Shown in pieces: positions 1-64,000 of a stretch of DNA of 64,000 nucleotides. The notes beneath the pieces were generated by a model that saw nothing but the letters and a program-made list of their open reading frames with translations, had not been told where the DNA came from and searched no databases. This DNA is from Kutzneria buriramensis (GTDB taxonomy: Bacteria > Actinomycetota > Actinomycetes > Mycobacteriales > Pseudonocardiaceae), in the NCBI RefSeq assembly GCF_003387475.1, contig NZ_QUNO01000001.1:186001-250000 (forward strand). Reading direction: 5' to 3'. Each line of letters opens with the position of its first letter. Position 1 is the stretch's first letter. A program made the translations under genes and the position numbers.

Positions 1-1740
1 CCGGACCGGCATCACGCGGTCGCCGACACGGAACGCGCGGTCGTCCGACCAGTACTGGGGATCGCCCTCCCGGTGCGGATTGAGGACGTCCTGGAGCAAC
101 CGTCCGATGTGGAGCGCGCCGACCTCCCGCGCCCGGCCGGGGCACAGCACCTGCACCTTGCCCGGTTCGATGCCGTACGCCGCGGGCAGCCGGCGGGTGG
201 CGATGTCGACCACCGTCTCGGCGATGTCCTTGGCGTCCTCGGCCGGCACGAACCAGAACTCCGGATTGTTGACGGGAACGATGCCCTCCCGCACGCTCAC
301 CGCGTTCGCGGTGATGCCGCTGCCGTCGCCCTGCCGGTACACGCGGCTCAGATGCGTGCGCGGAATGTCCGGCACGTCGAGGAGATCCCGCAGCACCGAC
401 CCCGGCCCGACGCTCGGCAGCTGGTCCACGTCGCCGACGAGCAGCAGGTGCGCGCCGGCGGGGATCTTGTCCACCAGGGCGTCCGCGAGCCCGACGTCGA
501 GCATCGAGCTCTCGTCCACGACGATCAGGTCCGCCTGCATCGGATCGTGCACGTCGAACAGGCCGCCGTCCTCGTCCTCCGGCTCGGCGTTCCGGCCCAG
601 CATCCGGTGCACGGTCATCGCCGGCATGCCGGTCAGCTCGGACAACCGCCGCGCGGCGCGGCCGGTGGGCGCGGCGAGGGTGACCTTCGCGCCGACGGAC
701 TTCGCGGTGCGGGCGATGTGCCGCACCGTGAAGCTCTTGCCGCAGCCAGGGCCGCCGGTGAGGATCGAGACGGTGTTCGTCAGGGCCATCCGCAGTGCCT
801 GACGCTGCGTGTCGTCGAGCTCGGGGCTGTCGAGCTTCGGCTTGCCCGGCAACGAGGACGGCGTGCCCAGCAGGCGCATCACGTTGTCCGCCAACATGGT
901 CTCCTGCTGGTGCAGGTGCGCGCTGAAGACCACGTCCCGGCTGCCGATCCGCTCCTGGACGACCTTCTTCCTGCGCCGCAACGCATGCAGCGCCGCGCGG
1001 ATCAGCTCCTCGTCCTGTTCCACCATGGCCGTGGTGTGCGTGAGCACCTCGACCACCGGCAGGAAGCAGTGACCGCCCATGGACCGGGCCGTCTGCAACG
1101 TGTGCAGCACCGCCGCCTGCATGCGTTCCGGGCTCTGCTCGGGGATGCCGGCCGCCAAGGCGATCGTGTCGGCGGTGGCGAAGCCGATGCCCCAGACCTC
1201 CTCGACCAGCCGATACGGCTCGTTGCGGACCACGTGCAGGGACTGCTCGCCCAGCTTGCGGTGGATGCGCACGGCCAGCGCCGGGCTGACGCCCACGCCC
1301 TGGAGGAACACCATCACCTCGCGGACCGCGCGCTGGTCGGCCCAGGCCGAGATGATCTTCGCCAGCCGCTCCCGGCCGATCTGGTGCACCTCCAGCAGGC
1401 GCTTCGGCTCGCGGTCGATCACGTCCAGCGTGTCCGCGCCGAAGGTGTCGACGATGGCGTCGGCGAGCTTGCGGCCGATGCCCCGCACCAGGCCCGAGCC
1501 CAGGTAGCGGCGGATCGCGTGCACCGTCGCCGGCAGGATCCGCTCGCACTCGTCGACCCGCAGCGTGCCGCTCTTGGACCACTCGCCGCCCACCCGGACC
1601 GTCTCGCCGGGCTGGAGGCCGTGCAGCACCGTGCCGCCGATCTTGGTCTCGCTGCGCTCGCCGGTGGTCAGGACCGCGACCGTGTAGCCGTCCGCCCCGA
1701 CGTACACGAGACGGTCGACCACACCCTCCGCGACGGCCAT
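1..1740 (-). CDS. recD2: RecD2-like ATP-dependent DNA helicase (3' end outside window)
   Basis: The minus strand reads MAVAEGVVDRLVYVGADGY from an ATG at 1740 and stays open to the window edge, so about 580 N-terminal residues are seen and the C-terminus is missing. The order fits the RecD2/TraA type of superfamily 1 helicase: an N-terminal OB-like segment, a helix-hairpin-helix region (LGSGLVRGIGRKLADAIV), then the motor with Walker A GGPGCGKS near residue 340 and a DESSMLD motif II. The family unwinds DNA 5' to 3' in recombination and repair; RecD2 proteins work without RecBC. The start is well placed because nothing open continues upstream and the next gene diverges from a 62-base spacer carrying two operators. 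Family assignment is confident; the exact role is inferred. Confidence 0.9.
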   Translation of the reverse strand, partial: MAVAEGVVDRLVYVGADGYTVAVLTTGERSETKIGGTVLHGLQPGETVRVGGEWSKSGTLRVDECERILPATVHAIRRYLGSGLVRGIGRKLADAIVDTFGADTLDVIDREPKRLLEVHQIGRERLAKIISAWADQRAVREVMVFLQGVGVSPALAVRIHRKLGEQSLHVVRNEPYRLVEEVWGIGFATADTIALAAGIPEQSPERMQAAVLHTLQTARSMGGHCFLPVVEVLTHTTAMVEQDEELIRAALHALRRRKKVVQERIGSRDVVFSAHLHQQETMLADNVMRLLGTPSSLPGKPKLDSPELDDTQRQALRMALTNTVSILTGGPGCGKSFTVRHIARTAKSVGAKVTLAAPTGRAARRLSELTGMPAMTVHRMLGRNAEPEDEDGGLFDVHDPMQADLIVVDESSMLDVGLADALVDKIPAGAHLLLVGDVDQLPSVGPGSVLRDLLDVPDIPRTHLSRVYRQGDGSGITANAVSVREGIVPVNNPEFWFVPAEDAKDIAETVVDIATRRLPAAYGIEPGKVQVLCPGRAREVGALHIGRLLQDVLNPHREGDPQYWSDDRAFRVGDRVMPVR

Positions 1741-1755
1741 GCACCGATCGTAGTC

Positions 1756-1799
1756 GTCAACATTGGTTGACGGCCCGATTTTCGTCAACTACGGTTGAC
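1756..1799. promoter_or_regulatory. Twin perfect inverted repeats GTCAAC-N4-GTTGAC between divergent genes
   Basis: Two copies of the same 16-base palindrome lie at 1756-1771 and 1784-1799, 28 bases apart, each GTCAAC, four variable bases, GTTGAC. They sit between the divergent starts of the helicase (1740) and the HTH protein (1803). The TTGACG at 1767-1772 could serve as a -35 for the rightward gene, with TACGGT 17 bases later as -10, so a bound repressor would cover the promoter. The second palindrome ends only three bases before the HTH start codon, which suggests a leaderless or very short-leader mRNA. Autoregulation by the adjacent HTH protein is inference. Confidence 0.75.
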
Positions 1800-1802
1800 G
1801 GC

Positions 1803-2021
1803 ATGACCGACGTGAACGACCTCGCCGCCGCCGCCAGCGGCGCGGATGTGCGCACCGGCCTGCGGGCGGCGCTCGCGCTGCGCCGGCTGGCAGAGACGCT
1901 GGAGGCGTTGCAAGTCGGCAACGCGCGGCGGCAGGACTGGTCGTGGCAGGAGATCGCCGACGCGCTCGAGGTGACCAAGCAGGCCGTGCACAAGAAGTAC
2001 GCCAATCGTCAGGAGGGGTGA
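1803..2021 (+). CDS. Small helix-turn-helix regulator paired with a Clp-N protein
   Basis: This encodes 72 residues starting MTDVNDLAAAAS. The C-terminal half contains a helix-turn-helix: WSWQEIADALEVTKQAVHKK. The ATG at 1803 is chosen because the open frame upstream of it runs through the palindromic operator. The stop codon shares one base with the ATG of the Clp-N gene (TGATG), so the two are probably translationally coupled. Small HTH genes directly before a Clp-N-only protein are a recurrent actinobacterial pairing. It probably binds the two GTCAAC-N4-GTTGAC sites just upstream; that link rests on position alone. Confidence 0.85.
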   Translation: MTDVNDLAAAASGADVRTGLRAALALRRLAETLEALQVGNARRQDWSWQEIADALEVTKQAVHKKYANRQEG

Positions 2022-2560
2022 TGTTCGAGAAGTTCAGCAAGCCGGCGCGCGACGTCGTCGTGCACGCGCGGCAGGAGGCGCAGGACCAGGGGCATCGACA
2101 TGTCGGCACCGAGCACCTGCTGCTCGGCCTGGTGTGGCAGCCCGGCGGCGCCCACGACGCCCTGGTCGCGGCGGGTCTGACCCGCGCCCGCGTGGCCGAG
2201 GCCATCGCGGCCGGCACGATGCTCGGCTCCGTCGACGCCGCTGCCCTCAAGACCGTCGGGATCGACCTGGACGCGGTGCTTTCCCGTATCACCGAGACCT
2301 TCGGCTCCGACGCCCTGCAGCGGGCCATGCCCGGACGGCGACGCGGGCGGGTCGGCGTCACGCCGCGGGTGAAGAAGGTGCTGGCGCTCGCCCTGCGCGA
2401 GGCCATTCACCTGGGCAGCAACACCATCGGCACCGAGCACATCCTGCTCGGCATCCTCCGTGACGGCGACGGTCGCGCCGCGCGGATCCTGTCCGACGCC
2501 GGCATCTCCGCCGACGAGCTGCGCCGCGCCGTCGTCGACGGTCTCGGAAAGGCCGCCTAA
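2021..2560 (+). CDS. Clp N-terminal domain protein (stand-alone, no ATPase)
   Basis: The product has 179 residues, beginning MFEKFSKPARDVVVHARQEA. It contains two Clp-N repeats, recognisable by the paired signatures HVGTEHLLLGLV (residues about 27-38) and TIGTEHILLGIL (about 136-147), which in ClpC/ClpA form the substrate- and adaptor-binding head. No AAA+ module follows, so it cannot be an unfoldase itself. A role as adaptor or decoy for ClpC is a reasonable inference. The ATG at 2021 overlaps the HTH stop and follows an AGGAGGGG ribosome-binding site. The HTH neighbour and its operator suggest both genes are co-regulated. Confidence 0.88.
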   Translation: MFEKFSKPARDVVVHARQEAQDQGHRHVGTEHLLLGLVWQPGGAHDALVAAGLTRARVAEAIAAGTMLGSVDAAALKTVGIDLDAVLSRITETFGSDALQRAMPGRRRGRVGVTPRVKKVLALALREAIHLGSNTIGTEHILLGILRDGDGRAARILSDAGISADELRRAVVDGLGKAA

Positions 2561-2602
2561 CCCTGCCGGGTTCTGTCAGGGTTTACCGGCACCGTGGCCG
2601 GT

Positions 2603-3517
2603 ATGAACGATCTCAAGGGCAAGGTTGCGCTGGTGGCGGGCGGGACCCGGGGCGCCAGCCGGGCGATCGCGGTCGAACTCGGCCGGCACGGAGCCCATGT
2701 CTACGTCACGGGTCGGACCACCCGCACGCAGCGGTCCGAAGTGGACCGTGCGGAGACCATCGAGGACACCGTCGATCTCGTCGCCGCGGCGGGAGGTTCG
2801 GGCGTTGCCGTCCAGGTGGACCACCTGGAGCCGGCACAGGTTGAGGCGCTCGCCAGCCGTATCGACGCCGAACGGGGCCGTCTCGACATCCTGGTCGACG
2901 GCCTGTGGGGCGGCGATTCGCTGATGGAGTGGGCCAAGCCGGTGTGGGAGCACTCCCTGCCGGACAGCCTGCGGATGATCCGGCTCGGCGTGGACGCGCA
3001 CGTGATCACCAGCCATTTCCTGCTGCCGCTGATGATTCGTCGACCCGGTGGGCTCGTCGTCGAGATGACCGACGGCACCGCCGAGTACAACGCCGTGTAC
3101 CGCGAGGGCACCACCCTCGCGTTCTACCTGGCCAAGACCGCCGCGCACTACCTGGCGATCGGCCAGGCCGCCGAGATGAAGTCCTTCGGCTGCACCGCCG
3201 TCGCGCTGACCCCGGGCTACCTGCGGTCCGAGGCGATGCTCGACGCGTACCACGTCACCGAGTCGAACTGGCGGGACGCGCTCGTCCGGGAGCCGTACTT
3301 CGACATCTCCGAGTCGCCGGCCTATGTCGGACGAGGTGTCGCCGCGCTGGCCGCCGACCCCGAGCGGGCGCGTTTCGCCGGGCAGACGCTGAACAGCGGG
3401 CAGTTGGCGCGGGAGTACGGGTTGACGGATGTCGACGGCAGCCGGCCGGATGCGTGGCGCTACATGGTCGAGGTGCACGGCGCGGGCAAGCCCGCCGATG
3501 CCACCGGCTACCGGTGA
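2603..3517 (+). CDS. SDR-family oxidoreductase with altered catalytic spacing
   Basis: From the ATG at 2603 the protein has 304 residues: MNDLKGKVALVAGGTRGASR. It is a Rossmann-fold short-chain dehydrogenase with the nucleotide-binding glycine motif GGTRGAS near residue 14. The usual NNAG is replaced by DGLWGG. At the place of the catalytic YxxxK there is FYLAK: the tyrosine is three, not four, residues before the lysine, and phenylalanine sits at the canonical position. LTPGYLRSEAM near residue 205 is the usual PG loop after the active site. A GTG at 2594 is an alternative start; neither has a convincing ribosome-binding site. It converges on the WYL regulator with a 10-base 3' overlap. Substrate is unknown. 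Confidence 0.85.
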   Translation: MNDLKGKVALVAGGTRGASRAIAVELGRHGAHVYVTGRTTRTQRSEVDRAETIEDTVDLVAAAGGSGVAVQVDHLEPAQVEALASRIDAERGRLDILVDGLWGGDSLMEWAKPVWEHSLPDSLRMIRLGVDAHVITSHFLLPLMIRRPGGLVVEMTDGTAEYNAVYREGTTLAFYLAKTAAHYLAIGQAAEMKSFGCTAVALTPGYLRSEAMLDAYHVTESNWRDALVREPYFDISESPAYVGRGVAALAADPERARFAGQTLNSGQLAREYGLTDVDGSRPDAWRYMVEVHGAGKPADATGYR

Positions 3518-4467
3518 CGCTCAGCCATTCTCTTCGCCATTTCCCGGAAAGCGTCCCGCACTTTCGTCGGCTTGATCACCTCTACCTCGTCACCCAAGCC
3601 GATCAACTGGTGCGCGGCGATGGTCGGCTCCTCCATCTCCACCGTGACCCGGGTCCAGCCGTCCGCTTCCTTCTCCGCCTGTTCCAACGCCTTCGCCGCC
3701 GCGTCGTCGAGAATCGCCGGCAGGGCCCGCACTCCCAGCGGGCTCAGCCGGATCTCGACCGGCACCGTCCGCAGCGACTGCTCGAACTGCGCCGACGAGT
3801 TCTCCCACCAGGCCAGGAGGTTGAAGTCCGCCGGCCGTTCGAAGCCTTCCGCCGTCTCCTCGACGGCGTCGATCCTCGCCACCCGGTACGTGCGGCGATC
3901 GCTGTCGACCTCCGCGACCAGGTACCAGACGCCCGCCTTGAGCACGAGCCCCAGCGGCCGCAGCGTTCGCCGCACCGTCTTGCCCTGCCGGCCGTAGGCG
4001 ATCTCGATGCACCGCTGCTCCCACAGCGCCTTCGCGATCACCGCCAGGTGCTCCGTGTCGTCCGCCTGTCGGAACCAGCCCGGGGCGTCGAGGTGAAACC
4101 GCTGCGCCAGGCCCTGCGCTTGCTCCCGCAGGGCCGGCGGCAGCGTCGCCCGGAGCTTCGCGTGCGCCGCCGACATCGCCGTGCCCAGGCCCAGTTCCGC
4201 CAACGCCTGCGGCACGCCCATCGCGAACAGCGTCACCGCTTCCCGTGACGTCAGGCCGTCCAGGTGGGTCCGCCACCCGTCCACCAGCCGCACGCCCCCG
4301 TGCCGCCCCGGCTCCGTCCATAGTGGAACTCCGGCCTCCCGCAGCGCCGCGATGTCCCGGTGCATCGTCCGCTCCGAGACCCCCAGCGCCGCCGCCAGTT
4401 CCGGCACCGTCGCGCTCCGCTTTCCGTACAAGGTGAACAGCAGCGCCACCAGCCGCTCCGCGCGCAT
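3508..4467 (-). CDS. WYL-domain transcriptional regulator (HTH-11 plus WYL)
   Basis: The 319-residue product starts MRAERLVALLFTLYGKRSA. Residues 1-60 form a DeoR/HTH-11 type winged helix (TVPELAAALGVSERTMHRDI). The middle contains a WYL module, seen as LGLVLKAGVWYLVAEV and TYRVARIDAVEE, followed by the C-terminal extension (WCX) typical of actinobacterial family members. WYL modules in other proteins bind nucleic acids or nucleotides; the ligand here is unknown. It is convergent with the SDR gene and probably controls itself or that gene, a common arrangement. The start is the first ATG and no better upstream start is seen. Confidence 0.9.
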   Translation of the reverse strand: MRAERLVALLFTLYGKRSATVPELAAALGVSERTMHRDIAALREAGVPLWTEPGRHGGVRLVDGWRTHLDGLTSREAVTLFAMGVPQALAELGLGTAMSAAHAKLRATLPPALREQAQGLAQRFHLDAPGWFRQADDTEHLAVIAKALWEQRCIEIAYGRQGKTVRRTLRPLGLVLKAGVWYLVAEVDSDRRTYRVARIDAVEETAEGFERPADFNLLAWWENSSAQFEQSLRTVPVEIRLSPLGVRALPAILDDAAAKALEQAEKEADGWTRVTVEMEEPTIAAHQLIGLGDEVEVIKPTKVRDAFREMAKRMAERHR

Positions 4468-4922
4468 CGGGCCAGGCTACGCCGTCCGGGTCAGCGGCCG
4501 TCGGCCGCGATCTCCCCGCATCGCGCCGCCGGTCGCATCGCCGACGTGGCGCCGGTCGGCGGAATCGACTGGCCGTTGCGCCGGGGTGAGCCCCTTATAT
4601 TAGGGATTCGCGCGCTTCTTGATTATCCGCGGCCTGCATATCGGCCACTCCGAACGGTCGATTGACCAGCCCTTCGATTGCTGCACCCGGGTGGCATCCT
4701 CGTCGTAGTGTGCGGACCTCGGTTACATCAATACCAACACTGTCTCGATACGGACAGCTGCGGGCAGAGGGAGGTGACTGGCGATTCCCGGCTCACAATA
4801 CCCACTCCAGGCAGGCAGATGCACGTGCAGGCGCACGGCACGGGTGGCGATGCCGACATGCGGTCGCCTGGCCGCGACTGTCGCAGGCGCCTGCGGGTGC
4901 GCAGGGAGAGGAGTCTGGCGCG
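4468..4922. other. Non-coding stretch between the WYL gene and the membrane protein
   Basis: About 455 bases with no convincing gene. The frame of the downstream membrane protein is open back to about 4662, but the upstream residues look non-coding and a good ribosome-binding site precedes 4923. An AT-rich patch at about 4595-4625 (CCTTATATTAGGGATTCG) is the likeliest promoter for the rightward gene, unproven. Confidence 0.5.
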
Positions 4923-5807
4923 ATGTTGCGGGGATTCATTGCGTGGTTCGAGAGTTACCTCTCCAGGACCGGGGTCGTGGGGCTGACGAAAGGCGCGCTG
5001 GGAATTCTGGCGTTCGGTGGCGCGCTGAGCGCCGTTGTGGGTGATAGCTCGGCCAAAGCTGGCGCCGTCGTTGCCGTACTCGCCGCGACACTTGGCCTGA
5101 TTCTGCTTCTTGTGGCCAGCCGGTCTGAATGGCAACGTCGTAGTCAGGTTCGAGATCGTCTGCTCGTTCGGTATCTGGAAACGCTGGATCAAGACTATTG
5201 TGGCGGATGGCGGTTGACCAGGTGGATTGAGAAACACGTTATCGAAGGCAATGGTGATTCGACGGTATTCGTCACGGTGCATGCCGTGGTCACGCGTGAG
5301 GTTCTGCACTTCTACCGCTTCCAGATGGGGGCGGGTTGGAATCAGCCGGTGCAAGCCCGTAAGGGGATCGCGGTGCAGGTTCGCAGCCTCATGCTCGACG
5401 GTATCGGAGGAGCGAGGTGTGACCTGACGGAGCACTGGCGAGACGACGGAAAATTGGAAGTATGGGTGCATTTTCCGTCGCCCGTGCATCGCGGCAACGA
5501 GTTTCGGATTTTCATCGAGACCTGGTGGCCCGGCCGATCGAAACCGCTCGTGAAAGACCGTGTCCCTGACGAGTTCTGCGTTGTTGTGAAGCCGCCCCTC
5601 GAGGCGTTCGAGTACACGATCGTCTTGCCGCAGGACGAGGAGGCGTTCTGCGACCCGATCGGGTTCAGGGCGGATAATCCGGACTTCCTGCTGGTTGCCC
5701 AGTCAAACGGCTCGGGGCGTCAAGAAGTCCGACTGGCCGGCAGGGACGTGTCGCTTGCCGGGAGGGTGGGCGTGCGGCTCGATCTGAAGAAAAAAGTGCT
5801 CCCCTAG
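4923..5807 (+). CDS. Two-helix membrane protein of unknown function
   Basis: The 294-residue product begins MLRGFIAWFESYLSRTGVVG. Two hydrophobic segments lie near residues 17-40 and 45-62 (AGAVVAVLAATLGLILLLVA), followed by a soluble domain of about 230 residues of mixed beta-rich composition with no motif I recognise. The ATG at 4923 is preceded by GGGAGAGGAG nine bases away; the longer upstream frame lacks a signal. The stop codon sits in the loop of a strong hairpin that probably terminates transcription from both sides. A peptide gene runs convergently on the other side of that hairpin. I cannot assign a function. Confidence 0.7.
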   Translation: MLRGFIAWFESYLSRTGVVGLTKGALGILAFGGALSAVVGDSSAKAGAVVAVLAATLGLILLLVASRSEWQRRSQVRDRLLVRYLETLDQDYCGGWRLTRWIEKHVIEGNGDSTVFVTVHAVVTREVLHFYRFQMGAGWNQPVQARKGIAVQVRSLMLDGIGGARCDLTEHWRDDGKLEVWVHFPSPVHRGNEFRIFIETWWPGRSKPLVKDRVPDEFCVVVKPPLEAFEYTIVLPQDEEAFCDPIGFRADNPDFLLVAQSNGSGRQEVRLAGRDVSLAGRVGVRLDLKKKVLP

Positions 5808-5823
5808 ACTGTGGGAGCACTTT
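5793..5823. terminator. Bidirectional hairpin terminator
   Basis: AAAGTGCTCCC at 5793-5803 pairs perfectly with GGGAGCACTTT at 5813-5823, leaving a nine-base loop that contains the TAG stop of the membrane-protein gene. A-tracts on one side and T-tracts on the other make it suitable as an intrinsic terminator for both the rightward membrane gene and the leftward peptide gene. Confidence 0.85.
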
Positions 5824-5841
5824 CTCGGTGAGACGTGAACG

Positions 5842-5892
5842 CTACTTGCCCTGGCTGTTTCCGTTCGATTCGCCGCCGTTGCGGTCTGACAT
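5842..5892 (-). CDS. Candidate 16-residue peptide MSDRNGGESNGNSQGK
   Basis: On the minus strand an ATG at 5892 follows a strong purine-rich site (AAGGGGGGAACGGAG) and opens a 16-codon frame ending at TAG, 19 bases from the shared terminator hairpin. The peptide is hydrophilic and rich in Gly, Asn and Ser, with no membrane segment. The frame extends upstream to 6039, but that extension has no ribosome-binding site and looks non-coding. The signal at the ATG, the short transcript and the terminator argue for a real small gene. A signalling peptide is possible; the function is unknown. Confidence 0.45.
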   Translation of the reverse strand: MSDRNGGESNGNSQGK

Positions 5893-6696
5893 CTCCGTTC
5901 CCCCCTTCCTGATGAAAGACAATCGCGTCGCCGGAGCGGCGCAATACATCAGTTGTCGACGAAGGGGAACGGCTCGGCATGTCACACGGGTGTCGCGGGC
6001 GTAGCGGACGTCCGAAGCGTCCAAGCCGCGTGGAGACAATGACCGTAAGCCGCTACCGTGTCGCGCAGTGTCACGACTGGAGGCCGCACAGGGCGAACCG
6101 GGCCTAATCGGGCGAACGTGGCAGCGTGGCTGTGAGTACAGGGCCTTGTCTCTTACCGTGCGTCATCGAATGTTGTACTGGTTGGTATCCACGCGCGGGT
6201 CGGGCGAGGTGCCCGACCTAGGTCGCGTCACGAGGGCGTTATCCGCTTGATCTGGTAGTAGCCTCTGTCGTTACCTATGAGGGGCGGATCGGTGACGTTG
6301 TGAGTCCTGGGGTGTGCGACCCGCTTCGTAAGCCCCCTCGGTGACGGTGCGGCCCTCGTGCGGCAGCTTGGCCGTGCAGACCCGCCGCAATGCTCAGTAC
6401 GACGAGACTGCATCGGTTGGACGTCGGTATCCACTGCTGTGCGGAGATTAGTATCACAACACCGTTCGGGTGCGCGCCACCGGCTCTCTCGCTTGTCTGG
6501 TTCGCCTGCGCGAGGTCTACCGCGCACAGCTTGATTTCAGATGTAAGGTATTGGGCTCGCCGCGGGCCTGGATAGAGGCCGGCCATCTGGCCCTCTTCCA
6601 GGTCGATGCCGGCCGGGTGGACATGCTCGTCGTCGAGAGCGGTGACGTCGGCACTTCGAGCGGTTCGTCGACGTGGTGCCCAGGCTGGTCGACGGC
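5893..6696. other. Gene-poor stretch before mobile-element remnants
   Basis: About 800 bases with only short frames of poor coding quality on both strands. The first 150 bases should hold the promoter of the small peptide gene. The right part belongs to the same degraded DNA as the integrase fragment that follows, but I recognise no protein in it. Confidence 0.5.
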
Positions 6697-6801
6697 GGCG
6701 ACCCTGCCCGACGACGCGGGGCTGACCGCCCGGCAGGTCGTGGACATCCTCGGCCATGCGCGGCCGTCGATGACCCAGGACGTCCACACGGGCCGCGGTT
6801 C
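6697..6801 (+). pseudogene. Tyrosine recombinase (integrase) C-terminal fragment
   Basis: The frame at 6697-6801 reads LPDDAGLTARQVVDILGHAR and then PSMTQDVHTGRG, which is the C-terminal active-site region of an actinobacterial phage- or ICE-type integrase. It includes the LGH histidine; the catalytic tyrosine position in DVHTGRG has become His (family members read DVYMGRG). The rest of the integrase is missing, so this is a decayed remnant showing that an integrative element once lay here. Confidence 0.7.
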
Positions 6802-6958
6802 GACTATCACAGTCGAACCCTGCAATGTGGGCCGCCTGGATGCCTACCACTACGTGCAGGACTATGGCGGCATCGCCATGGTGGAGCACGGCGGACATCC
6901 ATGCATCGGCGCCCTGCGCGACGCCTTGCACAACTTGTCGCCGTCGGGGGCGGGCGTG

Positions 6959-7080
6959 TGCGGATCTAGCCGGGTCCGGCCGCCGGTGTGGCGCCGTGTC
7001 CTGGTGCGGGCTGGTGCGACGTCGGGTGTGCTGCATCAGGTGATCCCGGTGGTCATGGACTGGGACGACGAGCCGGTTGG
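6959..7080 (+). pseudogene. Fragment of a pRiA4b ORF-3-like protein
   Basis: In the same frame as the integrase fragment, the sequence reads RVRPPVWRRVLVRAGATSG followed by VLHQVIPVVMDWDD. This is the opening of the plasmid pRiA4b ORF-3-like domain (typically IRPPVWRRVLVPA and MGWDDxHLHxF). Nothing of the rest of the domain follows. It belongs with the adjacent integrase remnant as mobile-element debris. Confidence 0.6.
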
Positions 7081-7271
7081 TGATGGATTCGTCGAAATCC
7101 TCGAAGCCGCCCTCGTCGGATTCTCCGTTCGTCCAGCCTGCTCCGAGGTCGCTGCTGGGCGGTACGGGCCGCGCGGATCACCGTGATCGTCCTCTGCTTG
7201 TATGTTGGCCAGTTTCTGTCGAAGAAATGCCCTTGGGCAGGTTTCATCAGCTGGGGCAGCCCCTGAAACCG

Positions 7272-7305
7272 CGAAGCGAGGTACAGCAGGCTGTACCTCG
7301 CTTCG
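7272..7305 (-). terminator. Perfect 15-bp hairpin ending the envelope operon
   Basis: CGAAGCGAGGTACAG at 7272-7286 and its exact reverse complement at 7291-7305 flank a four-base loop (CAGG). It lies nine bases beyond the stop codon of the giant surface protein and is the obvious transcription terminator of the long minus-strand operon, although no clear T-tract follows. Confidence 0.8.
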
Positions 7306-7313
7306 AGCAGCTG

Positions 7314-10300
7314 TCAGCTGTTGAGGGAGACCAGACGCTTCTGCGCGGCGGACAGGTTCGGCTTCGGCGCGGCAGGGCTGGCTGGTTCGGTGGCGTGGGT
7401 GGTCTGTTTCGTGGTCGAGCGTGTCTGGGTGATGGTGCCTGGCTTGTTCGGTTGGGGCTTGGGCGGGACCGGTTCGGTGGCGCGGGTGGTCTGCCTGGTC
7501 GGTGGCTTGTTCGGTTGGGGCTCGGTCGCGCGGGTGCTCTGCTTGGTGGTCGAGCGTGTCGGGGTGGCCGTGGTTGGCTTGCTGGGTTGGGGTTCTGTCG
7601 TGCGGGTGGTCTGCTTGGTGGTCACCGACTGCTTCTTGTTCGGGTTGAGGCTGCCGCATTCGCCGGCACTGGCGTTCTTGGTGCACAGCGCGTAGGTCTG
7701 CTGGGCCGCGGCTTGCTTGCTGGTGGATCCGGCGACCGGTCGGCTCTGCGGCGTGCCGGAGTTCAACCCCCAGCAGGATTTGGTGCTGGTCTTGACACAC
7801 TCCGCGGCCAGGTAGGTCTTTTGGCCGGTGACCGGCCCGGTGTCGGTTGTCTGCTTGGCACTGGGATTGAGGCTGGCGCACGCGCTGGGACCAGCGTTCT
7901 TGACACACAGCGCGTAGCTGCGCTGAGCACTGGCTTGCTTGCTCATGGACGGCTGCGCGGGATGGGCGGCGCAGTAGGCGTTGTCGTGGCCGCTGCTGGC
8001 CGCCTGGGAGCAGGCGAGGTCGTGCTGGACGGTGCCCAGGTCGGCGGTGCCAAAGGTGCCGGTCGCCCCATTGCTGTTCTTGTCCATCAACCTGACGGTC
8101 TGCGGGCTGGGCTGGTAGTCGGTGACCTTCTTGCCCTGGAAGGTCATGGCGGTGGCCGCGGTGTGGATGCGCTTGACGTAGTCGTCGCGGTTTTCGCCGG
8201 GCAGGGGTGGTAACTGCGCCAGCGCGGTGAGGTAGTTCTGCTCGAACTGGTTCTGCTTGTTCTTGAGGGCGTCCAGCGCGGCCTTGGCGCCGATCGTGGT
8301 GAACTGGCTTTTGACGTAGTTCACGGTGGCCTGGTTGCCGTAGACGGCGTAGCTCTTGCCGTCTGGGGACAGGACGATGTGGTAGCCCTCGGCCTGCAGC
8401 TGCTTGGCCGCGGCCTGGGTGGCCACGCTGTTGGCGTAGTTGGCGAAGTCGGTCTGGTTGCCGCCGCTGAGTGACGTCTGCAGGCCGGCGATGATCCGGT
8501 TCTGCACGTCGGTGGCGCGCAGCGTGTTGTTGCCGTCTAGACCGGTGACGAAGTCGGAGGCGGTGTTCGCGGCCGGAGTGATCCGGTAGCCGTTCTTGGC
8601 GGCCATCCGCACCGCGGACATGCCACCGTTGATCGCGGTGAGGGTCTGGTTTTGCATCTGGTTGACCAGGGCGGTGTAGTTCTGGTCCCAGCTCTGGTTC
8701 GGGTCGGCGGTGAAGGTGGACATCACCTTGGCGCCCGTGTTGGCGTAGAGGCTCGCCGCGCTGAGTGACCCCTGGTACTGCGCCGCCGCCTGGTCGTGGG
8801 CGGCCGGGGTGAGCAGGTTCGGATCGACGCCGTTGTCGACCAGGCCCAGTTTCAGGTTCCGCGCCATCTGTTCGCCGAGGGCGGGATTGTCCACGGCGGC
8901 CTGCCGGTCGGCGGCGGTGATACCGAACGTATCGCCCCACGCCCTGAGCAACGCCTGATCCTGCCGCATCTGCTGGGCCAAGGCCAGCGCGTCGGCCCGC
9001 ACCGAGGGATCGACCGAGCTCTCCAGCACGGGTGCGTGCGTCTGGTTGAACAGGATCAGGTCCCGGCTTTGCAGCGCGTCCACCTTCGCCTGCTGGTTGG
9101 TAGAGCCCTGGGCGTAATCCAGCACCGGCGCGGTACCCGGGGCGATCTGGAAGTTCCAGTTGGTGTTGCCGTTGGCGTTGCCACCGCCGTTGTAGTAGTA
9201 GTCCATCGCCAACTGGTCGACATATGCCTGGCGCTGGTAGCTGTCCTGCCACTGGCCGGCGCAGGAATCGGCAGCGGCCGCGCTACCGGCGGTCAGGCAG
9301 GACCGGGCGAAGTCCACGGCCTGCGGGTTGCCGGCGAGCTGGTCTGCGGTCTGCGGGTTGGTGGCGAGTTGGCGGACGACGGCGGTGTCAGTGACCCCGC
9401 TGTTGTCGCCCGTGCTCTTGTCGGCGATTCCGGAGGCGAAGTTCGGGTCGTCCGCGCCGGCGACCAGCAGATTCATTTCACGGACCGCGTTCGCGTACGC
9501 GGTGGGGTCGACCGCTTGGGCGCGGGCTTGCGCCTGCACCGCCGGATCGATACCGCCGTTCGTGGTGATCTGCTTGTCCGTCCAAGGGTTCTGCGGGTCG
9601 TTGTTTCCCTGGATGATCGACTGCGCGGCCATCGCACCGAGGCTTTCCCCGATGCCGTTCAGGCCCTCGCCGGCGGACTCGACGAATCCGGGATCCCCTT
9701 CGTACCGAGGAACGGAGACATTGTGCTCCCCCGGGAGGCCGAGTTCGCCGCCGCCCTGATCGGCCGGCGTGATCTCCCCGCCGGTGCCGGCCGGGTCCAC
9801 TGTGGACGCTGGTTGCTTGATGTCGCCCTGGACACCTTGGTCGCCGAACTCGTTGGTCCGAACGTTGACCGAGCCGCTGGCACTGGCGTCGGTGCCCGCC
9901 TGATCGGTGTTGGGTTGGTTGGCCGAGCCTGTGTTCGTGGTGCCGGTGTAGCCATGGTCGTAGGGCGGGTACGAAGTGGTGTCGTCGGTGATTCCGGAGT
10001 GAAGGGAATCGACCTGCGTGGACTGGTCCGGGGTCGTGGTCGCTGCCGTGCCGGTGTCCGCGGCGTTCGCCGGGCCGGTGTAGCCGCGTGCGTAGGCAGA
10101 GGCCACCGGGTCCGTTCCGCTCCTGGTGCTCGTCTGCGGCGTCCGGTCTTGCTGGACGGGCTGCCCGGGGGCTGTTCCGTACAGCTGCTGGCCGAGGGCA
10201 TATGCCTGGTCGACCAGCGCCGGCAGGTTTGGGTCGTCCTTCGGGGTGGACGCGATCCGCTGGTCCAGCTGATCGAGCTGGGTCCGCACCGTGGACTGGT

Positions 10301-13220
10301 CCGTTCCACCGCTGGCACCGATGTCCTGAACCCCGTTCCGGACAGTGCTCTGAACGATGCCGTCGACTTCCTGACCGATCAGGCTCGGGTCGACATGCTG
10401 CGTCAGCAGCTTCGCCACCTGGTCGGCGACGGCGTCGACGGCGTCCGTGGTGGCGCCGGTCGTGACCAGCTTGGCGGCCAGGTCTCGCAGTCCGGGATCG
10501 GCCTTGTCCAGGATCGCGGTCGTGTCCATCGGCTCCGCGCTGGTCGGAGCGCCCGTCGCCGGCGTGTCCACATGGCTGCCACCAGCGTTGTCCACCGCGA
10601 TCCGTTGCGCCTGCGACTGGCTCTGCTCGATCGCTGCCCGCACGCGTTGCCGCAGCTGGTAGGCGATCTCGTCGGCCTGACGCTGGGCAGCTTGTTCGGG
10701 CGTGACCTGCGCCGGCTGGTATCCCTGCGCGTAGGCGGAGCCGACTGGGTCCGCCGTGTTCGCCAGCGGAGTCTGTTCCTGCGCGGCCGGCTGACTCTGT
10801 TCGGCTTGCTGGCTCTGGTCAGCCGGCTGCCTTTGCGCGGCTGGCTGGCGTTGGCCGGCCGGCTCCGGTTGCGGTGACTGAACCTTCTGGTCGGTCCGGA
10901 TCGCGCCGACCGGCGCATTCATCTTCTGTTGGGCCCCTTGTGCTGTCGTGCTGGTCGCACTGTCACCGGCGGCGACCGTGTTCCTCCATTGCCGGGTCGC
11001 CGGCTTCAGCGCGGCCAATTGCTGCTTCTCACCGGCCGACAACGAGTCCGGTGACTGGCGGGCCAGGCGCAGGAGGTTGTTGAACCCGCTCTTGTTGTTC
11101 ACCAGGTTGAGTAGCCGTTCACGTTCCGGTCCCGGTGCCATGGCTGCGGCCGCCTGCCGGACGGCGAGGTCGACGTAGCCGCCGAGCGTCTTGTGGTACC
11201 CCAACACCCGGGCCGCGCCGGCGTCGCCCATGGTCGCTGCCGCATTGTCCTCCTGCACGGCTTGGTCCAGGTAGCGCGGCAGCGGCGTGCGGTCGACCAG
11301 CCAGTTGAGATACGCGTCAGCAGCCTCCGCCCTGGCCATGTTCGCCGGCCAGCCGCGTTGGGCCGCAACGACATCGGACTGCTGCTTGCGCAGCTGCTGC
11401 CCGAGCGCGATGGCGTAGCGCTGCACTGTCATGCGGTCGGCGGCGGCGAGGGGTGCACCCTGCGTGAGCTTGGCCCTGACCGCCGCGACCTGCGCGTCGA
11501 GCTTCACGCCCGTTGACTTCAAGCCCAGTTCCGGGTTGTCCGCCAACCCCAGCAGATAGTCGATCTGCTGTGCCTCGGCCGCCGTCGTCGGGCCGTCCTC
11601 CTGCCGCTGCCCCAGGACGGACAGCGCGTCCCGCACCCCGGCCGACGCCTGCCGCAACGCCGGCAGTTTCGCGCCGAGCTCGGCGTAGCCGGTCAGGACC
11701 TGTGGGGTGATCACCTCGTTGGACAGGACCTCGCGGGTGTTTCCCTCGCGGTCGAACTCGATGATCCGCGCCGGCTTCGTCCTGTCGGTCGAGGAGTGCT
11801 CCATGAGATAGCCGTGCGTGAACGGGGTGCTGCGCAGATAGAGCACGTCGCCGGCGGAAATGGTGTCGCCGTGCGGGTAGCCGTAGGGGTGGGTGTGCAC
11901 GACGACGTAGGAACCCTCGGGGGCGGTCAGCCCGGTCGGGCCGCCGCGCAGCAACTGCACCGTGCCGAACCGGCCCTCGCCGGGGTTGAACGCGATGCCG
12001 AACTCGCCGCTCTGCCCGGACACCATCTCGTCGAACAGCCGCTGTAACAATCCCTGCCATTCGTCCCAGGTCAGATGCACGCTGTCGGTGATCTCGGCGC
12101 GCGACACCGGGGTGGCCGAGTCGAAGATGCCGGTGTCGCCCAGCTGCCAGGACTTGACCACGGTGGCCGCCTGGTTGTTCTGCGCGTCGTTGAAGTCGAT
12201 CGAGGCCGGCTGGACGTCGTCCGGCGGCAGCAACGGGAGTTCGTCGCCGACCGCGCGCTGGGCCGCCGTCAGCTGCTGGGTTACCCGGTTCTGCGGGGTG
12301 GGAGGGTCGCCGTCGGTGTTGGGCGGCAGGCCGAGATGCGGCCCGGCCGGATCGGTTGGCGCGGGGTCGGACCGACCGGGCAGCGGCTTGATCAGTGTGC
12401 CGTTCTCGGCTTTGCGGATGGCGTCGTCGATCTGCGCTATCCGCTGCTGTGAATTCTTGCTGGCGACCCCGTACTGCGGTCGGCTGGGCAGATTCTTGTA
12501 GTAATCGAGCGCCTCCGGCGCGATCTTGACGGCCAGCTCGTGCCAGGCGTTGAGCAGCGCGTCCAGCTTCGTCGGGTTCGGCGTGCCGTCCGGGTTTCGC
12601 CAGCCCATGCCGGTCACCGCGTTGACCTCGGCGGCGCGTGGCGGAGTCACCTGCCTGGCCTGGCTCCCACGGGACCTTTCGTTGTTGTACGGCCCGGGCA
12701 GGTGGTCGTAGAGGTACTGCTCGATGCTCTCGGCACCGGCCTGGGAGTTCACCAGAATGGCGAACGCCTCGAGTCGCGTTTCCCGGCGTTGGGCAACGGG
12801 AATGTCCTTGCCCTCGCGTTGGTCGAATGTCGTGACGCCGTTGTGGTAGCGGCCGTCCAAACCCTTGCGGGTTTCGCCGAACTTGAGGAATTCCCCCGTG
12901 TCGCGGTCGAACAGCAGGTACAGCGCGGTCATGCCATTGGCGTAGTCATCGCCATGGACCCAGGTACGCGGATCGACCGGCTTTCGTTGCTTCCGCGGCG
13001 CCGGCGACGCATAGGCGGCTGGTCCACTCTGCGGGAACACATCCAGCACGCCAGCACCGAGCGTCGCCACCACCAGAGCGCCCGCGGTCAAGCGCAGCCA
13101 ACCCGAGCTGTGACGCGTGCGCCGCCGACCGGCCCCGCTGGCGACCGGCCCTCCGATCACCACGGCAATACCCATGATGATCAGGCTGGTACCCACGGTG
13201 ACAAGCAAAGACGCGCTCAT
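7314..13220 (-). CDS. Giant membrane-anchored protein with GIY-YIG-like and JAB/DUF4329-like segments
   Basis: The product has about 1,968 residues from ATG 13220; a GTG directly before it is possible but the GAAGGAAGG site fits the ATG better. Two hydrophobic helices (residues about 5-25 and 41-60) open the protein. Residues about 97-182 resemble a GIY-YIG nuclease: LYLLFDRDTGEFLKFGETR, then GRYHN, a Glu in AESIEQYLYD and PYNNE. Near residues 405-460 lies a JAB/MPN- or DUF4329-like metal motif, EFGIAF then HTHPYGYPHGDTISAGD. A long Gln/Ala-rich helical and low-complexity middle follows. The end has two Cys-containing repeats (YALCVKNAGPSACASLNP and YALCTKNASAGECGSLNP) and a Thr/Pro-rich tail with TTRxTEPxPxKP units, as in wall-spanning stalks. 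It is last in the kinase-LysM operon. An effector or surface role is inference. Confidence 0.75.
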   Translation of the reverse strand: MSASLLVTVGTSLIIMGIAVVIGGPVASGAGRRRTRHSSGWLRLTAGALVVATLGAGVLDVFPQSGPAAYASPAPRKQRKPVDPRTWVHGDDYANGMTALYLLFDRDTGEFLKFGETRKGLDGRYHNGVTTFDQREGKDIPVAQRRETRLEAFAILVNSQAGAESIEQYLYDHLPGPYNNERSRGSQARQVTPPRAAEVNAVTGMGWRNPDGTPNPTKLDALLNAWHELAVKIAPEALDYYKNLPSRPQYGVASKNSQQRIAQIDDAIRKAENGTLIKPLPGRSDPAPTDPAGPHLGLPPNTDGDPPTPQNRVTQQLTAAQRAVGDELPLLPPDDVQPASIDFNDAQNNQAATVVKSWQLGDTGIFDSATPVSRAEITDSVHLTWDEWQGLLQRLFDEMVSGQSGEFGIAFNPGEGRFGTVQLLRGGPTGLTAPEGSYVVVHTHPYGYPHGDTISAGDVLYLRSTPFTHGYLMEHSSTDRTKPARIIEFDREGNTREVLSNEVITPQVLTGYAELGAKLPALRQASAGVRDALSVLGQRQEDGPTTAAEAQQIDYLLGLADNPELGLKSTGVKLDAQVAAVRAKLTQGAPLAAADRMTVQRYAIALGQQLRKQQSDVVAAQRGWPANMARAEAADAYLNWLVDRTPLPRYLDQAVQEDNAAATMGDAGAARVLGYHKTLGGYVDLAVRQAAAAMAPGPERERLLNLVNNKSGFNNLLRLARQSPDSLSAGEKQQLAALKPATRQWRNTVAAGDSATSTTAQGAQQKMNAPVGAIRTDQKVQSPQPEPAGQRQPAAQRQPADQSQQAEQSQPAAQEQTPLANTADPVGSAYAQGYQPAQVTPEQAAQRQADEIAYQLRQRVRAAIEQSQSQAQRIAVDNAGGSHVDTPATGAPTSAEPMDTTAILDKADPGLRDLAAKLVTTGATTDAVDAVADQVAKLLTQHVDPSLIGQEVDGIVQSTVRNGVQDIGASGGTDQSTVRTQLDQLDQRIASTPKDDPNLPALVDQAYALGQQLYGTAPGQPVQQDRTPQTSTRSGTDPVASAYARGYTGPANAADTGTAATTTPDQSTQVDSLHSGITDDTTSYPPYDHGYTGTTNTGSANQPNTDQAGTDASASGSVNVRTNEFGDQGVQGDIKQPASTVDPAGTGGEITPADQGGGELGLPGEHNVSVPRYEGDPGFVESAGEGLNGIGESLGAMAAQSIIQGNNDPQNPWTDKQITTNGGIDPAVQAQARAQAVDPTAYANAVREMNLLVAGADDPNFASGIADKSTGDNSGVTDTAVVRQLATNPQTADQLAGNPQAVDFARSCLTAGSAAAADSCAGQWQDSYQRQAYVDQLAMDYYYNGGGNANGNTNWNFQIAPGTAPVLDYAQGSTNQQAKVDALQSRDLILFNQTHAPVLESSVDPSVRADALALAQQMRQDQALLRAWGDTFGITAADRQAAVDNPALGEQMARNLKLGLVDNGVDPNLLTPAAHDQAAAQYQGSLSAASLYANTGAKVMSTFTADPNQSWDQNYTALVNQMQNQTLTAINGGMSAVRMAAKNGYRITPAANTASDFVTGLDGNNTLRATDVQNRIIAGLQTSLSGGNQTDFANYANSVATQAAAKQLQAEGYHIVLSPDGKSYAVYGNQATVNYVKSQFTTIGAKAALDALKNKQNQFEQNYLTALAQLPPLPGENRDDYVKRIHTAATAMTFQGKKVTDYQPSPQTVRLMDKNSNGATGTFGTADLGTVQHDLACSQAASSGHDNAYCAAHPAQPSMSKQASAQRSYALCVKNAGPSACASLNPSAKQTTDTGPVTGQKTYLAAECVKTSTKSCWGLNSGTPQSRPVAGSTSKQAAAQQTYALCTKNASAGECGSLNPNKKQSVTTKQTTRTTEPQPSKPTTATPTRSTTKQSTRATEPQPNKPPTRQTTRATEPVPPKPQPNKPGTITQTRSTTKQTTHATEPASPAAPKPNLSAAQKRLVSLNS

Positions 13221-13260
13221 CACTGTGCCTTCCTTCTGGCCCGCGCAGCGGAGCCGGCGG

Positions 13261-13383
13261 TCATTGCGGGAACCCGGGCAGGGAGGTGCACACGGCAGTG
13301 GCCACGAGAACAGCCATACCCCGCACCACCCTCGCGCCCTGCGGTGCCTCGCTGACGACCGGCAAGTCGACGCCGACGGTCAC
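13261..13383 (-). CDS. 40-residue hydrophobic mini-protein
   Basis: A GTG at 13383 overlaps the stop of the upstream glycosidase-like gene (GTGA) and follows GGGAGGG by five bases. The 40-residue product ends with a hydrophobic stretch, RGMAVLVATAVCTSLPGFPQ. The overlap and strong ribosome-binding site support a real gene translated with its neighbours. The length allows one short membrane segment with little else. Function unknown; it may accompany the giant protein whose start lies 40 bases downstream. Confidence 0.5.
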   Translation of the reverse strand: MTVGVDLPVVSEAPQGARVVRGMAVLVATAVCTSLPGFPQ

Positions 13384-14867
13384 GACAGCCCTCCCGACGT
13401 GGTCGTGGCCATGGCCGTAGCAGGCGCGACAGAGTGCGTGGTGTGGCCGGTGTGCGTGGTCCGGTGCCGGTGAGGGGTGTGGTGCCGCGCCGTCGCGGTG
13501 GATGCGGTGCGACCACGGACCGTGGCGGACGCGCTGCTGGATACGGCGGTCGTGGCGGTATCGGTGCTGTTCGCCGCACCGGCCAAGGGGCACATGATGG
13601 CGCTGGGGGCCACGCGTGCTGTCGTGTCACGCACCGGTGCTGGTGGGCAGGGCCGGATGGTGCCGGTCGTTCCACCGGGTTGGGCGAGGCTGGCGTAGTG
13701 GTGGATGGTTTCCCGGTCGGCGGGGTTGGTCAGGTCGGCGGTGAACACCAGGATCAGCGTGGCCTTGTCGTCGAGCGCGGCCTGGAGTTCGGCGTCCAGG
13801 GAGTTGCCGTCGGTGGTGGTGGGGTTGCGTTGTTCGGAGATCACCGGGGTCTGGCCCCAGGGAGCGGGCAGGGTGCGGCCGGGCAGCAGCCCGTTGTCCT
13901 GCAACCCGATGCCCCTGGCGACGGCGTAGTTCAGGGTCTTGGCCTCGTTGTAGCCAGGGGTGTTGCCCAGGAACGTCTTGTCCGGCATGACCGCCAGCGG
14001 GGTGTGGGTGAACGCCCGCGTGTAGGTGTCGATGATGTGCTGCACGGCGGTCCACCAGGTCGGGTCGGTGTAACCGATGGCCTGCCACAGTTGGAGCAGG
14101 TTGGGGTTCTTCTCGCTGTCGGGTTTGGTTTCGCCGCCGATGCCCACGGGCAGGTCGATCAGGGCGACATGGGGGTTGCCGTCGTAGCGGGCGGCGAAGG
14201 CGTGCACGAAGTCATCGAGGTCGGCCAGGAAGGTCGGGTTCCAGTACTGGGGCAGGACCGCGCCGTCCTTCTCGGTCACCGACTTCACGCCCTGGGCGTA
14301 GACCCAGGCGGGGGTGCCGTGGGCGGAGTCGGCCTGCTTGTCCCAGGAGGCCCAGCCGGCGGTGGACACCCGCAGGATGACCTTCTTGCCGGCGGCGACC
14401 CACGGGGCCATGTCCTGGTCGATCAGGTCCCAGCGGAACACGCCGGGCTGGGGTTCGAGCTGGGCCCAGTAGTAGACCAGCGACCGGCCGGCAACGTCCG
14501 GATCGCCGGCCAGGTCGGGGGTGTTGCCGCCGCTGAACGCGTAGATGCCGTGGAAGTTGGCGTCCGCGGTCGTGGTGGGGTTGCTCGTGCCGGCGCCCGA
14601 CGTGGTCCTGGTCTTGGCTTCGGTGTCGGTGATGGGTTTGGCGGGAGTGGACCGCCCAGCGCTGGATCGGGCGCTGCTGGCGGACTGCGCCTTGGCGGTG
14701 GCCGCGTCGGCGATACCGGCCAGCGCCAGTGACCCGACGGCCAGGACAACGGTGAGCGCGGCCAGCGCGCGGCGTGTGCTGCGGGGCAGCCCGGCGATGC
14801 ACAGGGCGGCGCCGAGCACGGCCAGGCTGAGACCGCCGACCAGGCCCACTGTGGTGGTGAGGGTCAT
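13380..14867 (-). CDS. Membrane-anchored glycosidase-like (TIM-barrel) protein
   Basis: The 495-residue product begins MTLTTTVGLVGGLSLAVLGA with two hydrophobic segments in the first 60 residues, placing the rest outside the cell. Residues about 90-380 look like a glycoside-hydrolase barrel of the beta-galactosidase/GH42-like kind: YYWAQLEPQPGVFRWDLIDQ, KKVILRVSTAGWASWDKQ, and possible acid residues in DLPVGIGGETKP and TPVISEQRNP. The last 90 residues are low-complexity Thr/Ala/Arg/His. The ATG overlaps the stop of the LysM gene by four bases (ATGA) and has a GGAAGGGG site. In a peptidoglycan-related operon it may cleave a wall or capsule glycan; the substrate is not deducible. Confidence 0.65.
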   Translation of the reverse strand: MTLTTTVGLVGGLSLAVLGAALCIAGLPRSTRRALAALTVVLAVGSLALAGIADAATAKAQSASSARSSAGRSTPAKPITDTEAKTRTTSGAGTSNPTTTADANFHGIYAFSGGNTPDLAGDPDVAGRSLVYYWAQLEPQPGVFRWDLIDQDMAPWVAAGKKVILRVSTAGWASWDKQADSAHGTPAWVYAQGVKSVTEKDGAVLPQYWNPTFLADLDDFVHAFAARYDGNPHVALIDLPVGIGGETKPDSEKNPNLLQLWQAIGYTDPTWWTAVQHIIDTYTRAFTHTPLAVMPDKTFLGNTPGYNEAKTLNYAVARGIGLQDNGLLPGRTLPAPWGQTPVISEQRNPTTTDGNSLDAELQAALDDKATLILVFTADLTNPADRETIHHYASLAQPGGTTGTIRPCPPAPVRDTTARVAPSAIMCPLAGAANSTDTATTAVSSSASATVRGRTASTATARHHTPHRHRTTHTGHTTHSVAPATAMATTTSGGLS

Positions 14868-15694
14868 CGGTGCCCCTTCCGGTGGGCGGTCGGCTGGGTG
14901 TGCCGAGCGTGGGTGTGGCGGTGGTGTGTCATCGCGGTGGTTCCTCCCTGGGAGGACAGGTGATGGGAGTGGATCGAGCCGGTTGAGCCGGTCCGGCTGG
15001 TGGTCTGGTGCTGCCCGCCACGCTGGTCGCGCGGGTTGTGGTGGTGTGCGGGCCGGGCGGATACCGCCGCCACAGTCGGAGGCGCGGCAGCAGCGGTGGT
15101 CCCGGGTGCGGCGGCCCGCGCCGCGGTGGCCGGGGTCACGGTGGCTGGCGACGGAGCGGAGGGGAGAGCGGCCACTGTGGGGAGCAGCGGATCGTGACCA
15201 GCGGGGACGCGCAGTTGCTGGCCGGCGTCGATCCGGGTGGAGTTGCCCAGTCCGTTGAGGGCCTGCAGCGCGGGCACCGTGGTGCCGTAGCGGTGGGCCA
15301 GTGCCCCCAGCGTGTCCCCGGTCTGGACACCGATCACGGTGGTGCCGGTGTCGGGCAGGGCCGCCACCGGCGTGGCAACCGTCGGGTCCGCCGAGGCGCC
15401 TGACGGCGAGGACGACGACGGCGCCGCAGGGGTGGGGGTGCTCGACGGGACCCGGTCCGGCGTGGCCACCGAGACGGTTGTCGGCGCGGCGGCGACCGGG
15501 GTGTGCGGGGACGCCTGGAGCGCGGCCAGGGCGGCCGCGATGATGCCGGCGGCCAGCAGCGCCAGGCCGATCACGGTCATGCGGTGGGGCCCGCTGACCA
15601 CCGCCCGCAGCCGGCGCAGCAGCCCGCGGCCGAGTTCGTCGCCGTCGACGGTGCACGGGCGACGCGGCGTGGCGGTCAGGTTGGGTCGAGCCAC
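14864..15694 (-). CDS. Membrane-anchored LysM protein
   Basis: The product has 276 residues starting ARPNLTATPRR after the initiator. A hydrophobic anchor lies near residues 38-60 (TVIGLALLAAGIIAAALAAL), then a Pro/Ser/Thr linker. One LysM repeat occupies about residues 128-172, TGDTLGALAHRYGTTVPALQ followed by ALNGLGNST and LRVPAG. LysM binds N-acetylglucosamine chains of peptidoglycan. The C-terminus is rich in His, Thr and Arg. Two GTG codons six bases apart could start it; the one at 15694 has the better spacing to AAGGGGA. It lies between a LysM-transglycosylase and the glycosidase-like protein, with a four-base overlap to the latter. Confidence 0.8.
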   Translation of the reverse strand: MARPNLTATPRRPCTVDGDELGRGLLRRLRAVVSGPHRMTVIGLALLAAGIIAAALAALQASPHTPVAAAPTTVSVATPDRVPSSTPTPAAPSSSSPSGASADPTVATPVAALPDTGTTVIGVQTGDTLGALAHRYGTTVPALQALNGLGNSTRIDAGQQLRVPAGHDPLLPTVAALPSAPSPATVTPATAARAAAPGTTAAAAPPTVAAVSARPAHHHNPRDQRGGQHQTTSRTGSTGSIHSHHLSSQGGTTAMTHHRHTHARHTQPTAHRKGHR

Positions 15695-15821
15695 GATCAC
15701 TCCCCTTGTTGGTGCACGTCTTTGGTGTCTGATCCAGCCGGACGGCGGGTTGTCCAGCAACGCTGGGACCAGCCGTTCTGGACATTTCCGGGTGGTTTTT
15801 GTCCAGCTGGGCTTTGTCCGG

Positions 15822-16664
15822 TCAGTACCAGTGGTGGGCTTGCCAGAACGCCCACGCGGCGCAGGCGCCGCCGTAGCGGGCATCGACGTAGCTGCGCATC
15901 CAGGCCAGCTGGGTGGCGGGGTTGGTAGCCCAGTCCGGGCCGGCGGCGGCCATCTTCGAGCCCGGCAGGGCCTGCGCGAGGCCGTAGGCGCCGCTGGTCG
16001 GGTTGGTGGCGTGGGGATTCCAGCTGGACTCGCGGGTGATGATGTCGGCCGCGCAGCCGTACTGCGGGCCGAACACGCTGGCCGCCGCTTGCTGCACGGA
16101 ACCGGTGGCCGGGACGGTCGCGGGAACCGGGTGTGATGCCGTGGCCGCGGGGGCGGCGAGTTCGGGTGCCATCGCCCGGGCCGGGGCCGCCGATCCGGCT
16201 GGTTTTGCTGGGACGTGGAAGTCGGCGTCGGCGTAGATGAGGGTGGAGTCGCCGAGGTGGTTGAGTGCCTGTAGCGCGGCGACGGTGGTGCTGTAGCGGT
16301 GGGCCAGCGCCCACAGCGTGTCCCCGTAGTGCAGGCGCACAGTCGCGGTGGCACCCGTGGCGGTCGCGGCGGCCGGTGTTGCTACGGCCGCGGCCGGGGC
16401 CGGCACCGTGGTTGGCGCTGCTGTGGCCGCCGCCTGCGTGGCGGCCGTGAACGTCCGCGTAGCCGTGCTGGGGCCGGAGACCACTACCGGGGCCGCCGGC
16501 GCCGCCACGACGCGGTGATCGGTCCAGGACAGCGCGGGCACCGCCAGTGCCGCGCCGCACAGCAGCAGCACTAGGCCCACGATCACCAGCCGCGTCGGGC
16601 GGCCAACCCAGTGCCGGAGCCGGGCCACCCCGTGCAGACGGTGCCGAGATGCCAGGGTGCTCAT
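15822..16664 (-). CDS. Secreted LysM plus lytic-transglycosylase-like protein
   Basis: The 280-residue product has an N-terminal anchor or signal (LVIVGLVLLLCGAALAVPAL, residues about 27-46), an Ala/Thr/Pro linker, a LysM repeat near residues 112-155 (YGDTLWALAHRYSTTVAALQ), and a C-terminal goose-lysozyme/SLT-like domain: SVFGPQYGCAADIITRESSW, NPTSGAYGLAQALPGSKM, and the ending AWAFWQAHHWY. The Glu of ITRESSW is the expected catalytic acid. Such enzymes cut the glycan strands of peptidoglycan, often to open the wall for secretion machines or growth. It follows the receptor kinase and precedes further LysM and surface proteins. Confidence 0.85.
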   Translation of the reverse strand: MSTLASRHRLHGVARLRHWVGRPTRLVIVGLVLLLCGAALAVPALSWTDHRVVAAPAAPVVVSGPSTATRTFTAATQAAATAAPTTVPAPAAAVATPAAATATGATATVRLHYGDTLWALAHRYSTTVAALQALNHLGDSTLIYADADFHVPAKPAGSAAPARAMAPELAAPAATASHPVPATVPATGSVQQAAASVFGPQYGCAADIITRESSWNPHATNPTSGAYGLAQALPGSKMAAAGPDWATNPATQLAWMRSYVDARYGGACAAWAFWQAHHWY

Positions 16665-16820
16665 GCACTTTCCCCTTCACCAGACGATGCGCGCGGCGTG
16701 CTGCCGGCGCTCGTCGTCGATGAAAGGGGTGGAATTGTTGTCCAGCTATCGGTCTGAGCAGGAAAAAGACAATCCTGGACAACGGGAGGAGCACCCGTTG
16801 GTCATGCGGTCAGCCGGCGG

Positions 16821-19007
16821 TCAGGGGTGACAGGTCAGCGTGATCGCGCCGGCGGCCATCGAACCGGAGCCGGAACCGTGTGCGGTCAGCTGAATCTGGA
16901 CGCTGCCGCCGCTGGTGGGCACCGCGGTGCTGCCGGCGTCGACCCACTGTCCCTGGTGGTCGCGCTGGTCGACGGTGAAGCTCGTGACGTAGGTGGCGGC
17001 GTTGGGGCCGTTGTAGACCCGATAGTTGGCTGAGGTGGTCAGGTTCCCGTCTGTGGGCACGTACACCTGTACGTCACACGTCCCGGTGGTCACTGGGCTG
17101 GTGGCGAACGACCAGTAGTAGGTGTTGTCGTTCTTGACCGAGGCCGCTGCGTAGTAGCTGCCGCCGCAGCCGTCCGCGCCGGTGTGCTGCGGCCACGCTG
17201 AGGAGCCGCTGTCCCATACCCGTTGCGGGGATTTGTTGCCCGGGCAGCCCTCGCCGATGGTGGCGCTGAACGTGACCGGCGCGTTCTGGGGTGCAAGGGC
17301 ACCTCCGCCTGCGGCGGTGCCCTGCGGCTGGGTGGGGCGCGAGGCGCCGGCGAGAGTGGGCGTGACCGTCGAAGGTGGGGGTGTCGACGCCGAAGCCGCC
17401 GTGGACGAACCCGCCGCAGATGACCCCGAGGGGGCTGTGCTGGTACTGGTGGCGGCCGGGCCGCTGCCAGGAGCCGACGCCCGGTTCTGGGCGGGGAGGT
17501 CCATGGTCCGCCAGGCCACCAGACCGGCGGCCACAACGGCCAACGCCGCTGCGGTCAGACCGATCCGCACGGCCATGCGCCGGCCACGCTGCGGCGACGC
17601 CACCGCGGGCGGCACACCCTCGGCAGGCATCGGCAACACAGTGGTAGCGGCGGCCGCGGTGTCGATCTCGTGCTGGGTGGGCGGCTCAGCGCCCAGCGCC
17701 GCCAGCGCGGCTGCCTCGTGTTCGGCGATGCTGCTGTTGACCGCCTCGGGCAGCCACCCGGGACCAGACAACGCGTCGGCGAGGCCGTAGGTGTCCCGCA
17801 GGTCAGCCGGCGTGGGACGGGTGTCGGGGTCTTTGTCCAGGCAGGCCCGGATCAGGGCGCGAAGATTGTTGTCCTGGCTGGTCACCGCGTCGATGGTGGC
17901 CAGCTCTGGTGGTTCGTGGACAACCCGGTAGACAACGGCGTCGGCGCGGCCCTCACCGAACGGCGGGGCGCCGGTGAGCGCGTAGCCGAGCAGGCTGCCC
18001 AGCGCGAACACGTCCGCCGCCGGCCCGACGGCGCCGCCGATGGCTTGCTCGGGAGCCATGTAGGCCGCGCTGCCGAGGTGGGTTCCAGTGGCCGTCAGGG
18101 CGGTGCCTTCGGCCGCCGCGGCGATGCCGAAATCGATGACCTGCACACCGTCGGCGGTCAACAAGACGTTGGACGGCTTGAGGTCGCGGTGCACGATGCC
18201 GCCCTCGTGCACCGCGATCAGTGCATCGATGACGCCCGCGGCCAGGCTCCGCACTACGGCGGCTGGCAGCGGCCCGTGCGTGTCCACCGCGTCGGCCAGG
18301 GACACGGCCGGCCGGTAGACCGTGGCCAGCCAGGGTTGATCGGTCTCGGCGTCGCCGTCGGCCAGCAGCGCGAGGTGCGGGCCGGTGACCTCACGCAGGG
18401 CGTGCAGCTCCCGCCGGAACCGACGACGGAACACCGGGTCGCCGGCCAGGTCGGCGCGCACCACCTTCACCGCGACCGGCCGACCGGCATCGGTCCGGCC
18501 CAGAAACACCTGCCCCATGGCACCGGCGCCCAACCGAGCCGCGATCCTGATCGGCCCGACCTGCTCGGGGTCGGTCGTGGCCAACGGCGTCACCCCCGTC
18601 GCCGGCCCGGCTGTCGGCGATGGAGGTGAGGCCGCCGGCGTGGGGTGGCTGTCATCCGCCGGGAGGCTCTCGACCGAGGGCGGATCCGCGGCGTCGTCGT
18701 GCCCGGGATCCGGTGAATCCGCCTCGGGCAGCAGCCCTGGATGGGTCATGCGCAGTCGCGCGGCCAGCTTGCGCCACCGCTGCTCCCATATCGCCTGGTC
18801 TCCGCCGCAGGCGCCCACATAGGCCAGCGTCACATCCAGCGTGGGCAGCGACTCCCCGCTGGCCGCCGCGGCCAATGCCGAATGGGAGTAGCCGGCCTTG
18901 GTGGCCAGCGCTCGGTAGGTGTGCCCCGTCGCTGTCCGCAGTTCCCGCAGACCAGCGGCGAACGCGTACAACGGACCGGGCTTGACCGGCTGTTCACGTC
19001 GTCCCAC
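16821..19007 (-). CDS. Receptor-type Ser/Thr protein kinase with N-terminal HTH-like domain
   Basis: The 728-residue product starts at GTG 19007. Residues about 10-85 form an XRE-like domain (ELRTATGHTYRALATKAGYS) much like the start of the nSTAND-WD40 protein at 41230. The kinase, about 150-420, has the Gly loop LGAGAMGQVFLG, VAVKVV lysine, HRDLKPSN and DFG motifs, and MAPEQ. A membrane helix near 490 (GLTAAALAVVAAGLVAW) is followed by a Ser/Thr/Pro linker and a Cys-containing extracellular beta domain of about 150 residues. The architecture suggests an outside signal sensed at the surface. It is first in the envelope operon, so it may phosphorylate or regulate those products. A DNA-binding role for the HTH is doubtful. 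Confidence 0.9.
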   Translation of the reverse strand: MGRREQPVKPGPLYAFAAGLRELRTATGHTYRALATKAGYSHSALAAAASGESLPTLDVTLAYVGACGGDQAIWEQRWRKLAARLRMTHPGLLPEADSPDPGHDDAADPPSVESLPADDSHPTPAASPPSPTAGPATGVTPLATTDPEQVGPIRIAARLGAGAMGQVFLGRTDAGRPVAVKVVRADLAGDPVFRRRFRRELHALREVTGPHLALLADGDAETDQPWLATVYRPAVSLADAVDTHGPLPAAVVRSLAAGVIDALIAVHEGGIVHRDLKPSNVLLTADGVQVIDFGIAAAAEGTALTATGTHLGSAAYMAPEQAIGGAVGPAADVFALGSLLGYALTGAPPFGEGRADAVVYRVVHEPPELATIDAVTSQDNNLRALIRACLDKDPDTRPTPADLRDTYGLADALSGPGWLPEAVNSSIAEHEAAALAALGAEPPTQHEIDTAAAATTVLPMPAEGVPPAVASPQRGRRMAVRIGLTAAALAVVAAGLVAWRTMDLPAQNRASAPGSGPAATSTSTAPSGSSAAGSSTAASASTPPPSTVTPTLAGASRPTQPQGTAAGGGALAPQNAPVTFSATIGEGCPGNKSPQRVWDSGSSAWPQHTGADGCGGSYYAAASVKNDNTYYWSFATSPVTTGTCDVQVYVPTDGNLTTSANYRVYNGPNAATYVTSFTVDQRDHQGQWVDAGSTAVPTSGGSVQIQLTAHGSGSGSMAAGAITLTCHP

Positions 19008-19076
19008 TGACCGTCATCCCCCAAAAGGTGCTCTTTGAAGACCAGGATGCCCGAGGTGCGTCGACACCGACGACGT

Positions 19077-19490
19077 CTATATGTCGCCAAAACGTACGAC
19101 AGGCATGGGCCCAGCGGCATCACCGGCTACGGGCGGCCCGTGGCCAGTCGTTGCCCGGTGTCTGGATGCCTCGCAGGTTTCGCCGATGATCACCGCGGCG
19201 CCGAGCACCTCGTAACCAGGGACGTCCAACAGCGTGGACGCCAGAACGCGCACACGGTCGCGCAGTTCTCGGTCCAGCGCGTTGATCTGCTCAGTCTGGT
19301 CGCGGCAGCGCGCCACCAGTTCTCGCGCGCGATACGGGCCACGAGACCATCCAGGCAGGGCCGCGAGCGCGACCGCCAAGGCGTCGATCGGATCGGGCTT
19401 GCCCGGCTCGCGTCCGTCCCGGCGGGAGAGGGGACCGGTAGCCCTCGACGTGTCGCTGCCCGGCGCGGGCCGGCCGTGCTCGGTGCACAA
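19077..19490 (-). pseudogene. IS110-family transposase remnant
   Basis: The minus-strand frame contains GREPGKPDPIDALAVALAAL, then RELVARCRDQTEQINALDRE and VPGYEVLGAAVIIGETCEAS, the hallmark order of a DEDD transposase of IS110 type (KSDPIDA, then the central ELxxRxxELTxQI helix and GCGxLxAAxIVGET). The first third and the C-terminal serine domain are missing and the final residues drift out of homology. It is therefore inactive. No terminal ends can be defined. Confidence 0.8.
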
Positions 19491-19505
19491 GCCTCAGAGC
19501 CGAGG

Positions 19506-21077
19506 CTAGTTCGCTAACGACCCGGCGGTGGCCCGATCGGCGTCGAGCTTCGCCGTGCCGCTGGGTGCGACCATGCCGGGGCCGGGCAGCGGCACGCCGG
19601 GGCAGGTCAGGTCGCCGGCGGGCACCTTGCCGTCGACCAGGTACGACTCGACGATGTCGTCCACGCAGGTGTTGCCGGTCTGTGCGTACACGGCATGGTC
19701 GCCCTGCCCCTGCACGGTGAGCAGCCGGGACCCGGCGAACGCCCGGTGCGCCCGTAGGGCTCCCTCGTACGGTGTGGCCGGGTCGTGCGTGTCCTGCACC
19801 ATGAGAATCGGAGGCACGCCGCGGCCGTTCGGCGTCGGCATGGTTAGTGCCGGCCGATTCCACAACGCGCACAGCTGCTCGATTTCCCCATAGCCGGCCA
19901 CGGGGTACTTCCGGCCCAGCTCGCCGGACGCCCGGACCAACCACTGGCGGCCGCCGAACCACGGCGTGTCGTTGCAGGTGATCGCCGCGTTGGTGGCCGG
20001 GTCCGCGTCGGCCGAGAGCTGCGCGGGCATCGAGGTGTGCGGCGACATCGCGCCGGACACCGCCCCGACCAGGAACGCGAAGTCCTGGGCGAGCGGCGCG
20101 AACCTGCTGGACGAGGGCATGGCCCATGCCACGGTGCGGTCCAGCGAGACCCCGTAGAAGATGCTTCCGTTGATGTTCAACGGACTGGCGGCCAGGGCGG
20201 CGCGCAGCCGCTCGTAGGTGGTCTCGACCGCTGCGGCGGTGGTGCCCAGGTGGTAGACGGAGTCGTACTTCGCCACCCAGGGCAGGAAGTCCTGCTCGAA
20301 CCGGCGCTGCAAGCCCAGCGGCTGCCATTTGATGGACTGCTGCCAGGACGTGGTGAATTCGGTGTTCGAGTCGAGCACGAACTTGTCCGCGCGGTTCGGG
20401 AAGTACGTGGCGTAGTAGGCGCCGAGCCAGGTGCCGGCGGAGTAGCCGATCCAGCTGATTTTGTCCCGGCCGAGCAGCGCGCGCAGCAGGTCCAGGTCCC
20501 GGACGGTTTGCTCGGTGTTGACCAGCGTGCCGAACACGCCGGAGAACTGCTGGCAGTGCTGCGCCGCCAGTTGCACCGTGTCGAGGATCAGACTGAGGTT
20601 GTCGGGGCTGCGGTCCCGATAATCCAATGCGGGCCCGATGTCATGGCCGCCGTCGCAGGTGAGGTTGGTGCTGTCGCCGGTGCCCCGGACGTCGAAGCCG
20701 ATCAGGTCCTCGGCCGCGGTCAGCTTGGTCCGGCTCAGAAAGCTCAGCGGCAGCGTCCGGCCGGCCCCGCCGGGACCGCCGGGGTTGAGCAGCACGCTGC
20801 CGCGTGCGGTGCCCGTCGCGGGCAGCTTGCTCACGGCGATGGTGATGTCCGGGTGGGCGTCCAGGTGATGCCAGTCCATCGGTGCCACGAATGAACCGCA
20901 CAGCAGTCGCTCGCCACCGGCCGGCAGGCCGGGCGGGAGGTTGTCGGGGTCGAAGCAGGGCTTCCAGTCGATCTGCTGGTTGACGTATCTCGCCGGCACG
21001 GCCGCGGCCGACGCGGCCGGTAACGGGGCCACCAGCGCCACCGCCGTGAGCGCCATGGCAAGGATTTTTCCGCGCAC
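19506..21077 (-). CDS. Secreted tripeptidyl-aminopeptidase-like alpha/beta hydrolase
   Basis: The 523-residue product starts at GTG 21077 after GAGGGG and has a signal peptide (KILAMALTAVALVAPLPA...ASA). The alpha/beta-hydrolase core shows the oxyanion loop NPGGPGGAG, the nucleophile in WIGYSAGTWLG, an Asp in QDTHDPATPYEGA and the His in GQGDHAVYA, followed by a TAP-like C-terminal domain. Streptomyces relatives are secreted prolyl/tripeptidyl aminopeptidases (SlpD/SlpE/Tap). It probably acts outside the cell on peptides released by other proteases. A truncated relative lies at 45029. It appears to be a single-gene unit, with an IS110 remnant downstream. Confidence 0.9.
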   Translation of the reverse strand: MRGKILAMALTAVALVAPLPAASAAAVPARYVNQQIDWKPCFDPDNLPPGLPAGGERLLCGSFVAPMDWHHLDAHPDITIAVSKLPATGTARGSVLLNPGGPGGAGRTLPLSFLSRTKLTAAEDLIGFDVRGTGDSTNLTCDGGHDIGPALDYRDRSPDNLSLILDTVQLAAQHCQQFSGVFGTLVNTEQTVRDLDLLRALLGRDKISWIGYSAGTWLGAYYATYFPNRADKFVLDSNTEFTTSWQQSIKWQPLGLQRRFEQDFLPWVAKYDSVYHLGTTAAAVETTYERLRAALAASPLNINGSIFYGVSLDRTVAWAMPSSSRFAPLAQDFAFLVGAVSGAMSPHTSMPAQLSADADPATNAAITCNDTPWFGGRQWLVRASGELGRKYPVAGYGEIEQLCALWNRPALTMPTPNGRGVPPILMVQDTHDPATPYEGALRAHRAFAGSRLLTVQGQGDHAVYAQTGNTCVDDIVESYLVDGKVPAGDLTCPGVPLPGPGMVAPSGTAKLDADRATAGSLAN

Positions 21078-21471
21078 TTGCTTTCCCCTCGTGCAGACCA
21101 CTGCGGTCGGCACACCATGCCGGGGCCCAGAGGCGGTCACCAGCGGATGAACCAAATTCGGAACAAGCTCAGACCGGCCGGTGACGGACGCGGTGGATTC
21201 GGCCGTGCCTGCCGTCTTGGCTGATGTTGTCCGCGTCGTTGCTGGTGTTGGTGTTGGCGGACCCAAGCGGAGCCGCTGTAGCTGGCGGTTGGTTCAACGC
21301 GGGTCCGGCGGTGGCGACGTAGCCTGTGGAGCCGTCGAGGTGCAGGGGGTGCCGCGTGTTGGGTCGTTGGCCCAGAAGGTCGACCGGTGGAGCATGCCGT
21401 CGCCCTGTCCTACGTCCAGCTGTTCCATTGGGCGCCGGGAGGCGGTCATCGAACCAGCCCGACGCGCAGGT
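21078..21471. other. Non-coding stretch upstream of the secreted hydrolase
   Basis: About 390 bases without a supportable gene. The portion next to 21077 should hold the hydrolase promoter. A plus-strand frame at 21181-21492 is open but has no recognisable family and no ribosome-binding site. Confidence 0.5.
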
Positions 21472-21723
21472 CTAGTTTTGCCTCGCTTGTAGGAGCCCTT
21501 GCGTCAGCTGCTGGACGGCGAACCGTCCGATCAGGTGGATGCAGGCATCTTCCTCTCTGGCGAAGGGCACCTCGTCGAACCTGCTGCCGCGTTCGCTCCA
21601 GAACACGTGCCAGGTGCCGTCGTCCTCGGCGGTCAGGCACCAACGTTCGTGTGTCTCGCCGCCGATGGCGTACTTGTCGGCCGGTATGCCGAGGAGGTCG
21701 AGGAAGCCTCCCACCGTGTCCAT
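21472..21723 (-). CDS. Putative immunity protein coupled to a TNT-type toxin fragment
   Basis: The 83-residue product begins MDTVGGFLDLLGIPADKYAI and has a compact, acidic composition with motifs GETHERWCLTAEDDGTWHVF and DACIHLIGRFAVQQL. Its ATG shares one base with the stop of the upstream toxin fragment (TGATG), the arrangement expected for toxin followed by immunity gene. I do not recognise a named immunity family. The role is inferred from its size, acidity and coupling to a TNT-like C-terminus. With its toxin partner broken it may now act as an orphan immunity gene. Confidence 0.5.
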   Translation of the reverse strand: MDTVGGFLDLLGIPADKYAIGGETHERWCLTAEDDGTWHVFWSERGSRFDEVPFAREEDACIHLIGRFAVQQLTQGLLQARQN

Positions 21724-22015
21724 CAAGACGACCACCAGATCTCCTTCAAGTAGCCGGCGAGGACCAAGTCCTCAACGGGGTGCGGGGAAAGGTACTGGAT
21801 TCCGCCGCCTGGGAACCCCATGGCGAGGGCGGGCCGGTGAACACGGTCGTGTTGCCTACGGTGGCGAACATGCGGCGCCAATCCGCGCCGTCCGGCTCGA
21901 CCACGATGTCCGGCAGGCGGTGTTCGCCATAGACGGCAGCGGTTTGCGTGCCATCGGGGTGGGTCATGCGTTGTAGGAAGACGGAATCCATGCTCGTGGT
22001 GGAAACGGGACTCAA
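21723..22015 (-). pseudogene. Frameshifted C-terminal fragment with TNT (NAD+ glycohydrolase)-like tail
   Basis: Two minus-strand frames must be joined: one reads MDSVFLQRMTHPDGTQTAAV through FATVGNTTVFTGP, the other continues AMGFPGGGIQYLSPHPVEDL VLAGYLKEIW and ends at 21723. The second part matches the conserved end of TNT toxin domains (GQPGGGxQYxLPxxVxDLxxxGYL). The shift lies near 21830. No delivery domain or start is present, so this is a stub. TNT enzymes hydrolyse NAD+. The first part is less certain and could belong to another protein. Confidence 0.5.
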
Positions 22016-22302
22016 CTGATCCCGTGAACACGGCAGACGACACTTGGCGACTGCCGAGAGCCCGACCGGACTTCAGTCCTCAGTGGTCCAAGACGTCGCG
22101 CCATGATGTGCGGGCACTACGCCGACCTGGACGGCCTGTCACGCGTGCTCAAGGTGCAGCGTTCGCCGCGCGGCTCCTGGGGCGCACCAAGCGTCACTGT
22201 CCGGGCGGCACCGGTGCTGCGCAGCAGATCACACGCCGATCACAGTTCAAGACCATCTCCGCCAAGATGATCTTGAACTGCTGGAAACATGCAGGTCGGT
22301 GG

Positions 22303-22349
22303 TGGGCCGCCTGGGGCTCGAACCCAGAACCTACGGATTAAAAGCCCGT
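22303..22349 (-). pseudogene. 3' half of a tRNA-Lys(UUU) gene, possible attachment site
   Basis: Read on the minus strand, the piece holds an intact anticodon arm (ACGGG, loop CTTTTAA, TCCGT), a variable loop, a perfect T arm (CTGGG, TTCGAGC, CCCAG) and the 3' acceptor strand GCGGCCC plus A, followed by CC. The D arm and 5' acceptor strand are absent. A tRNA cut exactly at the anticodon stem is what integration of ICE-type elements at tRNA 3' ends leaves behind. Its anticodon-stem sequence differs from the intact tRNA-Lys nearby, so it came from another tRNA-Lys gene or an element-borne copy. Confidence 0.75.
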
Positions 22350-22360
22350 GGGTCATCACT

Positions 22361-22693
22361 TGGGACTTCTAGTTGATCAAGCTTGTGACCAGCGCAAATC
22401 AAGGTATGGAGATCATCTTCTGCCGCCTTCTGCGATGGTTTTGCTATGGAACTGCATTCGCGGCCGCCAGCGTGGGCGCAGCGGTGTGCGCTAGGACGGT
22501 CGTCACCAGCTTGGTGACGAGCTCGCGGCTCACGGGGTGCCCCTCGTCATCCAGGAGCTTGCTGTGGACATCGATATTCCGAGCTCGCGCTCGGCAGGTT
22601 AGCTGGCGGGCCGCGAGCGACGTGCAGGGATGGCGGCGTCGATCCCCGCGGCCGCAGACTGTCCGTTGGGTGATCACCCGGTATGCTGTGTGC
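22361..22693. other. Spacer between the tRNA fragment and intact tRNA-Lys
   Basis: About 330 bases with no supportable gene. It must hold the tRNA promoter near its right end. The sequence upstream of 22302 (22016-22302) is likewise without a recognisable gene. Confidence 0.5.
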
Positions 22694-22766
22694 GGGCCGT
22701 TAGCTCAGTCGGTAGAGCAGGAGACTTTTAATCTTCGGGTCCAGGGTTCGAGCCCCTGGCGGCCCA
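22694..22766 (+). tRNA. tRNA-Lys (anticodon UUU)
   Basis: A full cloverleaf folds: acceptor GGGCCGT pairs with GCGGCCC (last pair T-G), the D arm contains AGCTCAGTCGGTAGAGC, the anticodon arm GGAGA, CTTTTAA, TCTTC gives anticodon TTT, and the T arm CAGGG, TTCGAGC, CCCTG is perfect. The discriminator base is A; CCA is not encoded (ACG follows). tRNA-Lys genes are frequent integration targets, and everything to its right in this window looks like accessory DNA. Confidence 0.95.
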
Positions 22767-23169
22767 CGTTCATCGCTTGTCAGCCCCCGCCCAAACAGGG
22801 CGGGGGCATTTCTCTGGTGGCCCGTCCAACCCGCTGGTGCGATCGCAGGTAATTGGTCGCACCGAAGGTCTGCCTGGGCGTGGGAGGCGCCGCGGGCCAG
22901 CAGGTGGGCGAGGCGGCGCCGCTCGGCCGTGGGCGGTGGTGGCGCAGCGACAACACGCCGAGCATGGTGCTGTCGGGAGCTTGCAGGCGTAGGAGGCGGC
23001 GGCGCGGGAAACGCGCGTTGAGCAGGCGTTTCGGCTGGTTGCCCGGCTAAGACCGGCTGGCTGGCGGCGTTGTCGATGAGTACCGGAGTGACGGTGCGCA
23101 ATGCAGCGTCAGCTCGGTGGGGTTGGCGCCAACTGCTCGGTGCTGTCTGCCGCACGCGCGGGTACCGCG

Positions 23170-23500
23170 ACATATCCGTCGGTGCGCGCAGCATTGCTGG
23201 GGTGTTGGAGCCGGGTGAGGTGCTGGCGGCGGCCGAGAGCGCACCGCCCGTGGAGTCGGTTGGGTTGTCGTGCGACCTGGCGAAGCGGGTGGGGGCCTTC
23301 GACGTGTCGTTCCTGTTGGTCGACCTCGTCGATGAACACCTGGTGTGGCTGACCTCGACCGCGCAGGCTGAGTACGTGCACGCCGCGGAACGCACCCGCC
23401 GACCTGGCGCAACGCCACCTGGGAGGCCGACCACGTCGAGCCCTCGGTGCAGGTCGAGGTCGGCGGCCGGCTGGTCAAGCCGTGGGGTGACCGGGGGCGT
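23170..23500 (+). pseudogene. N-terminal fragment of a SpoIIE-type phosphatase
   Basis: The plus strand reads SVGARSIAGVLEPGEVLAAA, then ESAPPVESVGLSCDLAKRV and FDVSFLLVDLVDEHLVWLTS, and after a frame change near 23415 continues VEPSVQVEVGGRLVKPWGDR. This matches the GAF-like N-terminal sensor of actinobacterial PP2C/SpoIIE phosphatases. The catalytic domain is absent and the reading frame breaks, so this is a remnant. Confidence 0.55.
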
Positions 23501-23539
23501 CGACACCGGCCACAAGGCGATCGCCGGCGACGCGGTGAC

Positions 23540-23800
23540 GCCGGGCGCGCCGGTAAAGCGCGTCCCCCTCGCGTACGCCGAAGGCGTCGTGAAACGTGTC
23601 GAGGTTGGTGACGATGGCGTTACAGCGCAGGTCGGGCGGGGAGTGGGAGTAGACGGCGAGGCGGCGGATCGCCTCTTCCTCGCGGACCTTGGACCGGCAG
23701 ACCTGCGCCCAGCCGATCAGCAAACGTTGCAGTCGGTGAAGCCATCGAGTATCGGGGCATCGGCGCCGTCGAGCGCGATTGCGGCGGCAGCGTGCACACC
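23540..23800 (-). pseudogene. C-terminal fragment of an M13-family metallopeptidase
   Basis: On the minus strand, LIGWAQVCRSKVREEEAIRR LAVYSHSPPDLRCNAIVTNL and then TFHDAFGVREGDALY match the conserved end of M13 (neprilysin-like) peptidases, where family members read AQVWRSKxREE, PHSPxEFRxN and AFxVxxGDALYLPP. An upstream piece, DGADAPILDGFTD, fits the preceding family segment but is in another frame. The HExxH catalytic part is absent. It lies directly beside the phosphatase fragment, a junction of two unrelated broken genes. Confidence 0.6.
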
Positions 23801-23897
23801 GTTACTGGTGGCCTGCCCGGCTTGGGTGGACACTGACCGCGGCATGTCGATCCGCTGGTGGACGACGGGCCGTTACGACGGGGCGAACGGAGAGTCG

Positions 23898-25007
23898 GTG
23901 GAACGCACCCAACCGGACCGGCCAATCTTTACGGACCGGCGCGAGGGCGACACCCTGAGCGTGGTCAGCACGCCGACTGAGCGCAGCGTCGACTTCCCGC
24001 CGTTGGCAAACGGCCTGGACTACCTGGCCGACGCCGTCGGCCGGCTCACCGAGACCCCCAGCGCACGGGACCTGAAGTACGCCGTACTGCACCTGCACGC
24101 CGGCGTCGAGGTGCTGCTCAAGTACCGGCTGATCTGCGTGGACTGGCGCCTCATCCTCGAAGACAGCAAGGACGGTGAGCCGGCCGTGACCTACAAGCGC
24201 TACAAGGCCGGCAAGTTCCGCAGCATCGGCATCGGCAAGGCACTCAAACGGCTGCAGGACCCCGTCGGCATCACGGTCACCAAAGGCCAGAAGAAGGCGG
24301 CCAACGCACTGGACAAGTTCCGCAACCAGCTCCAGCATTACGGCCTGACCGACACCGACAAAGCAATCGAGGCCCAGGCCGTGAAGGTGCTCGAGTTCAT
24401 CCTGGACTTCATCGACACGCACATCACGCCTGACATCCACCTGACCGAGGCGGACAAGCAGGCCCTCGCCGACGCCATGCCCGGCATCCGCAGTGCCCTC
24501 GGCACTATCACCGCCCTGGTCGACCAGCGCATGCAGCGCCTTCGCCCTGACCTTGAGCAGGCGTGGACAGCATGGTGTCCAGACTGCGGCCAGCTGGCCG
24601 TGCTGCTGGAAAACGACCCGGTCGACCGGTCACACGGTCCGGAGGATGACCAGCCCCGGTGCGTCTTCTGCACCGCGCACTGGGACTCGCGCGCGGACTA
24701 CGTCGACGACTTCACCGGTTCCCGGCTGGGCTTGTCCGGCGGCTACGAGGCGATGACGAACGGTGGGGATCCGCCCACCGAGCACTGCCCGGAGTGCGGC
24801 GCGGACATGCTGGTGTGGTTTGACCCCGCCACCGGCGAGCTCGGCCCAAACCTCGCAGCCCAGTGCTTCTACTGCGGATGCGAGTTCAACGACCGGTGCC
24901 CACGCTGCGACGTCGCTCTCGACACCCCCGCCGTCAACGACCCCGACGACGGGGGCATGCCGCGCGACAAGTCCATGCTCTGCGCCAACTGCCTCGAGGA
25001 CCTCTGA
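23898..25007 (+). CDS. HEPN-type putative RNase with C-terminal zinc ribbons
   Basis: From GTG 23898 (GGAGAG upstream) the protein has 369 residues; GTG 23961 is an alternative. The N-terminal half is helical with AVLHLHAGVEVLLKYRLI and KFRNQLQHYGL. R-N-Q-L-Q-H in the latter fits the R-x4-H motif of HEPN ribonucleases. The C-terminal 170 residues carry at least five CxxC knuckles (CPDC, CVFC, CPEC, CFYCGC, CPRC and CANC), so several zinc ribbons. HEPN proteins commonly act in anti-phage and toxin systems by cutting RNA. It has no partner gene in the same direction. RNase activity is inferred from the motif. Confidence 0.75.
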   Translation: MERTQPDRPIFTDRREGDTLSVVSTPTERSVDFPPLANGLDYLADAVGRLTETPSARDLKYAVLHLHAGVEVLLKYRLICVDWRLILEDSKDGEPAVTYKRYKAGKFRSIGIGKALKRLQDPVGITVTKGQKKAANALDKFRNQLQHYGLTDTDKAIEAQAVKVLEFILDFIDTHITPDIHLTEADKQALADAMPGIRSALGTITALVDQRMQRLRPDLEQAWTAWCPDCGQLAVLLENDPVDRSHGPEDDQPRCVFCTAHWDSRADYVDDFTGSRLGLSGGYEAMTNGGDPPTEHCPECGADMLVWFDPATGELGPNLAAQCFYCGCEFNDRCPRCDVALDTPAVNDPDDGGMPRDKSMLCANCLEDL

Positions 25008-25218
25008 GCCGGATCGCCGTCGGTCAGCACCCGGCGTCAACGTCGCCCGTAGGGTGGCGTGCTCTGGTCCAAGATCTGGCTGACCAGTGCCGGCGTGGGC
25101 GCATAGCCGGCGTGCTCGAACTGTCGATGTCCGAAGTCGTGTGCACGGATGTCCGAACTCCTGTGCACGCCAGGTGATCCAGTTCTAGTCTGCTCTAGCC
25201 GGCCTGGGGCTGAGTCGG

Positions 25219-25827
25219 TCAGGCTGCGTCGTTGAAGATCCTCCGCTGGACCTCAAGGTAGCGACGCAGGTCCATGACGGGAGCGTCCGCCGAAGTCGGG
25301 GTCGATTCCGGCGACTCATCCAGATCGATCGAGTTCGCCTGGGCCAGCTGCCGCGTGTAGGCGATGACAACGTGGACCAGGGTCTCGGACTGCTCCGTGG
25401 AGAAGTCGACCGTGATGTTGCCGTCCTCGGAGTACGCCTTAACCGCATCAAGATCGGCGATGAGACGGTCGATGATCTCGGCATCGAGGCTCTGGTTGCG
25501 GACAGCCTCGAGGTAGGCGCGAAGTGAGTCGCTGTAGTTCTTGACGCATTCCGGGAGCGCCCGCTTCCGCTGGCGGACGATCGCGACGGCCGCAGCGGCC
25601 GTCCCGACGGCCGCCAGCGTGGCGAGCCCCGCGATGACTGGCTTCTTGAGCATCCGGGCTGCCGCTCCAACCGCATCCTCGTCCGGCTTGAGAGCGGAGG
25701 TCTCCTTGAGGAGGGCCACGATGCGTCCCGCGGTGTCACGCACCACGCCGCAGTCACGGATCAGGTCGCCGGTGTTTATACCCGCCTCAATCTCTGGCGG
25801 AATGTCGACGTTGATCTGAACATTCAC
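25219..25827 (-). CDS. Single-helix membrane protein of unknown function
   Basis: The 202-residue product starts at GTG 25827 after AGAGGA. Residues about 62-85 form one membrane helix (VIAGLATLAAVGTAAAAVAI), flanked by an acidic N-terminal domain and a C-terminal helical domain (YSDSLRAYLEAVRNQSLDAE). No catalytic motif is visible. Its position between two HEPN proteins suggests a possible defence context but nothing in the sequence shows a function. Confidence 0.7.
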   Translation of the reverse strand: MNVQINVDIPPEIEAGINTGDLIRDCGVVRDTAGRIVALLKETSALKPDEDAVGAAARMLKKPVIAGLATLAAVGTAAAAVAIVRQRKRALPECVKNYSDSLRAYLEAVRNQSLDAEIIDRLIADLDAVKAYSEDGNITVDFSTEQSETLVHVVIAYTRQLAQANSIDLDESPESTPTSADAPVMDLRRYLEVQRRIFNDAA

Positions 25828-26451
25828 TCGTGGTCCTCTGCTGTGCTCGTGGTGGTCCCTACTGAGTCAGATGCTAGTGCTGGCCGCCGGCACGCTCGGG
25901 TCTCTGACTGCTGCCGTACTGAAGTCTTCGCCAGCACGCACGGCGGGACGGAGAGTGCCTGGATGATGTCAATGCCCAGGTCACGGGCCCTGTCTACTGA
26001 AATCCTCGGTGGCGCCCAGCAACCAGGCGGACTGGCCGCGAGCCCGGCGCGTGGGTGCCGTGTAGCTGCTGATCACCGTGGGGTTGTGTGGCTCCCCGCC
26101 ATGGCGGGCCGCTTGCGCTGGCGCACCGATGAGGACGCCGGGCTGCCGCCCTCGTCGCGTGCGACCGTCTCCCCTTAAGACCTCACCGCCCGTTACGCCC
26201 GCCGCTGGTAGACCACCCGCTGGAAGGAATTTGTCGCGCTGGCGCTCGTCGGCGCCGCCTTGGCGAGAACATGTGCTCGATGCAACCGTCGACCAAGTTG
26301 TCCTGCTGGTCGATCGTCCAGACCGGTACCGGGGCCGGATGCTGTCCTCGGGACGCACCAGGTACCCGACCAGGATCACCATCCTGGCCGGGCTGACAAC
26401 CGGTCCATGACCCTGACCAATTGGCATTGGGACTAGTCGGCGGTGAGGGCT
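25828..26451. other. Gene-free stretch between the membrane protein and the ApeA-like gene
   Basis: About 620 bases with several short overlapping frames on both strands, none with a family I recognise or a good ribosome-binding site. It looks like decayed coding DNA (uniform high GC, broken frames), origin unclear. Confidence 0.5.
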
Positions 26452-27936
26452 TCAGGGTGATCCCGTTGTCGAGCTGTGTATAAGCACGGACTGCGCGGCG
26501 AACCGGACAAGCTTGATCTCCTGCTCCAGATGCCGCATCTCGGCGGAACCCGGAATCATGATGTAGGCCCCCTCTTGGCGGTTCTCGCCCTTCGCGTGGA
26601 CGAGCTGACACCTGACCTTGTAGATGCGGTCGGCGAACTTCTCGACAATGCTGTCCAGCTTGTCCGGCTGGTTGGTCGGCACGACTGGGACGCCGGGCAG
26701 TGCGTTCTTATTTCGCAGGTGTCTCATTAGATTCTCGTCAGATTCGATGAACTCGACCAGCATGGACGGGTCGACGCTGCTGCTCAGCGTGACTTGTAGC
26801 ATCGTCAACTCCGCACTGTTCGACTTCACCTGCTTGCTGATGGCGTTCACGAAACTTGCAAGTGACTCGCTACCTGTCGCGTCGAACCGTGGATCCTTCA
26901 GTCGCTGCCGGGTGAATTCGACTGTGGCGGCTAGCGCGTACTGGGCGAAGTGGTACTCCAGCACCTGGTAGTAGCTGAGGTACTCCATCGTCGGAACCGA
27001 CTCGGCGCGCCGGCCGTGCCAGTAGTAGCTCAGGCCACCTTTGGAGTAGTTATTGAACGTGAGCGCGAGCGGTTGGTTCAGGGGTTCGAATTTTTCCTTG
27101 GGCGACTGCGCAGGCTCGTCCTCGTGTGGTGGCCATCCGGGGCGTTCGCACAGGTCGAATCCGTGCCCGTAGCGAACGTCCAACTCGAATGAGAAAAACT
27201 TGCTGACCGTGAGCAGTAGGTCGTACGCTTCTGCTCGATCTTTTAAGCCGGAAGGCTTTTGAACTTTTAGTGTCGCAAGCTGCCCGGATGGGCCCCAAGA
27301 TGAGCGTGATGGCTCTAGTGGATACATTCTCAATCTGAAAGCGTCAGCGAGAGTGCTTGGCCGTGAGATCTCGGCTGAGACGCCGAACTTCTCGTTCTCG
27401 GCCATGATACGACCCTGCGATGATGCCCTGCGTAGCCGCCTGAGTGTGTTCTCCGGCGGGGATGTGGGGTGCTCGGCTGGGAACGTCCCCGGATCGATGC
27501 GGTAAGCGTATCGCGCGATATGGGCAGGTAGGTCTTCGGCTGGGCGAACAGCTCGGACTGCCGCCTCGATGTATCCTTGTTCGAGCACTACGTACGCCGA
27601 GTGCTCGCCAAGCCAATGAAGACCCGAGGATACTGCCTGGACGACCCGCCGTAGCTCGGCCGTGGTGGTCCAGTTCGCGGGGATCTCGATTACATCGGGG
27701 CCATTCGGCAGTCGAATGTAACGCTGTTGGTGTCCGAGTGCTCGACGACCGTTTTCTCGAACGATGACGTCGATCCCGCTTGCCTCGCACCTGTCCTGAA
27801 GCTTTGCGTTGAGGGCTGCCTGGGCCACGCTGGCGGCCTCCGCTTGGCGTTTTTCTCTGCGGCGTCGCTGCTCTTCTTTCGCTGCATGCTCGGCCCTGAG
27901 GCGTGAGAACTGGTTCGTTCGTTTAGGGTGCGGCAT
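26452..27936 (-). CDS. ApeA-like HEPN protein, candidate abortive-infection factor
   Basis: The 494-residue product begins MPHPKRTNQFSRLRAEHAAK after a near-perfect AAGGAG ribosome-binding site. The N-terminus is a charged helix (KEEQRRRREKRQAEA). The second half contains YLSYYQVLEYHFAQYALA and, near residue 438, IYKVRCQLVHAKGENR, where R-C-Q-L-V-H gives the R-x4-H signature of HEPN/ApeA-type ribonucleases. Members of this type guard against phage by RNA cleavage. GC content and codon use are visibly lower than in neighbouring genes, a sign of transfer. The first half is unassigned; the family call rests on the HEPN motif and its surrounding pattern. Confidence 0.7.
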   Translation of the reverse strand: MPHPKRTNQFSRLRAEHAAKEEQRRRREKRQAEAASVAQAALNAKLQDRCEASGIDVIVRENGRRALGHQQRYIRLPNGPDVIEIPANWTTTAELRRVVQAVSSGLHWLGEHSAYVVLEQGYIEAAVRAVRPAEDLPAHIARYAYRIDPGTFPAEHPTSPPENTLRRLRRASSQGRIMAENEKFGVSAEISRPSTLADAFRLRMYPLEPSRSSWGPSGQLATLKVQKPSGLKDRAEAYDLLLTVSKFFSFELDVRYGHGFDLCERPGWPPHEDEPAQSPKEKFEPLNQPLALTFNNYSKGGLSYYWHGRRAESVPTMEYLSYYQVLEYHFAQYALAATVEFTRQRLKDPRFDATGSESLASFVNAISKQVKSNSAELTMLQVTLSSSVDPSMLVEFIESDENLMRHLRNKNALPGVPVVPTNQPDKLDSIVEKFADRIYKVRCQLVHAKGENRQEGAYIMIPGSAEMRHLEQEIKLVRFAAQSVLIHSSTTGSP

Positions 27937-28180
27937 GCTTACGTCTCCTTGTGTGTGTATCGAGAGATCTGGTGCTAAGTACCCCCATTATCGCATCCGG
28001 CCAAAGCGAATTGTTCCACCTGTTTGTGTTGCGATGGAAATACTGGTCCATCTTACCGGGGGGTGGACGTGAACCGAACGGTGAGCACTGCACGGTAGCG
28101 TGCGGCGTTGAGCAGTTGACGTCGGTATCGCTAGTCTCGACGGCAGCCACTGCGCCGGGGAGACATATGCATGGGACGCC

Positions 28181-28755
28181 CTGGGGGCTTCTAAGTCGAC
28201 ACGGACGGAACCCTGCTCGGGCGAGGCGCTCGACGCGTTCGCGAAGTACGCCGGCACGATCTACGCCGGGAAGCCCAACGGTGGGGCCGACGTATCGGAG
28301 TCGGCGCCGCCAATGGAGAACATCTCCGCCGCGTGTCGGCTGATGCGCACGCCTGCAACGACTACGCCGGCGCGACCGATACCTGCCGCGGCACCCTGAT
28401 CGCTCTTGGGGCGGGAGCGGGTGTGGTCACCGCTGCCGGCGTGCTGCTCACGATCTTCATCTTAGGCGGCTCCGACGCCGCTGCGGCCGCTGGTGACGCC
28501 GCCCTCGCCGCAGAAGCCGCTGCCGCGGCGGAAACTCTGGCCATTGCCGAAGCGATCGTGTCGAGCCTGGTTGCTTGCCTGGTCGTCACCGCCGTCGTCG
28601 TCGGCGCTGGGGCGGCTGCAGCCACCGTGCCCGCCGACGCCGCTCCCGCAACCGGTTTCCCCCTGGCGGGGCCACACCGGTGGTGGTCGTCCTCAAAGGC
28701 GCGGCGATCCTGTCGCCGCTACACCTCCGGCGCAACGTGCAAGCTTTCCGCTTGA
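28181..28755 (+). pseudogene. Broken polymorphic-toxin N-terminal region
   Basis: The plus strand reads GEALDAFAKYAGTIYAGKPN through PPMENISAACRLM in one frame, then shifts near 28340 to ACNDYAGATDTCRGTLIALG and an Ala-rich hydrophobic stretch with two membrane-like segments (GVVTAAGVLLTIFILGG and SLVACLVVTAVVVGAG). This resembles the N-terminal export and membrane part of actinobacterial secreted polymorphic toxins. The frame shift, missing start and missing C-terminal toxin show it is inactive. Confidence 0.5.
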
Positions 28756-28780
28756 TTTTTGCGCACAAACTACCGCTATC

Positions 28781-28799
28781 TGCTATAACTAGCCGGGTG
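28781..28799 (+). promoter_or_regulatory. Extended -10 promoter giving a probable leaderless mRNA
   Basis: TGCTATAAC at 28781-28789 is an extended -10 element (TGn then TATAAC) in an AT-rich patch of otherwise very GC-rich DNA. The expected start of transcription, about seven bases later, falls on or next to the GTG-ATG at 28797-28802. No convincing Shine-Dalgarno is present, so the downstream gene is probably translated from a leaderless transcript. Confidence 0.6.
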
Positions 28800-29507
28800 A
28801 TGGAGGATGCTGCGGCTCAGGCCCTGCTCGACGAGGTCGTGGCCGACTGGACTGCCGGCACAGTGCTGAGCGTGCTGCGCGAGCTGGTTCCCGCGGTGTG
28901 GCGTCGCAACCTGGACCGCCACGAGCCGCGCCTGGGCGACGACCCGACCACGCTAGGGATCCAGTCCAGCCGCAACATCTGCAACCTCGCCGTGCAGGAA
29001 CTCGCGGGTGTGCCCGGTGTGCAGGCCCGCGACGCCCGAACCCTAGAGGTGACCTACCAAGGACGGATGCTGCACGCGGGCAAGGTCGCGTCGCGCTCGC
29101 GGAACTGGAACGTCTGGTCGGCGGACTGGTCGGACAGCGACGTGCGCAGCAACTGCGCGGAGGCCAACAGCAAGGCGTATGTGTCACTGGCAGGCACGCT
29201 GTTCGCAGCCGCAGAACCGTTCGGTGGGCAACCGGCTGACCCGCGCGTGTTGCGCCACCTGTTGCTGATGTGGCAAGGCTTCGACGATGGCAGCACGCGC
29301 ACGTGGCTCGGCTTCCCACGCCTAGACACCGAGCCGTGGTTCGCCGTGGTTCTGCTCGACGACGACCCCGGCGGCCGAGGCGGTATGCCCACCACCAGTG
29401 GGAGCCCGACGCCACCGGCACCCGACTTCGATACCTTGGGCGAGCCATCATTGGAACTCGCGCGTCGCGTCGAACGGGAGCAGCGGCACAAGCCGCAAGG
29501 AGCATGA
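28800..29507 (+). CDS. Unknown partner of an XRE/ImmA regulator
   Basis: The 235-residue product begins MEDAAAQALLDEVVADWTAG; a GTG one codon upstream is equally possible. Visible features are a helical N-terminus, a region with TLEVTYQGRMLHAGKVASR and a Pro-rich end. It has no membrane segment and no motif I recognise. Its stop overlaps the ATG of the XRE/ImmA gene by four bases, so the two are co-translated. In pairings of this type the XRE/ImmA protein is usually repressor and protease, and the partner may be its target or a toxin. That role is inference. Confidence 0.65.
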   Translation: MEDAAAQALLDEVVADWTAGTVLSVLRELVPAVWRRNLDRHEPRLGDDPTTLGIQSSRNICNLAVQELAGVPGVQARDARTLEVTYQGRMLHAGKVASRSRNWNVWSADWSDSDVRSNCAEANSKAYVSLAGTLFAAAEPFGGQPADPRVLRHLLLMWQGFDDGSTRTWLGFPRLDTEPWFAVVLLDDDPGGRGGMPTTSGSPTPPAPDFDTLGEPSLELARRVEREQRHKPQGA

Positions 29508-30673
29508 GCAAGCTGACCGACCTCAGCGAAGCCCGGCGTCGGGCCACGGCCCGACGCACCGCAGGAGTCGCACTCGACTTCGATCCAGACCGGCTGGCCC
29601 TGGCCCGCCGGCTCGCCGGCCTGCCCCGCACACGCCTGGGCAAACAGGTGGGCGTGACCCCCTCGGCGATCACCCAGTACGAGAAGGGCCAGACCAAGCC
29701 GACGCTGCCCGTGCTGGCCAAACTCGCCGAGGTCCTCGACGTGCCGGTCGAGTTCTTCCGCGCGGGCAGTCCGGTGCCGAGTCTGCCGGCAGCAGGCGCC
29801 CACTTCCGCAGCCTGCGGTCGACCACGGCCCTGGAACGCGAACGCGCGCTGTCGTTCGGTGAACTGACACTCGCTGTGTTTGCCGCAGTTGAACTGCACG
29901 TCGACCTTCCGCCGGTGCGACTGCCTGAGCTAGAGATTCCTGGCGATCCGGTGGAGGAACTCGACCGAGGCGGAATCGAAGAGCTCGCCCGGCAGGCGCG
30001 CCGCCTGCTGGGGTTGGGAGAGGCCCCGGTACCGCACATGGTGCGGCTGTTGGAAGCACACGGCGTCGCCGTGGTCCGTCTCGAGGACGCTAGCCACAAG
30101 GTCGACGCCTTCTGTCACCAGCAGGGCTATCGCCCCCTAGTGCTCCTCAGCCCGGGCAAACAGGACAAAGCCCGCTCCAGGTTCGACGCGGCCCACGAAC
30201 TGGGGCACCTGTTGATGCACCACGACGTCGAACCCGGCTCACGCCTAGTTGAACAGCAGGCCCACATCTTCGCCGCGGAGTTCCTCGCACCCGCCTCACA
30301 GCTCGTCGACCACCTTCCCGGGCGACTCGACTGGCCCGCACTGCAACAGCTCAAACGCCGATGGGGGGTAAGTCTCAAAGCACTGGTGATGCGTGCGCAC
30401 ACCCTCGGGGCTTTCAACACCAACACCTATCAGCGTGCGATGAGGCAACTAGCTAGCTGGGGACTGCCCGAACCCGGCCCTCTGGGTCCTCCTGAGGCTC
30501 CTGTGCTGCTACCGCGCGCAGTCGAACTGGTCGGTCCGCAGCATGAGGTGCTCAGGCGACTCGCGAGCGAGGCCGGACTACCGCTGACGGAGGTCGAACG
30601 CGTCGTGCGAGCAGCGGGCGGCGACGAGATCCGACCGATCATCGACCTGACGATCGGCGCGTCTGCTCAGTAG
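29504..30673 (+). CDS. XRE-family regulator fused to an ImmA/IrrE metallopeptidase
   Basis: The 389-residue product starts at ATG 29504 right after AAGGAGC. Residues about 28-85 are an XRE helix-turn-helix (TRLGKQVGVTPSAITQYEKG). Residues about 200-260 hold the ImmA/IrrE zinc-peptidase signature FDAAHELGHLLMHHD with a downstream Glu in IFAAEFLAP. ImmA-type proteases cleave repressors to switch on mobile elements or stress responses; fused forms can be both DNA-binding and proteolytic. It overlaps the upstream unknown gene by four bases and lies just before the Gabija genes. Confidence 0.9.
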   Translation: MSKLTDLSEARRRATARRTAGVALDFDPDRLALARRLAGLPRTRLGKQVGVTPSAITQYEKGQTKPTLPVLAKLAEVLDVPVEFFRAGSPVPSLPAAGAHFRSLRSTTALERERALSFGELTLAVFAAVELHVDLPPVRLPELEIPGDPVEELDRGGIEELARQARRLLGLGEAPVPHMVRLLEAHGVAVVRLEDASHKVDAFCHQQGYRPLVLLSPGKQDKARSRFDAAHELGHLLMHHDVEPGSRLVEQQAHIFAAEFLAPASQLVDHLPGRLDWPALQQLKRRWGVSLKALVMRAHTLGAFNTNTYQRAMRQLASWGLPEPGPLGPPEAPVLLPRAVELVGPQHEVLRRLASEAGLPLTEVERVVRAAGGDEIRPIIDLTIGASAQ

Positions 30674-30850
30674 ATGCTGCTGTAACCAACAGTGATGGAT
30701 CGTGGCGCCGCTAGGGTGTTCCGCCCACGGCTCGTCTCAACTCAAAGTTGGAGCTCGGGAAGGTGTCCAGGCTGTGCGGCCGGCAGGTAGTGCACCTGCC
30801 GGCCCGCACCCGTCTGGCAGCATCAGCGGTTCCGGTCAACCAAGCGATCC

Positions 30851-31043
30851 CTACTGGACCGAGCGCTCGGACCAACGTGTGCAGCCGACGAGGGTGGCGA
30901 CGGAGGGGAAGGCGTTGCGGCCGTCGGGGTCGGCGCGGTTGGCCAGGCCGATTAGCACGATTGCGAGGCTGGAGGCGTCGCGGTGCTTGGTGGGATCTTG
31001 GCGGCGTGGCGTTGAGAGCCCAAGCGATTGCTTCGATGCTCAT
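30851..31043 (-). pseudogene. Remnant of an element-borne helix-turn-helix protein
   Basis: The minus strand reads MSIEAIAWALNAT, then shifts frame to DPTKHRDASSLAIVLIGLAN, RADPDGRNAFPSVATLVGCT and RWSERSVQ before a TAG. This is the start of the HTH protein carried by many actinobacterial integrative elements (MSIEAIAWALN, GLANHADPDGxxAFPSxxTLxxxTxLSERTV). One frameshift and the early stop make it inactive. It marks an element that once carried the neighbouring DNA. Confidence 0.7.
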
Positions 31044-31557
31044 CGAGGGCCGCCGGTCCTTCTGTGGCGCGCCCAAACTGGTGGGTCAGCTACACAACGC
31101 GAAAGATTGCTAACCTGTCAGTGCCCTGATCGGTAGTGGGGTCAGGTGGCCGGTCAGGCCGGTGGCTCTTGTCTGAGTTGACCACGGCGTCATTGACGTT
31201 GATGGCCCGCTTCTGCGAGTGGTTCGCTGACCAGGCCTGTCGGTCACGCGGCGGCCGCCGTCCTCGAGCCCCCTCGCCACCGACCACACCACGCTGACCC
31301 TGGCGCGCTGGGTCGGTATCGCACCGGCGACCGCCAGCCACTACACCCAGTGCTCCGTGATGCCGGACCCATTGCCACGCAACGAGACGGCCGTCCACTC
31401 CCTGACCGCCCTCGGCACTGCTGCCGGGCTTGCCGCGGGTATCTGAGTGGCGCTCCAGTGAGTAGTTGCAGCGGACCACACGACCATCTGGCGGAGCGGG
31501 TGGCCGGCGAGGCAGGAAGGCTTCCTGACCTCGGAAGACTCACGTTGCCTTCTTTGA
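31044..31557. other. Gene-free stretch upstream of the Gabija genes
   Basis: About 510 bases of broken frames. One plus-strand stretch reads TTLTLARWVGIAPATASHYT and ends LGTAAGLAAGI, suggesting decayed coding DNA, but I cannot name it. Confidence 0.45.
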
Positions 31558-31761
31558 CTAATCGCGGGTCGCGGATTCACTCACTTCGGCCGTTCGTTCC
31601 GGATGGCTAACGAAACTGATCAGGTCTGCGACCAACGGGGCGAGGTTCCTGCGGTACGTCCAGGTGCCGGCGTCGTCCCGCCGGAATCGCGCGAAGGGAC
31701 CCGCGGCGATGGCCCGGAGTGCCGACAGGGGATCCGGCGGTTGGCGCGGGTGGCTGGGCAT
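31558..31761 (-). CDS. Doubtful 67-residue hypothetical protein
   Basis: A minus-strand frame from ATG 31761 gives 67 residues with a moderately protein-like sequence (PLSALRAIAAGPFARFRRDD, WTYRRNLAPLVADLISFVS). There is no good ribosome-binding site and no known family. It would diverge from gajA. It may be a chance frame or a gene fragment. Confidence 0.25.
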   Translation of the reverse strand: MPSHPRQPPDPLSALRAIAAGPFARFRRDDAGTWTYRRNLAPLVADLISFVSHPERTAEVSESATRD

Positions 31762-31819
31762 TGCGACCGGACAGGGTTGGGCCGTGACCACAGTAGGTTG
31801 GAAAGGCGGTAAGGCCCCG

Positions 31820-33757
31820 ATGAGGATCACTACGTTGCGACTGAGCAACTTCCAGTCCTTCGGTCCGGGGCCGACCGCGATCGACCTTGACGCTTTGACC
31901 TACGTACTCGGACCCAACGGCTCCGGAAAGACCGCCGTCCTCGAAGCGCTCACGAGGCTGTTCAGCCCCCTGACTGCCCAGCGCCAGGTTCGACTCGACG
32001 ACTTCCATGTGCCGGTCGGCGCACTCGCGAGCGACGTGCATGCCGCCGAGCCGGTCCTGTGGTTGGAGGTCGACCTGGACTGTCCGGAAGCGGGAGTCGA
32101 CGGGCAACACGCTTCCGTGCCGCCCAACTTCGCTCACATGGCGATCCAGACGGCGGACGGCATCCCGCGAATTCGCGTGCGCCTGACAGCATCGCTGGCT
32201 GCGGACGGCGTCATCGACGAGAAGATCGAGTACGTGCTGGATTTCGACGCCGCCGGTTCACCGACCCGCTGTGCGGACATGCCACGCTACGACCGAGCGC
32301 ATATTGAAGTGCACTATCTGCCCGCACGCCGCGACCCGGTCGATCACATCTCCTACACGGCGGCCTCGCTCATCGGACGCAGCTTGCGCGCTGCCGACTG
32401 GACCAGCGAACGCGAGACGCTGGGCGAGCTCACGACCCAGATCACCGCCACGTTGGTCGCGAACAAGGCGGTGGCCGGCATCGGCGTCGAATTGGCCAAG
32501 GAGTGGCAAGGCCTGCATCGCGGCGCCTACTTCAAGGACCCGTCGATCGCCTTCGGCCGCGGTGATCTCGACGCAGTGCTTCGCCAGTTGACCGTGACGT
32601 TCCTGCCTTCACACGATGCCGCGCCGCTGTCGTTCGATCGGCTCAGCGACGGGCAGAAGTCATTGCTCTACATCTCGCTCGTGCTTGCCTGGCAGTCGTT
32701 GGCCAGGCGGGTGCTCAAGGGGGAGGAGACATCGCTCGATCCGGATCGGATGCGTCCGCCGGTGCATACGATGATCGCCGTCGAGGAGCCCGAGAACAGC
32801 CTGGCCCCGCAGTACCTCGGACGTATCATCCGCCAGGTCCGCACCGCCTGTTCGGCCGGTGACGTCCAGGCACTGATCGCCACCCACGCGCCCACCCTGC
32901 TGCGTCGAGTCGACCCCCACACAATCCGCTTTCTGCGACTGAGTCCGGACCGGGAGACCACCGTTCGCCGCATCGTGCTTCCCACCGACGACGAGGCGGC
33001 GGCGAAGTACGTGCGCGAGGCGGTGGAGGCCTATCCCGAGCTGTACTTCTCCCGGTTCGTCGTGCTCGGTGAGGGCGACAGCGAGCAGGTGGTCCTGCCG
33101 CGGGTGCTGGCGGCCGCCGGCATCGCCGAGGACGACGCTTCGGTGTCGGTGGTGCCGCTCGGTGGTCGGCATGTCAATCACTTCTGGCGTCTGCTCAACG
33201 AGCTGCAGATCCCGCACGTCACCTTGCTCGATCTCGACAGCGGCCGCTACCACGGTGGTTGGGGGCGCGTGCGCAATGCCATGACGCAACTCAACAAGGT
33301 TCGACCGAAGACCTTTTCGGAAGATCGGATCGGCCAGCTGCCCCAGTGGAACGACGATCAGGACTTTCCCGCGCTGGGCACCCCCAGTGCCGATGGCAGC
33401 CCCGGGCTGATCCAGCAGCTGGAACACCACGGAGTCTTCTTCTCCCATCCCGTCGACCTCGACTTGATGATGCTGGCGGCGTATCCGGTCGCCTACGACG
33501 TCACCCCGAAGCAGCCGGACGAGAAAACAGTGGTCGCCGTGCTGGGGAAGAGCCATGTGAACGAGGACCGCCTCGGCGACGCGGTCCTCGGACTCTTCGA
33601 CAACTACCACCACATGTTCGACCTTGGCAGCAAGCCCGCCGCGCATCTGGCCGCCCTCGCGAAGCTGACCGACCAGCAGTTGTTGCGCGACCTGCCCACT
33701 GTGCTTGCGCGACTGGTCAACCATGTGTGCGTGCGGCTCGACGGGTTGCCGGAATGA
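31820..33757 (+). CDS. gajA: GajA-like OLD-family nuclease (ATPase plus TOPRIM), Gabija system
   Basis: The 645-residue product from ATG 31820 begins MRITTLRLSNFQSFGPGP. An ABC-type ATPase head has Walker A GPNGSGKTAVLEAL, signature LSDGQKSLLYISL, Walker B TMIAVEEPENSL and a downstream ATHAPTLLRRV switch. A C-terminal TOPRIM nuclease shows GEGDSEQVVLPRVL (acidic Glu) and LLDLDSGRYHGG (DxD). This is the class-2 OLD layout, with the UvrD-like partner encoded directly downstream through an ATGA overlap, which defines Gabija. GajA nicks phage DNA when nucleotide pools fall. Both domains look intact. The upstream frame is open to 31664 but the start at MRITTL matches family members. Confidence 0.92.
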   Translation: MRITTLRLSNFQSFGPGPTAIDLDALTYVLGPNGSGKTAVLEALTRLFSPLTAQRQVRLDDFHVPVGALASDVHAAEPVLWLEVDLDCPEAGVDGQHASVPPNFAHMAIQTADGIPRIRVRLTASLAADGVIDEKIEYVLDFDAAGSPTRCADMPRYDRAHIEVHYLPARRDPVDHISYTAASLIGRSLRAADWTSERETLGELTTQITATLVANKAVAGIGVELAKEWQGLHRGAYFKDPSIAFGRGDLDAVLRQLTVTFLPSHDAAPLSFDRLSDGQKSLLYISLVLAWQSLARRVLKGEETSLDPDRMRPPVHTMIAVEEPENSLAPQYLGRIIRQVRTACSAGDVQALIATHAPTLLRRVDPHTIRFLRLSPDRETTVRRIVLPTDDEAAAKYVREAVEAYPELYFSRFVVLGEGDSEQVVLPRVLAAAGIAEDDASVSVVPLGGRHVNHFWRLLNELQIPHVTLLDLDSGRYHGGWGRVRNAMTQLNKVRPKTFSEDRIGQLPQWNDDQDFPALGTPSADGSPGLIQQLEHHGVFFSHPVDLDLMMLAAYPVAYDVTPKQPDEKTVVAVLGKSHVNEDRLGDAVLGLFDNYHHMFDLGSKPAAHLAALAKLTDQQLLRDLPTVLARLVNHVCVRLDGLPE

Positions 33758-35415
33758 TCCCGCCCGAGGACTGGTGCCCTGCGGACGGGCTGATCCTCGA
33801 ACCGAACGCGTTGACGGCCGTCACGATGATCGATGCCAACGTGGTGGTCGCGGCCGGACCGGGAGCCGGAAAGACGGAGTTGCTCGCCCAGAGGGCGGAC
33901 TTCCTGCTGCGCACTGGGCAGTGCCCCTACCCGCGGCGGATCCTGGCGGTCTCGTTCAAGGTCGACGCCGCCCGCAACCTGCGCGAGCGTGTGCGTCGCC
34001 GCTGCGGATCACAGCTCGCGGCTCGGTTCGACAGTGTTACCTTCCATGCGTTTGCCAAGCGTCTGATCGACAACTTCCGGCCAGCGCTCGTCGGGCCCAA
34101 CGCACTCGACCCCGACTACCGTATCGACACGGAAACCCGCATCCTGCGCAAACAGATCACGTTCAAGGACATGGTCCCGCTGGCGCTGAAGATCGTCGGC
34201 TCCAATGCCTACGCTCGCGGAGGCATCCGCCAGACCTACAGCCACGTGTTCCTCGACGAGTTCCAGGACTGCAACAACAGCCAGTACCAACTGGTTAAGG
34301 CGGCGTTCGGCCAGTCCACCGCCGTGCTGACGGCGGTCGGTGACACCAAGCAGCGGATCATGGCCTTCGCTGGCGCGCTGGACGGTGTCCTGCAGACCTT
34401 CGCAGCGGACTTCTCCGCTGATCCGCTTCCGCTGTACCAGAATTTTCGTTCGGCGCCGCGCCTGCGACGCATGCAGAACCGGATGATCGCTCGAATGGAC
34501 CCCGCGGCCGCCAGCCCCGCAGAGGACCTGGTCGGTGAAGACGGTGCCATCGAGGTGCTCAAGTTCGACACCGCGAGCCAGGAGGCGGAGGTGATCGCGG
34601 ACCGCATCGAAGACTGGCTCGAGCAAGGGGTGCCACCCAGTGAGATCGCGATCCTGGTCCGTCAGCAACCGCATCTGGTCGCCGCCGCGCTCGGCAGCGA
34701 GCTCACCGCCCGCGGCATTGCGTTCCGTAACGAGCAGGAGAGCCAGGACCTCACCGCAGAGCCGATTGCCGCGCTCGTGTTCAGCTTTCTGCGAGTGGTC
34801 GCCGACGACAGACAACCGGACGCCTATGCCGAACTGATGAGGATCGTCCATCGGTCCAGTGCCTCCGAGCAGGAAGCGGCCCGGTTCGACAGCCAGGTGA
34901 AGCAGAAGCTCCGCACAACCCGCGCTGCTGTGCGTGATTCCGCGTTCGCCGCAGGCGAGCCGGCGGCCTGGACGCCGCTCGTCCATGAGTTCCTGGACCT
35001 GGTGTCACGGCCCGTGCTGACCGCGCTGTCGCCTGGATACCAGCAGGGCAATCGGCTTGATGACCTGATCGTGAAGACGCTTGACGCCTACAGCCGGGAA
35101 CTGACCGTCAACGGCGACCCCGCTCACGCGCTCAGGCGGCTCTCGGAGGCCGACGCCGTGCGCTTCCTGACCATCCACAAGTGCAAGGGCCTGGAGTTCG
35201 AGAAGGTCGTGGTGCTCGGGGTCGAAACCCAACTCTTCTGGGACCGCAATGCCGACACGGTGATGTCCGAGTTCTTTGTGGCGATATCCCGCGCCAAGCG
35301 GCATCTCGTGCTGACCTACGCCGAGTACCGCGAACGGCCGGACGGCGCCCCATGGAAATGGGATGAGCTGCGCACGCCGCACCGGACTCTGTTGAGTTTC
35401 GCGGAGGGGCCGTAG
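33754..35415 (+). CDS. gajB: GajB-like UvrD/Rep helicase, Gabija system
   Basis: The 553-residue product starts at ATG 33754, overlapping the gajA stop by four bases. Superfamily 1A motifs are all present: Walker A AGPGAGKTELLAQRA, motif Ia VSFKVDAARNL, SVTFHAFAKRL, motif II VFLDEFQDCNN, motif III VGDTKQRIMAFAGAL, motif IV LYQNFRSAPRLR, motif V TIHKCKGLEFEKVVVLG and motif VI VAISRAKRHLVL. GajB binds DNA ends produced by GajA and amplifies the response. It is compact for a UvrD helicase, as expected for GajB. With gajA it forms an apparently complete two-gene anti-phage operon. Confidence 0.92.
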   Translation: MIPPEDWCPADGLILEPNALTAVTMIDANVVVAAGPGAGKTELLAQRADFLLRTGQCPYPRRILAVSFKVDAARNLRERVRRRCGSQLAARFDSVTFHAFAKRLIDNFRPALVGPNALDPDYRIDTETRILRKQITFKDMVPLALKIVGSNAYARGGIRQTYSHVFLDEFQDCNNSQYQLVKAAFGQSTAVLTAVGDTKQRIMAFAGALDGVLQTFAADFSADPLPLYQNFRSAPRLRRMQNRMIARMDPAAASPAEDLVGEDGAIEVLKFDTASQEAEVIADRIEDWLEQGVPPSEIAILVRQQPHLVAAALGSELTARGIAFRNEQESQDLTAEPIAALVFSFLRVVADDRQPDAYAELMRIVHRSSASEQEAARFDSQVKQKLRTTRAAVRDSAFAAGEPAAWTPLVHEFLDLVSRPVLTALSPGYQQGNRLDDLIVKTLDAYSRELTVNGDPAHALRRLSEADAVRFLTIHKCKGLEFEKVVVLGVETQLFWDRNADTVMSEFFVAISRAKRHLVLTYAEYRERPDGAPWKWDELRTPHRTLLSFAEGP

Positions 35416-35668
35416 CGGGGTCGCCGTCCGCGCGCCTCGTCGTCGATGCACCGCCCGGCACCGAGGTCGCCGGTGGATCACGCCAGCAGCGCGTCGGTGT
35501 CGTCGTCGGACATGGCCGCCAAGGTAGAGGCCACCCCGGACGCTCCTCAGTGGACACCAGTATCGAGACGCCCGCTGACGCTGAAACCGCAGAACCCTGA
35601 TGTGCGGGACTGCGCAGCGTTGTGGTTGTTCGGGGACTTCCAGCTTCGGACGTCCCCGAACACAACGC

Positions 35669-36037
35669 TCAGCCGGCTTGCTCCCTCCAGTTCAATGGCC
35701 TCGACCGGCGGGTGAGGAAGTCGTACCTCACGCCATCCGCGTCGTGGCCAATGGCCGGAACCCACTTGTCCATCTCTGCGTTGGCCGCTGCCACCTGCTC
35801 CCGTGCCACCACGAGGTCACCGTCGACGGTCCGGAACGCCCGGACGGCCGAGTCGAGCAGCACGCGCAGTTCTTGGTTCTCCCGCTCCAGCGCCCGGATC
35901 CGCTCCTCCCGGGCATCCGTCGCGGGGTCCTGCCCAACCTCAGGAGTGGGCAGGTCCGCAGCAGGGATCGCCGAGTCCCGCCAGGTCGAGGACTCACCGC
36001 GGCGGATCCGGTCGGCGATGTCCTCCCACGCCGCCAC
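35669..36037 (-). CDS. Small coiled-coil protein of unknown function
   Basis: From GTG 36037 the product has 122 residues: an N-terminal part (AAWEDIADRIRRGESSTWRD), then a heptad-like coiled coil (REERIRALERENQELRVLLD) and a short C-terminal tail. The frame is open a little further upstream (RYSTLYRTPLEV) but without a usual start. A perfect palindrome covers 36050-36071 just before the start. The pattern resembles small element-borne DNA-binding accessory proteins, but no family is certain. Confidence 0.5.
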   Translation of the reverse strand: MAAWEDIADRIRRGESSTWRDSAIPAADLPTPEVGQDPATDAREERIRALERENQELRVLLDSAVRAFRTVDGDLVVAREQVAAANAEMDKWVPAIGHDADGVRYDFLTRRSRPLNWREQAG

Positions 36038-36049
36038 TTCCAGGGGAGT

Positions 36050-36071
36050 GCGGTACAGCGTGCTGTACCGC
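36050..36071. promoter_or_regulatory. Perfect 22-base palindrome, probable operator
   Basis: GCGGTACAGC at 36050-36059 and GCTGTACCGC at 36062-36071 form a perfect ten-base inverted repeat with a two-base spacer. It sits 13 bases before the likely start of the coiled-coil gene, a typical position for an autoregulatory operator. A hairpin function is less likely given the short two-base spacer. Confidence 0.6.
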
Positions 36072-36184
36072 AGTCCCCTGCATTACGGCACTCCGGCCGT
36101 GAGGTCGGGCATACGAGTGTCCTGCCCCGCGTAGCCAGCACGGACGCCTGATCCTGGTCGTGCTGGCCGGCGGTCGTGATCACC

Positions 36185-36466
36185 TCAGCTGCCAGTCCCG
36201 TCCGTGAGCGCCCGCGTCGGAGGCGCCGGCCGCGCCGGCGACGAAGCCATCCGAATATCCCGCATGATCGGCTGCGTGACTGGGAAGGCCACCGCTACAC
36301 CGACCAGCACGTAGAGGACGGCGAGCAGGGGATTGCCCGCGGGCGGGACTTGGATGGCGAGGGCCGCGACGATGACGGTGAACACCGGCAGCGGGCACAG
36401 AATGCGCAGGGCGTACCACCCGATCATCGGGCCAACGCCCCAGGAGGGGATGCGTGTCTCGGTCAT
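36185..36466 (-). CDS. Small integral membrane protein
   Basis: The 93-residue product from ATG 36466 starts MTETRIPSWGVGPMIGWYAL and has two to three hydrophobic segments (LRILCPLPVFTVIVAALAI and NPLLAVLYVLVGVAVAFPV). The C-terminus is Pro/Ala-rich and cytoplasmic-looking. No family is recognised and the ribosome-binding site is weak. It is separate from its neighbours. Confidence 0.5.
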   Translation of the reverse strand: MTETRIPSWGVGPMIGWYALRILCPLPVFTVIVAALAIQVPPAGNPLLAVLYVLVGVAVAFPVTQPIMRDIRMASSPARPAPPTRALTDGTGS

Positions 36467-36627
36467 GGCGGCACTCTGACAGCGGAATCGCCGTGCACGC
36501 GAAGCACGTGCCATGCTGTGTGAGAGGGACGGCAGGGCCACCTAGGTACGAAACCCAGAAGCACGGTGCCCTGCCCCCTCACCCTGGTCCGGTTCGAGGG
36601 GTTGTCCCGCAGTATCTGCACGACAGC

Positions 36628-36900
36628 TCAACCGGTGACCGTCGCGGCAGATCTGTCGGTGCCGCCGGTGCGCAGGTAGCTGTACACCGTCTCGCGGCTG
36701 ATGCCGAATTCCTTGGCCAGCAACGATTTCCGCTCTCCGGCGGCGGCGCGCTCCCGCAGCTGGTGGGCCTGCTCGTCGGTGAGCGCCGGCTTGCGGCCGG
36801 TGTAGGCACCGCGCTCAGATCAGGGCGCGCGCTCGTGCTCGGCGAACACGCCCATCGCGGACAGCAGTCGCGCGGCCACTGGCCCGCGCTGATCGTGTGT
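36628..36900 (-). pseudogene. Serine recombinase (resolvase/Hin) C-terminal fragment
   Basis: On the minus strand the end reads AYTGRKPALTDEQAHQLRER AAAGERKSLLAKEFGISRET and VYSYLRTGG, the DNA-binding helix-turn-helix of a resolvase-type recombinase. Upstream, LLSAMGVFAEHERA matches the end of the catalytic domain (family: VFAEFERxLIxER) but a stop and frame break separate the two. The catalytic N-terminus is gone, so it is inactive. Confidence 0.7.
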
Positions 36901-38384
36901 CAGGCGGGTGTGTTGGCGGGAGAGTCGGCCTTGGCGCCCGCGCGGCCGCCGGGCCGGATCTCGTAGAGGCCAGGTTCGATCAAGATGGAGTCGTGCCGGA
37001 TCCGGTCCTCCCAGCCCGGTGGCCAGCGCGTTGCGTGTGACCAGCGCACACCCTCCAGTGGGATCCTGCGAAGGTTCACCCTGGTTAGGTCGGCATCGGC
37101 CATGCTGGTGAGGGCCTCATCGAGGTGGTCGACGGCGTCGACCACCTCTCGGCCAAGCGAAGTGCGACTGATACTGGTGAGGACTCGGGCGAGGTCGCGG
37201 CCGAGGTCGCGGCCGGCGATGAGGGCGAGGATGCGGTCGCGGTCGCGGGTGTGGTCGACGGTGTGGTCGAGGACTCGGACGAGGTCGAGGACGCGGGCGC
37301 GGTCGAAGGCGAGGGCGAGGATGAGGCCGCGGTTGAGGTCGTAGTCGCAGTCGCAGTCGCGGGCGAGGTCGAGGGCGAGGCCGAGGTCGAGGGCGCGGGT
37401 GAGGGCGCGGGCGAGGTCGCGGGCGCGGACGAGGTTCACGTCCCGTGCGCGGGCGAGGTTGACGTCGACGGCGCGGTTGAAGTTGGAGGCGCGGTAGCGG
37501 GCGCGGTAGAGGCCGCGGTTGAAGACGCGGTCGTAGGTGAATTCGCGGGCGCGGGCACCGGCCAGATCGAGGGCGACGATTACAAGATGCGCTGAGGATC
37601 GGAGGACGTGCAATGCGGGGAGTTGGATCCAAGCGCGCGCGGCGAGCCGCTCGTGGGGTGGGCGCGCGGCGAAGTCGTTGGCGAAACCGCTGAGACCGCC
37701 GGCGGCTGCAGGATGGCCGGCGCGCGTGGCCGCAGGCGCGGGTGCGCCGATGATGTGACCGAGCCTGGCGTCCAGATCGACCACGTCGTCCAGCGCATGG
37801 ACAAGCTTGTCGCCCAGGCCGGGAAGCTGGGTCGAGGGCTGCACCGCTTCCATAACGTGCTCATGCCGTTGCTCCAGCGTCCTATCGGCCTGTTCAAGGC
37901 GCCGCCACAGCCGCGCGGAGTCCCGGCCGCCGGCCTCGAGGGAGGTCAGCTCGTCGCGGATCTCCTGCAGTCGCTCGTGGGCGGCGGCCCAGTCGGTGGA
38001 CTCGGTGGCCACCTTCTCCGCCTCGGCCACCAGGGACTTGCATCGGGCTGCCTGCCCGATCTGCGCGGCGCGAGCCAGGACGTCGGCGACTGCGGTCGGG
38101 CTGCTCTGTTCGCGCAGTGCCCGAGCCGCCGGCGTGCCCAACGAGCCCGTATTTATCTTCGCCATGATGGCCAGCACGTCCAGCTGCGCGGCGTCGAGGT
38201 TGTCCATGTCCAGCGGCACGCCCTGCACGAGATGGTCATGCAGCGGACGCAGCTGCCACAGCAATTCCTCGCGTTGCGGTGTCGGGTTCTGCGCCTGCAG
38301 CTGCTCGGTGACCGTGAAGAACCGCATGAACTGCGCCAACACGCCGGTGAAGGGCTCCAGCTCGGGCGGCTCGGAGTTAGTCAT
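36900..38384 (-). CDS. Module 1 partner: long Leu/Arg/Asp-repeat protein
   Basis: The 494-residue product begins MTNSEPPELEPFTGVLAQFM. Residues about 70-108 (KINTGSLGTPAARALREQSS) match the N-terminal domain of the module 2 partner at 52677 (QIDSTSLGTPAAKALRGRSN), so the two partners share a docking domain. Residues about 130-185 are a coiled coil. Residues about 270-415 are a degenerate repeat of Ala, Leu, Asp and Arg (DLARALTRALDLGLALDLAR), as seen in some actinobacterial NACHT-type proteins. The end, IPLEGVRWSHATRWPPGWED, matches a common actinobacterial pentapeptide-type tail. Its start overlaps the sigma-like gene by eight bases. The repeat may form a solenoid; no NTPase motif is seen. 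Confidence 0.7.
   Translation of the reverse strand: MTNSEPPELEPFTGVLAQFMRFFTVTEQLQAQNPTPQREELLWQLRPLHDHLVQGVPLDMDNLDAAQLDVLAIMAKINTGSLGTPAARALREQSSPTAVADVLARAAQIGQAARCKSLVAEAEKVATESTDWAAAHERLQEIRDELTSLEAGGRDSARLWRRLEQADRTLEQRHEHVMEAVQPSTQLPGLGDKLVHALDDVVDLDARLGHIIGAPAPAATRAGHPAAAGGLSGFANDFAARPPHERLAARAWIQLPALHVLRSSAHLVIVALDLAGARAREFTYDRVFNRGLYRARYRASNFNRAVDVNLARARDVNLVRARDLARALTRALDLGLALDLARDCDCDYDLNRGLILALAFDRARVLDLVRVLDHTVDHTRDRDRILALIAGRDLGRDLARVLTSISRTSLGREVVDAVDHLDEALTSMADADLTRVNLRRIPLEGVRWSHATRWPPGWEDRIRHDSILIEPGLYEIRPGGRAGAKADSPANTPA
37180..37560. repeat. Low-complexity purine-rich repeat tract inside the module 1 partner
   Basis: About 380 bases consist almost entirely of variations on GAGGTCGAGGGCG and GCGGGCGAGGTC on the plus strand. 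It encodes the Leu/Arg/Asp repeat on the other strand. The extreme regularity suggests growth by slippage or unequal crossover, and the tract is a likely site of length variation. Confidence 0.7.
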
Positions 38385-39228
38385 CTGCCCCGCCTTTCTG
38401 CTGCTTGCGCCAGCGGTAGACCTGTTGCTTGAGCGCGTCCTCAGTGGTGTTCCACCGCCGGGCGAGCTCGCTGTAGTCGACGTCGTGCAGGGCTTTGGCG
38501 GCCAGGACGTGCGCCAGCCGCTCGGAGTAGGTGGTGGCCGAGGCCAGCGCCTCCTGGAAGGTCTCGGTGAGGCACACCTGGATGGCGGGGTCGTTGTCCA
38601 GGCGCAGGTCGAGGTCGGTGTCCTCGGCGTGGACTAGGCCGGCGCCGCGGTCGTACTGCTTCACCCAGGAGCGGAATTCGTTGGGGAAGACCTGGATGCA
38701 GGCGCCAATGAAGAAGGTGGTCAGGCTGGCCCCGCCCTGCGGGGACCAGCCGCCCCGCACGAGGGCGAGGTCGCGGAAGTGGACCAGCGCGCGGGCCACG
38801 ACCATCGAGGCCAGCTCCTGGCGGTCGTCGAAGTCGCGGGACAGGCGCTCGCGCAGCTCGTCGGAGCACGTCACGGGCCGTCCCCGCTTGGCGGTGAGGC
38901 GGAAGATGTCGCGGCGGCGGATCCACGCCTGGATCACCGGCAGGCCGTAGTCGGCCAAGGTCTGGGTGAACACCGCGTACCCCCTGCTGTCGAACCCGTC
39001 CGCGCGCAGCTCCTCCACGAGGTCGTGATCGGCCTGCAGGCGGGCGATCCGGTCGGCGGCCCATTCGGCCTCGGCCCGTTCGATGGCGTCGAACCCGTTC
39101 GTGTGCAGGTCGGTCAGGGCAGCGTGGGCTGCATCGAGGGCCGGCGCCGTGATGGAGTCGTCCGGTTGTAGGTCCGTCGCGGCAGCCTCCAGCGGCGGCT
39201 GGCCACCGACCTGCTCGCCGCCGAACAT
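38377..39228 (-). CDS. Sigma-factor-like regulator, module 1
   Basis: From ATG 39228 (GGGAGG upstream) the product has 283 residues; the frame is open further upstream but homologues at 51832 and 59930 have similar starts relative to the promoter element. The core YAVFTQTLADYGLPVIQAWI, KRGRPVT, then GGASLTTFFIGACIQVFPNE is shared with both other copies and resembles sigma region 2. The C-terminus, YSELARRWNTTEDALKQQVY, is a region-4-like HTH. It diverges from a two-helix mini-protein and overlaps its partner gene by eight bases. I infer a diverged ECF-type sigma or anti-termination regulator; whether it binds RNA polymerase is not shown. Confidence 0.75.
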   Translation of the reverse strand: MFGGEQVGGQPPLEAAATDLQPDDSITAPALDAAHAALTDLHTNGFDAIERAEAEWAADRIARLQADHDLVEELRADGFDSRGYAVFTQTLADYGLPVIQAWIRRRDIFRLTAKRGRPVTCSDELRERLSRDFDDRQELASMVVARALVHFRDLALVRGGWSPQGGASLTTFFIGACIQVFPNEFRSWVKQYDRGAGLVHAEDTDLDLRLDNDPAIQVCLTETFQEALASATTYSERLAHVLAAKALHDVDYSELARRWNTTEDALKQQVYRWRKQQKGGADD

Positions 39229-39359
39229 GACCCCACCGCCTCCCGCCGACTCCGCCGCGCTGTAGGACTCCCCCAGGTTCCCAGGGCTCGCCTGTGCTTC
39301 CCGTCGGCCCGCGCTCCTTCGTCGCTTGCCGGCTCCGCCGTGAACCACACACGACCCCC

Positions 39360-39410
39360 TCGTATGTCGGCGCGGTTCGGGCGGGTAACGCGGATCTTCA
39401 AGATTTTTCC
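39360..39410 (-). promoter_or_regulatory. Bipartite element of module 1 (TCTTGA-31 bases-CATACGA)
   Basis: On the minus strand, GGAAAAATCTTGA (39410-39398) is followed by 31 bases and then CATACGA (39366-39360), with CGT at gap positions 8-10. The same arrangement occurs upstream of the two other sigma-like genes in this window with identical spacing. CATACGA lies about 130 bases before the start codon and may be the -10 element. Confidence 0.8.
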
Positions 39411-39516
39411 GAGAGGTTCGTCTCCTGCGTCTCGCGTCACCTGGCCTGGCCTTTTCGACATACAGCCACGGCGACTGCCGGGGCTGGCCCGGACCGAAGA
39501 CGATGGAGATCTGACC

Positions 39517-39711
39517 ATGGCCGCAAACCAGGACGACCGCAGCCCGCTGCTGCCGGTGCGCACCACGCTCGTGTTCCTGCTCAGTGTGCTGACCGGGATC
39601 GGCGCTGGGGTGCTGACCGTGTCCGCCGACGCGCCGGTCCCGTACGGCGTGCTCGTCGGGGCCGGCGCGCTGGCCGCGGCGGTGAGGTTTTTCGACTGGT
39701 TGGTCAACTGA
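39517..39711 (+). CDS. Two-helix membrane mini-protein, module 1
   Basis: The 64-residue product starts at ATG 39517 with GGAG upstream: MAANQDDRSPLLPVRTTLVF. A short polar N-terminus is followed by two hydrophobic helices (TLVFLLSVLTGIGAGVLTV and YGVLVGAGALAAAVRFF) and ends FFDWLVN. The same plan (polar tail, two helices, FFxWL end) occurs in the mini-proteins at 51387 and 59488, each divergent from a sigma-like gene. It may hold the sigma-like protein at the membrane as an anti-sigma, or form a pore; both are inference. Confidence 0.75.
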   Translation: MAANQDDRSPLLPVRTTLVFLLSVLTGIGAGVLTVSADAPVPYGVLVGAGALAAAVRFFDWLVN

Positions 39712-39737
39712 TTGCGCCCGTACTCACGGCTGCCGGG

Positions 39738-39803
39738 TCAGGTACCGACGTAGACCGGGCGGCGGGAGATGCCCAGTTCGACTGCGGCGTGGTCGGTCTC
39801 TGG
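39738..39803 (-). pseudogene. Possible resolvase helix-turn-helix scrap
   Basis: The minus strand reads ETDHAAVELGISRRPVYVGT before a stop, resembling the final helix-turn-helix of a serine recombinase (LGISRRTVYRYL). The piece is very short and the identity is tentative. Just to its right (about 39876-39918) are two direct copies of GAGCGC-T/C-TCA-G/T-GTGGCGAG. Confidence 0.3.
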
Positions 39804-39903
39804 CAGCAGCTACGTAGTCCTTGGGGGCGCGGGCGCGTGACGTCACCGGGCGATAGAAATGTGGTTGACTGTGACTGAGCGCTTCAGGTGGCGAGTGAGC
39901 GCC

Positions 39904-40254
39904 TCATGTGGCGAGGTCTGCGCTCGGCTTGACGCGTGACGTTGTTGCTCTGTGTGGGTGGGTCTGCACACACCAGTTGAGGGGCAACCCCCTGCTGGCC
40001 TTCGCCAACGTAGCCTTCGCGGCCTCGATCACCTTCCCGTTCGCGGCGCCGATCGTCCAGGTACTGCGGCAGATGCCGACAGTGGCGAGGGCGCGGTCGA
40101 GCGCGGCCAACTGGTCGTTGTGGACGCCGCCAGTGATCACCCCGGCTTGCATGACCGTGGTCACCACATTGGCGTTCACCGTGTTGATGGTCGTCGCCGG
40201 CTGCTGCCGGCTTTCGTCGTCGTTGGCGGCTTTGTGCCGGTCTTCGTCCGTCAT
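39904..40254 (-). CDS. Small protein with amyloid-type signalling motif
   Basis: From ATG 40254 the product has 116 residues. The segment TINTVNANVVTTVMQAGVIT followed by GGVHNDQ matches the short N-x-x-x-G-x-V-x-QAG-x-I-x-G-x-VH motif found at the N-termini of actinobacterial STAND and effector proteins and compared with RHIM/HET-s-like amyloid signalling sequences. The remaining residues (LDRALATVGICRSTWTIGAA) are of unknown type. It has no partner in the same direction; the nSTAND-WD40 gene begins 1 kb to the right. A decoy or adaptor role for an amyloid-signalling pair is inference. Confidence 0.5.
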   Translation of the reverse strand: MTDEDRHKAANDDESRQQPATTINTVNANVVTTVMQAGVITGGVHNDQLAALDRALATVGICRSTWTIGAANGKVIEAAKATLAKASRGLPLNWCVQTHPHRATTSRVKPSADLAT

Positions 40255-40562
40255 CGCCCTCGACCCCCGTCGTACGCCACGCGCAGCATCCGACGCTAGC
40301 CAAGCGGCGGCCGCAGTCCTACGCGGTTCACGCGGACAGATGTATCGGACCGTGAGCAGTCCCGAATTTGAGGGATTCGGGTCGGGCTCCATGGCTGACA
40401 CCTCGGTGCCGGCGCCGATGCCGACCACGGCCATGTACACGGCTCGGACATCTGGCCGGGGGACACGGCCGACCTCCTTGGCAGCGCGGTCGAGCCGGCT
40501 GTTTGCTGCCGGCGGGCCTCGGGACCACCCAGGTCCCGAGGCCCGAGGTAGGCAGATTCCTG
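40255..40562. other. Spacer between the amyloid-motif gene and the peptidoglycan-binding protein
   Basis: About 310 bases with no supportable gene. The amyloid-motif frame stays open leftward through this stretch to 40440 but the extension has no ribosome-binding site and looks non-coding. Confidence 0.45.
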
Positions 40563-40970
40563 TCAGCAGTCGAGGTAGCTGGAGGAGGCAGCCCAGTAGT
40601 CGAGCTCGGACCAGGTCTGCGGGCCCACGATTCCATCAGCCGTAATGCCATCGCACTGTTGGAAGGTCTCGACCGCACTTCGGGTGCCGTTCCCGAAGTA
40701 GCCGTCTACTGAGATGGTCGTGTAACGCAGCGAGTAGTTCAGTTCGCACTGGAGTTGCTTCACCGCAACCTTGTACGTGCTGGGGGCATATGAAAGCGTT
40801 GGTTCGCTGCTGGTGTATGTGCAGCGGCCTGGGATGATCGCCGCATTGGCTGGCGACGCGGTCACTAGAGGTGCCATTCCGGCGACGCCGACGGTCGCCA
40901 AGATCCCCACTATCAGTGGGATAGCCCTTCGGATTCTCCGACGGGCCCGAACCATGACAGAATCAGGCAT
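40563..40970 (-). CDS. Secreted peptidoglycan-binding-domain protein
   Basis: The 135-residue product from ATG 40970 (GGGAGAG upstream) has a signal peptide (RRAIPLIVGILATVGVAGMA ending ASPANA) and a single peptidoglycan-binding type 1 domain: VKQLQCELNYSL, ISVDGYFGNGTRSAVETFQQ and ADGIVGPQTWSEL. Four Cys residues may form two disulfides. Such proteins bind the cell wall without catalysing a reaction. It stands alone, divergent from the nSTAND gene. Confidence 0.88.
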   Translation of the reverse strand: MPDSVMVRARRRIRRAIPLIVGILATVGVAGMAPLVTASPANAAIIPGRCTYTSSEPTLSYAPSTYKVAVKQLQCELNYSLRYTTISVDGYFGNGTRSAVETFQQCDGITADGIVGPQTWSELDYWAASSSYLDC

Positions 40971-41229
40971 CGTTTCTCTCCCTGATGGCTCACTTATTCA
41001 ACACGGTTGGACTTCCATTTAATGCAAGACCGGCGGCGCCGCTCTTGGCTGTCTGGTGTTGCGGCGGCAACCGGGGCACTCGCTGTCCCGATTGCCGCCA
41101 CATCCGGTTTATCGTGAACTAGTTGTCCAATGTCGATGCGGCCTGCCGGACAATCAAACACGGACAACAGGGGTACCGCCGGCGACCATCATGGTCAAGG
41201 ATTGAGCCCGGGTGAAGGGAAGGGGCGCC

Positions 41230-44200
41230 ATGCCGAGGCCAGAACGTCCGTTGGATCCCGACCGTGATGTGGTGCAGTCGTTCGCCGCCCGCCTGCGGAA
41301 ACTGCGTGAGCAAGCCGGTAGTCCCGGATATCGGGAGTTAGCGCGTCGAGCCCACTACTCGGCTACGACGTTGTCGGATGCCGCCGGTGGACGGAAGCTG
41401 CCCAGCCTCGCCGTCACGCTTGCCTATGTGGCCGCGTGCGACGGGGATCGAGCAGAATGGGAAGCGTACTGGCGGGCTGCCGCCGCCGAACTGGCGCCCG
41501 CGGAGGTGACGGACATCAATGGGGAGGTTCGGGCGCCATACGTGGGACTAGCTAGTTTTCAACCTGAGGACGCGGACCGCTTTTTCGGCCGCGAGCACCT
41601 GGTCGGCCAGCTGACCGCCCGGTTGCGCCGTCAGCGGTTCATCGCCGTGTTCGGCCCCTCGGGCAGCGGGAAATCCTCGCTTCTACGCGCCGGACTCATC
41701 CCGGCGGTCACTGCGGGACACGGCGCCGATGGACACCCCTGCTCGACGGTGCTCTTCACCCCGGGAGAGCATCCGCTTCAGGAATGCGCCACCCAGTTCG
41801 CGGCACGGCTGCGGATTCCCGCCGGCACGGTGCTGGCCGACCTCGAAACGGACCCCACGCATCTTCACCTCGCCGTCAGGCAGGTGCTGGCCGACAAACC
41901 AGACCAGGCCGAGATGTTGCTGGTTGTGGACCAGTTCGAGGAGCTGTTCACTGTATGCCGCGACACCAGACAGCGGAGCCAGTTCATCGCGGCGCTGCTG
42001 GCCGCCGCCCAGGCGACCGCCAGTCGCGCTCGGGTGGTCCTCGGGATCAGAGCCGACTTCTATGCCCACTGTGCCCAGCACCCTGACCTCGTGGAAGCTC
42101 TCGAGGACGCACAGGTCCTGGTCGGCAGTATGCGGGCTGATGAACTCCGCGCGGCAATTACACGGCCGGCAGCGCAGGCAGGCCTCGTCGTGGAGGCGGC
42201 GCTGGTATCCACCATCGTCAGCGAGATGCTCGGCAACGCGGGTGCCCTACCACTGATGTCGCACGCCCTGGTCGAGACCTGGCGCCGCCGGCGCGGCACC
42301 ACGTTGTCCTTGACCGGTTACCAGGAGGCCGGGGGCGTGGCTGGCGCGCTCTCCCGGACTGCTGAACACACTTACCAGTCGTTGAGTCTGGCGCAGCAGC
42401 GGACAGCCCGCGCGGTGCTGCTGAGGCTGGTCTCACTGAACGAGGGCGCACAGGACACCCGCCGCCGGTGCCCCCGCGCCGAACTCGACCACCTCCTCTC
42501 CGAGGATCGCACCGCGGCTGCGGAGGCCGTGGACGAGACGGTGGCCGTGACCCTGGAGGCTCTTGCGCAGGCGCGGCTGCTCACCGTGGACGCTGACAGC
42601 GTCCAGATCGCCCACGAGGCGCTGATCCGGAGTTGGCCGCGCTTGCGGCAGTGGCTCGACGAGAACCGTGATGGCCTGCGAACCCATCGCCAGCTGACGG
42701 AAGCAGCCCAGTCCTGGGACGCCCTCGATCGTGATCCTGGGTCGCTCTACCGGGGTGCGCGCCTAGCCGCTGCCCAAGCCTGGGTCAGCGCGGCTGGACA
42801 TGCCGCTGGCCTCAACGCTGTCGAACGCGAATTCCTTGGCGCTAGCGACCGCGCCGCGCGACACGTCGTCCGCCGCCAGCGGAGGGTGATCACCGCATTG
42901 GTTACCGCATTGGTGGTCACTCTGGCCGCAGCAGGAGTGGCGATCTACCAACGTCAGAGCGCGGTGGACGAGAGCCGGACGGCCCTCGCCGGCAAGCTAG
43001 CCCTCCAGTCCACGGCGGCAGCCCCAGAGCGTCCCGATGAGGCGATGCTGCTGGCTGTGGGCGCCTACTATGAAGATCCCACCGCGCCGGAGGCGCGCGA
43101 CGCGCTGCTGAGCAGCCAAAGCCGTTACTTCATCGGTCGCCTCACCGGCCACACCAACGTCATCACAGGTCTGGCGTTCAGCCCGGACAACCGCGTCGTC
43201 GCCACCGCCAGCTTCGACAACACGGTTCGGCTGTGGGACCCGCACAGCCGAACCGTGATCGGCACTGTGCCGGGCAGATTCATGGCCTTGAGCCCGGACG
43301 GCCGTACGATCGCTACCGACAACCAGCACGCAACGGTCACGCTGTGGGACGTGGCTCATCAACGCGCGATGGCGACCTTCACGGGCGACACCGGCGGCAC
43401 CTTGGTCGACAGCCTCACCTTCAGCCCTGACGGCCAAACTCTGGCGACGACCAGCAATGACCGTGTCGTGCGGCTGTGGGACATGCGTAGCCGGTCGCTT
43501 GTCGGCACCCTGCAGAACGATAACCATTCTCTCTACGGGGTGGCGTTCAGCCCGGACGGGCACACCATCGCCACCACCACCGGCGATGGCTCGGTGCGGT
43601 TGTGGGACGTCGCCAGCCGCACGCAGGTTGCTGTCTTGACGGGTAATGCCGCCATAACGGCAGTGGCGTTCAGCCCGGACGGGCACACCATCGCCACCAC
43701 CACCGGCGATGGCTCGCTGCGGTTGTGGGACGTCGCCAGCGGGAAGCAGTTCGGTGTTTTGACTGGTACTGCCGGTCCAGCGTTGGACGTGGTGTTCAGT
43801 CCTGACGGTCGTACGGTCGCCGCCACCAGCGGTGCCGACCACACGGTGATGTTGTGGGCATTGCAGGGCCCGATTATCACTGCATCGCCGGCGGCGCCCG
43901 TCACGCAGGTGACGTTCAGCCGTGATGGCCGCTTCCTGGCGACCGCCCAACAGGATGGCGTCGTTCGCTTGTGGGATGCCCTCAGTCACGCGCCACAAGC
44001 GACTCTCGCCGGCACCACTGTCGCGTTCAGCCCTGGCGATCACCTCGTGGCCACTGGCGGCGACGATGGCATCGTGCGATTGTGGGATACCGCAACGCAT
44101 ACGCAAGTCGCCGAACTCATCGGCCACGTCGGCCCGATCAGGAGCGTGGCGTTCAGTCCGGACGGGCGCGTGCTGTCGTCTGCCGGCGATGACGCAACCG

Positions 44201-44838
44201 TGCGGCTGTGGGACGTCGCCGCCCATCGGCAGATCGTCGCGGCTGCCGAACACACCGGCCCAGTCACGAGCGTGGCGTTCAGTTCTAACGGCACAACTCT
44301 TGCTTCGGCTGGGGATGACGGCTTTGTGCGGTTGTGGGATGTGGTCAGCCACAAGCAAGTCGCCGCGTTGATCGGCCACTCCGGACACGTCCACGCGGTG
44401 GCGTTCAGTCCTGACGGCACAACTCTTGCTTCGGCTGGGGATGACGGCTTTGTGCGGTTGTGGGATGTGGTCAGCCACAAGCAAGTCGCCGCGTTGATCG
44501 GCCACTCCGGACACGTCCACGCGGTGGCGTTCAGTCCTGACGGCACAACTCTTGCTTCGGCTGGGGATGACGGCTTTGTGCGGTTGTGGGATGTGGTCAG
44601 CCACAAGCAAGTCACCGCCTTGACTGGCCACACCGGGCCAGCATCCAGCGTCGCTTTCAGTCCAGACGGGCACGCCCTTGTCTCCGGCGGAGAGGACACC
44701 ACCGCACGCCAGTGGGTCCTTGATCCGGTCCGGGTTGTTTCTGACGACTGCCGATTGCTCGGGGCCACTGCACGAACCCTGTGGGAACAGCTCCTTGCGG
44801 GACTCCCCTACCCGCCTCTGTGTCCCGGAAATCCGTGA
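41230..44838 (+). CDS. XRE-nSTAND NTPase with C-terminal WD40 propeller repeats
   Basis: The 1,202-residue product is taken from ATG 41230 after AAGGGG; GTG 41212 is possible. Residues about 10-85 form an HTH-like domain related to that of the kinase at 16821. The nSTAND module follows (YVGLASFQPEDADRFFGRE, Walker A GPSGSGKSSLLRAGLIPA, Walker B LLVVDQFEELF, and a winged-helix region to about 480). A membrane-like helix lies near 556-578. The last 600 residues are about 14 WD40 blades of the VAFSPDGxxLAxxxxDGxVRLWD type. Such proteins sense a ligand on the propeller and oligomerise for signalling or defence. No separate effector domain is obvious. Confidence 0.92.
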   Translation: MPRPERPLDPDRDVVQSFAARLRKLREQAGSPGYRELARRAHYSATTLSDAAGGRKLPSLAVTLAYVAACDGDRAEWEAYWRAAAAELAPAEVTDINGEVRAPYVGLASFQPEDADRFFGREHLVGQLTARLRRQRFIAVFGPSGSGKSSLLRAGLIPAVTAGHGADGHPCSTVLFTPGEHPLQECATQFAARLRIPAGTVLADLETDPTHLHLAVRQVLADKPDQAEMLLVVDQFEELFTVCRDTRQRSQFIAALLAAAQATASRARVVLGIRADFYAHCAQHPDLVEALEDAQVLVGSMRADELRAAITRPAAQAGLVVEAALVSTIVSEMLGNAGALPLMSHALVETWRRRRGTTLSLTGYQEAGGVAGALSRTAEHTYQSLSLAQQRTARAVLLRLVSLNEGAQDTRRRCPRAELDHLLSEDRTAAAEAVDETVAVTLEALAQARLLTVDADSVQIAHEALIRSWPRLRQWLDENRDGLRTHRQLTEAAQSWDALDRDPGSLYRGARLAAAQAWVSAAGHAAGLNAVEREFLGASDRAARHVVRRQRRVITALVTALVVTLAAAGVAIYQRQSAVDESRTALAGKLALQSTAAAPERPDEAMLLAVGAYYEDPTAPEARDALLSSQSRYFIGRLTGHTNVITGLAFSPDNRVVATASFDNTVRLWDPHSRTVIGTVPGRFMALSPDGRTIATDNQHATVTLWDVAHQRAMATFTGDTGGTLVDSLTFSPDGQTLATTSNDRVVRLWDMRSRSLVGTLQNDNHSLYGVAFSPDGHTIATTTGDGSVRLWDVASRTQVAVLTGNAAITAVAFSPDGHTIATTTGDGSLRLWDVASGKQFGVLTGTAGPALDVVFSPDGRTVAATSGADHTVMLWALQGPIITASPAAPVTQVTFSRDGRFLATAQQDGVVRLWDALSHAPQATLAGTTVAFSPGDHLVATGGDDGIVRLWDTATHTQVAELIGHVGPIRSVAFSPDGRVLSSAGDDATVRLWDVAAHRQIVAAAEHTGPVTSVAFSSNGTTLASAGDDGFVRLWDVVSHKQVAALIGHSGHVHAVAFSPDGTTLASAGDDGFVRLWDVVSHKQVAALIGHSGHVHAVAFSPDGTTLASAGDDGFVRLWDVVSHKQVTALTGHTGPASSVAFSPDGHALVSGGEDTTARQWVLDPVRVVSDDCRLLGATARTLWEQLLAGLPYPPLCPGNP
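44290..44613 (+). repeat. Identical 126-base WD40 repeats
   Basis: A 126-base unit starting GGCACAACTCTTGCTTCGGC occurs at 44290 and 44416 without a difference that I can see, and again at 44542 until it diverges near 44613. Each unit encodes one WD40 blade of 42 residues. DNA-level identity, including silent positions, indicates very recent tandem duplication or ongoing gene conversion. Confidence 0.9.
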
Positions 44839-45028
44839 GGTGAGGTGATGACGAAGGCATACAGGTACTACATTCCGAGATCATGCGGCAGCGAGTCGCC
44901 AAGTCGGCGGTAATGACTGATCAGGGCTCTGCTCAAGTGGACCTGGCGCCGACCAGAACCGCGGTGCCAGCGCCGAATAACCGCGATGAGCCAAGCGACT
45001 CGGGCTGGGGCCAATCCTCGATGCCCGG

Positions 45029-45676
45029 GTGCTCGCAGAGTTCGGCGCGGTGACCGCCTCGGACGGCACCAAGACCACGTACAGCTATTCGGGTGTCCTG
45101 AACCTCGCGGCTGGCCTGGCTAAGCCCGAGACCTGGAGGGACACCGCGAGCGCCCTGGAGAAGCTCTACGAGGCGAGCGGAACCAAGGCCCCGCCGGCCA
45201 AACCTGTGGCTTCCGCCGAGCCGTACCCGGACAACTCGACCGAGGCGTACAACGCCATCCAGTGCGCCGACAGCGTCGTTCCCACCACCGAGGACACCTA
45301 CAGCAAGCTCGCGGTCAGCGAGGACGCCCGCGTCGGGCCCTTCGGCCGGATTGCTGTGTTCGACATGATGACCTGCGCGTACTGGCCGCAGCAGGCCGTA
45401 CAGCCCTATCGCGGACCGTGGAACCGGGTGACCGCCAACCCGATCATGGTGATCAACAGTCGCTTCGACCCGGCTACCTCGCTCAAGGGCGCCACGGCCG
45501 GCGCTGGTGAGCTGGCCGACGCGCGGCTGCTGGTCGTCGAGGGCTCGGGCCACAGCACGATGTACGTCCACAGCAGTTGCGCCGAGCGGGCCAAGCGGAA
45601 CTACTTCGTCTCCGGTGATCTCCCGGCATCCGGCGCCACGTGCGGCATCGACCACAGCCCGTTCGACCCCACCTGA
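45029..45676 (+). pseudogene. C-terminal fragment of a secreted TAP-like hydrolase
   Basis: The frame encodes about 215 residues: NSTEAYNAIQCADSVVP, INSRFDPATSLKGA (acid residue) and VVEGSGHSTMYVHSSC (catalytic His), then the TAP-like ending. The nucleophile Ser elbow, oxyanion loop and signal peptide are absent and no start signal precedes it. It is a 5'-truncated copy of the same family as the complete gene at 19506. Confidence 0.75.
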
Positions 45677-45705
45677 CAACTGGTCGCGATCGCGCCCCGG
45701 CGGTG

Positions 45706-46410
45706 CTACCGGCGGGGCGCGGGACGGCCGAGCAGCCGGGGACCGGCATCGAGCAGACGCCTGCGCAATGCCTCGTCGTCGAGTGTGCTCAAGATGCGGG
45801 TGCCGGCCGCGTCGCCGTGCGCGGCGCGGGCGGCGGCCCAGAACGCCTCATTCGCCGGGGTGAAGCTGCCTTCCTTCGGGCGGTGGCCAGCGCGGTCGAC
45901 CCGGCCAGCGCGCCCGGTTTGCCGAGCAGGATCTCCAGGTAGTGGTCGAGGTCGTCGTGGGTGTCCCCGCGCCGGGTGAGCCTGGCGTGGCGGGGGGCGA
46001 CCGCGGCGCGGTCGTACATGAGCACCTCGTTCGCCCGCATCAGGACCCGGACCCGCGCGCCGATCAGCCGTGCGGGGACCGAGTAGCTGGACTGGCGGAC
46101 GCTGATGCGCGTCCCGGCCGACCCTGGGCGTCAGCGTGAGCCCGGCCTCGAAGTCGTCGAACGGGACTGGCCGCAGGTGGTCGCGCTCGTCGCGGAAGTT
46201 GAACCCGACGCTGACCCGCCGGTTGTGCAGGACCCGGCCCTCCTCGGCCAGGTCGATCTCGGCGATCCGGTCGTTGAGTTCAGACAGGCTGGCGACCTCC
46301 GGGACGGGGACCAAGTGGGTTCGCCGGAAACGCTCGCCTTCCTGCTTGACTCCGCCTTTCTCGTGCGCTTCCTTGCCGGGGATGCAGTAGAACGCGTCGA
46401 ACCCGTATTC
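45706..46410 (-). pseudogene. IS21-family transposase (IstA) fragment
   Basis: Joined across frames, the minus strand reads EYGFDAFYCIPGKEAHEKGG VKQEGERFRR, PVPEVASLSELNDRIAEIDL, ANEVLMYDRAAVAPRHARLT and LDHYLEILLGKPGALAGSTA. This is the C-terminal half of an IstA transposase, including the piece after the DDE core that recognises regulatory sequence. At least two frameshifts are present. The N-terminal half and IstB are missing, so it is inactive. Confidence 0.8.
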
Positions 46411-46567
46411 TCTGAACTACCAGGGCAGGTGACTGGAAGGTCAGTCTGTGCTGCCCTCATGCACAGCCGTTCCCGATTCGTTCCTCTCAGTGGCTGGCTT
46501 GCCACGCAAACTCGGTTGCTGCGCCCGCTGCCTGTGCCGGCTGAGCCCAGGTGGGACAGGCGGCGGC

Positions 46568-47035
46568 TTAAGGCCCCATCTCGCGACGACTTGCTTTCAG
46601 GAAGGCATATTGCGCTTCGGCCCACTCCCAGTAGAGACTCCAAGATCTTGGATTCTCGTCACTGGATTTGCTTAGCACCCTTAGATTGTGCATGCGTATT
46701 TGATCGACTGCATCCAACATCCTCTGCGCGGCAGAGATGGTCTCCGGTGCCGCAAACACATCAAGCTTGCTTGCAAGCTCCATAGCCACCCTTGCTTCCT
46801 CCATGCCAAAGAGATGCCGATCGGCTTCGGGGACGAGCTGCCAGTCGCTCTCGAAGACCTTCACCTCCCAACGGAATGCTGCTTCGACGAGCTTGGTTAC
46901 CGTCTCGGGAAGCTGTTCCCTCCTCCATCGCTGCCCCTCTTGCCTGCGAACAAGGAGTGACGAGAGTCCAACGTTAATGAGGCTGATAACGACAGCGGCA
47001 AGGGCGGCAGCGGCGCTCAGGTCCTGGGCAGACAC
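46568..47035 (-). CDS. Membrane-anchored helical protein of unknown function
   Basis: The 155-residue product from GTG 47035 begins SAQDLSAAAALAAVVISLIN, an N-terminal membrane helix, followed by charged helices (RRQEGQRWRREQLPETVTKL). This anchor-plus-helix plan occurs in many small proteins of unknown function in accessory regions. GC content is lower than in the neighbours, consistent with transfer. It lies directly after the recombinase genes in the same direction but 45 bases from them, so may be part of the same element. Confidence 0.65.
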   Translation of the reverse strand: MSAQDLSAAAALAAVVISLINVGLSSLLVRRQEGQRWRREQLPETVTKLVEAAFRWEVKVFESDWQLVPEADRHLFGMEEARVAMELASKLDVFAAPETISAAQRMLDAVDQIRMHNLRVLSKSSDENPRSWSLYWEWAEAQYAFLKASRREMGP

Positions 47036-47080
47036 GAAGGTAATATAGCAGGTCTTGAAGGCCTGCGGGTGCGTCGAACA

Positions 47081-49561
47081 TTAGGAAAGATCCCCCGTCT
47101 CTGTTCCGTCAGGAATGAAAGTCGGAATTCCAAGGTTGACAACTCGGCCAGGGTTGGCACTTTTGTTGATCTGTGCGAGTTTGTCGTTGGCTCCGGCGAG
47201 GCTGATCTGGAGGCCTTCGACTTCACCGAGCCAGCCTTCGCGTTTGGCTTCGATGATGCGGGCAACGAGGTTGTCGCGGATCTCGACCAGCCGGTCGCGT
47301 TGAACGGGGTCTGGCCAGAGCATGGAGCAACGGACGCAGGCGTGTTCATGGATGCACGGTGTGGAGAACGCGCGGCCGCAGGTGCCGATAGAGACCTTGC
47401 GTTTCTCGAAGTGGCCAAGGAACTCGGCCCATTCCTCCTCGGTGGGGACGCGGTATTCCTCACTGGGCCGCAGGCTGCGTCGGCGGGCCAGGAAGGCAAG
47501 GTGGGCCTGGATCGCCTCGTCGGGATAGACGGCCTTGTAGCCCATGGTGACGTTGATGTCGCGATGCCCGGCGACGACTTGGGCGATGTGTGGCGGGAGT
47601 CCATTGAGGACGGCATCGGTGATGAACACGCGCCGGAAGTCATGCGGTGTGAAGCGCAACGGCTCGCCGGTGGCGGGGTCGGTCAAGCCCGTGCGGGCCA
47701 ACGCCGCGTCCAAGATCTCACGGATGACCGCGGGAGTGATCGCCCGGTCCTCAGAGCCGATACGCCGCTGAAACAGCAGCGGCATCGGTGACAGCCAAAC
47801 GCACTCGCGGACGTCGTAGCCGGCAAGGAGCGGGATCGCGCCAGCGGTGCCGCGAACGCGCTGGATGACCGCGGAGAGCACGTCGGCGAGTTCCGGGGAC
47901 ACAACCAGAAGCCGCTCTGTGTCCGTTTTGGACGGTGCGATCTGCAGTAGCGGGACGAGCTCGCCGGTGGTGGGCAGGCGGTATTGGACCAGGCTGTGGT
48001 GGGACAGCTCGGTGAGTTCCTCGACGCGGACGCCGGTGGCGCGCAGCACTTCGACCGTGGCGAAAGCCCAGAACGCGTAGTCCTCCTCGCGGCCCAGATC
48101 GCGACGCTGCCCCGTGGCGGGGTCCTCGGCCCAGATCTTGGTGGCGGCCGAGCGGGGCGGAGCGACCCGGACCAGGGTGTGCCCGGCGGCGGTGAAGGTG
48201 TGTCCGGGCGGGGTCCGGCGGGCCTCCTCCAACAACGCGGCGGCGTCGTGGCGCCACTGGTTGACGGTGCGGACCAGGATCGGCAGGACGGGCAGCCGTG
48301 CGCGGGTGCGGGCGTCCATGCGGGACTTGCGGTGGCGCTTGTCCTTTGTCCGGTTGACTTCCTCGCGCCCGACCGGACACGGCGCGACCCACGGACCCCA
48401 GCGTGCCGGGTCTTCTACCGCCCAGTGCGCGAGGTCGAGGTAGAACGCGCGCACCGGGGTGAGGCATTCGCGGTAGTTCACCCGCGCGACTGTGGTCGTG
48501 ACGGTGGTCTCTGCGGTGCCGCCCTCGCGGGTTCTGCGGGTCCGGGTCACGGTGCGCAGCCGCTGCTTCCAGGCGTCGGCGATCTCGGCGGGCAGGTGGA
48601 GACTGTCAATGCCGGGGTGGTGTCGCTCGAGGTCGGCCCAGAACAGGTTGCCCAGGATGTTCGCCAGCGTCGCCAGGCTGGAGTAGTCCAGCGCGGGCTG
48701 GCGTTCCCGCAGGTAATTCACCAGCAGATCCCGGATCGGACGGCAGACCAGCCCGTAGCGGTCGATGAGCTCCTCCGGGCTTCGTTGCCCGGTGTTGCGC
48801 AGCTCGCGCAGCGTGGCGGGGGCTTGGTCGCTGAACACGTCCAGGGTATGCAGCATCCGGTAGAACGTGTGCGTGGCCCCGATGCCGGTTCCGTGGGCGT
48901 CCGCCTCGGCATCGAGCAGCTCCAGCACGTCGCCCGGGGTGATGTCGGCCAGCACCCCGCCTTTCGCCGCGAGGATCTGCGCGGCCCGGTAGCTGATGCG
49001 GGTGGCCTTCGCCGGAGCGAGGCCCGGGTCGGCCGAACACAGTGTCCGCAGGCGAGTGAGACCGTCGGTGTCCCGATATCGGGTCATGACCGTGGTCAGG
49101 GCTCCCCTGCGGATGTCGGCGACGACCAGCATGGACACCGCCGGGCGGATCACGTCAGCGGCGATCGTCAGCCAGAGGGCGCGGAAGAACGCCTCGTGAT
49201 GCCAGTCGGCAGCAACACCGTGCTCGCGCAGCCAGCTGCGGGGAATCTCCCGCCAGGACTTTCCGGCGGTGTCGACGCCGGTGGCCAGCCAGCGGTCCTG
49301 CCAGGTCTGGCCCGGCTGATCCTCCAACCAGTCCAGCAGCTGGCCGAGACCGCGGTGGTGGGCGCCGGGCCGGTGACGGCTGGAAGGCCCCGGCGCGAAC
49401 GGCGGGCGCGTCAACCGTGCCCAGGTCGTGTCGCGTCTGGCCTGAGTGGCCGGCCAGTCCGCGCTGCGGGGCCGCGGCGCCGGGCGTGCCCGGCTCGCCG
49501 GCAAGACCGTCGCTGACGACGGCTGACTGAGCACTTGTTCTTCGAGGTTCGTGGCGGTCAT
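47081..49561 (-). CDS. Large tyrosine recombinase/integrase (TnpB-like)
   Basis: The 826-residue product begins MTATNLEEQVLSQPSSATVL at ATG 49561, which overlaps the stop of the upstream recombinase (ATGA). The catalytic domain near residues 510-720 has the Arg in TGVRVEELTELSHHSL, the HxxR box in FTPHDFRRVFITDA, GHRDINVTMGYKAVYP with the late His and nucleophile Tyr, and a C-terminal Cys cluster (CIHEHACVRCSMLW). Large recombinases of this type work in pairs or triples, as TnpA/TnpB of Tn554-like elements do. Its partner directly upstream is interrupted by a stop codon. Confidence 0.88.
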   Translation of the reverse strand: MTATNLEEQVLSQPSSATVLPASRARPAPRPRSADWPATQARRDTTWARLTRPPFAPGPSSRHRPGAHHRGLGQLLDWLEDQPGQTWQDRWLATGVDTAGKSWREIPRSWLREHGVAADWHHEAFFRALWLTIAADVIRPAVSMLVVADIRRGALTTVMTRYRDTDGLTRLRTLCSADPGLAPAKATRISYRAAQILAAKGGVLADITPGDVLELLDAEADAHGTGIGATHTFYRMLHTLDVFSDQAPATLRELRNTGQRSPEELIDRYGLVCRPIRDLLVNYLRERQPALDYSSLATLANILGNLFWADLERHHPGIDSLHLPAEIADAWKQRLRTVTRTRRTREGGTAETTVTTTVARVNYRECLTPVRAFYLDLAHWAVEDPARWGPWVAPCPVGREEVNRTKDKRHRKSRMDARTRARLPVLPILVRTVNQWRHDAAALLEEARRTPPGHTFTAAGHTLVRVAPPRSAATKIWAEDPATGQRRDLGREEDYAFWAFATVEVLRATGVRVEELTELSHHSLVQYRLPTTGELVPLLQIAPSKTDTERLLVVSPELADVLSAVIQRVRGTAGAIPLLAGYDVRECVWLSPMPLLFQRRIGSEDRAITPAVIREILDAALARTGLTDPATGEPLRFTPHDFRRVFITDAVLNGLPPHIAQVVAGHRDINVTMGYKAVYPDEAIQAHLAFLARRRSLRPSEEYRVPTEEEWAEFLGHFEKRKVSIGTCGRAFSTPCIHEHACVRCSMLWPDPVQRDRLVEIRDNLVARIIEAKREGWLGEVEGLQISLAGANDKLAQINKSANPGRVVNLGIPTFIPDGTETGDLS

Positions 49562-50793
49562 GACGCGGCGCCACCGACATTGCCGCCGAACAGGACGGCC
49601 AGCGTGTCCGGCCGGTAGCCCGGCGCGGGCGGCGCCGCCGCGCGTTGCGCGGCCGTGCGGGTCTGCTCGGCATGATGGGCCAGCACCCGGCGGATCACGT
49701 CCTCCTGCCGCGGGGTCAGGTAGAGCTGGGTCGTGGTCAACAGCGCGTGCCCGAGCACGAATTGGACATCGGTCAGCGGCAACTCGGGATCCTCGGCCAT
49801 CCGGTAGGCAGCGGTGTGCCGCAACGCATGCAGCGTCGCCGTGCTGCCCGCCGCGGCCGCGGCGCGTTCGAACATGCGGTGCGCCGCGTGATAGGTCAAC
49901 GGCCGCGGCGGACGGCGCAACGTCCACCACAAGGGCAACCGCCGTCCGGTCGGGATCAGCCCGCCCATCTCCACTTGGTAGAGCCGCAGCCAGACGAACG
50001 CGTCGCTGGAGGCCGGCAACGCCTGCTCCGCGCGGCTTCCCTTGCGCACCACCGTGATCAGCTGCCGGCCCGGTTCGACACCGCCCTACGTAACCGACAG
50101 CAGCTCCGAGGCCCGTGCCCCGGTGGACAGGTAGAACGCCACCAGCGCTCGGTCCCGGTGCGAGGGCAGCCGGGCGAAGATCTCGTTGAACTCGGCATCG
50201 GGGACGCTGCGCGGAATCCGCTTCGGCACGGTCGGCCGATACAACCCGGTCCGCTCGTTGCGGTGCGGCTCCATCGGGTTGTGGTGTGCGTGCGCCCGCC
50301 GGCCGCGCCGTGCCCGGTCCAGCGGGAACGGGTTCACCAGCGGACCGCTGTCCGCGTCCAGGTGAAACCCGTAGAACCCGCGCAGGACGGTCTCGCTGTG
50401 CGCCCGCACCGACGGCGCGTAGGCCACCCCAGTCGACGGTGGGCAGGGCGTTTCGCTCGGTGTGTGCCAGTGCGGACGCGCCGGCTTGCCCGCTACCAGC
50501 ATCCACCGGCAGAAGTCCCGCGCCTCCGCCCGCGTCGCCCGGTTCCACGCGACCTCGACCGCCCAGAGGAATCGGAACCAGCGCAACAGATCCAACCCGT
50601 AGGAGCGCAGCGTCGTCTCCGACCGGCCCGCCGCCTGCAAGTCACGGAAGTAGGCCGACACCGCCTCCACCGGGGCGCCGGCCGGGTCAAGCAGCCGGAA
50701 CGGCAACCACGGATCGCTCGTGGCCTCCACCGCGCCCACGAGCGGGACGGCCAACCTCGCCAGATCCCGCGGCGCCCCCTCGTCGTCGATCAT
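49558..50793 (-). pseudogene. Tyrosine recombinase (TnpA-like) interrupted by one amber codon
   Basis: The minus strand encodes 411 residues from ATG 50793 (MIDDEGAPRDLARLAVPLVG), with one in-frame TAG at 50088-50086: ASELLSVT-stop-GGVEPGRQLITV. The frame on both sides is intact and reads a full recombinase: Arg in STGARASELL, HALRHTAAYRM, GHALLTTTQLYLTP with the Tyr. From memory, relatives have Gln at the stop, so one C-to-T change explains it. It ends with an ATGA overlap into the larger recombinase. It is either a fresh nonsense mutant or translated by amber suppression. Confidence 0.85.
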
Positions 50794-50882
50794 GAGCGGG
50801 GACCGTAACCGAGCACCCCCGAACCCCCGCGCTGACCTGGGTAGATTCCAGAGTTAGTTCAGTCAAGAGGTAGTTGCCGCGC

Positions 50883-51386
50883 TCAGTCGTGTGCCTGCTC
50901 TAGTCCCGCGTGGAGTTGTTCAGTGCTCGCGTCGGCCAATCTCGCGCCCATCGTTCGGTGCAACCGAGCGAACACCTGTCTGCGGGTGCCGCCGCCCAGC
51001 TTGACGATCAAGCCAGCGGCATAGCGCAGCTGGCCTTGAAGCTCGTAGTGTTCTCGTGTTTCGGATCCGTAGTCGTAGTCGTAGCAGCCGGTGTCGCACC
51101 AGTCGCCGAAAGCCTCCACCGGTTGGTGCCCGCAGTAGCAGATCGGCTCGTAACACGAGTCGCAGATGTATGACGCCGAGTCCGAGTCCGAGGTGTGGGC
51201 AAGGTCCTGGGAGATGCAGCGGCGCCCCGCGCATCGTGCACGAAGCCGTTCTGCCCGCTCGTGCTTACCGATGGTCTCGGTGCACCGCTCGCACCGCGCG
51301 AAGGGGTCCTCGACGGGGGCGCACCCGCACTCGACGCAGACGCTGCCCGGACAGCGGCGCAGACGACCATCGAGCGCAATCCCCGG
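50883..51386 (-). pseudogene. Cys-rich zinc-ribbon frame without a start codon
   Basis: Directly after the TGA of the module 2 mini-protein the same frame stays open for 167 codons with strongly protein-like sequence: SVCVECGCAPVEDPFARCER CTETIGKHER, ARCAGRRCISQD, YICDSCYEPICYCGHQPVEA, DWCDTGC and a helical end (RQVFARLHRTMGARLADAST). At least a dozen Cys fit several zinc knuckles. The first ATG or GTG in this frame is the GTG at 51119, which would discard most Cys. An ATG overlapping the TGA lies in another frame. It is either frameshifted from that ATG, read through the TGA, or decayed. Confidence 0.55.
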
Positions 51387-51590
51387 TCATGCGATCAGCC
51401 AGTGGAAGAACCGGACGCTTGCCGCCAGAGTGGTCAACCCCGCCAACACGGCGATGGGCAACGGTTGGTGGGCCATGACGAGCAACGCCGTCGCCCCACC
51501 CCCGGCTAGCACGGCAAACAGCAAGACCACTGCTGCCCGCAGCCCGAGCAGTGCTCCGTCGTCCTTGCGTCTACGCGCCTTGTTCGTCAC
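51387..51590 (-). CDS. Two-helix membrane mini-protein, module 2
   Basis: The 67-residue product starts at GTG 51590 with GGAG seven bases upstream. A basic-polar N-terminus (TNKARRRKDDGALLGLRAAV) leads into two hydrophobic helices (VVLLFAVLAGGGATALLVM and LPIAVLAGLTTLAASVRFF) and the end FFHWLIA. It matches the mini-proteins of modules 1 and 3 in size, topology and FFxWL ending and diverges from the sigma-like gene at 51832. Confidence 0.75.
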   Translation of the reverse strand: MTNKARRRKDDGALLGLRAAVVLLFAVLAGGGATALLVMAHQPLPIAVLAGLTTLAASVRFFHWLIA

Positions 51591-51676
51591 CGTCGGCTCC
51601 TCGTCCAGGCCCCGGGCGTGGGGCGTTCGACCACCTACAGGCACCGGCGCGCGGTCCGCCCCACGAAAAAGATCGC

Positions 51677-51727
51677 GGAAAAATCTTGTAATTGGCCGTG
51701 GGGTAACTCTGGACGGCTCGCATACGA
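51677..51727 (+). promoter_or_regulatory. Bipartite element of module 2 (TCTTGT-31 bases-CATACGA)
   Basis: GGAAAAATCTTG at 51677-51688 and CATACGA at 51721-51727 are separated so that exactly 31 bases lie between TCTTGT and CATACGA, with CGT at gap positions 8-10. The layout is the same as upstream of the sigma-like genes of modules 1 and 3. The element lies about 100 bases before the start codon. Confidence 0.8.
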
Positions 51728-51831
51728 AGACAGCGCGGGCGACCGTCCGGCATGGGCGGGGGCTGCCGACGAATACAACCGGCGGACAGCCCACACCGGC
51801 ACTATGCGGCGACGGACGGCGGGCGGCAGGG

Positions 51832-52680
51832 ATGGGCGAGGGCGACTCCGGTGAGACACCGAACGCGCTCGCCTGCGACGACGCCGACGGCACGCCTGAT
51901 CCCGACCTGGCCGGCATCCAAGCCCTGCTCGGCGACGCCGACGCGACACCGAGTGACGAACTGGCCGAGGCTGCGGACCGACGTGCGCGGCGGGAGGAGG
52001 ATCGGCGGCTCTACGAACTGCTAGCGGGCGACCAGTTCCAAGGTCCTCGCTACGACATCTTCATCGCGGAACTGGCCGCCTACGGGATCGGGGTCATCAA
52101 CTCGTGGCTGTACAAACGTGTGATTTTCCAGTACTGCGCCAACCGCGGGCGTCCTCTACCGGGAGCCGCCAGGCACAAGGACCTTGCCAGCGCTGACGCC
52201 GACGAGCGGGACGAGTTGGCGATCGAGGCGGTCGCCGAAGGCCTGCAGTTCTTCCGGGCCCACACCCTGCTGCAAGGCCGCTGGGATCCCGACGGTCGCG
52301 CCAGCCTGAAGACGTTCTTCATCGGTGCCTGCATGCTGCGATTCCCGACCGTGTGGCGTCGGTGGCTGGCCGGCACTGCCGACGGCGGCCGCTCCAACAG
52401 CCCGCAGATCGTCTCCGTCCCCGATACAGGTGATCTTCTGGGACATCCGGCGTCACGCGACCAACCGGAAACAGTGCTCCTGGCAAATGAACGAATCGAA
52501 CAGGAGCTGAGTGCGATGCCCGCCGACCTCCGAGACGTCGCCTGGCGAATCGCGCATGACGACGCCACGGTCGTGGAGATCGCCGACGCCCTTGGCGTGA
52601 GTGCTCGAAGTCTCGAAGGCAAGTTCTACCGGCACCGCAAACGTGTCGCCCAGCGCGCAACATCACGGAGGACGAGATGA
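51832..52680 (+). CDS. Sigma-factor-like regulator, module 2
   Basis: From ATG 51832 (GGCAGGG upstream) the product has 282 residues. It shares with modules 1 and 3 the core YDIFIAELAAYGIGVINSWL, NRGRPLPG, then GRASLKTFFIGACMLRFPTV WRRW, and a region-4-like HTH at the end, VVEIADALGVSARSLEGKFY. The acidic N-terminal 75 residues are not conserved. Its stop overlaps the ATG of the partner by four bases, after a GGAGG site. Sequence identity with the other copies looks only moderate, so the three modules are old relatives rather than recent duplicates. Confidence 0.75.
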   Translation: MGEGDSGETPNALACDDADGTPDPDLAGIQALLGDADATPSDELAEAADRRARREEDRRLYELLAGDQFQGPRYDIFIAELAAYGIGVINSWLYKRVIFQYCANRGRPLPGAARHKDLASADADERDELAIEAVAEGLQFFRAHTLLQGRWDPDGRASLKTFFIGACMLRFPTVWRRWLAGTADGGRSNSPQIVSVPDTGDLLGHPASRDQPETVLLANERIEQELSAMPADLRDVAWRIAHDDATVVEIADALGVSARSLEGKFYRHRKRVAQRATSRRTR

Positions 52681-53966
52681 CTGATCCCGTCTCGATCACC
52701 GACAGCCAGCTGACCCGGCTGATCACCGTCCTCACCCAGCGGCAGGTCACCGACCCGAACCCGGACCGCAGCGCAGTCCTCAACGCGTTGCACGAGCTGA
52801 CAGCGATGCGATCCGCATCCGCCAAGCCCGCAGCTTCCGCCCGGATGAGTGACCTCACCACCCAGGTGCTGGCCTACCTCACGCAGATCGACTCCACCTC
52901 GCTCGGCACTCCAGCCGCCAAGGCACTGAGAGGACGCAGCAACACCGCGCATGTGGCCGCCGCTATCGCGCGAGCAACTGATCGTGACGAACTCGCCGGA
53001 CTCGACCCGGAGCTGCGTCAACACCTTCCGACCACCACGGTCATCGCGTTCGCTGAAGGAAGTCTCCACGGTGCGGAGAGCGTGGTGGCTACGGTGCACC
53101 TGAGGCACTGCTCGTTGTGCTGGGCGGAGCTGCAGATCCAGCGCGAGTCGAGACTCGTCGTCGTCAACGCGCTCCGACAGGACTCGCCGGCCTCGGTGCG
53201 CGACCTCGATGACCAGAACCTACTAGGCGGATTCGGTGCTCGTCTTGTGGAGGATGTCGAGCAGCGCAGCGACGTCGAAGTTCAAGCTGAAGCCTCAGAA
53301 GCCGGAGCACTGGCAGTTCTGGTGCGTGAGAATGACGTGGCACAGGTGCTACCTGTGAGGACCGACGACGGGCCGGCGCCAAAGCCAGTGGCCGCGTACG
53401 GTCCGCAGGACGAGCAGTTCCGCCTGCTCGTCGATGCCGCAATCGACCGCGATCCGGTTGCCACGCAGCGGGTGGTGGAGTCGATCAGGCCGATCGTGCT
53501 GCGGTACTGCCGGGCCCGAATCGGCCGGCTGGACCGCTCGTTCGCAGTGGCCGACGACGTGGTGCTGGAGGTCTGTCTGTCGGTGATCTCGGCGTTGCCG
53601 TCCTATCGCGACCAGGAGCAGTCGTTCCTGGCCTTCGTGTACGGCATTGCGCGGCACAAGGTCGCCGAGGCGCACCGGGCGGCGGCCCACAACCGGTCGC
53701 TGCTGGTGCCCGAGGTGCCGGACCCGCCGGAGACGGTCGCCGGCCCCGAGCAGCGGGTGCTGCAAGACGAGTTGAAGGGGTCGATGGACCGGCTGCTCGC
53801 GGTCCTGTCCGACAAGCAGCGCGAGATCGTGGTGCTGCGGGTGGTCGTCGGGCTGTCGCCTCAGGAGACCGCCGATCTGGTGGGTTCTACCCCGGGAGCG
53901 GTCCGGCTGACAGAGCATCGGGCGCTACGCAGGCTGCGCAAGCTGGTCAGTATCAAGGAGTTCTGA
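52677..53966 (+). CDS. Module 2 partner: zinc-anti-sigma-like domain joined to an ECF sigma factor
   Basis: The 429-residue product begins MTDPVSITDSQLTRLITVLT. Residues about 60-100 (STSLGTPAAKALRGRS) match the module 1 partner. Residues about 120-155 contain HLRHCSLCWAEL, the H-x3-C-x2-C signature of zinc anti-sigma domains. After a linker of about 90 residues, residues about 245-425 are a complete ECF sigma of ShbA/SigD type: DEQFRLLVDAAIDRDPVATQ, SFLAFVYGIARHKVAEAHRA and LSPQETADLVGSTPGAVRLT. Anti-sigma and sigma in one chain is unusual. The linker could mark an accidental fusion of two genes, but the frame is continuous. Confidence 0.75.
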   Translation: MTDPVSITDSQLTRLITVLTQRQVTDPNPDRSAVLNALHELTAMRSASAKPAASARMSDLTTQVLAYLTQIDSTSLGTPAAKALRGRSNTAHVAAAIARATDRDELAGLDPELRQHLPTTTVIAFAEGSLHGAESVVATVHLRHCSLCWAELQIQRESRLVVVNALRQDSPASVRDLDDQNLLGGFGARLVEDVEQRSDVEVQAEASEAGALAVLVRENDVAQVLPVRTDDGPAPKPVAAYGPQDEQFRLLVDAAIDRDPVATQRVVESIRPIVLRYCRARIGRLDRSFAVADDVVLEVCLSVISALPSYRDQEQSFLAFVYGIARHKVAEAHRAAAHNRSLLVPEVPDPPETVAGPEQRVLQDELKGSMDRLLAVLSDKQREIVVLRVVVGLSPQETADLVGSTPGAVRLTEHRALRRLRKLVSIKEF

Positions 53967-54726
53967 AGGGACGACACGAAGTCGCGATGGTCACCGTGGG
54001 CTGGACAACATTTCGGTGGCCATGCGGCGGCACGAGTCCGGATGAGGGCGCTGGTCAGCGCGAGCCGTCAGCAGAAATTCGCAAACTAGCCTTGGACGCC
54101 GAAGCCCGAGTTCGTCCGGGCTACTTTGCGGATCGCAGGTCAGCAACCGGCACCACCGCAAACTTCAGTTGGACGGAACAGGATCGCAGTCCAGTAGCCT
54201 GCATTGCCGCAAGCTTTAGCCGGACAGAACAGGACGGAGAGGGCGGGGTGCGGGCGCGAAGAGGTCGCCAATATCGACCTATGTCGGCCACCACGACGGT
54301 GGAGGTACCAGCCTCGCCACCGCCATGCCCACCGCGAGGCTGACGCCCAATTCGACCGTGGCGCGCCGTGCCACCAGCTTCACCTTAGGACTGTCACGCA
54401 CCACTTCCTGCAACCCCACTGAGTTCGATGAGGTCCGTGCAGACACGGTGGGACCGCAGCGCGCTCTGGGCGTCACGACCGTCCGGGTTCGCTGCCGCGA
54501 TCGGGGCCCTCGCGGTCCACGCCCGCTACGCCGGCCGAGGGGCGGGCGCGGTCGCGGAGCTCGCGCGGGCGCTGTGCGTCGCCGGCGACGCCGCCGAGGT
54601 GCTGGCCGCTCAAGGCAGCGAGCTGACCAGCGAGCTGACCCGTTTGTGCCGGACGGTCACCGGCCAGCCCGAGCAGGGGGCAGCTGCCTGCCTGCGTAGC
54701 GCGCTGGAAGTCCGACCTGATGATGG
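53967..54726. other. Gene-free stretch with degenerate direct repeats
   Basis: About 760 bases without a supportable gene. A unit of about 30 bases, CCGCAA(A/G)CTT(C/T)AG, then GGAC(G/A)GAACAGGA, occurs at 54156 and 54207, 51 bases apart, with a weaker copy near 54080. A plus-strand frame at 54470-54720 (VAELARALCVAGDAAEVLAA) looks partly protein-like but is unassigned and lacks a start. Confidence 0.5.
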
Positions 54727-55224
54727 TCAGTCCGTGAGGGTCAGTGGCGTGGAGTGCAGTCGGTCGGAAAGCAGGTCGGTCAGCAGCCTGGGGAGTGCGG
54801 GGGGTAGGAGCTTGTCGCGGCACTGGCGCAGGTCGGTGGCCGCCCACCAGTGTCGTTCGATCAGTCCGGCCTTTTCGTTCTCGGTGGGCCGGAGCGCGAC
54901 TTGTGGCGCCGTGTTCGAAGTGCGGCCGAGGAACACGTGCTCGATGCGGTGGTGGTCGCGACCCTTGTAGCGGAAGCGGGTTTCGCGTACCCATAGTTTT
55001 CGTCCGAGGGTGATGGCCTCGATGCCGGTCTCCTCGGCGACTTCGCGGCGGGCGGCGGCGTAAAGGTCTTCGCCGTCGTCCAGGCCGCCGCCGGGGAGTT
55101 CCCACCAGTGATGGATGGGATCGGAGGGATCCAGCGCGTGGATGAGCAGCACGCGGTCGTCGGGGTCGAGGAGTAGGACGCGGGCGCCGATACGGGGCGC
55201 GGCAGCGGTGGTCGGAGCGGTCAT
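54727..55224 (-). CDS. NUDIX hydrolase
   Basis: The 165-residue product from ATG 55224 carries the Nudix box GGGLDDGEDLYAAARREVAE ETGI near residues 45-68, after WWELPGG. NUDIX enzymes hydrolyse nucleoside diphosphate linked compounds. It is the last gene of a minus-strand run with an EEP phosphatase, a dTMP-kinase-like enzyme and a radical SAM protein, separated from the EEP gene by about 70 bases. The context suggests a nucleotide-derived substrate or a house-cleaning role for a modified nucleotide; the substrate is unknown. Confidence 0.88.
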   Translation of the reverse strand: MTAPTTAAAPRIGARVLLLDPDDRVLLIHALDPSDPIHHWWELPGGGLDDGEDLYAAARREVAEETGIEAITLGRKLWVRETRFRYKGRDHHRIEHVFLGRTSNTAPQVALRPTENEKAGLIERHWWAATDLRQCRDKLLPPALPRLLTDLLSDRLHSTPLTLTD

Positions 55225-55293
55225 CCTGCGGCTGGTCCTCGGGGTCGGCGGACGGACGTGCGGTCCGGCAGCCGGCCCCGAGCCGGTCGTGGG

Positions 55294-56133
55294 TCAGAAC
55301 AGGGTCGGCTCCGGCTCGGCAGGCATGGCCGCCGTGGCGGGGTCCGACGTTAGCAGCGGACTGGTCGCGGTCAGTGGCAGCCGCACGGCGAGTCCCGAAT
55401 GGTCGGTGAGCCGGTCGCCGTCCGGGCCGGCTTCCCTGGTCTCGTGGACGTAGTCGCACGCGGTCAGCCGCTCGGCGAGCACGCGGGAGCCGTGGGCGTG
55501 GTCGTAGCGGTAGCCCAGCTCAGGACGGCGCGCCCAGCTGTGTTCGACGCGGTCGGGGTGCAGGTGCCGGAAGAGGTCGACCAGGCCGTGCCGGTCGGTC
55601 AGGTCGGTGTAGAAGTCGTACTCGAATGGCAGGAACTGACCGGGGTGAGCAGGCTGGTGGTCCGGTTCGAGCACGTTGTGGTCGCCGAGCAGCAACAGCG
55701 GCGTGGCGCTGGCTGTGCTGTCCAGGGCGTTGTTGAACTGGTGGATCCAGGTCTTCTTGCGTTCGGTCTTGTCCAGGGTGGAATCGCGGGAGGGCACGTA
55801 GGCGCCGGCGACGCGGAGCGGGCCGTCGGTGGTGTCGACCACGACCGCGGCGACGCGCGCGGGCAGGAAGTCCAGCGCCTCGCCGAGCGGGTCGGGTGTG
55901 GTGGCGAGTTTGCTGACGATCATCACACCGAGCTCGCCGGGCGCATGCTCGGGGAAGGTCACGGCGTAGCCGTCGCGGGTGAAGGCGTCGGCGAGGAACT
56001 GGCTGCCCGCGGTGGCCTTGGTCTCGGTGAGCACCAGCATGTCCTCGGGCCGGGTGGCCAGCCACCGCAGCTGCCGGCGGGCGCGGTCGAGGGACGGCGC
56101 CTGGATGTTGAGGGTGATCAGGCTCAAAGGCAT
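55294..56133 (-). CDS. Endonuclease/exonuclease/phosphatase (EEP) family protein
   Basis: The 279-residue product starts MPLSLITLNIQAPSLDRARR and shows the EEP motif series: TLNIQ, LVLTETKAT (metal Glu), GAYVPSRD, LLLGDHNVLEPDH (GDxN), YRYDH and the final LTDHSGLAVRL (DHxGL). Family members cleave phosphodiester bonds in nucleic acids or act as phosphatases on small molecules. Its ATG overlaps the end of the kinase gene by ten bases, so it belongs to the same operon. No signal peptide is seen, so it acts in the cytoplasm. Confidence 0.88.
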   Translation of the reverse strand: MPLSLITLNIQAPSLDRARRQLRWLATRPEDMLVLTETKATAGSQFLADAFTRDGYAVTFPEHAPGELGVMIVSKLATTPDPLGEALDFLPARVAAVVVDTTDGPLRVAGAYVPSRDSTLDKTERKKTWIHQFNNALDSTASATPLLLLGDHNVLEPDHQPAHPGQFLPFEYDFYTDLTDRHGLVDLFRHLHPDRVEHSWARRPELGYRYDHAHGSRVLAERLTACDYVHETREAGPDGDRLTDHSGLAVRLPLTATSPLLTSDPATAAMPAEPEPTLF

Positions 56134-56780
56134 GCCGGACTCTTCTCGCTCAGGATGTGCTGGACGCGGGACACGATTGTGGCGGCGATCGTCTCGGGCG
56201 CGTCGGTGGTGGTGTCCAGCGGGACGACCGGCCAGCCCCGGTGGCGCAGATCGGTGATGGCGCGGGCATACAGGCCGGTCTCCTGCTCGCTGTTGTCCTC
56301 GGCGCGTTCGAAGCGGCTGTGGCCGCCACGGGCCCGCAGGCGGCCGTCGATGACCTGGGGGTCACCGGTGAGGATGATCGACAGATCGGGTCGGTAGACG
56401 CCGTGGTTGAGCTGCCACACCACCTCGGCGGGCACCCCGTCCAGGCCCTGCAGCACCAGGGAGGAGGCGACGTAGCGGTCGCACAGAACGATCCGGCCCT
56501 CGCGCAGCGCGGGCAGGATCTCGGTGTCAAGTTGGTGGTGCCGGTCGGCCGCGCAGAGGCAGGCCAGGGCCATGCCCCGGTAGGTGTCGGTGCCGTGCCG
56601 GGCCAGTTCGCCCAGCGTCGCACGGGACGGTTGGCTCGTGGCGTGCACCGACGCGCCGGCCGATTCCAGCGTCTGGGCGATCAGGCGTGCGGCGGTGGAC
56701 TTGCCCACGCCGCCGGGGCCGTCCAGGGTGATCAGCACGCCCGGCAGGCGCTGCGGCCCGTCGACCGGGATGCCGATCAC
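56124..56780 (-). CDS. Thymidylate-kinase-like nucleotide kinase
   Basis: The 218-residue product starts at GTG 56780, overlapping the radical SAM stop by four bases. It shows the dTMP kinase series: P-loop ITLDGPGGVGKSTAARLIAQ, the DRY-type motif IVLCDRYVASSLVLQG, and SIILTGDPQVIDGRLRARGG before the LID-like segment with FERAEDNSE. The sequence diverges from housekeeping Tmk and there is no other nucleotide biosynthesis gene nearby, so it probably phosphorylates a special nucleotide made in this operon. Which nucleotide is not shown. Confidence 0.85.
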   Translation of the reverse strand: MIGIPVDGPQRLPGVLITLDGPGGVGKSTAARLIAQTLESAGASVHATSQPSRATLGELARHGTDTYRGMALACLCAADRHHQLDTEILPALREGRIVLCDRYVASSLVLQGLDGVPAEVVWQLNHGVYRPDLSIILTGDPQVIDGRLRARGGHSRFERAEDNSEQETGLYARAITDLRHRGWPVVPLDTTTDAPETIAATIVSRVQHILSEKSPACL

Positions 56781-57895
56781 GCGGGCATCAGCGGCAGCAG
56801 CCGGCGCCCTGCGGTGTGTGCGTCGGTGGTGACCGGGCACTGCTCGGTGTCGACGTCGCCGATGCGGCCGCCGGCGGCGACCACTGCGGCCGGGCAGCCC
56901 TTGCCGCAGCCGGTGTTCATCGAGCACGCCCCACACGTGCGGTTGTCGCCGACCCGATAGCGGTCGTGGAAGCGGTAGTCGTCCAGGCGCTGCGCGATGT
57001 CCGGGTCGGTGAAGATGTTGCCGACGATGAACTCGGTGTCGGCGTGCCGCGATTGTGGGGTGCGGGCGGCGAACACCAGATAGGGACACACCGTCACCTC
57101 GCCGGGTGTGAACACGTAGATGATCGTCCCGGCCTCGCACCCAGCCAGCGGCCGGCCGGCGGTGTTGGGGAACCGGATGTGCGCGATGTCCAACTCTGGG
57201 CCGTCGAATGGCGCGGTCAGCTCGAAGATCTCCTGCATGTGCAGGGTCGTCTTCGCCAGCTTGGACCGCGACTTCACGCCGCGGCCCATGCTGCCCAGCG
57301 GGTTGAGCAGCACGTAGCGCGCGCCGTTGGCGCGGGCGAACGCGCACAGCCGTGCGTACTCCTCGTTCTGCGCCAGCGTGTTCGGCGTGCACAACAACCC
57401 CTGCAAAATTCCGGCTGCGCCCAGCTTCTCCACGGTAGCCGTGGTGACGGTGAAACTGGCGCGGTCACCACGGAACTTGCCGTGGGAGTCGGCCGCGAAC
57501 CCGTCCAGGGACACGTTGCAGTGCACGCCCAACGCCGCCAGCGCACGGATCACGGTGTCGTCGAGGGTGGTGGCGTTGGTGCAGATCCCGACATCCATCC
57601 CGACCGCCCGGAACTCCCGCACGATGGCCAGGAAGTCCGGGTGGATCGACGGTTCCCCGCCGGTGAGGGTGACTCGGCTGACCCGGGCCTCGGCCAGGCG
57701 CGGGATCACCTTCTCCACCACCGCGGTCACGGGCATCTGCCTGCCAACCTTCGTGGCAGACACGAAGCAGTGGGCGCAGCGCAGGTTGCAGTCCTCGTTG
57801 ATCTGGACCAGTGCCTTGCGGAATGGCTGCTCGACCGTGGTGCGGAAGTAGCAGGACGGGGCCACCTCATCGGTGGCGATGCTGCGAGCGGTCAC
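56777..57895 (-). CDS. Radical SAM enzyme with SPASM-like C-terminal Cys cluster
   Basis: The 372-residue product is taken from GTG 57895 after GGAGG; the frame extends upstream but across the operators. The radical SAM cluster motif is CNLRCAHC near residue 41, followed by LTGGEPSIHPDF. The C-terminus has CGACSMNTGCGKGCPA and QCPVT, a SPASM-like auxiliary cluster region. It resembles MoaA/PqqE-type enzymes. Association with a nucleotide kinase recalls prokaryotic viperin loci, though viperins lack SPASM. It leads the operon kinase-EEP-NUDIX. The substrate could be a nucleotide or a peptide. Confidence 0.88.
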   Translation of the reverse strand: MTARSIATDEVAPSCYFRTTVEQPFRKALVQINEDCNLRCAHCFVSATKVGRQMPVTAVVEKVIPRLAEARVSRVTLTGGEPSIHPDFLAIVREFRAVGMDVGICTNATTLDDTVIRALAALGVHCNVSLDGFAADSHGKFRGDRASFTVTTATVEKLGAAGILQGLLCTPNTLAQNEEYARLCAFARANGARYVLLNPLGSMGRGVKSRSKLAKTTLHMQEIFELTAPFDGPELDIAHIRFPNTAGRPLAGCEAGTIIYVFTPGEVTVCPYLVFAARTPQSRHADTEFIVGNIFTDPDIAQRLDDYRFHDRYRVGDNRTCGACSMNTGCGKGCPAAVVAAGGRIGDVDTEQCPVTTDAHTAGRRLLPLMPA

Positions 57896-57970
57896 CGCGA
57901 AACCTCCGCTTCCCCAGGCGTCCCGCCTCGGACGCTCTGCTGGGCGGCCGGCTGACGCACCCACTCGAAA

Positions 57971-58072
57971 TGTTCGACCGGACATTATAAATAGTAAAGA
58001 TGTTCGGTCGGACATTTTTGGACATCTCCATGGGACCTGCGTTCAATGACATTCCAACTGTCCGAGCGGACA
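57971..58072. promoter_or_regulatory. Three operator copies TGTYCG-N2-CGGACA between rSAM operon and regulator
   Basis: Copies lie at 57971-57984 (TGTTCGACCGGACA), 58001-58014 (TGTTCGGTCGGACA) and 58059-58072 (TGTCCGAGCGGACA, a perfect palindrome). Copies 1 and 2 are 30 bases apart, copies 2 and 3 are 58 apart. A TATAAT on the minus strand (57984-57989) is a very good -10 for the radical SAM operon and is bracketed by copies 1 and 2. The sites are probably bound by the LysR-like protein encoded to the right. Confidence 0.8.
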
Positions 58073-58126
58073 ATTCCCATGCCAGGGTGTATGCCGTCCA
58101 CGTGGCGGGGAGAACGAGGAGGCGCG

Positions 58127-59182
58127 GTGCTGGAGACCGGAGACGACGAGGCGGCGGAGGTCCTGTCGGCGCTGCTGAGCTGCCCGCCCGGGATACTCGA
58201 CATCAGCCTCGATCAACTGCGCACCCTGGCCGTCGTGCACACCACGGGCAGCGCGCAGCAGGCCGCCCGCGCGCTGGGGCGCGAGCAATCAAGCGTGCAG
58301 AAGCAGTTGGATAGCCTCAACAAGACCGCGACTCGGCTGGTGGGCGAGGCACTGGTGGTCAAACAAGGCCGCGGCAAGGACTTCCTGTTCACCCCGACTG
58401 GGGACGAGGTCGTCGCCCTGGCGCGGCAGACCTTGCTGTCGTGGACCGACGGCCTGCACCGCAGCCGGCGCCGGGTCGGATCCACTGTCACCTTCGGCAC
58501 CACCGAGTTCACCGTGCAGTTCCTCGGCGCGGTCTGGCCCGCGCTGCGCGAAGACTTCGAACGCCGCGGCGTGCACCTCAACATCGAGCACGTCCGCACC
58601 CGCGACCTGTGGCGCAAACTCGACGGCAAGAAGGTCGACCTGGTCTGCGGCAGCTTCGCCGCCGAACCCGGACAGGCCCCGACCCTGGACTACGACATCC
58701 TGGAATGGCACCGCGAACGCGTCGCCCTGCTCACCAACCTTTCCCCGCGCGAACTGCCCGACACCCCGGTTACCGCCGACCGGCTCCTCAACCTGCCGCT
58801 GCTCGCACCCACCGCCGGGCTGCTCGCCCAGTTCCTCAGCCGGTGGTACGGCCCCGACTACCGCGGCGTGCTGCACGTCATCGCCGACATCGACGCCCTC
58901 ACTTACGGCCTCGGTCTGCTCACCGGCCAGCTGCTGCACGGCTGCCTTCTCACCACGGAACGTGTCGCAGACGCCGCCATCGAGGGCCGGCTTCCTGGCC
59001 AGGGCCTGCGCAAGATCGACCTCGCCAACGACTACCACCCCCCACTGGAGATCGTCACCGGGATCTTCGCCCGGAAAGGCGAACGCGACCGCTACGCGGC
59101 CGACCACCCGCTCAACCTGTTGTGGAACGCGTTCGCCGACGCGACACCCGCGCGAGCTATCCCGACTGTCCTGCCAGGCTGA
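58127..59182 (+). CDS. LysR-like transcriptional regulator
   Basis: The 351-residue product starts at GTG 58127 with GAGGAGG upstream. An N-terminal helix-turn-helix, LRTLAVVHTTGSAQQAARAL followed by REQSSVQKQLDSLN, fits the LysR winged helix, and the rest is a periplasmic-binding-like ligand domain (VTFGTTEFTVQFLGAVWPAL, KKVDLVCGSF). It has an N-terminal extension of about 30 residues compared with usual LysR proteins. It diverges from the radical SAM operon with three operator copies between them and probably controls that operon in response to a small ligand. Confidence 0.85.
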   Translation: MLETGDDEAAEVLSALLSCPPGILDISLDQLRTLAVVHTTGSAQQAARALGREQSSVQKQLDSLNKTATRLVGEALVVKQGRGKDFLFTPTGDEVVALARQTLLSWTDGLHRSRRRVGSTVTFGTTEFTVQFLGAVWPALREDFERRGVHLNIEHVRTRDLWRKLDGKKVDLVCGSFAAEPGQAPTLDYDILEWHRERVALLTNLSPRELPDTPVTADRLLNLPLLAPTAGLLAQFLSRWYGPDYRGVLHVIADIDALTYGLGLLTGQLLHGCLLTTERVADAAIEGRLPGQGLRKIDLANDYHPPLEIVTGIFARKGERDRYAADHPLNLLWNAFADATPARAIPTVLPG

Positions 59183-59487
59183 CGGCCGCTTTCCCTCCCA
59201 GTCGTCCGGTCTTCGCCGCCTAGCAAGCAGCGCTCGGTCCATGCTGCGGCTGGGTGGATGGCCGGGGCAAGCCGTCGGTAGCCCCGGCCACACAACGAAC
59301 TCACCGCACCCGGCGTCTGTCGTTCAGCCAGGCCGCACACGTGGTGGGTGATCCCTCCGGCCTGGCCTGCGGCAGGGAGCATCATGGCGCCGGCGTCGAA
59401 CGGCCCTTCGGCGCCGGCTCGTATCCGTCTACAGGGCTTGCGTCGGGGAGCGGTACCGTCAGGGCACCTGCACCCCGGCGCTGTTCA
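59183..59487. other. Spacer between the LysR-like gene and module 3
   Basis: About 300 bases with no supportable gene; it joins two convergent units, so it should carry their terminators, though I see no strong hairpin. Confidence 0.45.
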
Positions 59488-59703
59488 TCATCGCGGCCCG
59501 ATGAGCCAGTTGAAGAAGGCCGCCGCTCCGGCGGCCGCTCCCAGCCCGAGCAGCAGGGCTTCGGCGATGTGCCGCCCGGCCCACAGACCAAGCGCTCCGG
59601 CGCCGAGGCCAGCGAGGACCGCGAGCAGAAGAATGAGCGCGGTGCGCTGGGTAAGCAGTGGCTGCGAGGAGTGGTCGTCGGGTCCGCTGGTTGTGCGCGA
59701 CAT
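59488..59703 (-). CDS. Two-helix membrane mini-protein, module 3
   Basis: The 71-residue product from ATG 59703 has a polar N-terminus (SRTTSGPDDHSSQPLLTQRT), two hydrophobic helices (ALILLLAVLAGLGAGALGLW and ALLLGLGAAAGAAAFF) and the end FFNWLIGPR. It follows the same plan as the mini-proteins of modules 1 and 2 and is divergent from the sigma-like gene at 59930. In a CBASS-like reading, a two-helix membrane protein could be the effector of the nucleotidyltransferase encoded in this module. Confidence 0.75.
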   Translation of the reverse strand: MSRTTSGPDDHSSQPLLTQRTALILLLAVLAGLGAGALGLWAGRHIAEALLLGLGAAAGAAAFFNWLIGPR

Positions 59704-59800
59704 CGGTCTTGCCCCTAGTCGTGATCGTGACCGGGACCGTCCCGGCCATGCCGGGTCTGTAGGTCCAAAGCCACAGCTCACCCTACGTTCTCCTTCGCCG

Positions 59801-59850
59801 AAAAGATCTTGAAAGAAACCGTAGGGTCCCCGGCTCGAGGCGACATACGA
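59801..59850 (+). promoter_or_regulatory. Bipartite element of module 3 (TCTTGA-31 bases-CATACGA)
   Basis: AAAAGATCTTGA at 59801-59812 is followed by 31 bases and CATACGA at 59844-59850, with CGT at gap positions 8-10 and GGGT three bases later as in module 2. The element lies about 80 bases before the sigma-like start codon. Confidence 0.8.
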
Positions 59851-59929
59851 GGGTTCGTGTCGTTGTGCAGTTTCGGCGGCGCGGGCCATCGATACTGGCG
59901 GCGCGCAGAAGAACCGGGAGTGGGAGCGC

Positions 59930-60856
59930 ATGGGTTTGCAGCCAGGTGGAGCGCGCTTCGCGCTTCAGGCTGCCGTCAGCGCGAACCTACAACCGGAAGT
60001 AGATGGGCAGTTCGGTGGCGACGCCGTCGACCTCTGCGCCCTGTTCATGTCGCCGACCATGTTGGACCGGGGCGCGCTGGTCGGACTCGCGCACGATCTG
60101 ACCATGGTCGGTCACGGTCCCGAGGCCGAGAAGATCCGCAAAGCTGCGGATAACCTCGCCCAGCGTGAGGCGGACGCCACCTTCTACAACCGGATTGTCG
60201 CCGCCGAGTTCGCCGGTGCCGATTACCAGATGCTGATCGCGGACCTGATCTCGTACGCGTTCCCCACGTTGTTGTCGTGGCTGCGCAGGGGAACGGTCTT
60301 CGGACAGAGCAAGCAGCGGGGTCGCCCCGTTTTCTATGACGAACGAGACCTGGACGAGCTGCGCCGCGACAAGGAGCTCCGCGAGGAGCTGGCCTACGAG
60401 ATCATCGCGGAGGCGATCAAACTGTTCCGCACGAAGGGCCTGGACGGCACGGGCTGGAGTATCGAGGGCGGTGCGGCGCTGACGACCTACTTTGTCGGTT
60501 CGTGCCTAGCGGTATTCCCAGGTGTGTGGCGACGCTGGCGGCGTGAACAGCAGCGGGAACGCGTTTACGATCACACCGAGCACGTGCTCGACTTCGACAC
60601 CGCCGCCAGGAAGGTTCTCGACCCGCGGATCTGCGCCGACCCGGCCGACGTAGCGGCTGCCCGCGACCTCGTGCGCACGGAATTGGCCGCGATGAAGGGC
60701 CCGCTCCGTGACGTCGCGGAGCTCATCGTGCTGCACGGTTGCACGCTGGTCGAGGCCGCCAGCCAGCTGGGCACTACACCGGGCGCAGTTGAGCAGCGGC
60801 TACGCCGCTATCGCAACGAGATCACCCGGCGCCGCAAGGAAAGAGTGGGCACATGA
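59930..60856 (+). CDS. Sigma-factor-like regulator, module 3
   Basis: From ATG 59930 (GGGAG upstream) the product has 308 residues. It shares the module core, YQMLIADLISYAFPTLLSWL, QRGRPVFYDE, GGAALTTYFVGSCLAVFPGV WRRW, and a region-4-like HTH, LVEAASQLGTTPGAVEQRLR. The last helix-turn-helix looks most like a genuine sigma-70 region 4 of the three copies. The stop overlaps the ATG of the nucleotidyltransferase by four bases. Regions 1.1 and 3 of standard sigma factors are not seen. Confidence 0.75.
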   Translation: MGLQPGGARFALQAAVSANLQPEVDGQFGGDAVDLCALFMSPTMLDRGALVGLAHDLTMVGHGPEAEKIRKAADNLAQREADATFYNRIVAAEFAGADYQMLIADLISYAFPTLLSWLRRGTVFGQSKQRGRPVFYDERDLDELRRDKELREELAYEIIAEAIKLFRTKGLDGTGWSIEGGAALTTYFVGSCLAVFPGVWRRWRREQQRERVYDHTEHVLDFDTAARKVLDPRICADPADVAAARDLVRTELAAMKGPLRDVAELIVLHGCTLVEAASQLGTTPGAVEQRLRRYRNEITRRRKERVGT

Positions 60857-61749
60857 GCGAGCGTGACACCACGGCGGACGAGCGGCTGAGTGAGCACGCG
60901 CGGTACCTCGCGACGGTGCTCGCCGAACGCGTCGTCGATAGGGACGCCGATCCCACGTCGACGGACTTGGAAACGGCAGCCCACCTTTGGTTGATGGGCT
61001 CCTACCGGCAAAGCACGAAGCTGCGCCCGATGGAAGACGTCGACTTTCTCGTCAGCCTCGACGAGGACGGCGACGAGCACACCGGCGAGATTCTTCGGCG
61101 GGTTCGGAACCTCTATGTGCACGAGGACCTGGTCGACAACGCGCCACGAGCCAGCGTTCGTATCCAGTTCCACGACAATCAGGTCGACGTCATGCCCGTC
61201 TTCCACGATGACGAGCAGGCCGACGTCATGCCCGTCGACCGGTGTTCGCACGCAACGACCGTCGGGGGACCGCACCGTGATCGGTTCCGCCAGCTGGTGC
61301 GGCTTGCCAAGTACCTCCTTGCAAGCGGTACGCCCGCTACCAGCTGCCCGGCGGAGCACGACGAGCAGAGTGACCGGCGTCCACGACAAGTCGTGATCGA
61401 GCTCTGGCTACTACTGCTCGCCGCTGAAGCCCCGGAAGGCGAGATTCTCGACAGAGAATGCTCACATAGCGCGTGGCGGGTCGTCGATCCGCATGTCAGG
61501 TGCACGGCCCAATCGGACGCCGTTGTGCTTCACGTCCCGCAGCTAACCGATGAGGAGCTCGCCCGCGCGTGGCGTGTGGCTCGCGAGCGATACCAGCAGA
61601 CCCTCGACAAGGTGCGGTTGCTGGAGCGTTCGTCACTGGGCGCGGCTCGGTCGCGGTCGGCGCGTCAACGCACGTCGCCGCGAGCCGTGCAGGAAGTATT
61701 CAAGCGGGTGAGTGGCGGCGGCACCGAAAGCAGAGCGCCTGCGGGATAG
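60853..61749 (+). CDS. Module 3 partner: CD-NTase-like nucleotidyltransferase
   Basis: The 298-residue product from ATG 60853 shows a pol-beta-type nucleotidyltransferase core: LWLMGSYRQSTKLRPMEDVD FLVSLDED, with GSY and the first two catalytic acids in DVD(F), then VRIQFHDNQVDVMPVF with the third acid in VDVMP. This GS...DxD...VDVxP order is that of SMODS/CD-NTases, which make cyclic oligonucleotide signals in CBASS. A C-terminal helical part follows. No typical CBASS accessory (Cap2, Cap3 or HORMA) is next to it. The product nucleotide cannot be predicted. Confidence 0.75.
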   Translation: MSERDTTADERLSEHARYLATVLAERVVDRDADPTSTDLETAAHLWLMGSYRQSTKLRPMEDVDFLVSLDEDGDEHTGEILRRVRNLYVHEDLVDNAPRASVRIQFHDNQVDVMPVFHDDEQADVMPVDRCSHATTVGGPHRDRFRQLVRLAKYLLASGTPATSCPAEHDEQSDRRPRQVVIELWLLLLAAEAPEGEILDRECSHSAWRVVDPHVRCTAQSDAVVLHVPQLTDEELARAWRVARERYQQTLDKVRLLERSSLGAARSRSARQRTSPRAVQEVFKRVSGGGTESRAPAG

Positions 61750-61879
61750 CCCGACCGACAGCGGTCTTGCTTCGGTCGTGCGCCGAGGAAATGTCACGCG
61801 TTCGAGACTTATCTTGGTGGCATTGTGGTGAGACAACCGGAAAGCCCGGGTCGCACAAGATCGACATGTCATTGACAGC

Positions 61880-61975
61880 CAGCTGGCTCTACTCGGTCAT
61901 CGTCGCACTGGAGACCGGCCGCAGTTCCTGGACCGCGCCGCTGGACGCGGTCCGTTTGGCGCCTGGCACCCGACC
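61880..61975 (+). pseudogene. Internal fragment of a DDE-type transposase
   Basis: The plus strand reads YSVIVALETGRSSWTAPLDA VRLAPG, matching the segment after the first catalytic region of a common actinobacterial DDE transposase (PYSFVAALExGRTSWTALLDAVRLGP). Only about 30 residues are recognisable. Another fragment of the same family lies at the right edge of the window on the other strand. Confidence 0.6.
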
Positions 61976-61997
61976 ACAGACGCCGGCGACCACGCAT

Positions 61998-62438
61998 CTA
62001 CGAGCGTCGACGCCGCATCGCCTTCTCCATCGCCCGTATGTTGTCCGCCAAGCGCTCCGCCAGCTCCGCGTCTACCGGAGGAAAACCGTCGGTGTCACAG
62101 CACGAGGGTTTGGTGCGCTTGCCGGTCGGCACATCGCACTCCGCGGCTTGGTAGACGAAGCTGTAGATGTTCATCCGCCTGTCGGTCTCATCGTGCGGAC
62201 CGAGGGCAATGATCAGCGCTTCCTCGCGGGACAGGAAGGCGACGACCACGCGAAGGTTGTCAGTCAGGTGCCTGACGCACAACCGGTCGAGGTCGACGCC
62301 TTCCATGCGATAGCCCATCGCGGCACAGCCACGCCGCTCGAAGTCGGCCTTCCACTGGTCGTACGCCTTGCGTTCCCGCCTGCGCATGGCGTCACGGAAC
62401 TCGGCGGCGGGGCGCACCATCTGCACGCGGATCGGCAT
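61998..62438 (-). CDS. Putative toxin of a type II toxin-antitoxin pair
   Basis: The 146-residue product from ATG 62438 begins MPIRVQMVRPAAEFRDAMRR. A basic N-terminal helix (RRRERKAYDQWKADFERRGC) is followed by a strand pattern typical of RelE/ParE-like toxins, VRHLTDNLRVVVAFLSREEA LIIALGPHDE. Catalytic residues cannot be assigned with certainty. It lies 42 bases after the helix-turn-helix gene at 62481 in the same direction, antitoxin first, as in many type II pairs. The ribosome-binding site is weak. The assignment rests on order, size and fold pattern. Confidence 0.5.
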   Translation of the reverse strand: MPIRVQMVRPAAEFRDAMRRRERKAYDQWKADFERRGCAAMGYRMEGVDLDRLCVRHLTDNLRVVVAFLSREEALIIALGPHDETDRRMNIYSFVYQAAECDVPTGKRTKPSCCDTDGFPPVDAELAERLADNIRAMEKAMRRRRS

Positions 62439-62480
62439 CCGGGCAGAGTGGCAGACCGTGTCGACCGGCTGCTGGTTAGG

Positions 62481-62945
62481 TCAGGCTTCGACGATGTCGC
62501 CCGCACGCCACGCCGCGAGCCCGGCCTGAACGTCGCTGGACTCCAGCTCTGCCTTGTCCTGCAAGCGATGCCAGACCTGTTCGAGCAACGTCTGACGGTT
62601 GGCCTTGCCCAGTGCTCGTAGCTCCCTGACGATCGAATACACCGCGCGCACCACGATTGGATCAAGGGTCTGAACCCTGGGATGACACGGATCCACTCGC
62701 GACGAGCGGAACACGCCACGGTCGTACCAGTGCGTGACCGTCTTGACATCGACGTCCAGAAGTTCAGCCGCAACCTTGACCCGGACGAACCCGACCTCAT
62801 CGATCAACTCGGTCGCGACCTGGTCCAACTGGGCGGCGTCATCGGGCTGGCTGCCACGCAGATGCGCGGCGACACTTTCGAGATGGTCCGCCTGTGCGAA
62901 CTTCTTTTCGACGAGCTGCATCTGATCGGCGACTGCGGTACCCAT
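62481..62945 (-). CDS. Helix-turn-helix protein, putative antitoxin
   Basis: The 154-residue product from ATG 62945 follows GGGGAGG. The middle contains a MerR-like winged helix: FVRVKVAAELLDVDVKTVTH WYDRGVF. The flanking parts are helical. It precedes the basic 146-residue protein, so it may be the antitoxin and repressor of the pair. A stand-alone regulator is possible. Confidence 0.6.
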   Translation of the reverse strand: MGTAVADQMQLVEKKFAQADHLESVAAHLRGSQPDDAAQLDQVATELIDEVGFVRVKVAAELLDVDVKTVTHWYDRGVFRSSRVDPCHPRVQTLDPIVVRAVYSIVRELRALGKANRQTLLEQVWHRLQDKAELESSDVQAGLAAWRAGDIVEA

Positions 62946-63869
62946 CGTGGTGCACCTCCCCGTTAACTAGCCGCCAACACGCTGGCTCCCAAAAATGTAG
63001 AGACTTTTTGGGAACAGCGCAAGCATCGCCAGTGTGATTCCCGACGTTCCGGAAGCCGTACACCGTCACAGTGCGTGTCAACACCCCTGCTCACCTGCGG
63101 TGTCAACAGCCACGCACCGTGAAAACCGGAACCGGCCACATACGCTCGGCACATCCGTGCGACATCGCCCGCACGCGCGACCGCCACCTCGACGAAAAAC
63201 CAGCAAAAACGCCCTGACCAGCGCAAACGTGCACGCAGGTACGCGGGCGGTCGTACCATGCTGCCCAGACAGCCCCGGTCCCGACACGCGACCAGCGGAG
63301 CGACGATGGAAACGATCGGAAGCCACCGACACGTCACCCTCTACGACGTGCGCGGCTGGCTCAAGGGGCGTCGACGCACCCGCCGAACGCTGCGGAGCGA
63401 CCTGCGAGACCTGCGGCGTATGGCGCGGCCCCTCACAGGACAACCTGCGCACCACGCTGGCGGCCGCGCCCTGCCTGACCCCGGACTTCATCGCCCTCAT
63501 GGCCCCCAGCGCCAGACCCCACCCGACTCCTCCAGCAATTGGCGAGCTGACCATGCCCCTGACCTGCGACCCGAACGCGTGGCCCGAGGCCCAGTGGCTG
63601 CTCGGCTGGCTCCATTCCCTGCGCGAACGCGCAACAACCGGCTCATCCTTGGTCAGAACCTCCCCTCCTGGCACGGCGACTCCGAGGAAGACCACTACCT
63701 CACCCAGCTCACCCGCCGCACCGGCCATACCCCGTCATCGTCGGCACCAGCGTGCACGCCGACTGGACCACCGCCAGCCTTTCGGCGCTGATCAGGCACT
63801 GGCAGCGCGGCGGCCTGGTCACCGTCGACATCCCACCCGCCCGACCCATGGCGGACCGGCGGCGAGGAA
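62946..63869. other. Gene-poor stretch at the right end
   Basis: About 920 bases with long but unconvincing frames on both strands (compositional openness of GC-rich DNA). I see short protein-like pieces near 63330-63420 and 63440-63500 but no family. AT-rich sequence at 62985-63010 may hold the promoter of the leftward helix-turn-helix gene. Confidence 0.45.
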
Positions 63870-64000
63870 TCAAGCCTGGATCGACAAGGGCCCCAGCGCC
63901 CGCACCGGTGCGTTGGTCAACGCGGCGCGCAGCCGGTCGATGTCGATCTGGCCTCGGGTCAGGCCCGCGTAGCCACTGCCGTGGCCACCGCGATGCTCGC
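63870..64000 (-). pseudogene. N-terminal fragment of a DDE-type transposase
   Basis: The minus strand reads EHRGGHGSGYAGLTRGQIDI DRLRAALTNAPVRA and stops soon after. It matches the start of the same actinobacterial DDE transposase family (EHRRGHGALYDALNxGRIxIxRLRxxLA) as the fragment at 61880. The gene continues beyond the window but is cut here by an early stop. Confidence 0.55.

Follow-up and report, generated by a model that had tools for sequence, protein, structure and literature searches.

The described systems closest to the locus are the ECF sigma factors with their co-encoded anti-sigma factors, of which there are 157 ECF groups (PMC8103513). The window, that is, the whole 64-kb stretch of DNA analysed, contains three copies of a cassette that likewise has a predicted sigma factor of sigma2 and sigma4 only, a probable regulator directly downstream and likely autoregulation. 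In contrast to the systems in the consulted sections of that source, the cassette sigma factor scored below the curated ECF-model cut-offs (the models compared being those of Pfam and NCBIfam), the other domain of the regulator is exchanged among many unrelated classes, none of the Pfam families shown is matched by its tag on its own, and a mirror-image promoter-like pair and a divergent mini-protein are added. ShbA drives hrdB in Streptomyces, and its regulon in vitro is very narrow and includes its own gene (PMC9205884). The partner in the second cassette is of ShbA type, and similar sigma partners occur elsewhere, but compared with ShbA in the sections consulted, it serves a different sigma factor as tagged partner and has an added N-terminal SSLG part.

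In the conflict systems with effector-associated domains (Kaur et al. 2020, PMC7159879; Kaur et al. 2021, PMC8195603), as in the cassette, a small constant domain is fused to exchangeable effectors, and EACC2-caspase neighbourhoods that include a gene for an ECF sigma factor are described (Kaur et al. 2021). Compared with the consulted sections of these papers, the constant centre of the cassette is a sigma factor, with no vWA, MoxR or TRADD-N core seen; no MoxR, vWA, STAND or GTPase core scored above cut-off in the singly scanned partners. The word SsgA is absent from the 2020 and 2021 texts and SMODS from the 2021 text. Module 3 alone resembles CBASS, since it has a CD-NTase-like enzyme with a 2TM protein nearby. 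However, its cyclase matches lie under the curated cut-offs, its four neighbouring ORFs and mini-protein match no CBASS model in PADLOC, and the mini-protein also occurs with non-cyclase partners. The initial annotation knew of no described system with these parts, and none was found in the open-access literature, subscription papers lying outside this coverage. The cassette is read here, with a probability of about 0.58, as a mobile sigma switch that drives itself and to which the partner docks through its SSLG motif, probably as an anti-sigma factor or co-regulator.

Cassette layout and the sigma-like protein

The four-part layout in the initial annotation was confirmed for all three copies, at 36900-39711, 51387-53966 and 59488-61749. 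The genes for the divergent two-helix mini-protein, the sigma-like protein and the partner are neighbours in each, and the partner start overlaps the sigma-like stop, as had been described, by 8 bases in module 1 and by the 4 bases ATGA in modules 2 and 3. The start codons used for the mini-proteins (39517, 51590 and 59703) and the sigma-like proteins (39228 on the minus strand, 51832 and 59930) are likely ones, chosen from sequence. The features are as follows.

39517..39711, plus strand: module 1 mini-protein, 64 aa, two hydrophobic helices (alignment with minis 2 and 3 and relatives; E 8e-27 with an HMM that includes window minis 1, 2 and 3 themselves)
38377..39228, minus strand: module 1 sigma-like gene, 283 aa (alignment, family search)
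36900..38384, minus strand: module 1 partner, 494 aa, LRD-rich C-terminal half (ORF, Pfam scan, 8-base overlap)
38040..38183, minus strand: partner 1 SSLG motif, INTGSLGTPAARALREQSSPTAVADVLARA (E 1e-9 with the HMM built outside the window)
51387..51590, minus strand: module 2 mini-protein, 67 aa, GTG start (alignment with other minis; HMM)
51832..52680, plus strand: module 2 sigma-like gene, 282 aa (alignment, family search)
52677..53966, plus strand: module 2 partner, 429 aa, C-terminal ShbA-type ECF sigma at residues 244-425 (NF007230, Sigma70_r2, r4)
52860..53003, plus strand: partner 2 SSLG motif, IDSTSLGTPAAKALRGRSNTAHVAAAIARA (E 1.2e-3 with the HMM built outside the window, third in window)
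59488..59703, minus strand: module 3 mini-protein, 71 aa (alignment with other minis; HMM)
59930..60856, plus strand: module 3 sigma-like gene, 308 aa (AF2 model, predicted sigma2 and sigma4 folds)
60853..61749, plus strand: module 3 partner, 298 aa, CD-NTase-like with C-terminal SSLG (PADLOC oligonucleotide cyclase, 3.2e-12)
61594..61746, plus strand: partner 3 SSLG motif, LLERSSLGAARSRSARQRTSPRAVQEVFKRVSGG (E 5.4e-8 with the HMM built outside the window)

The second and the third sigma-like protein each share 33% identity with the first. The AF2 model of the third (274 residues from 60032 on, pLDDT 85) contains a sigma2 and then a sigma4 domain by comparison with the PDB, at modest scores. 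All 50 listed of the 258 matches were sigma factors or sigma-containing complexes by title, and weaker folds may lie outside the matches listed. The sigma4 part fitted SigD at 2.5 Å over 62 residues and the sigma2 part SigK at 2.6 Å over 85 residues. TIGR02937 gave E 2.4e-5 for the third protein and 0.003-0.004 for the first two. None of the three passed a curated Pfam or NCBIfam sigma model, all scores being below cut-off (best ECF-model score 24 bits versus 42.9). The protein is a predicted sigma2-sigma4 factor of a family that could not be matched to a described one.

In their own genome, no sigma-family match outside the three window modules was strong, a fourth reaching just E 6e-4. Cassettes of this design are found in various actinobacteria and on plasmids of theirs (13 plasmid records), with more than 10 unrelated partner domains in about a hundred loci, mostly annotated as hypothetical or unannotated. 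Its spread is patchy, 31/397 genomes of the order and 4/396 of the phylum, own genome included, with six candidates scored per genome. The genome scan by sigma pattern required a GGAS-like motif, so sigma relatives without it were missed. A viral origin was rejected: tblastn with sigma 3 found no relative in 50,697 phage records, and none of the four viral-contig stretches that fit the pattern encodes one. The sigma model had 39 rows (36/39 non-redundant loci and the window's three) and the tag model 32/53 segments. The tree had 98 rows, 84 of them assigned a partner type, partly by eye; it omitted L071, L097, L099, L105-L108 and L112, as well as the short domains L203 (first match), L228, L229, L232, L235 and one L233 fragment.

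Exchangeable partners, SSLG tag and mini-protein

The partners had been described as differing, and their domains beyond the tag are indeed exchanged. All three carry one SSLG motif of ~35 residues, C-terminal in module 3, so they are not unrelated. An SSLG profile built from other genomes only ranked the window partners 1-3 among 915 window frames, and the AF2 model of the segment of partner 1 has three helices. In loci fetched by sigma sequence alone, an SSLG partner detected by HMM adjoins the sigma-like gene in 51/57, in the sigma/anti-sigma gene order (same strand, overlapping or close). The sigma stop is overlapped by the partner start in 47 of the 52 loci counted, one by eye, with the in-frame start nearest to a 4-base overlap picked by script. 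The lack of an overlapping partner in homologues, which the initial annotation had named as evidence against its proposal, was not seen in this tabulation of neighbours. A tag search of 60 genomes, with at most 125 candidates scored per genome, gave no strong tag that lacked a neighbouring sigma-like gene, all 8 strong matches being the query rows themselves.

The domains behind the tag are SsgA, sigma factors, Crp, LuxR, XRE, GGDEF-EAL, caspase, YceG, CD-NTase or none, tag-only partners having 52-86 aa. The Pfam and PADLOC scans covered 76 of the 96 tagged partner genes, the other 20 being near-copies, tag-only partners or L204 (masked stretch). Pfam matches among the 76, near-copies included, were SsgA (17), sigma region 4 (17), HTH_17 (8), LuxR (5), XRE-type with DUF5753 (4) and Crp (2); PADLOC matches were mad1 (7), PycTIR (2), CARF (2) and several single ones. 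Clear defence-like partners were few, one CD-NTase-like and one caspase. The modular conflict system that had been proposed is retained as to its constant core and exchangeable partner and not as to its conflict role, since regulators are many and defence-like partners few. No known anti-sigma domain was found in the three window partners at E<=1 (Pfam) or among the 25 of 31 Pfam families shown for the 76 partners. A TIR domain in L186, guessed by eye, was dropped because Pfam found none; the label was kept as its own state within the 23 partner-type changes counted. In one sigma clade with nine representatives, the sigma factors are 51-72% identical (36 pairs), the SSLG parts 41-79% and the mini-proteins 53-75% (28 pairs; one locus without mini), and the partners beyond SSLG are similar in just 2/3 same-class pairs, with a best between-class E of 0.008.

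The earlier labels of the window partners held for the LRD-rich protein, for the C-terminal ECF sigma of partner 2 (ShbA type, NF007230 228 bits versus cut-off 209) and for the CD-NTase-like enzyme of partner 3. For the other half of partner 2, labelled 'anti-sigma', Pfam gave nothing at E<=1, although this half does show an H-x3-C-x2-C motif. Two ShbA-type partners of other loci lie on chromosome-size contigs, L095 (9.4 Mb) and L111 (11.8 Mb). Partner 3 scored 3.2e-12 in PADLOC, below cut-off for NCBIfam CBASS_cyclase_b (40.5 bits versus 200) and Pfam SMODS (23.7 versus 26.5), and had no PDB sequence match at E<=0.01. It has a visible GS-x-DVD pattern, which we take to be the CD-NTase motif. 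Next to module 3 lies a radical-SAM gene whose viperin-like match is partial.

The second and the third window mini-protein are 47% identical to the first. The FFxWL end ascribed to them is present in 3/3, but aligned relatives end differently. The mini-protein is common and not universal, 28/57 named loci having one; its lack in homologues, the other result named beforehand as evidence against the proposal, was thus seen in part. It was found in 44/72 loci versus 0/22 with tag-only partners (Fisher p 6e-8), a test that is not independent because the tag-only type needs just 2 tree changes. The 22 include L080-L084 (one genus; tag runs into a repeat part, 144-146 aa) and the near-copies L088 with L207 and L228 with L229; the 72 include the near-copies L070 with L071 and L091 with L198. 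Two candidate roles were not supported: 0/14 minis match a holin family in Pfam, with one weak phrog lipoprotein match, and 0/14 match a SLATT 2TM effector at E<=0.01 (best match of mini 2, SLATT_fungal, E 0.016, 15.7 bits versus cut-off 26.5). Nor is the mini-protein likely to be a CD-NTase-specific effector, because it accompanies many partner kinds.

Mirror-image promoter-like pairs

The bipartite element reported earlier was recovered as two mirror-image promoter-like pairs, about CGTGGGGT-N14-CACCTAGAAGG, whose halves align gap-free in all three modules. Within the window, A(3-5)[AG]ATCTTG is confined to the three modules and lies on the strand of the sigma-like gene.

39435..39467, plus strand: module 1 mini-side pair, CGTCACCT-N14-GACATACAGCC (0-mismatch site in genome scan)
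39399..39408, minus strand: module 1 central AAAAATCTTG element (sequence)
39358..39390, minus strand: module 1 sigma-side pair, CGTTACCC-N14-GACATACGAGG (0-mismatch site in genome scan; -35 half diverged and absent from the top 25 PWM matches)
51633..51665, minus strand: module 2 mini-side pair, CGTGGGGC-N14-TGCCTGTAGGT, weak -10 (score 5.6)
51679..51688, plus strand: module 2 central AAAAATCTTG element (sequence)
51697..51729, plus strand: module 2 sigma-side pair, CGTGGGGT-N14-CGCATACGAAG (top PWM match in window)
59755..59787, minus strand: module 3 mini-side pair, CGTAGGGT-N14-GACCTACAGAC (rank 7 of all window PWM matches)
59801..59811, plus strand: module 3 central AAAAGATCTTG element (sequence)
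59820..59852, plus strand: module 3 sigma-side pair, CGTAGGGT-N14-GACATACGAGG (second PWM match in window)

The motif was fitted to 70 non-redundant regions, with 63 sites above score 9 shaping the matrix; the seed was picked after viewing sequences including the window, which was left out of the fit alone. A score >16 was reached in 45/70 regions versus 0-1/70 in five dinucleotide shuffles, and modules 2 and 3 were the first and second matches in 64 kb. The third match is at 26647, and the fourth, a 2-mismatch site at 44834, was taken as chance. A TA-containing block follows 13-14 bases on at the sigma side in 60/63 sites kept in the fit; on the mini side, the matching -10-like block scored above 9 in 24/36, a score that shuffled refits also often exceeded. 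Each module has its own -35, and the halves are alike within a locus, differing by a mean of 1.39 of 8 versus 2.18 when permuted (0/20,000 as low; 36 loci, relatedness ignored). Rfam at gathering scores gave just one tRNA in the window, and an RNA-family reading was rejected; the element reads as DNA, namely two putative mirror-image promoters, rather than RNA. Palindromes of the form GTGA-N6-TCAC, which resemble Crp-family sites, occur in 10/70 intergenic regions.

The genome was scanned with two promoter patterns, both drawn from the modules themselves. The module 2/3 pattern gave 10 sites versus 10 for a reversed control, with nothing notable beyond the three module promoters (0, 1 and 2 mismatches). 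The module 1 pattern gave 22 sites in the 12-Mb genome versus 9 for the control: both sites with 0 mismatches belong to the module itself, as its two pairs, none had 1 mismatch and 20 had 2. The three modules are probably separate, insulated circuits, because their -35 sequences differ and no other close genome site was seen.

Proposed switch and its alternatives

The sigma2-sigma4 factor would drive two back-to-back mirror-image promoters, for its own operon and for the divergent mini-protein, as suggested by the conserved -35/-10-like pair with its 13-14-base gap and by the like -35 within a locus. The partner, whose start overlaps the sigma stop, would probably be made from the same message. 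It may bind the sigma factor through the three-helix tag and hold or redirect it, as an anti-sigma factor or co-regulator; the gene order, the tag-only partners and the constant adjacency of both families point to such docking. The remainder of the partner would be an exchangeable input/output unit. A signal would free the sigma factor, which would then amplify its own cassette, with the partner and the mini-protein as products. Docking and promoter use are what we infer here, as would be any defence role.

The SSLG motif might instead be a recruiting tag by which the sigma factor brings its partner to promoters, forming a two-part transcription factor. Bacillus subtilis has a two-subunit sigma factor, which offers a likeness, and HTH and sigma domains (the sigma region 4, HTH_17, LuxR, XRE-type and Crp matches above) are frequent among the 76 partners. 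This explanation is nevertheless unlikely, as the SsgA, YceG, carrier-protein, caspase and CD-NTase-like partners gave no match to a DNA-binding domain when scanned, and other partners consist of the tag only. Housekeeping of the plasmid or of development, with a sigma/anti-sigma pair timing sporulation, cell division or plasmid functions, would suit the 17/76 SsgA partners, the ShbA-type partners, including the two on chromosome-size contigs, and the palindromes, but the exchange of partners and the patchy spread argue against it, and it too is considered improbable.

Dedicated anti-phage or suicide systems, in which infection would fire the sigma factor, the partner would signal or cut and the mini-protein would break the membrane, are quite unlikely given the many regulators among the partners and the minis, which fit no holin family in Pfam. 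The CD-NTase-like and caspase partners, the PADLOC matches, the plasmid location, the radical-SAM gene beside module 3 and the exchange of effectors, which is typical of conflict systems, are consistent with them. It is very unlikely that the mirrored motif is a palindromic operator or RNA hairpin and not a promoter pair. The two -35-like halves do form an inverted repeat, of 11-12 exact bases in some loci, but the TA-containing block on the sigma side, and often on the mini side, speaks for promoters, and transcription outward from the -10-like blocks would exclude the arms from both messages.

Beyond the sigma switch itself, it is tentatively proposed, at somewhat less than even odds, that the cassette is a plug-in platform of actinobacterial mobile DNA. 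A universal ~35-residue tag, recognised by a single sigma family, would put any protein under or over a private self-amplifying circuit; the -35 and the sigma factor, changing together, would keep circuits apart, and the mirrored promoters would tie the mini-protein, as a membrane protein, to the same trigger. A second-messenger enzyme, a caspase, a cell-division regulator, a transglycosylase, a carrier protein and other sigma factors would have gained the tag. If the switch is confirmed, about a hundred mostly hypothetical or unannotated loci would have one common explanation, and further partners could be sought with a simple motif. Proteins of the CD-NTase-like, caspase and GGDEF-EAL kinds could then be wired to a sigma factor. 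The cassette would be a portable sigma switch occurring in nature, whose docking tag is short and universal and whose private promoter can be read from the sequence, and it would allow a direct test of the co-evolution of transcription specificity and protein docking.

Cassette layout and the tag of the partners

The initial annotation had placed the same four-part layout at three sites of the window, and all parts were found there: a mini-protein, a bipartite element, a sigma-like gene with a predicted sigma2-sigma4 fold, and a partner gene.

36900-39711, sigma-like gene on the minus strand: module 1 cassette
51387-53966: module 2 cassette
59488-61749: module 3 cassette

The mini-proteins (64 to 71 residues, two hydrophobic stretches each) are encoded divergently from the sigma-like genes (282 to 308 residues), and the bipartite element of each module is AT-rich. 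Within the window, the mini-proteins share 47% identity and the sigma-like proteins 33% (compared with the first). As claimed, the partner start overlaps the sigma stop; the overlap measures 8 bases in module 1 and 4 in modules 2 and 3. Strong copies of the sigma family in the organism's own 12-Mb genome were restricted to modules 1 to 3.

The partners had been described as different. This is true of their exchanged remainder but not of a stretch of about 35 residues, the SSLG tag, which an HMM detected in all three. Partners 1 and 2 can be aligned around SLGTPAA-ALR, a stretch also present in the partners of relatives. When the tag HMM, built from non-window loci only, was run on 915 six-frame window frames, the top three were exactly the window partners, with E values of 1e-9 (module 1), 5.4e-8 (module 3) and 1.2e-3 (module 2); the following frame had 0.066. 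In module 3, the CD-NTase-like part comes first and the tag occupies the C terminus. The predicted fold of the module 1 tag segment (model from 32 sequences) has three short helices with SLG at the first turn; of five models, the best reached a pLDDT of 86 and the remaining four 74 to 83. A tag search of 60 genomes, with up to 125 candidates scored per genome, gave 8 matches with an E of ≤3e-10, every one adjoining a sigma-like gene. All 8 are rows of the query, and therefore the sole point of this search is that no other strong tag, away from sigma-like genes, was seen among these candidates. The subsequent match had an E of 1e-3, and another, at 2e-3, also adjoins a sigma-like gene.

A scan of 84,980 species genomes, which used the sigma alignment as the query and was blind to the tag, confirmed 57 sigma loci out of 66 pattern matches. 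Streptomyces accounted for 29 of the 57 and other Actinomycetota for the remainder, including Kitasatospora, Amycolatopsis, Rhodococcus, Corynebacterium, Micromonospora, Nonomuraea, Arthrobacter and Acidimicrobiales. Scoring of candidate ORFs gave a tag-bearing partner at an E of ≤1e-3 in 51/57 loci, the others being L208, L215, L219, L232, L234 and L235. In L232 the tag was seen by eye, and this locus was hence included in the overlap count, in which 47 of 52 partner starts overlapped the sigma stop, 29 of them by four bases, the script choosing among in-frame starts the one nearest to four bases. The profile search with tabulation of neighbors thus indicates that the overlapping partner is retained in most loci elsewhere.

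At an E of ≤1e-12, with six candidates scored per genome, the sigma family was present in 31/397 genomes of the order and 4/396 of the phylum (own genome included in both). It was found in 13 of 72,556 plasmid records, and none of 50,697 phage records matched. Inspection of all 13 plasmid neighborhoods showed the tag by eye in 11; in L074 and L076, a small hydrophobic protein takes the place of the tagged partner. Among 36 further genome loci, the tag was seen by eye in 29, five of these with a degenerate SSV form. The locus sets overlap (L077 with L097, L088 with L207, L091 with L198); L077 is on a plasmid of 174,582 bases from Nocardia sp. NBC_01503. A linear plasmid (G243:C2) has five sigma-like places, four of which form two pairs in mirror arrangement that score the same, as terminal repeats would give.

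Partner exchange and presence of the mini-protein

The proposal of a constant core with a variable partner was supported by the tree, on which 84 typed rows needed 23 changes of partner type, and by exchange inside a single Streptomycetaceae sigma clade with good support (100/99). Nine representatives of this clade, compared in 36 pairs, showed identities of 51 to 72% for sigma, 53 to 75% for the mini-protein (28 pairs) and 41 to 79% for the tag part. The partner remainder was alike in two same-class pairs (HTH_17, E of 7e-24; XRE, 6e-38) and not similar in the third, of two sigma-like partners; between classes, the E value was ≥0.008.

The Pfam scan covered 76 of 96 tagged partners, and the matches listed comprise 25 of 31 families; some were confirmed by scans of individual partners. 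Among the matches listed, SsgA occurred in 17/76 partners, sigma region 4 in 17 and region 2 in 10, HTH_17 in 8, LuxR in 5, HTH_31 and DUF5753 in 4 each, EAL, GGDEF and cNMP-binding in 2 each, and YceG, caspase, PP-binding carrier, cold-shock, TPR and SMODS in one each; these are not independent counts because near-copies are included. The downstream ORF of L099 matches an ADP-ribosyltransferase-like family and has no tag. In L078 to L084, the tag is followed by repeats like HRSAITGRYVxxAAAARHPxTTVTE, in frame with the tag in L080 to L084 and, in L078 and L079, in a small ORF of their own.

Whether the divergent mini-protein is always present had been posed as a check; its profile detected it upstream in 28/57 loci, one of them weakly (L222, E of 0.02). 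Four of the 29 loci lacking it end early upstream (L204, L205, L217, L233). With this profile it was found in 0/22 loci in which the partner consists of the tag by itself or of tag plus repeat. In L085 to L087, L095, L111 and L113, a gene resembling ShbA, a sigma factor of Streptomyces, lies directly after the sigma-like gene, and the profile did not find the mini-protein in these loci; ShbA-like window module 2 and L194 both have it. On the tree, loci that have it tend to group together (10 changes versus 32.5 shuffled). Relatives of the mini-protein without sigma were seen at four places in three genomes (L174 and L175 in G026, L176 in G027, L177 in G000:C38), adjoining, by eye, apparent XRE-type HTH genes; the HTH protein of L175 seems to end in a GIY-YIG-like part. 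At a fifth and weaker place, L178, an XRE-type HTH gene was not seen.

The bipartite element

Judged by its sequence, the bipartite element comprises two putative promoters, a sigma side and a mini side, each -35/-10-like. A two-block motif fitted on 70 non-redundant regions outside the window (63 sites kept) consists of CGTGGGGT, a gap, and cACcTAgAAGG (lower case, under half); the gap is 14 in 40/63 kept sites and 13 in 20/63. The score exceeded 16 in 45/70 regions, compared with 0 to 1 in five dinucleotide shuffles and 1 in reversed sequence. A complete refit on shuffled sequence placed 5/70 above 16, yet 65/70 above 9. In the 64-kb window, the best hit of the matrix was the sigma side of module 2 (22.9), followed by that of module 3 (20.6) and then by a hit at 16.7. 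The module 3 mini side ranked seventh, and the top 25 included neither module 1 nor the module 2 mini side. The -35 halves, read by eye at gap 14, are similar inside each module and differ from module to module:

Module 1: CGTTACCC / CGTCACCT
Module 2: CGTGGGGT / CGTGGGGC
Module 3: CGTAGGGT / CGTAGGGT

In 36 loci (identical sets removed, modules 2 and 3 included), the mean distance between the -35 halves of a locus was 1.39 of 8 versus 2.18 for permuted partners, and 0/20,000 permutations were as low, relatedness not being corrected.

Between the two -35s, A(3-5)[AG]ATCTTG occurs on the sigma strand; a strict form was found in 10/70 other regions (0.15 expected) and, on the opposite strand, in none. 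A GTGA-N6-TCAC palindrome, resembling sites of the Crp family, is upstream of the sigma gene in 10/70 regions versus 0.4 expected (L065, L067, L069, L200, L201, L203, L204, L209, L213 and L226); all except L226 belong to the SsgA-type clade of the tree.

Neighboring genes and proposed mechanism

The reading of the modules as a conflict system was not supported as stated. The CD-NTase-like enzyme of module 3 falls under the curated CBASS cut-offs, its neighbors gave no match to CBASS models, and its mini-protein is of the common kind. Other genes in the window are as follows.

41212-44838, plus strand: nSTAND1 NTPase with WD40 repeats (nSTAND1, 4e-136)
47081-50793, minus strand: row of ORFs resembling tyrosine recombinases, between modules 1 and 2
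56777-58015, minus strand: radical-SAM protein close to module 3 that partly matches models of prokaryotic viperins

Several WD40 units of the first are near-identical by eye. The recombinase-like row (Phage_integrase, 1e-10 and 2e-10; Phage_int_SAM_1, 2e-6) is possibly a mobile element. The viperin match (PADLOC, 1e-18) covers residues 71 to 180 only and may reflect merely the common radical-SAM core.

The computation established the family, its predicted fold, the tag, the pairing, the exchange and the promoter-like pair. In the proposed mechanism, sigma would use the mirrored promoters of its own cassette, SSLG would bind sigma, the partner would restrain or redirect it, and the mini-protein would act at the membrane. 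Anti-sigma genes usually occupy the partner's position relative to a sigma gene. This placement, together with the smallest partner being nothing but the tag, favors an anti-sigma or co-regulator role of the partner. No further close promoter sites were seen in whole-genome pattern searches, and therefore a circuit mainly feeding itself is favored; a laxer regulon may extend beyond the cassettes.

In Streptomyces, ShbA directs expression of hrdB, the principal sigma gene (PMC9205884). The pairing of a sigma-like gene with a ShbA-type gene may therefore bear on the control of ShbA.
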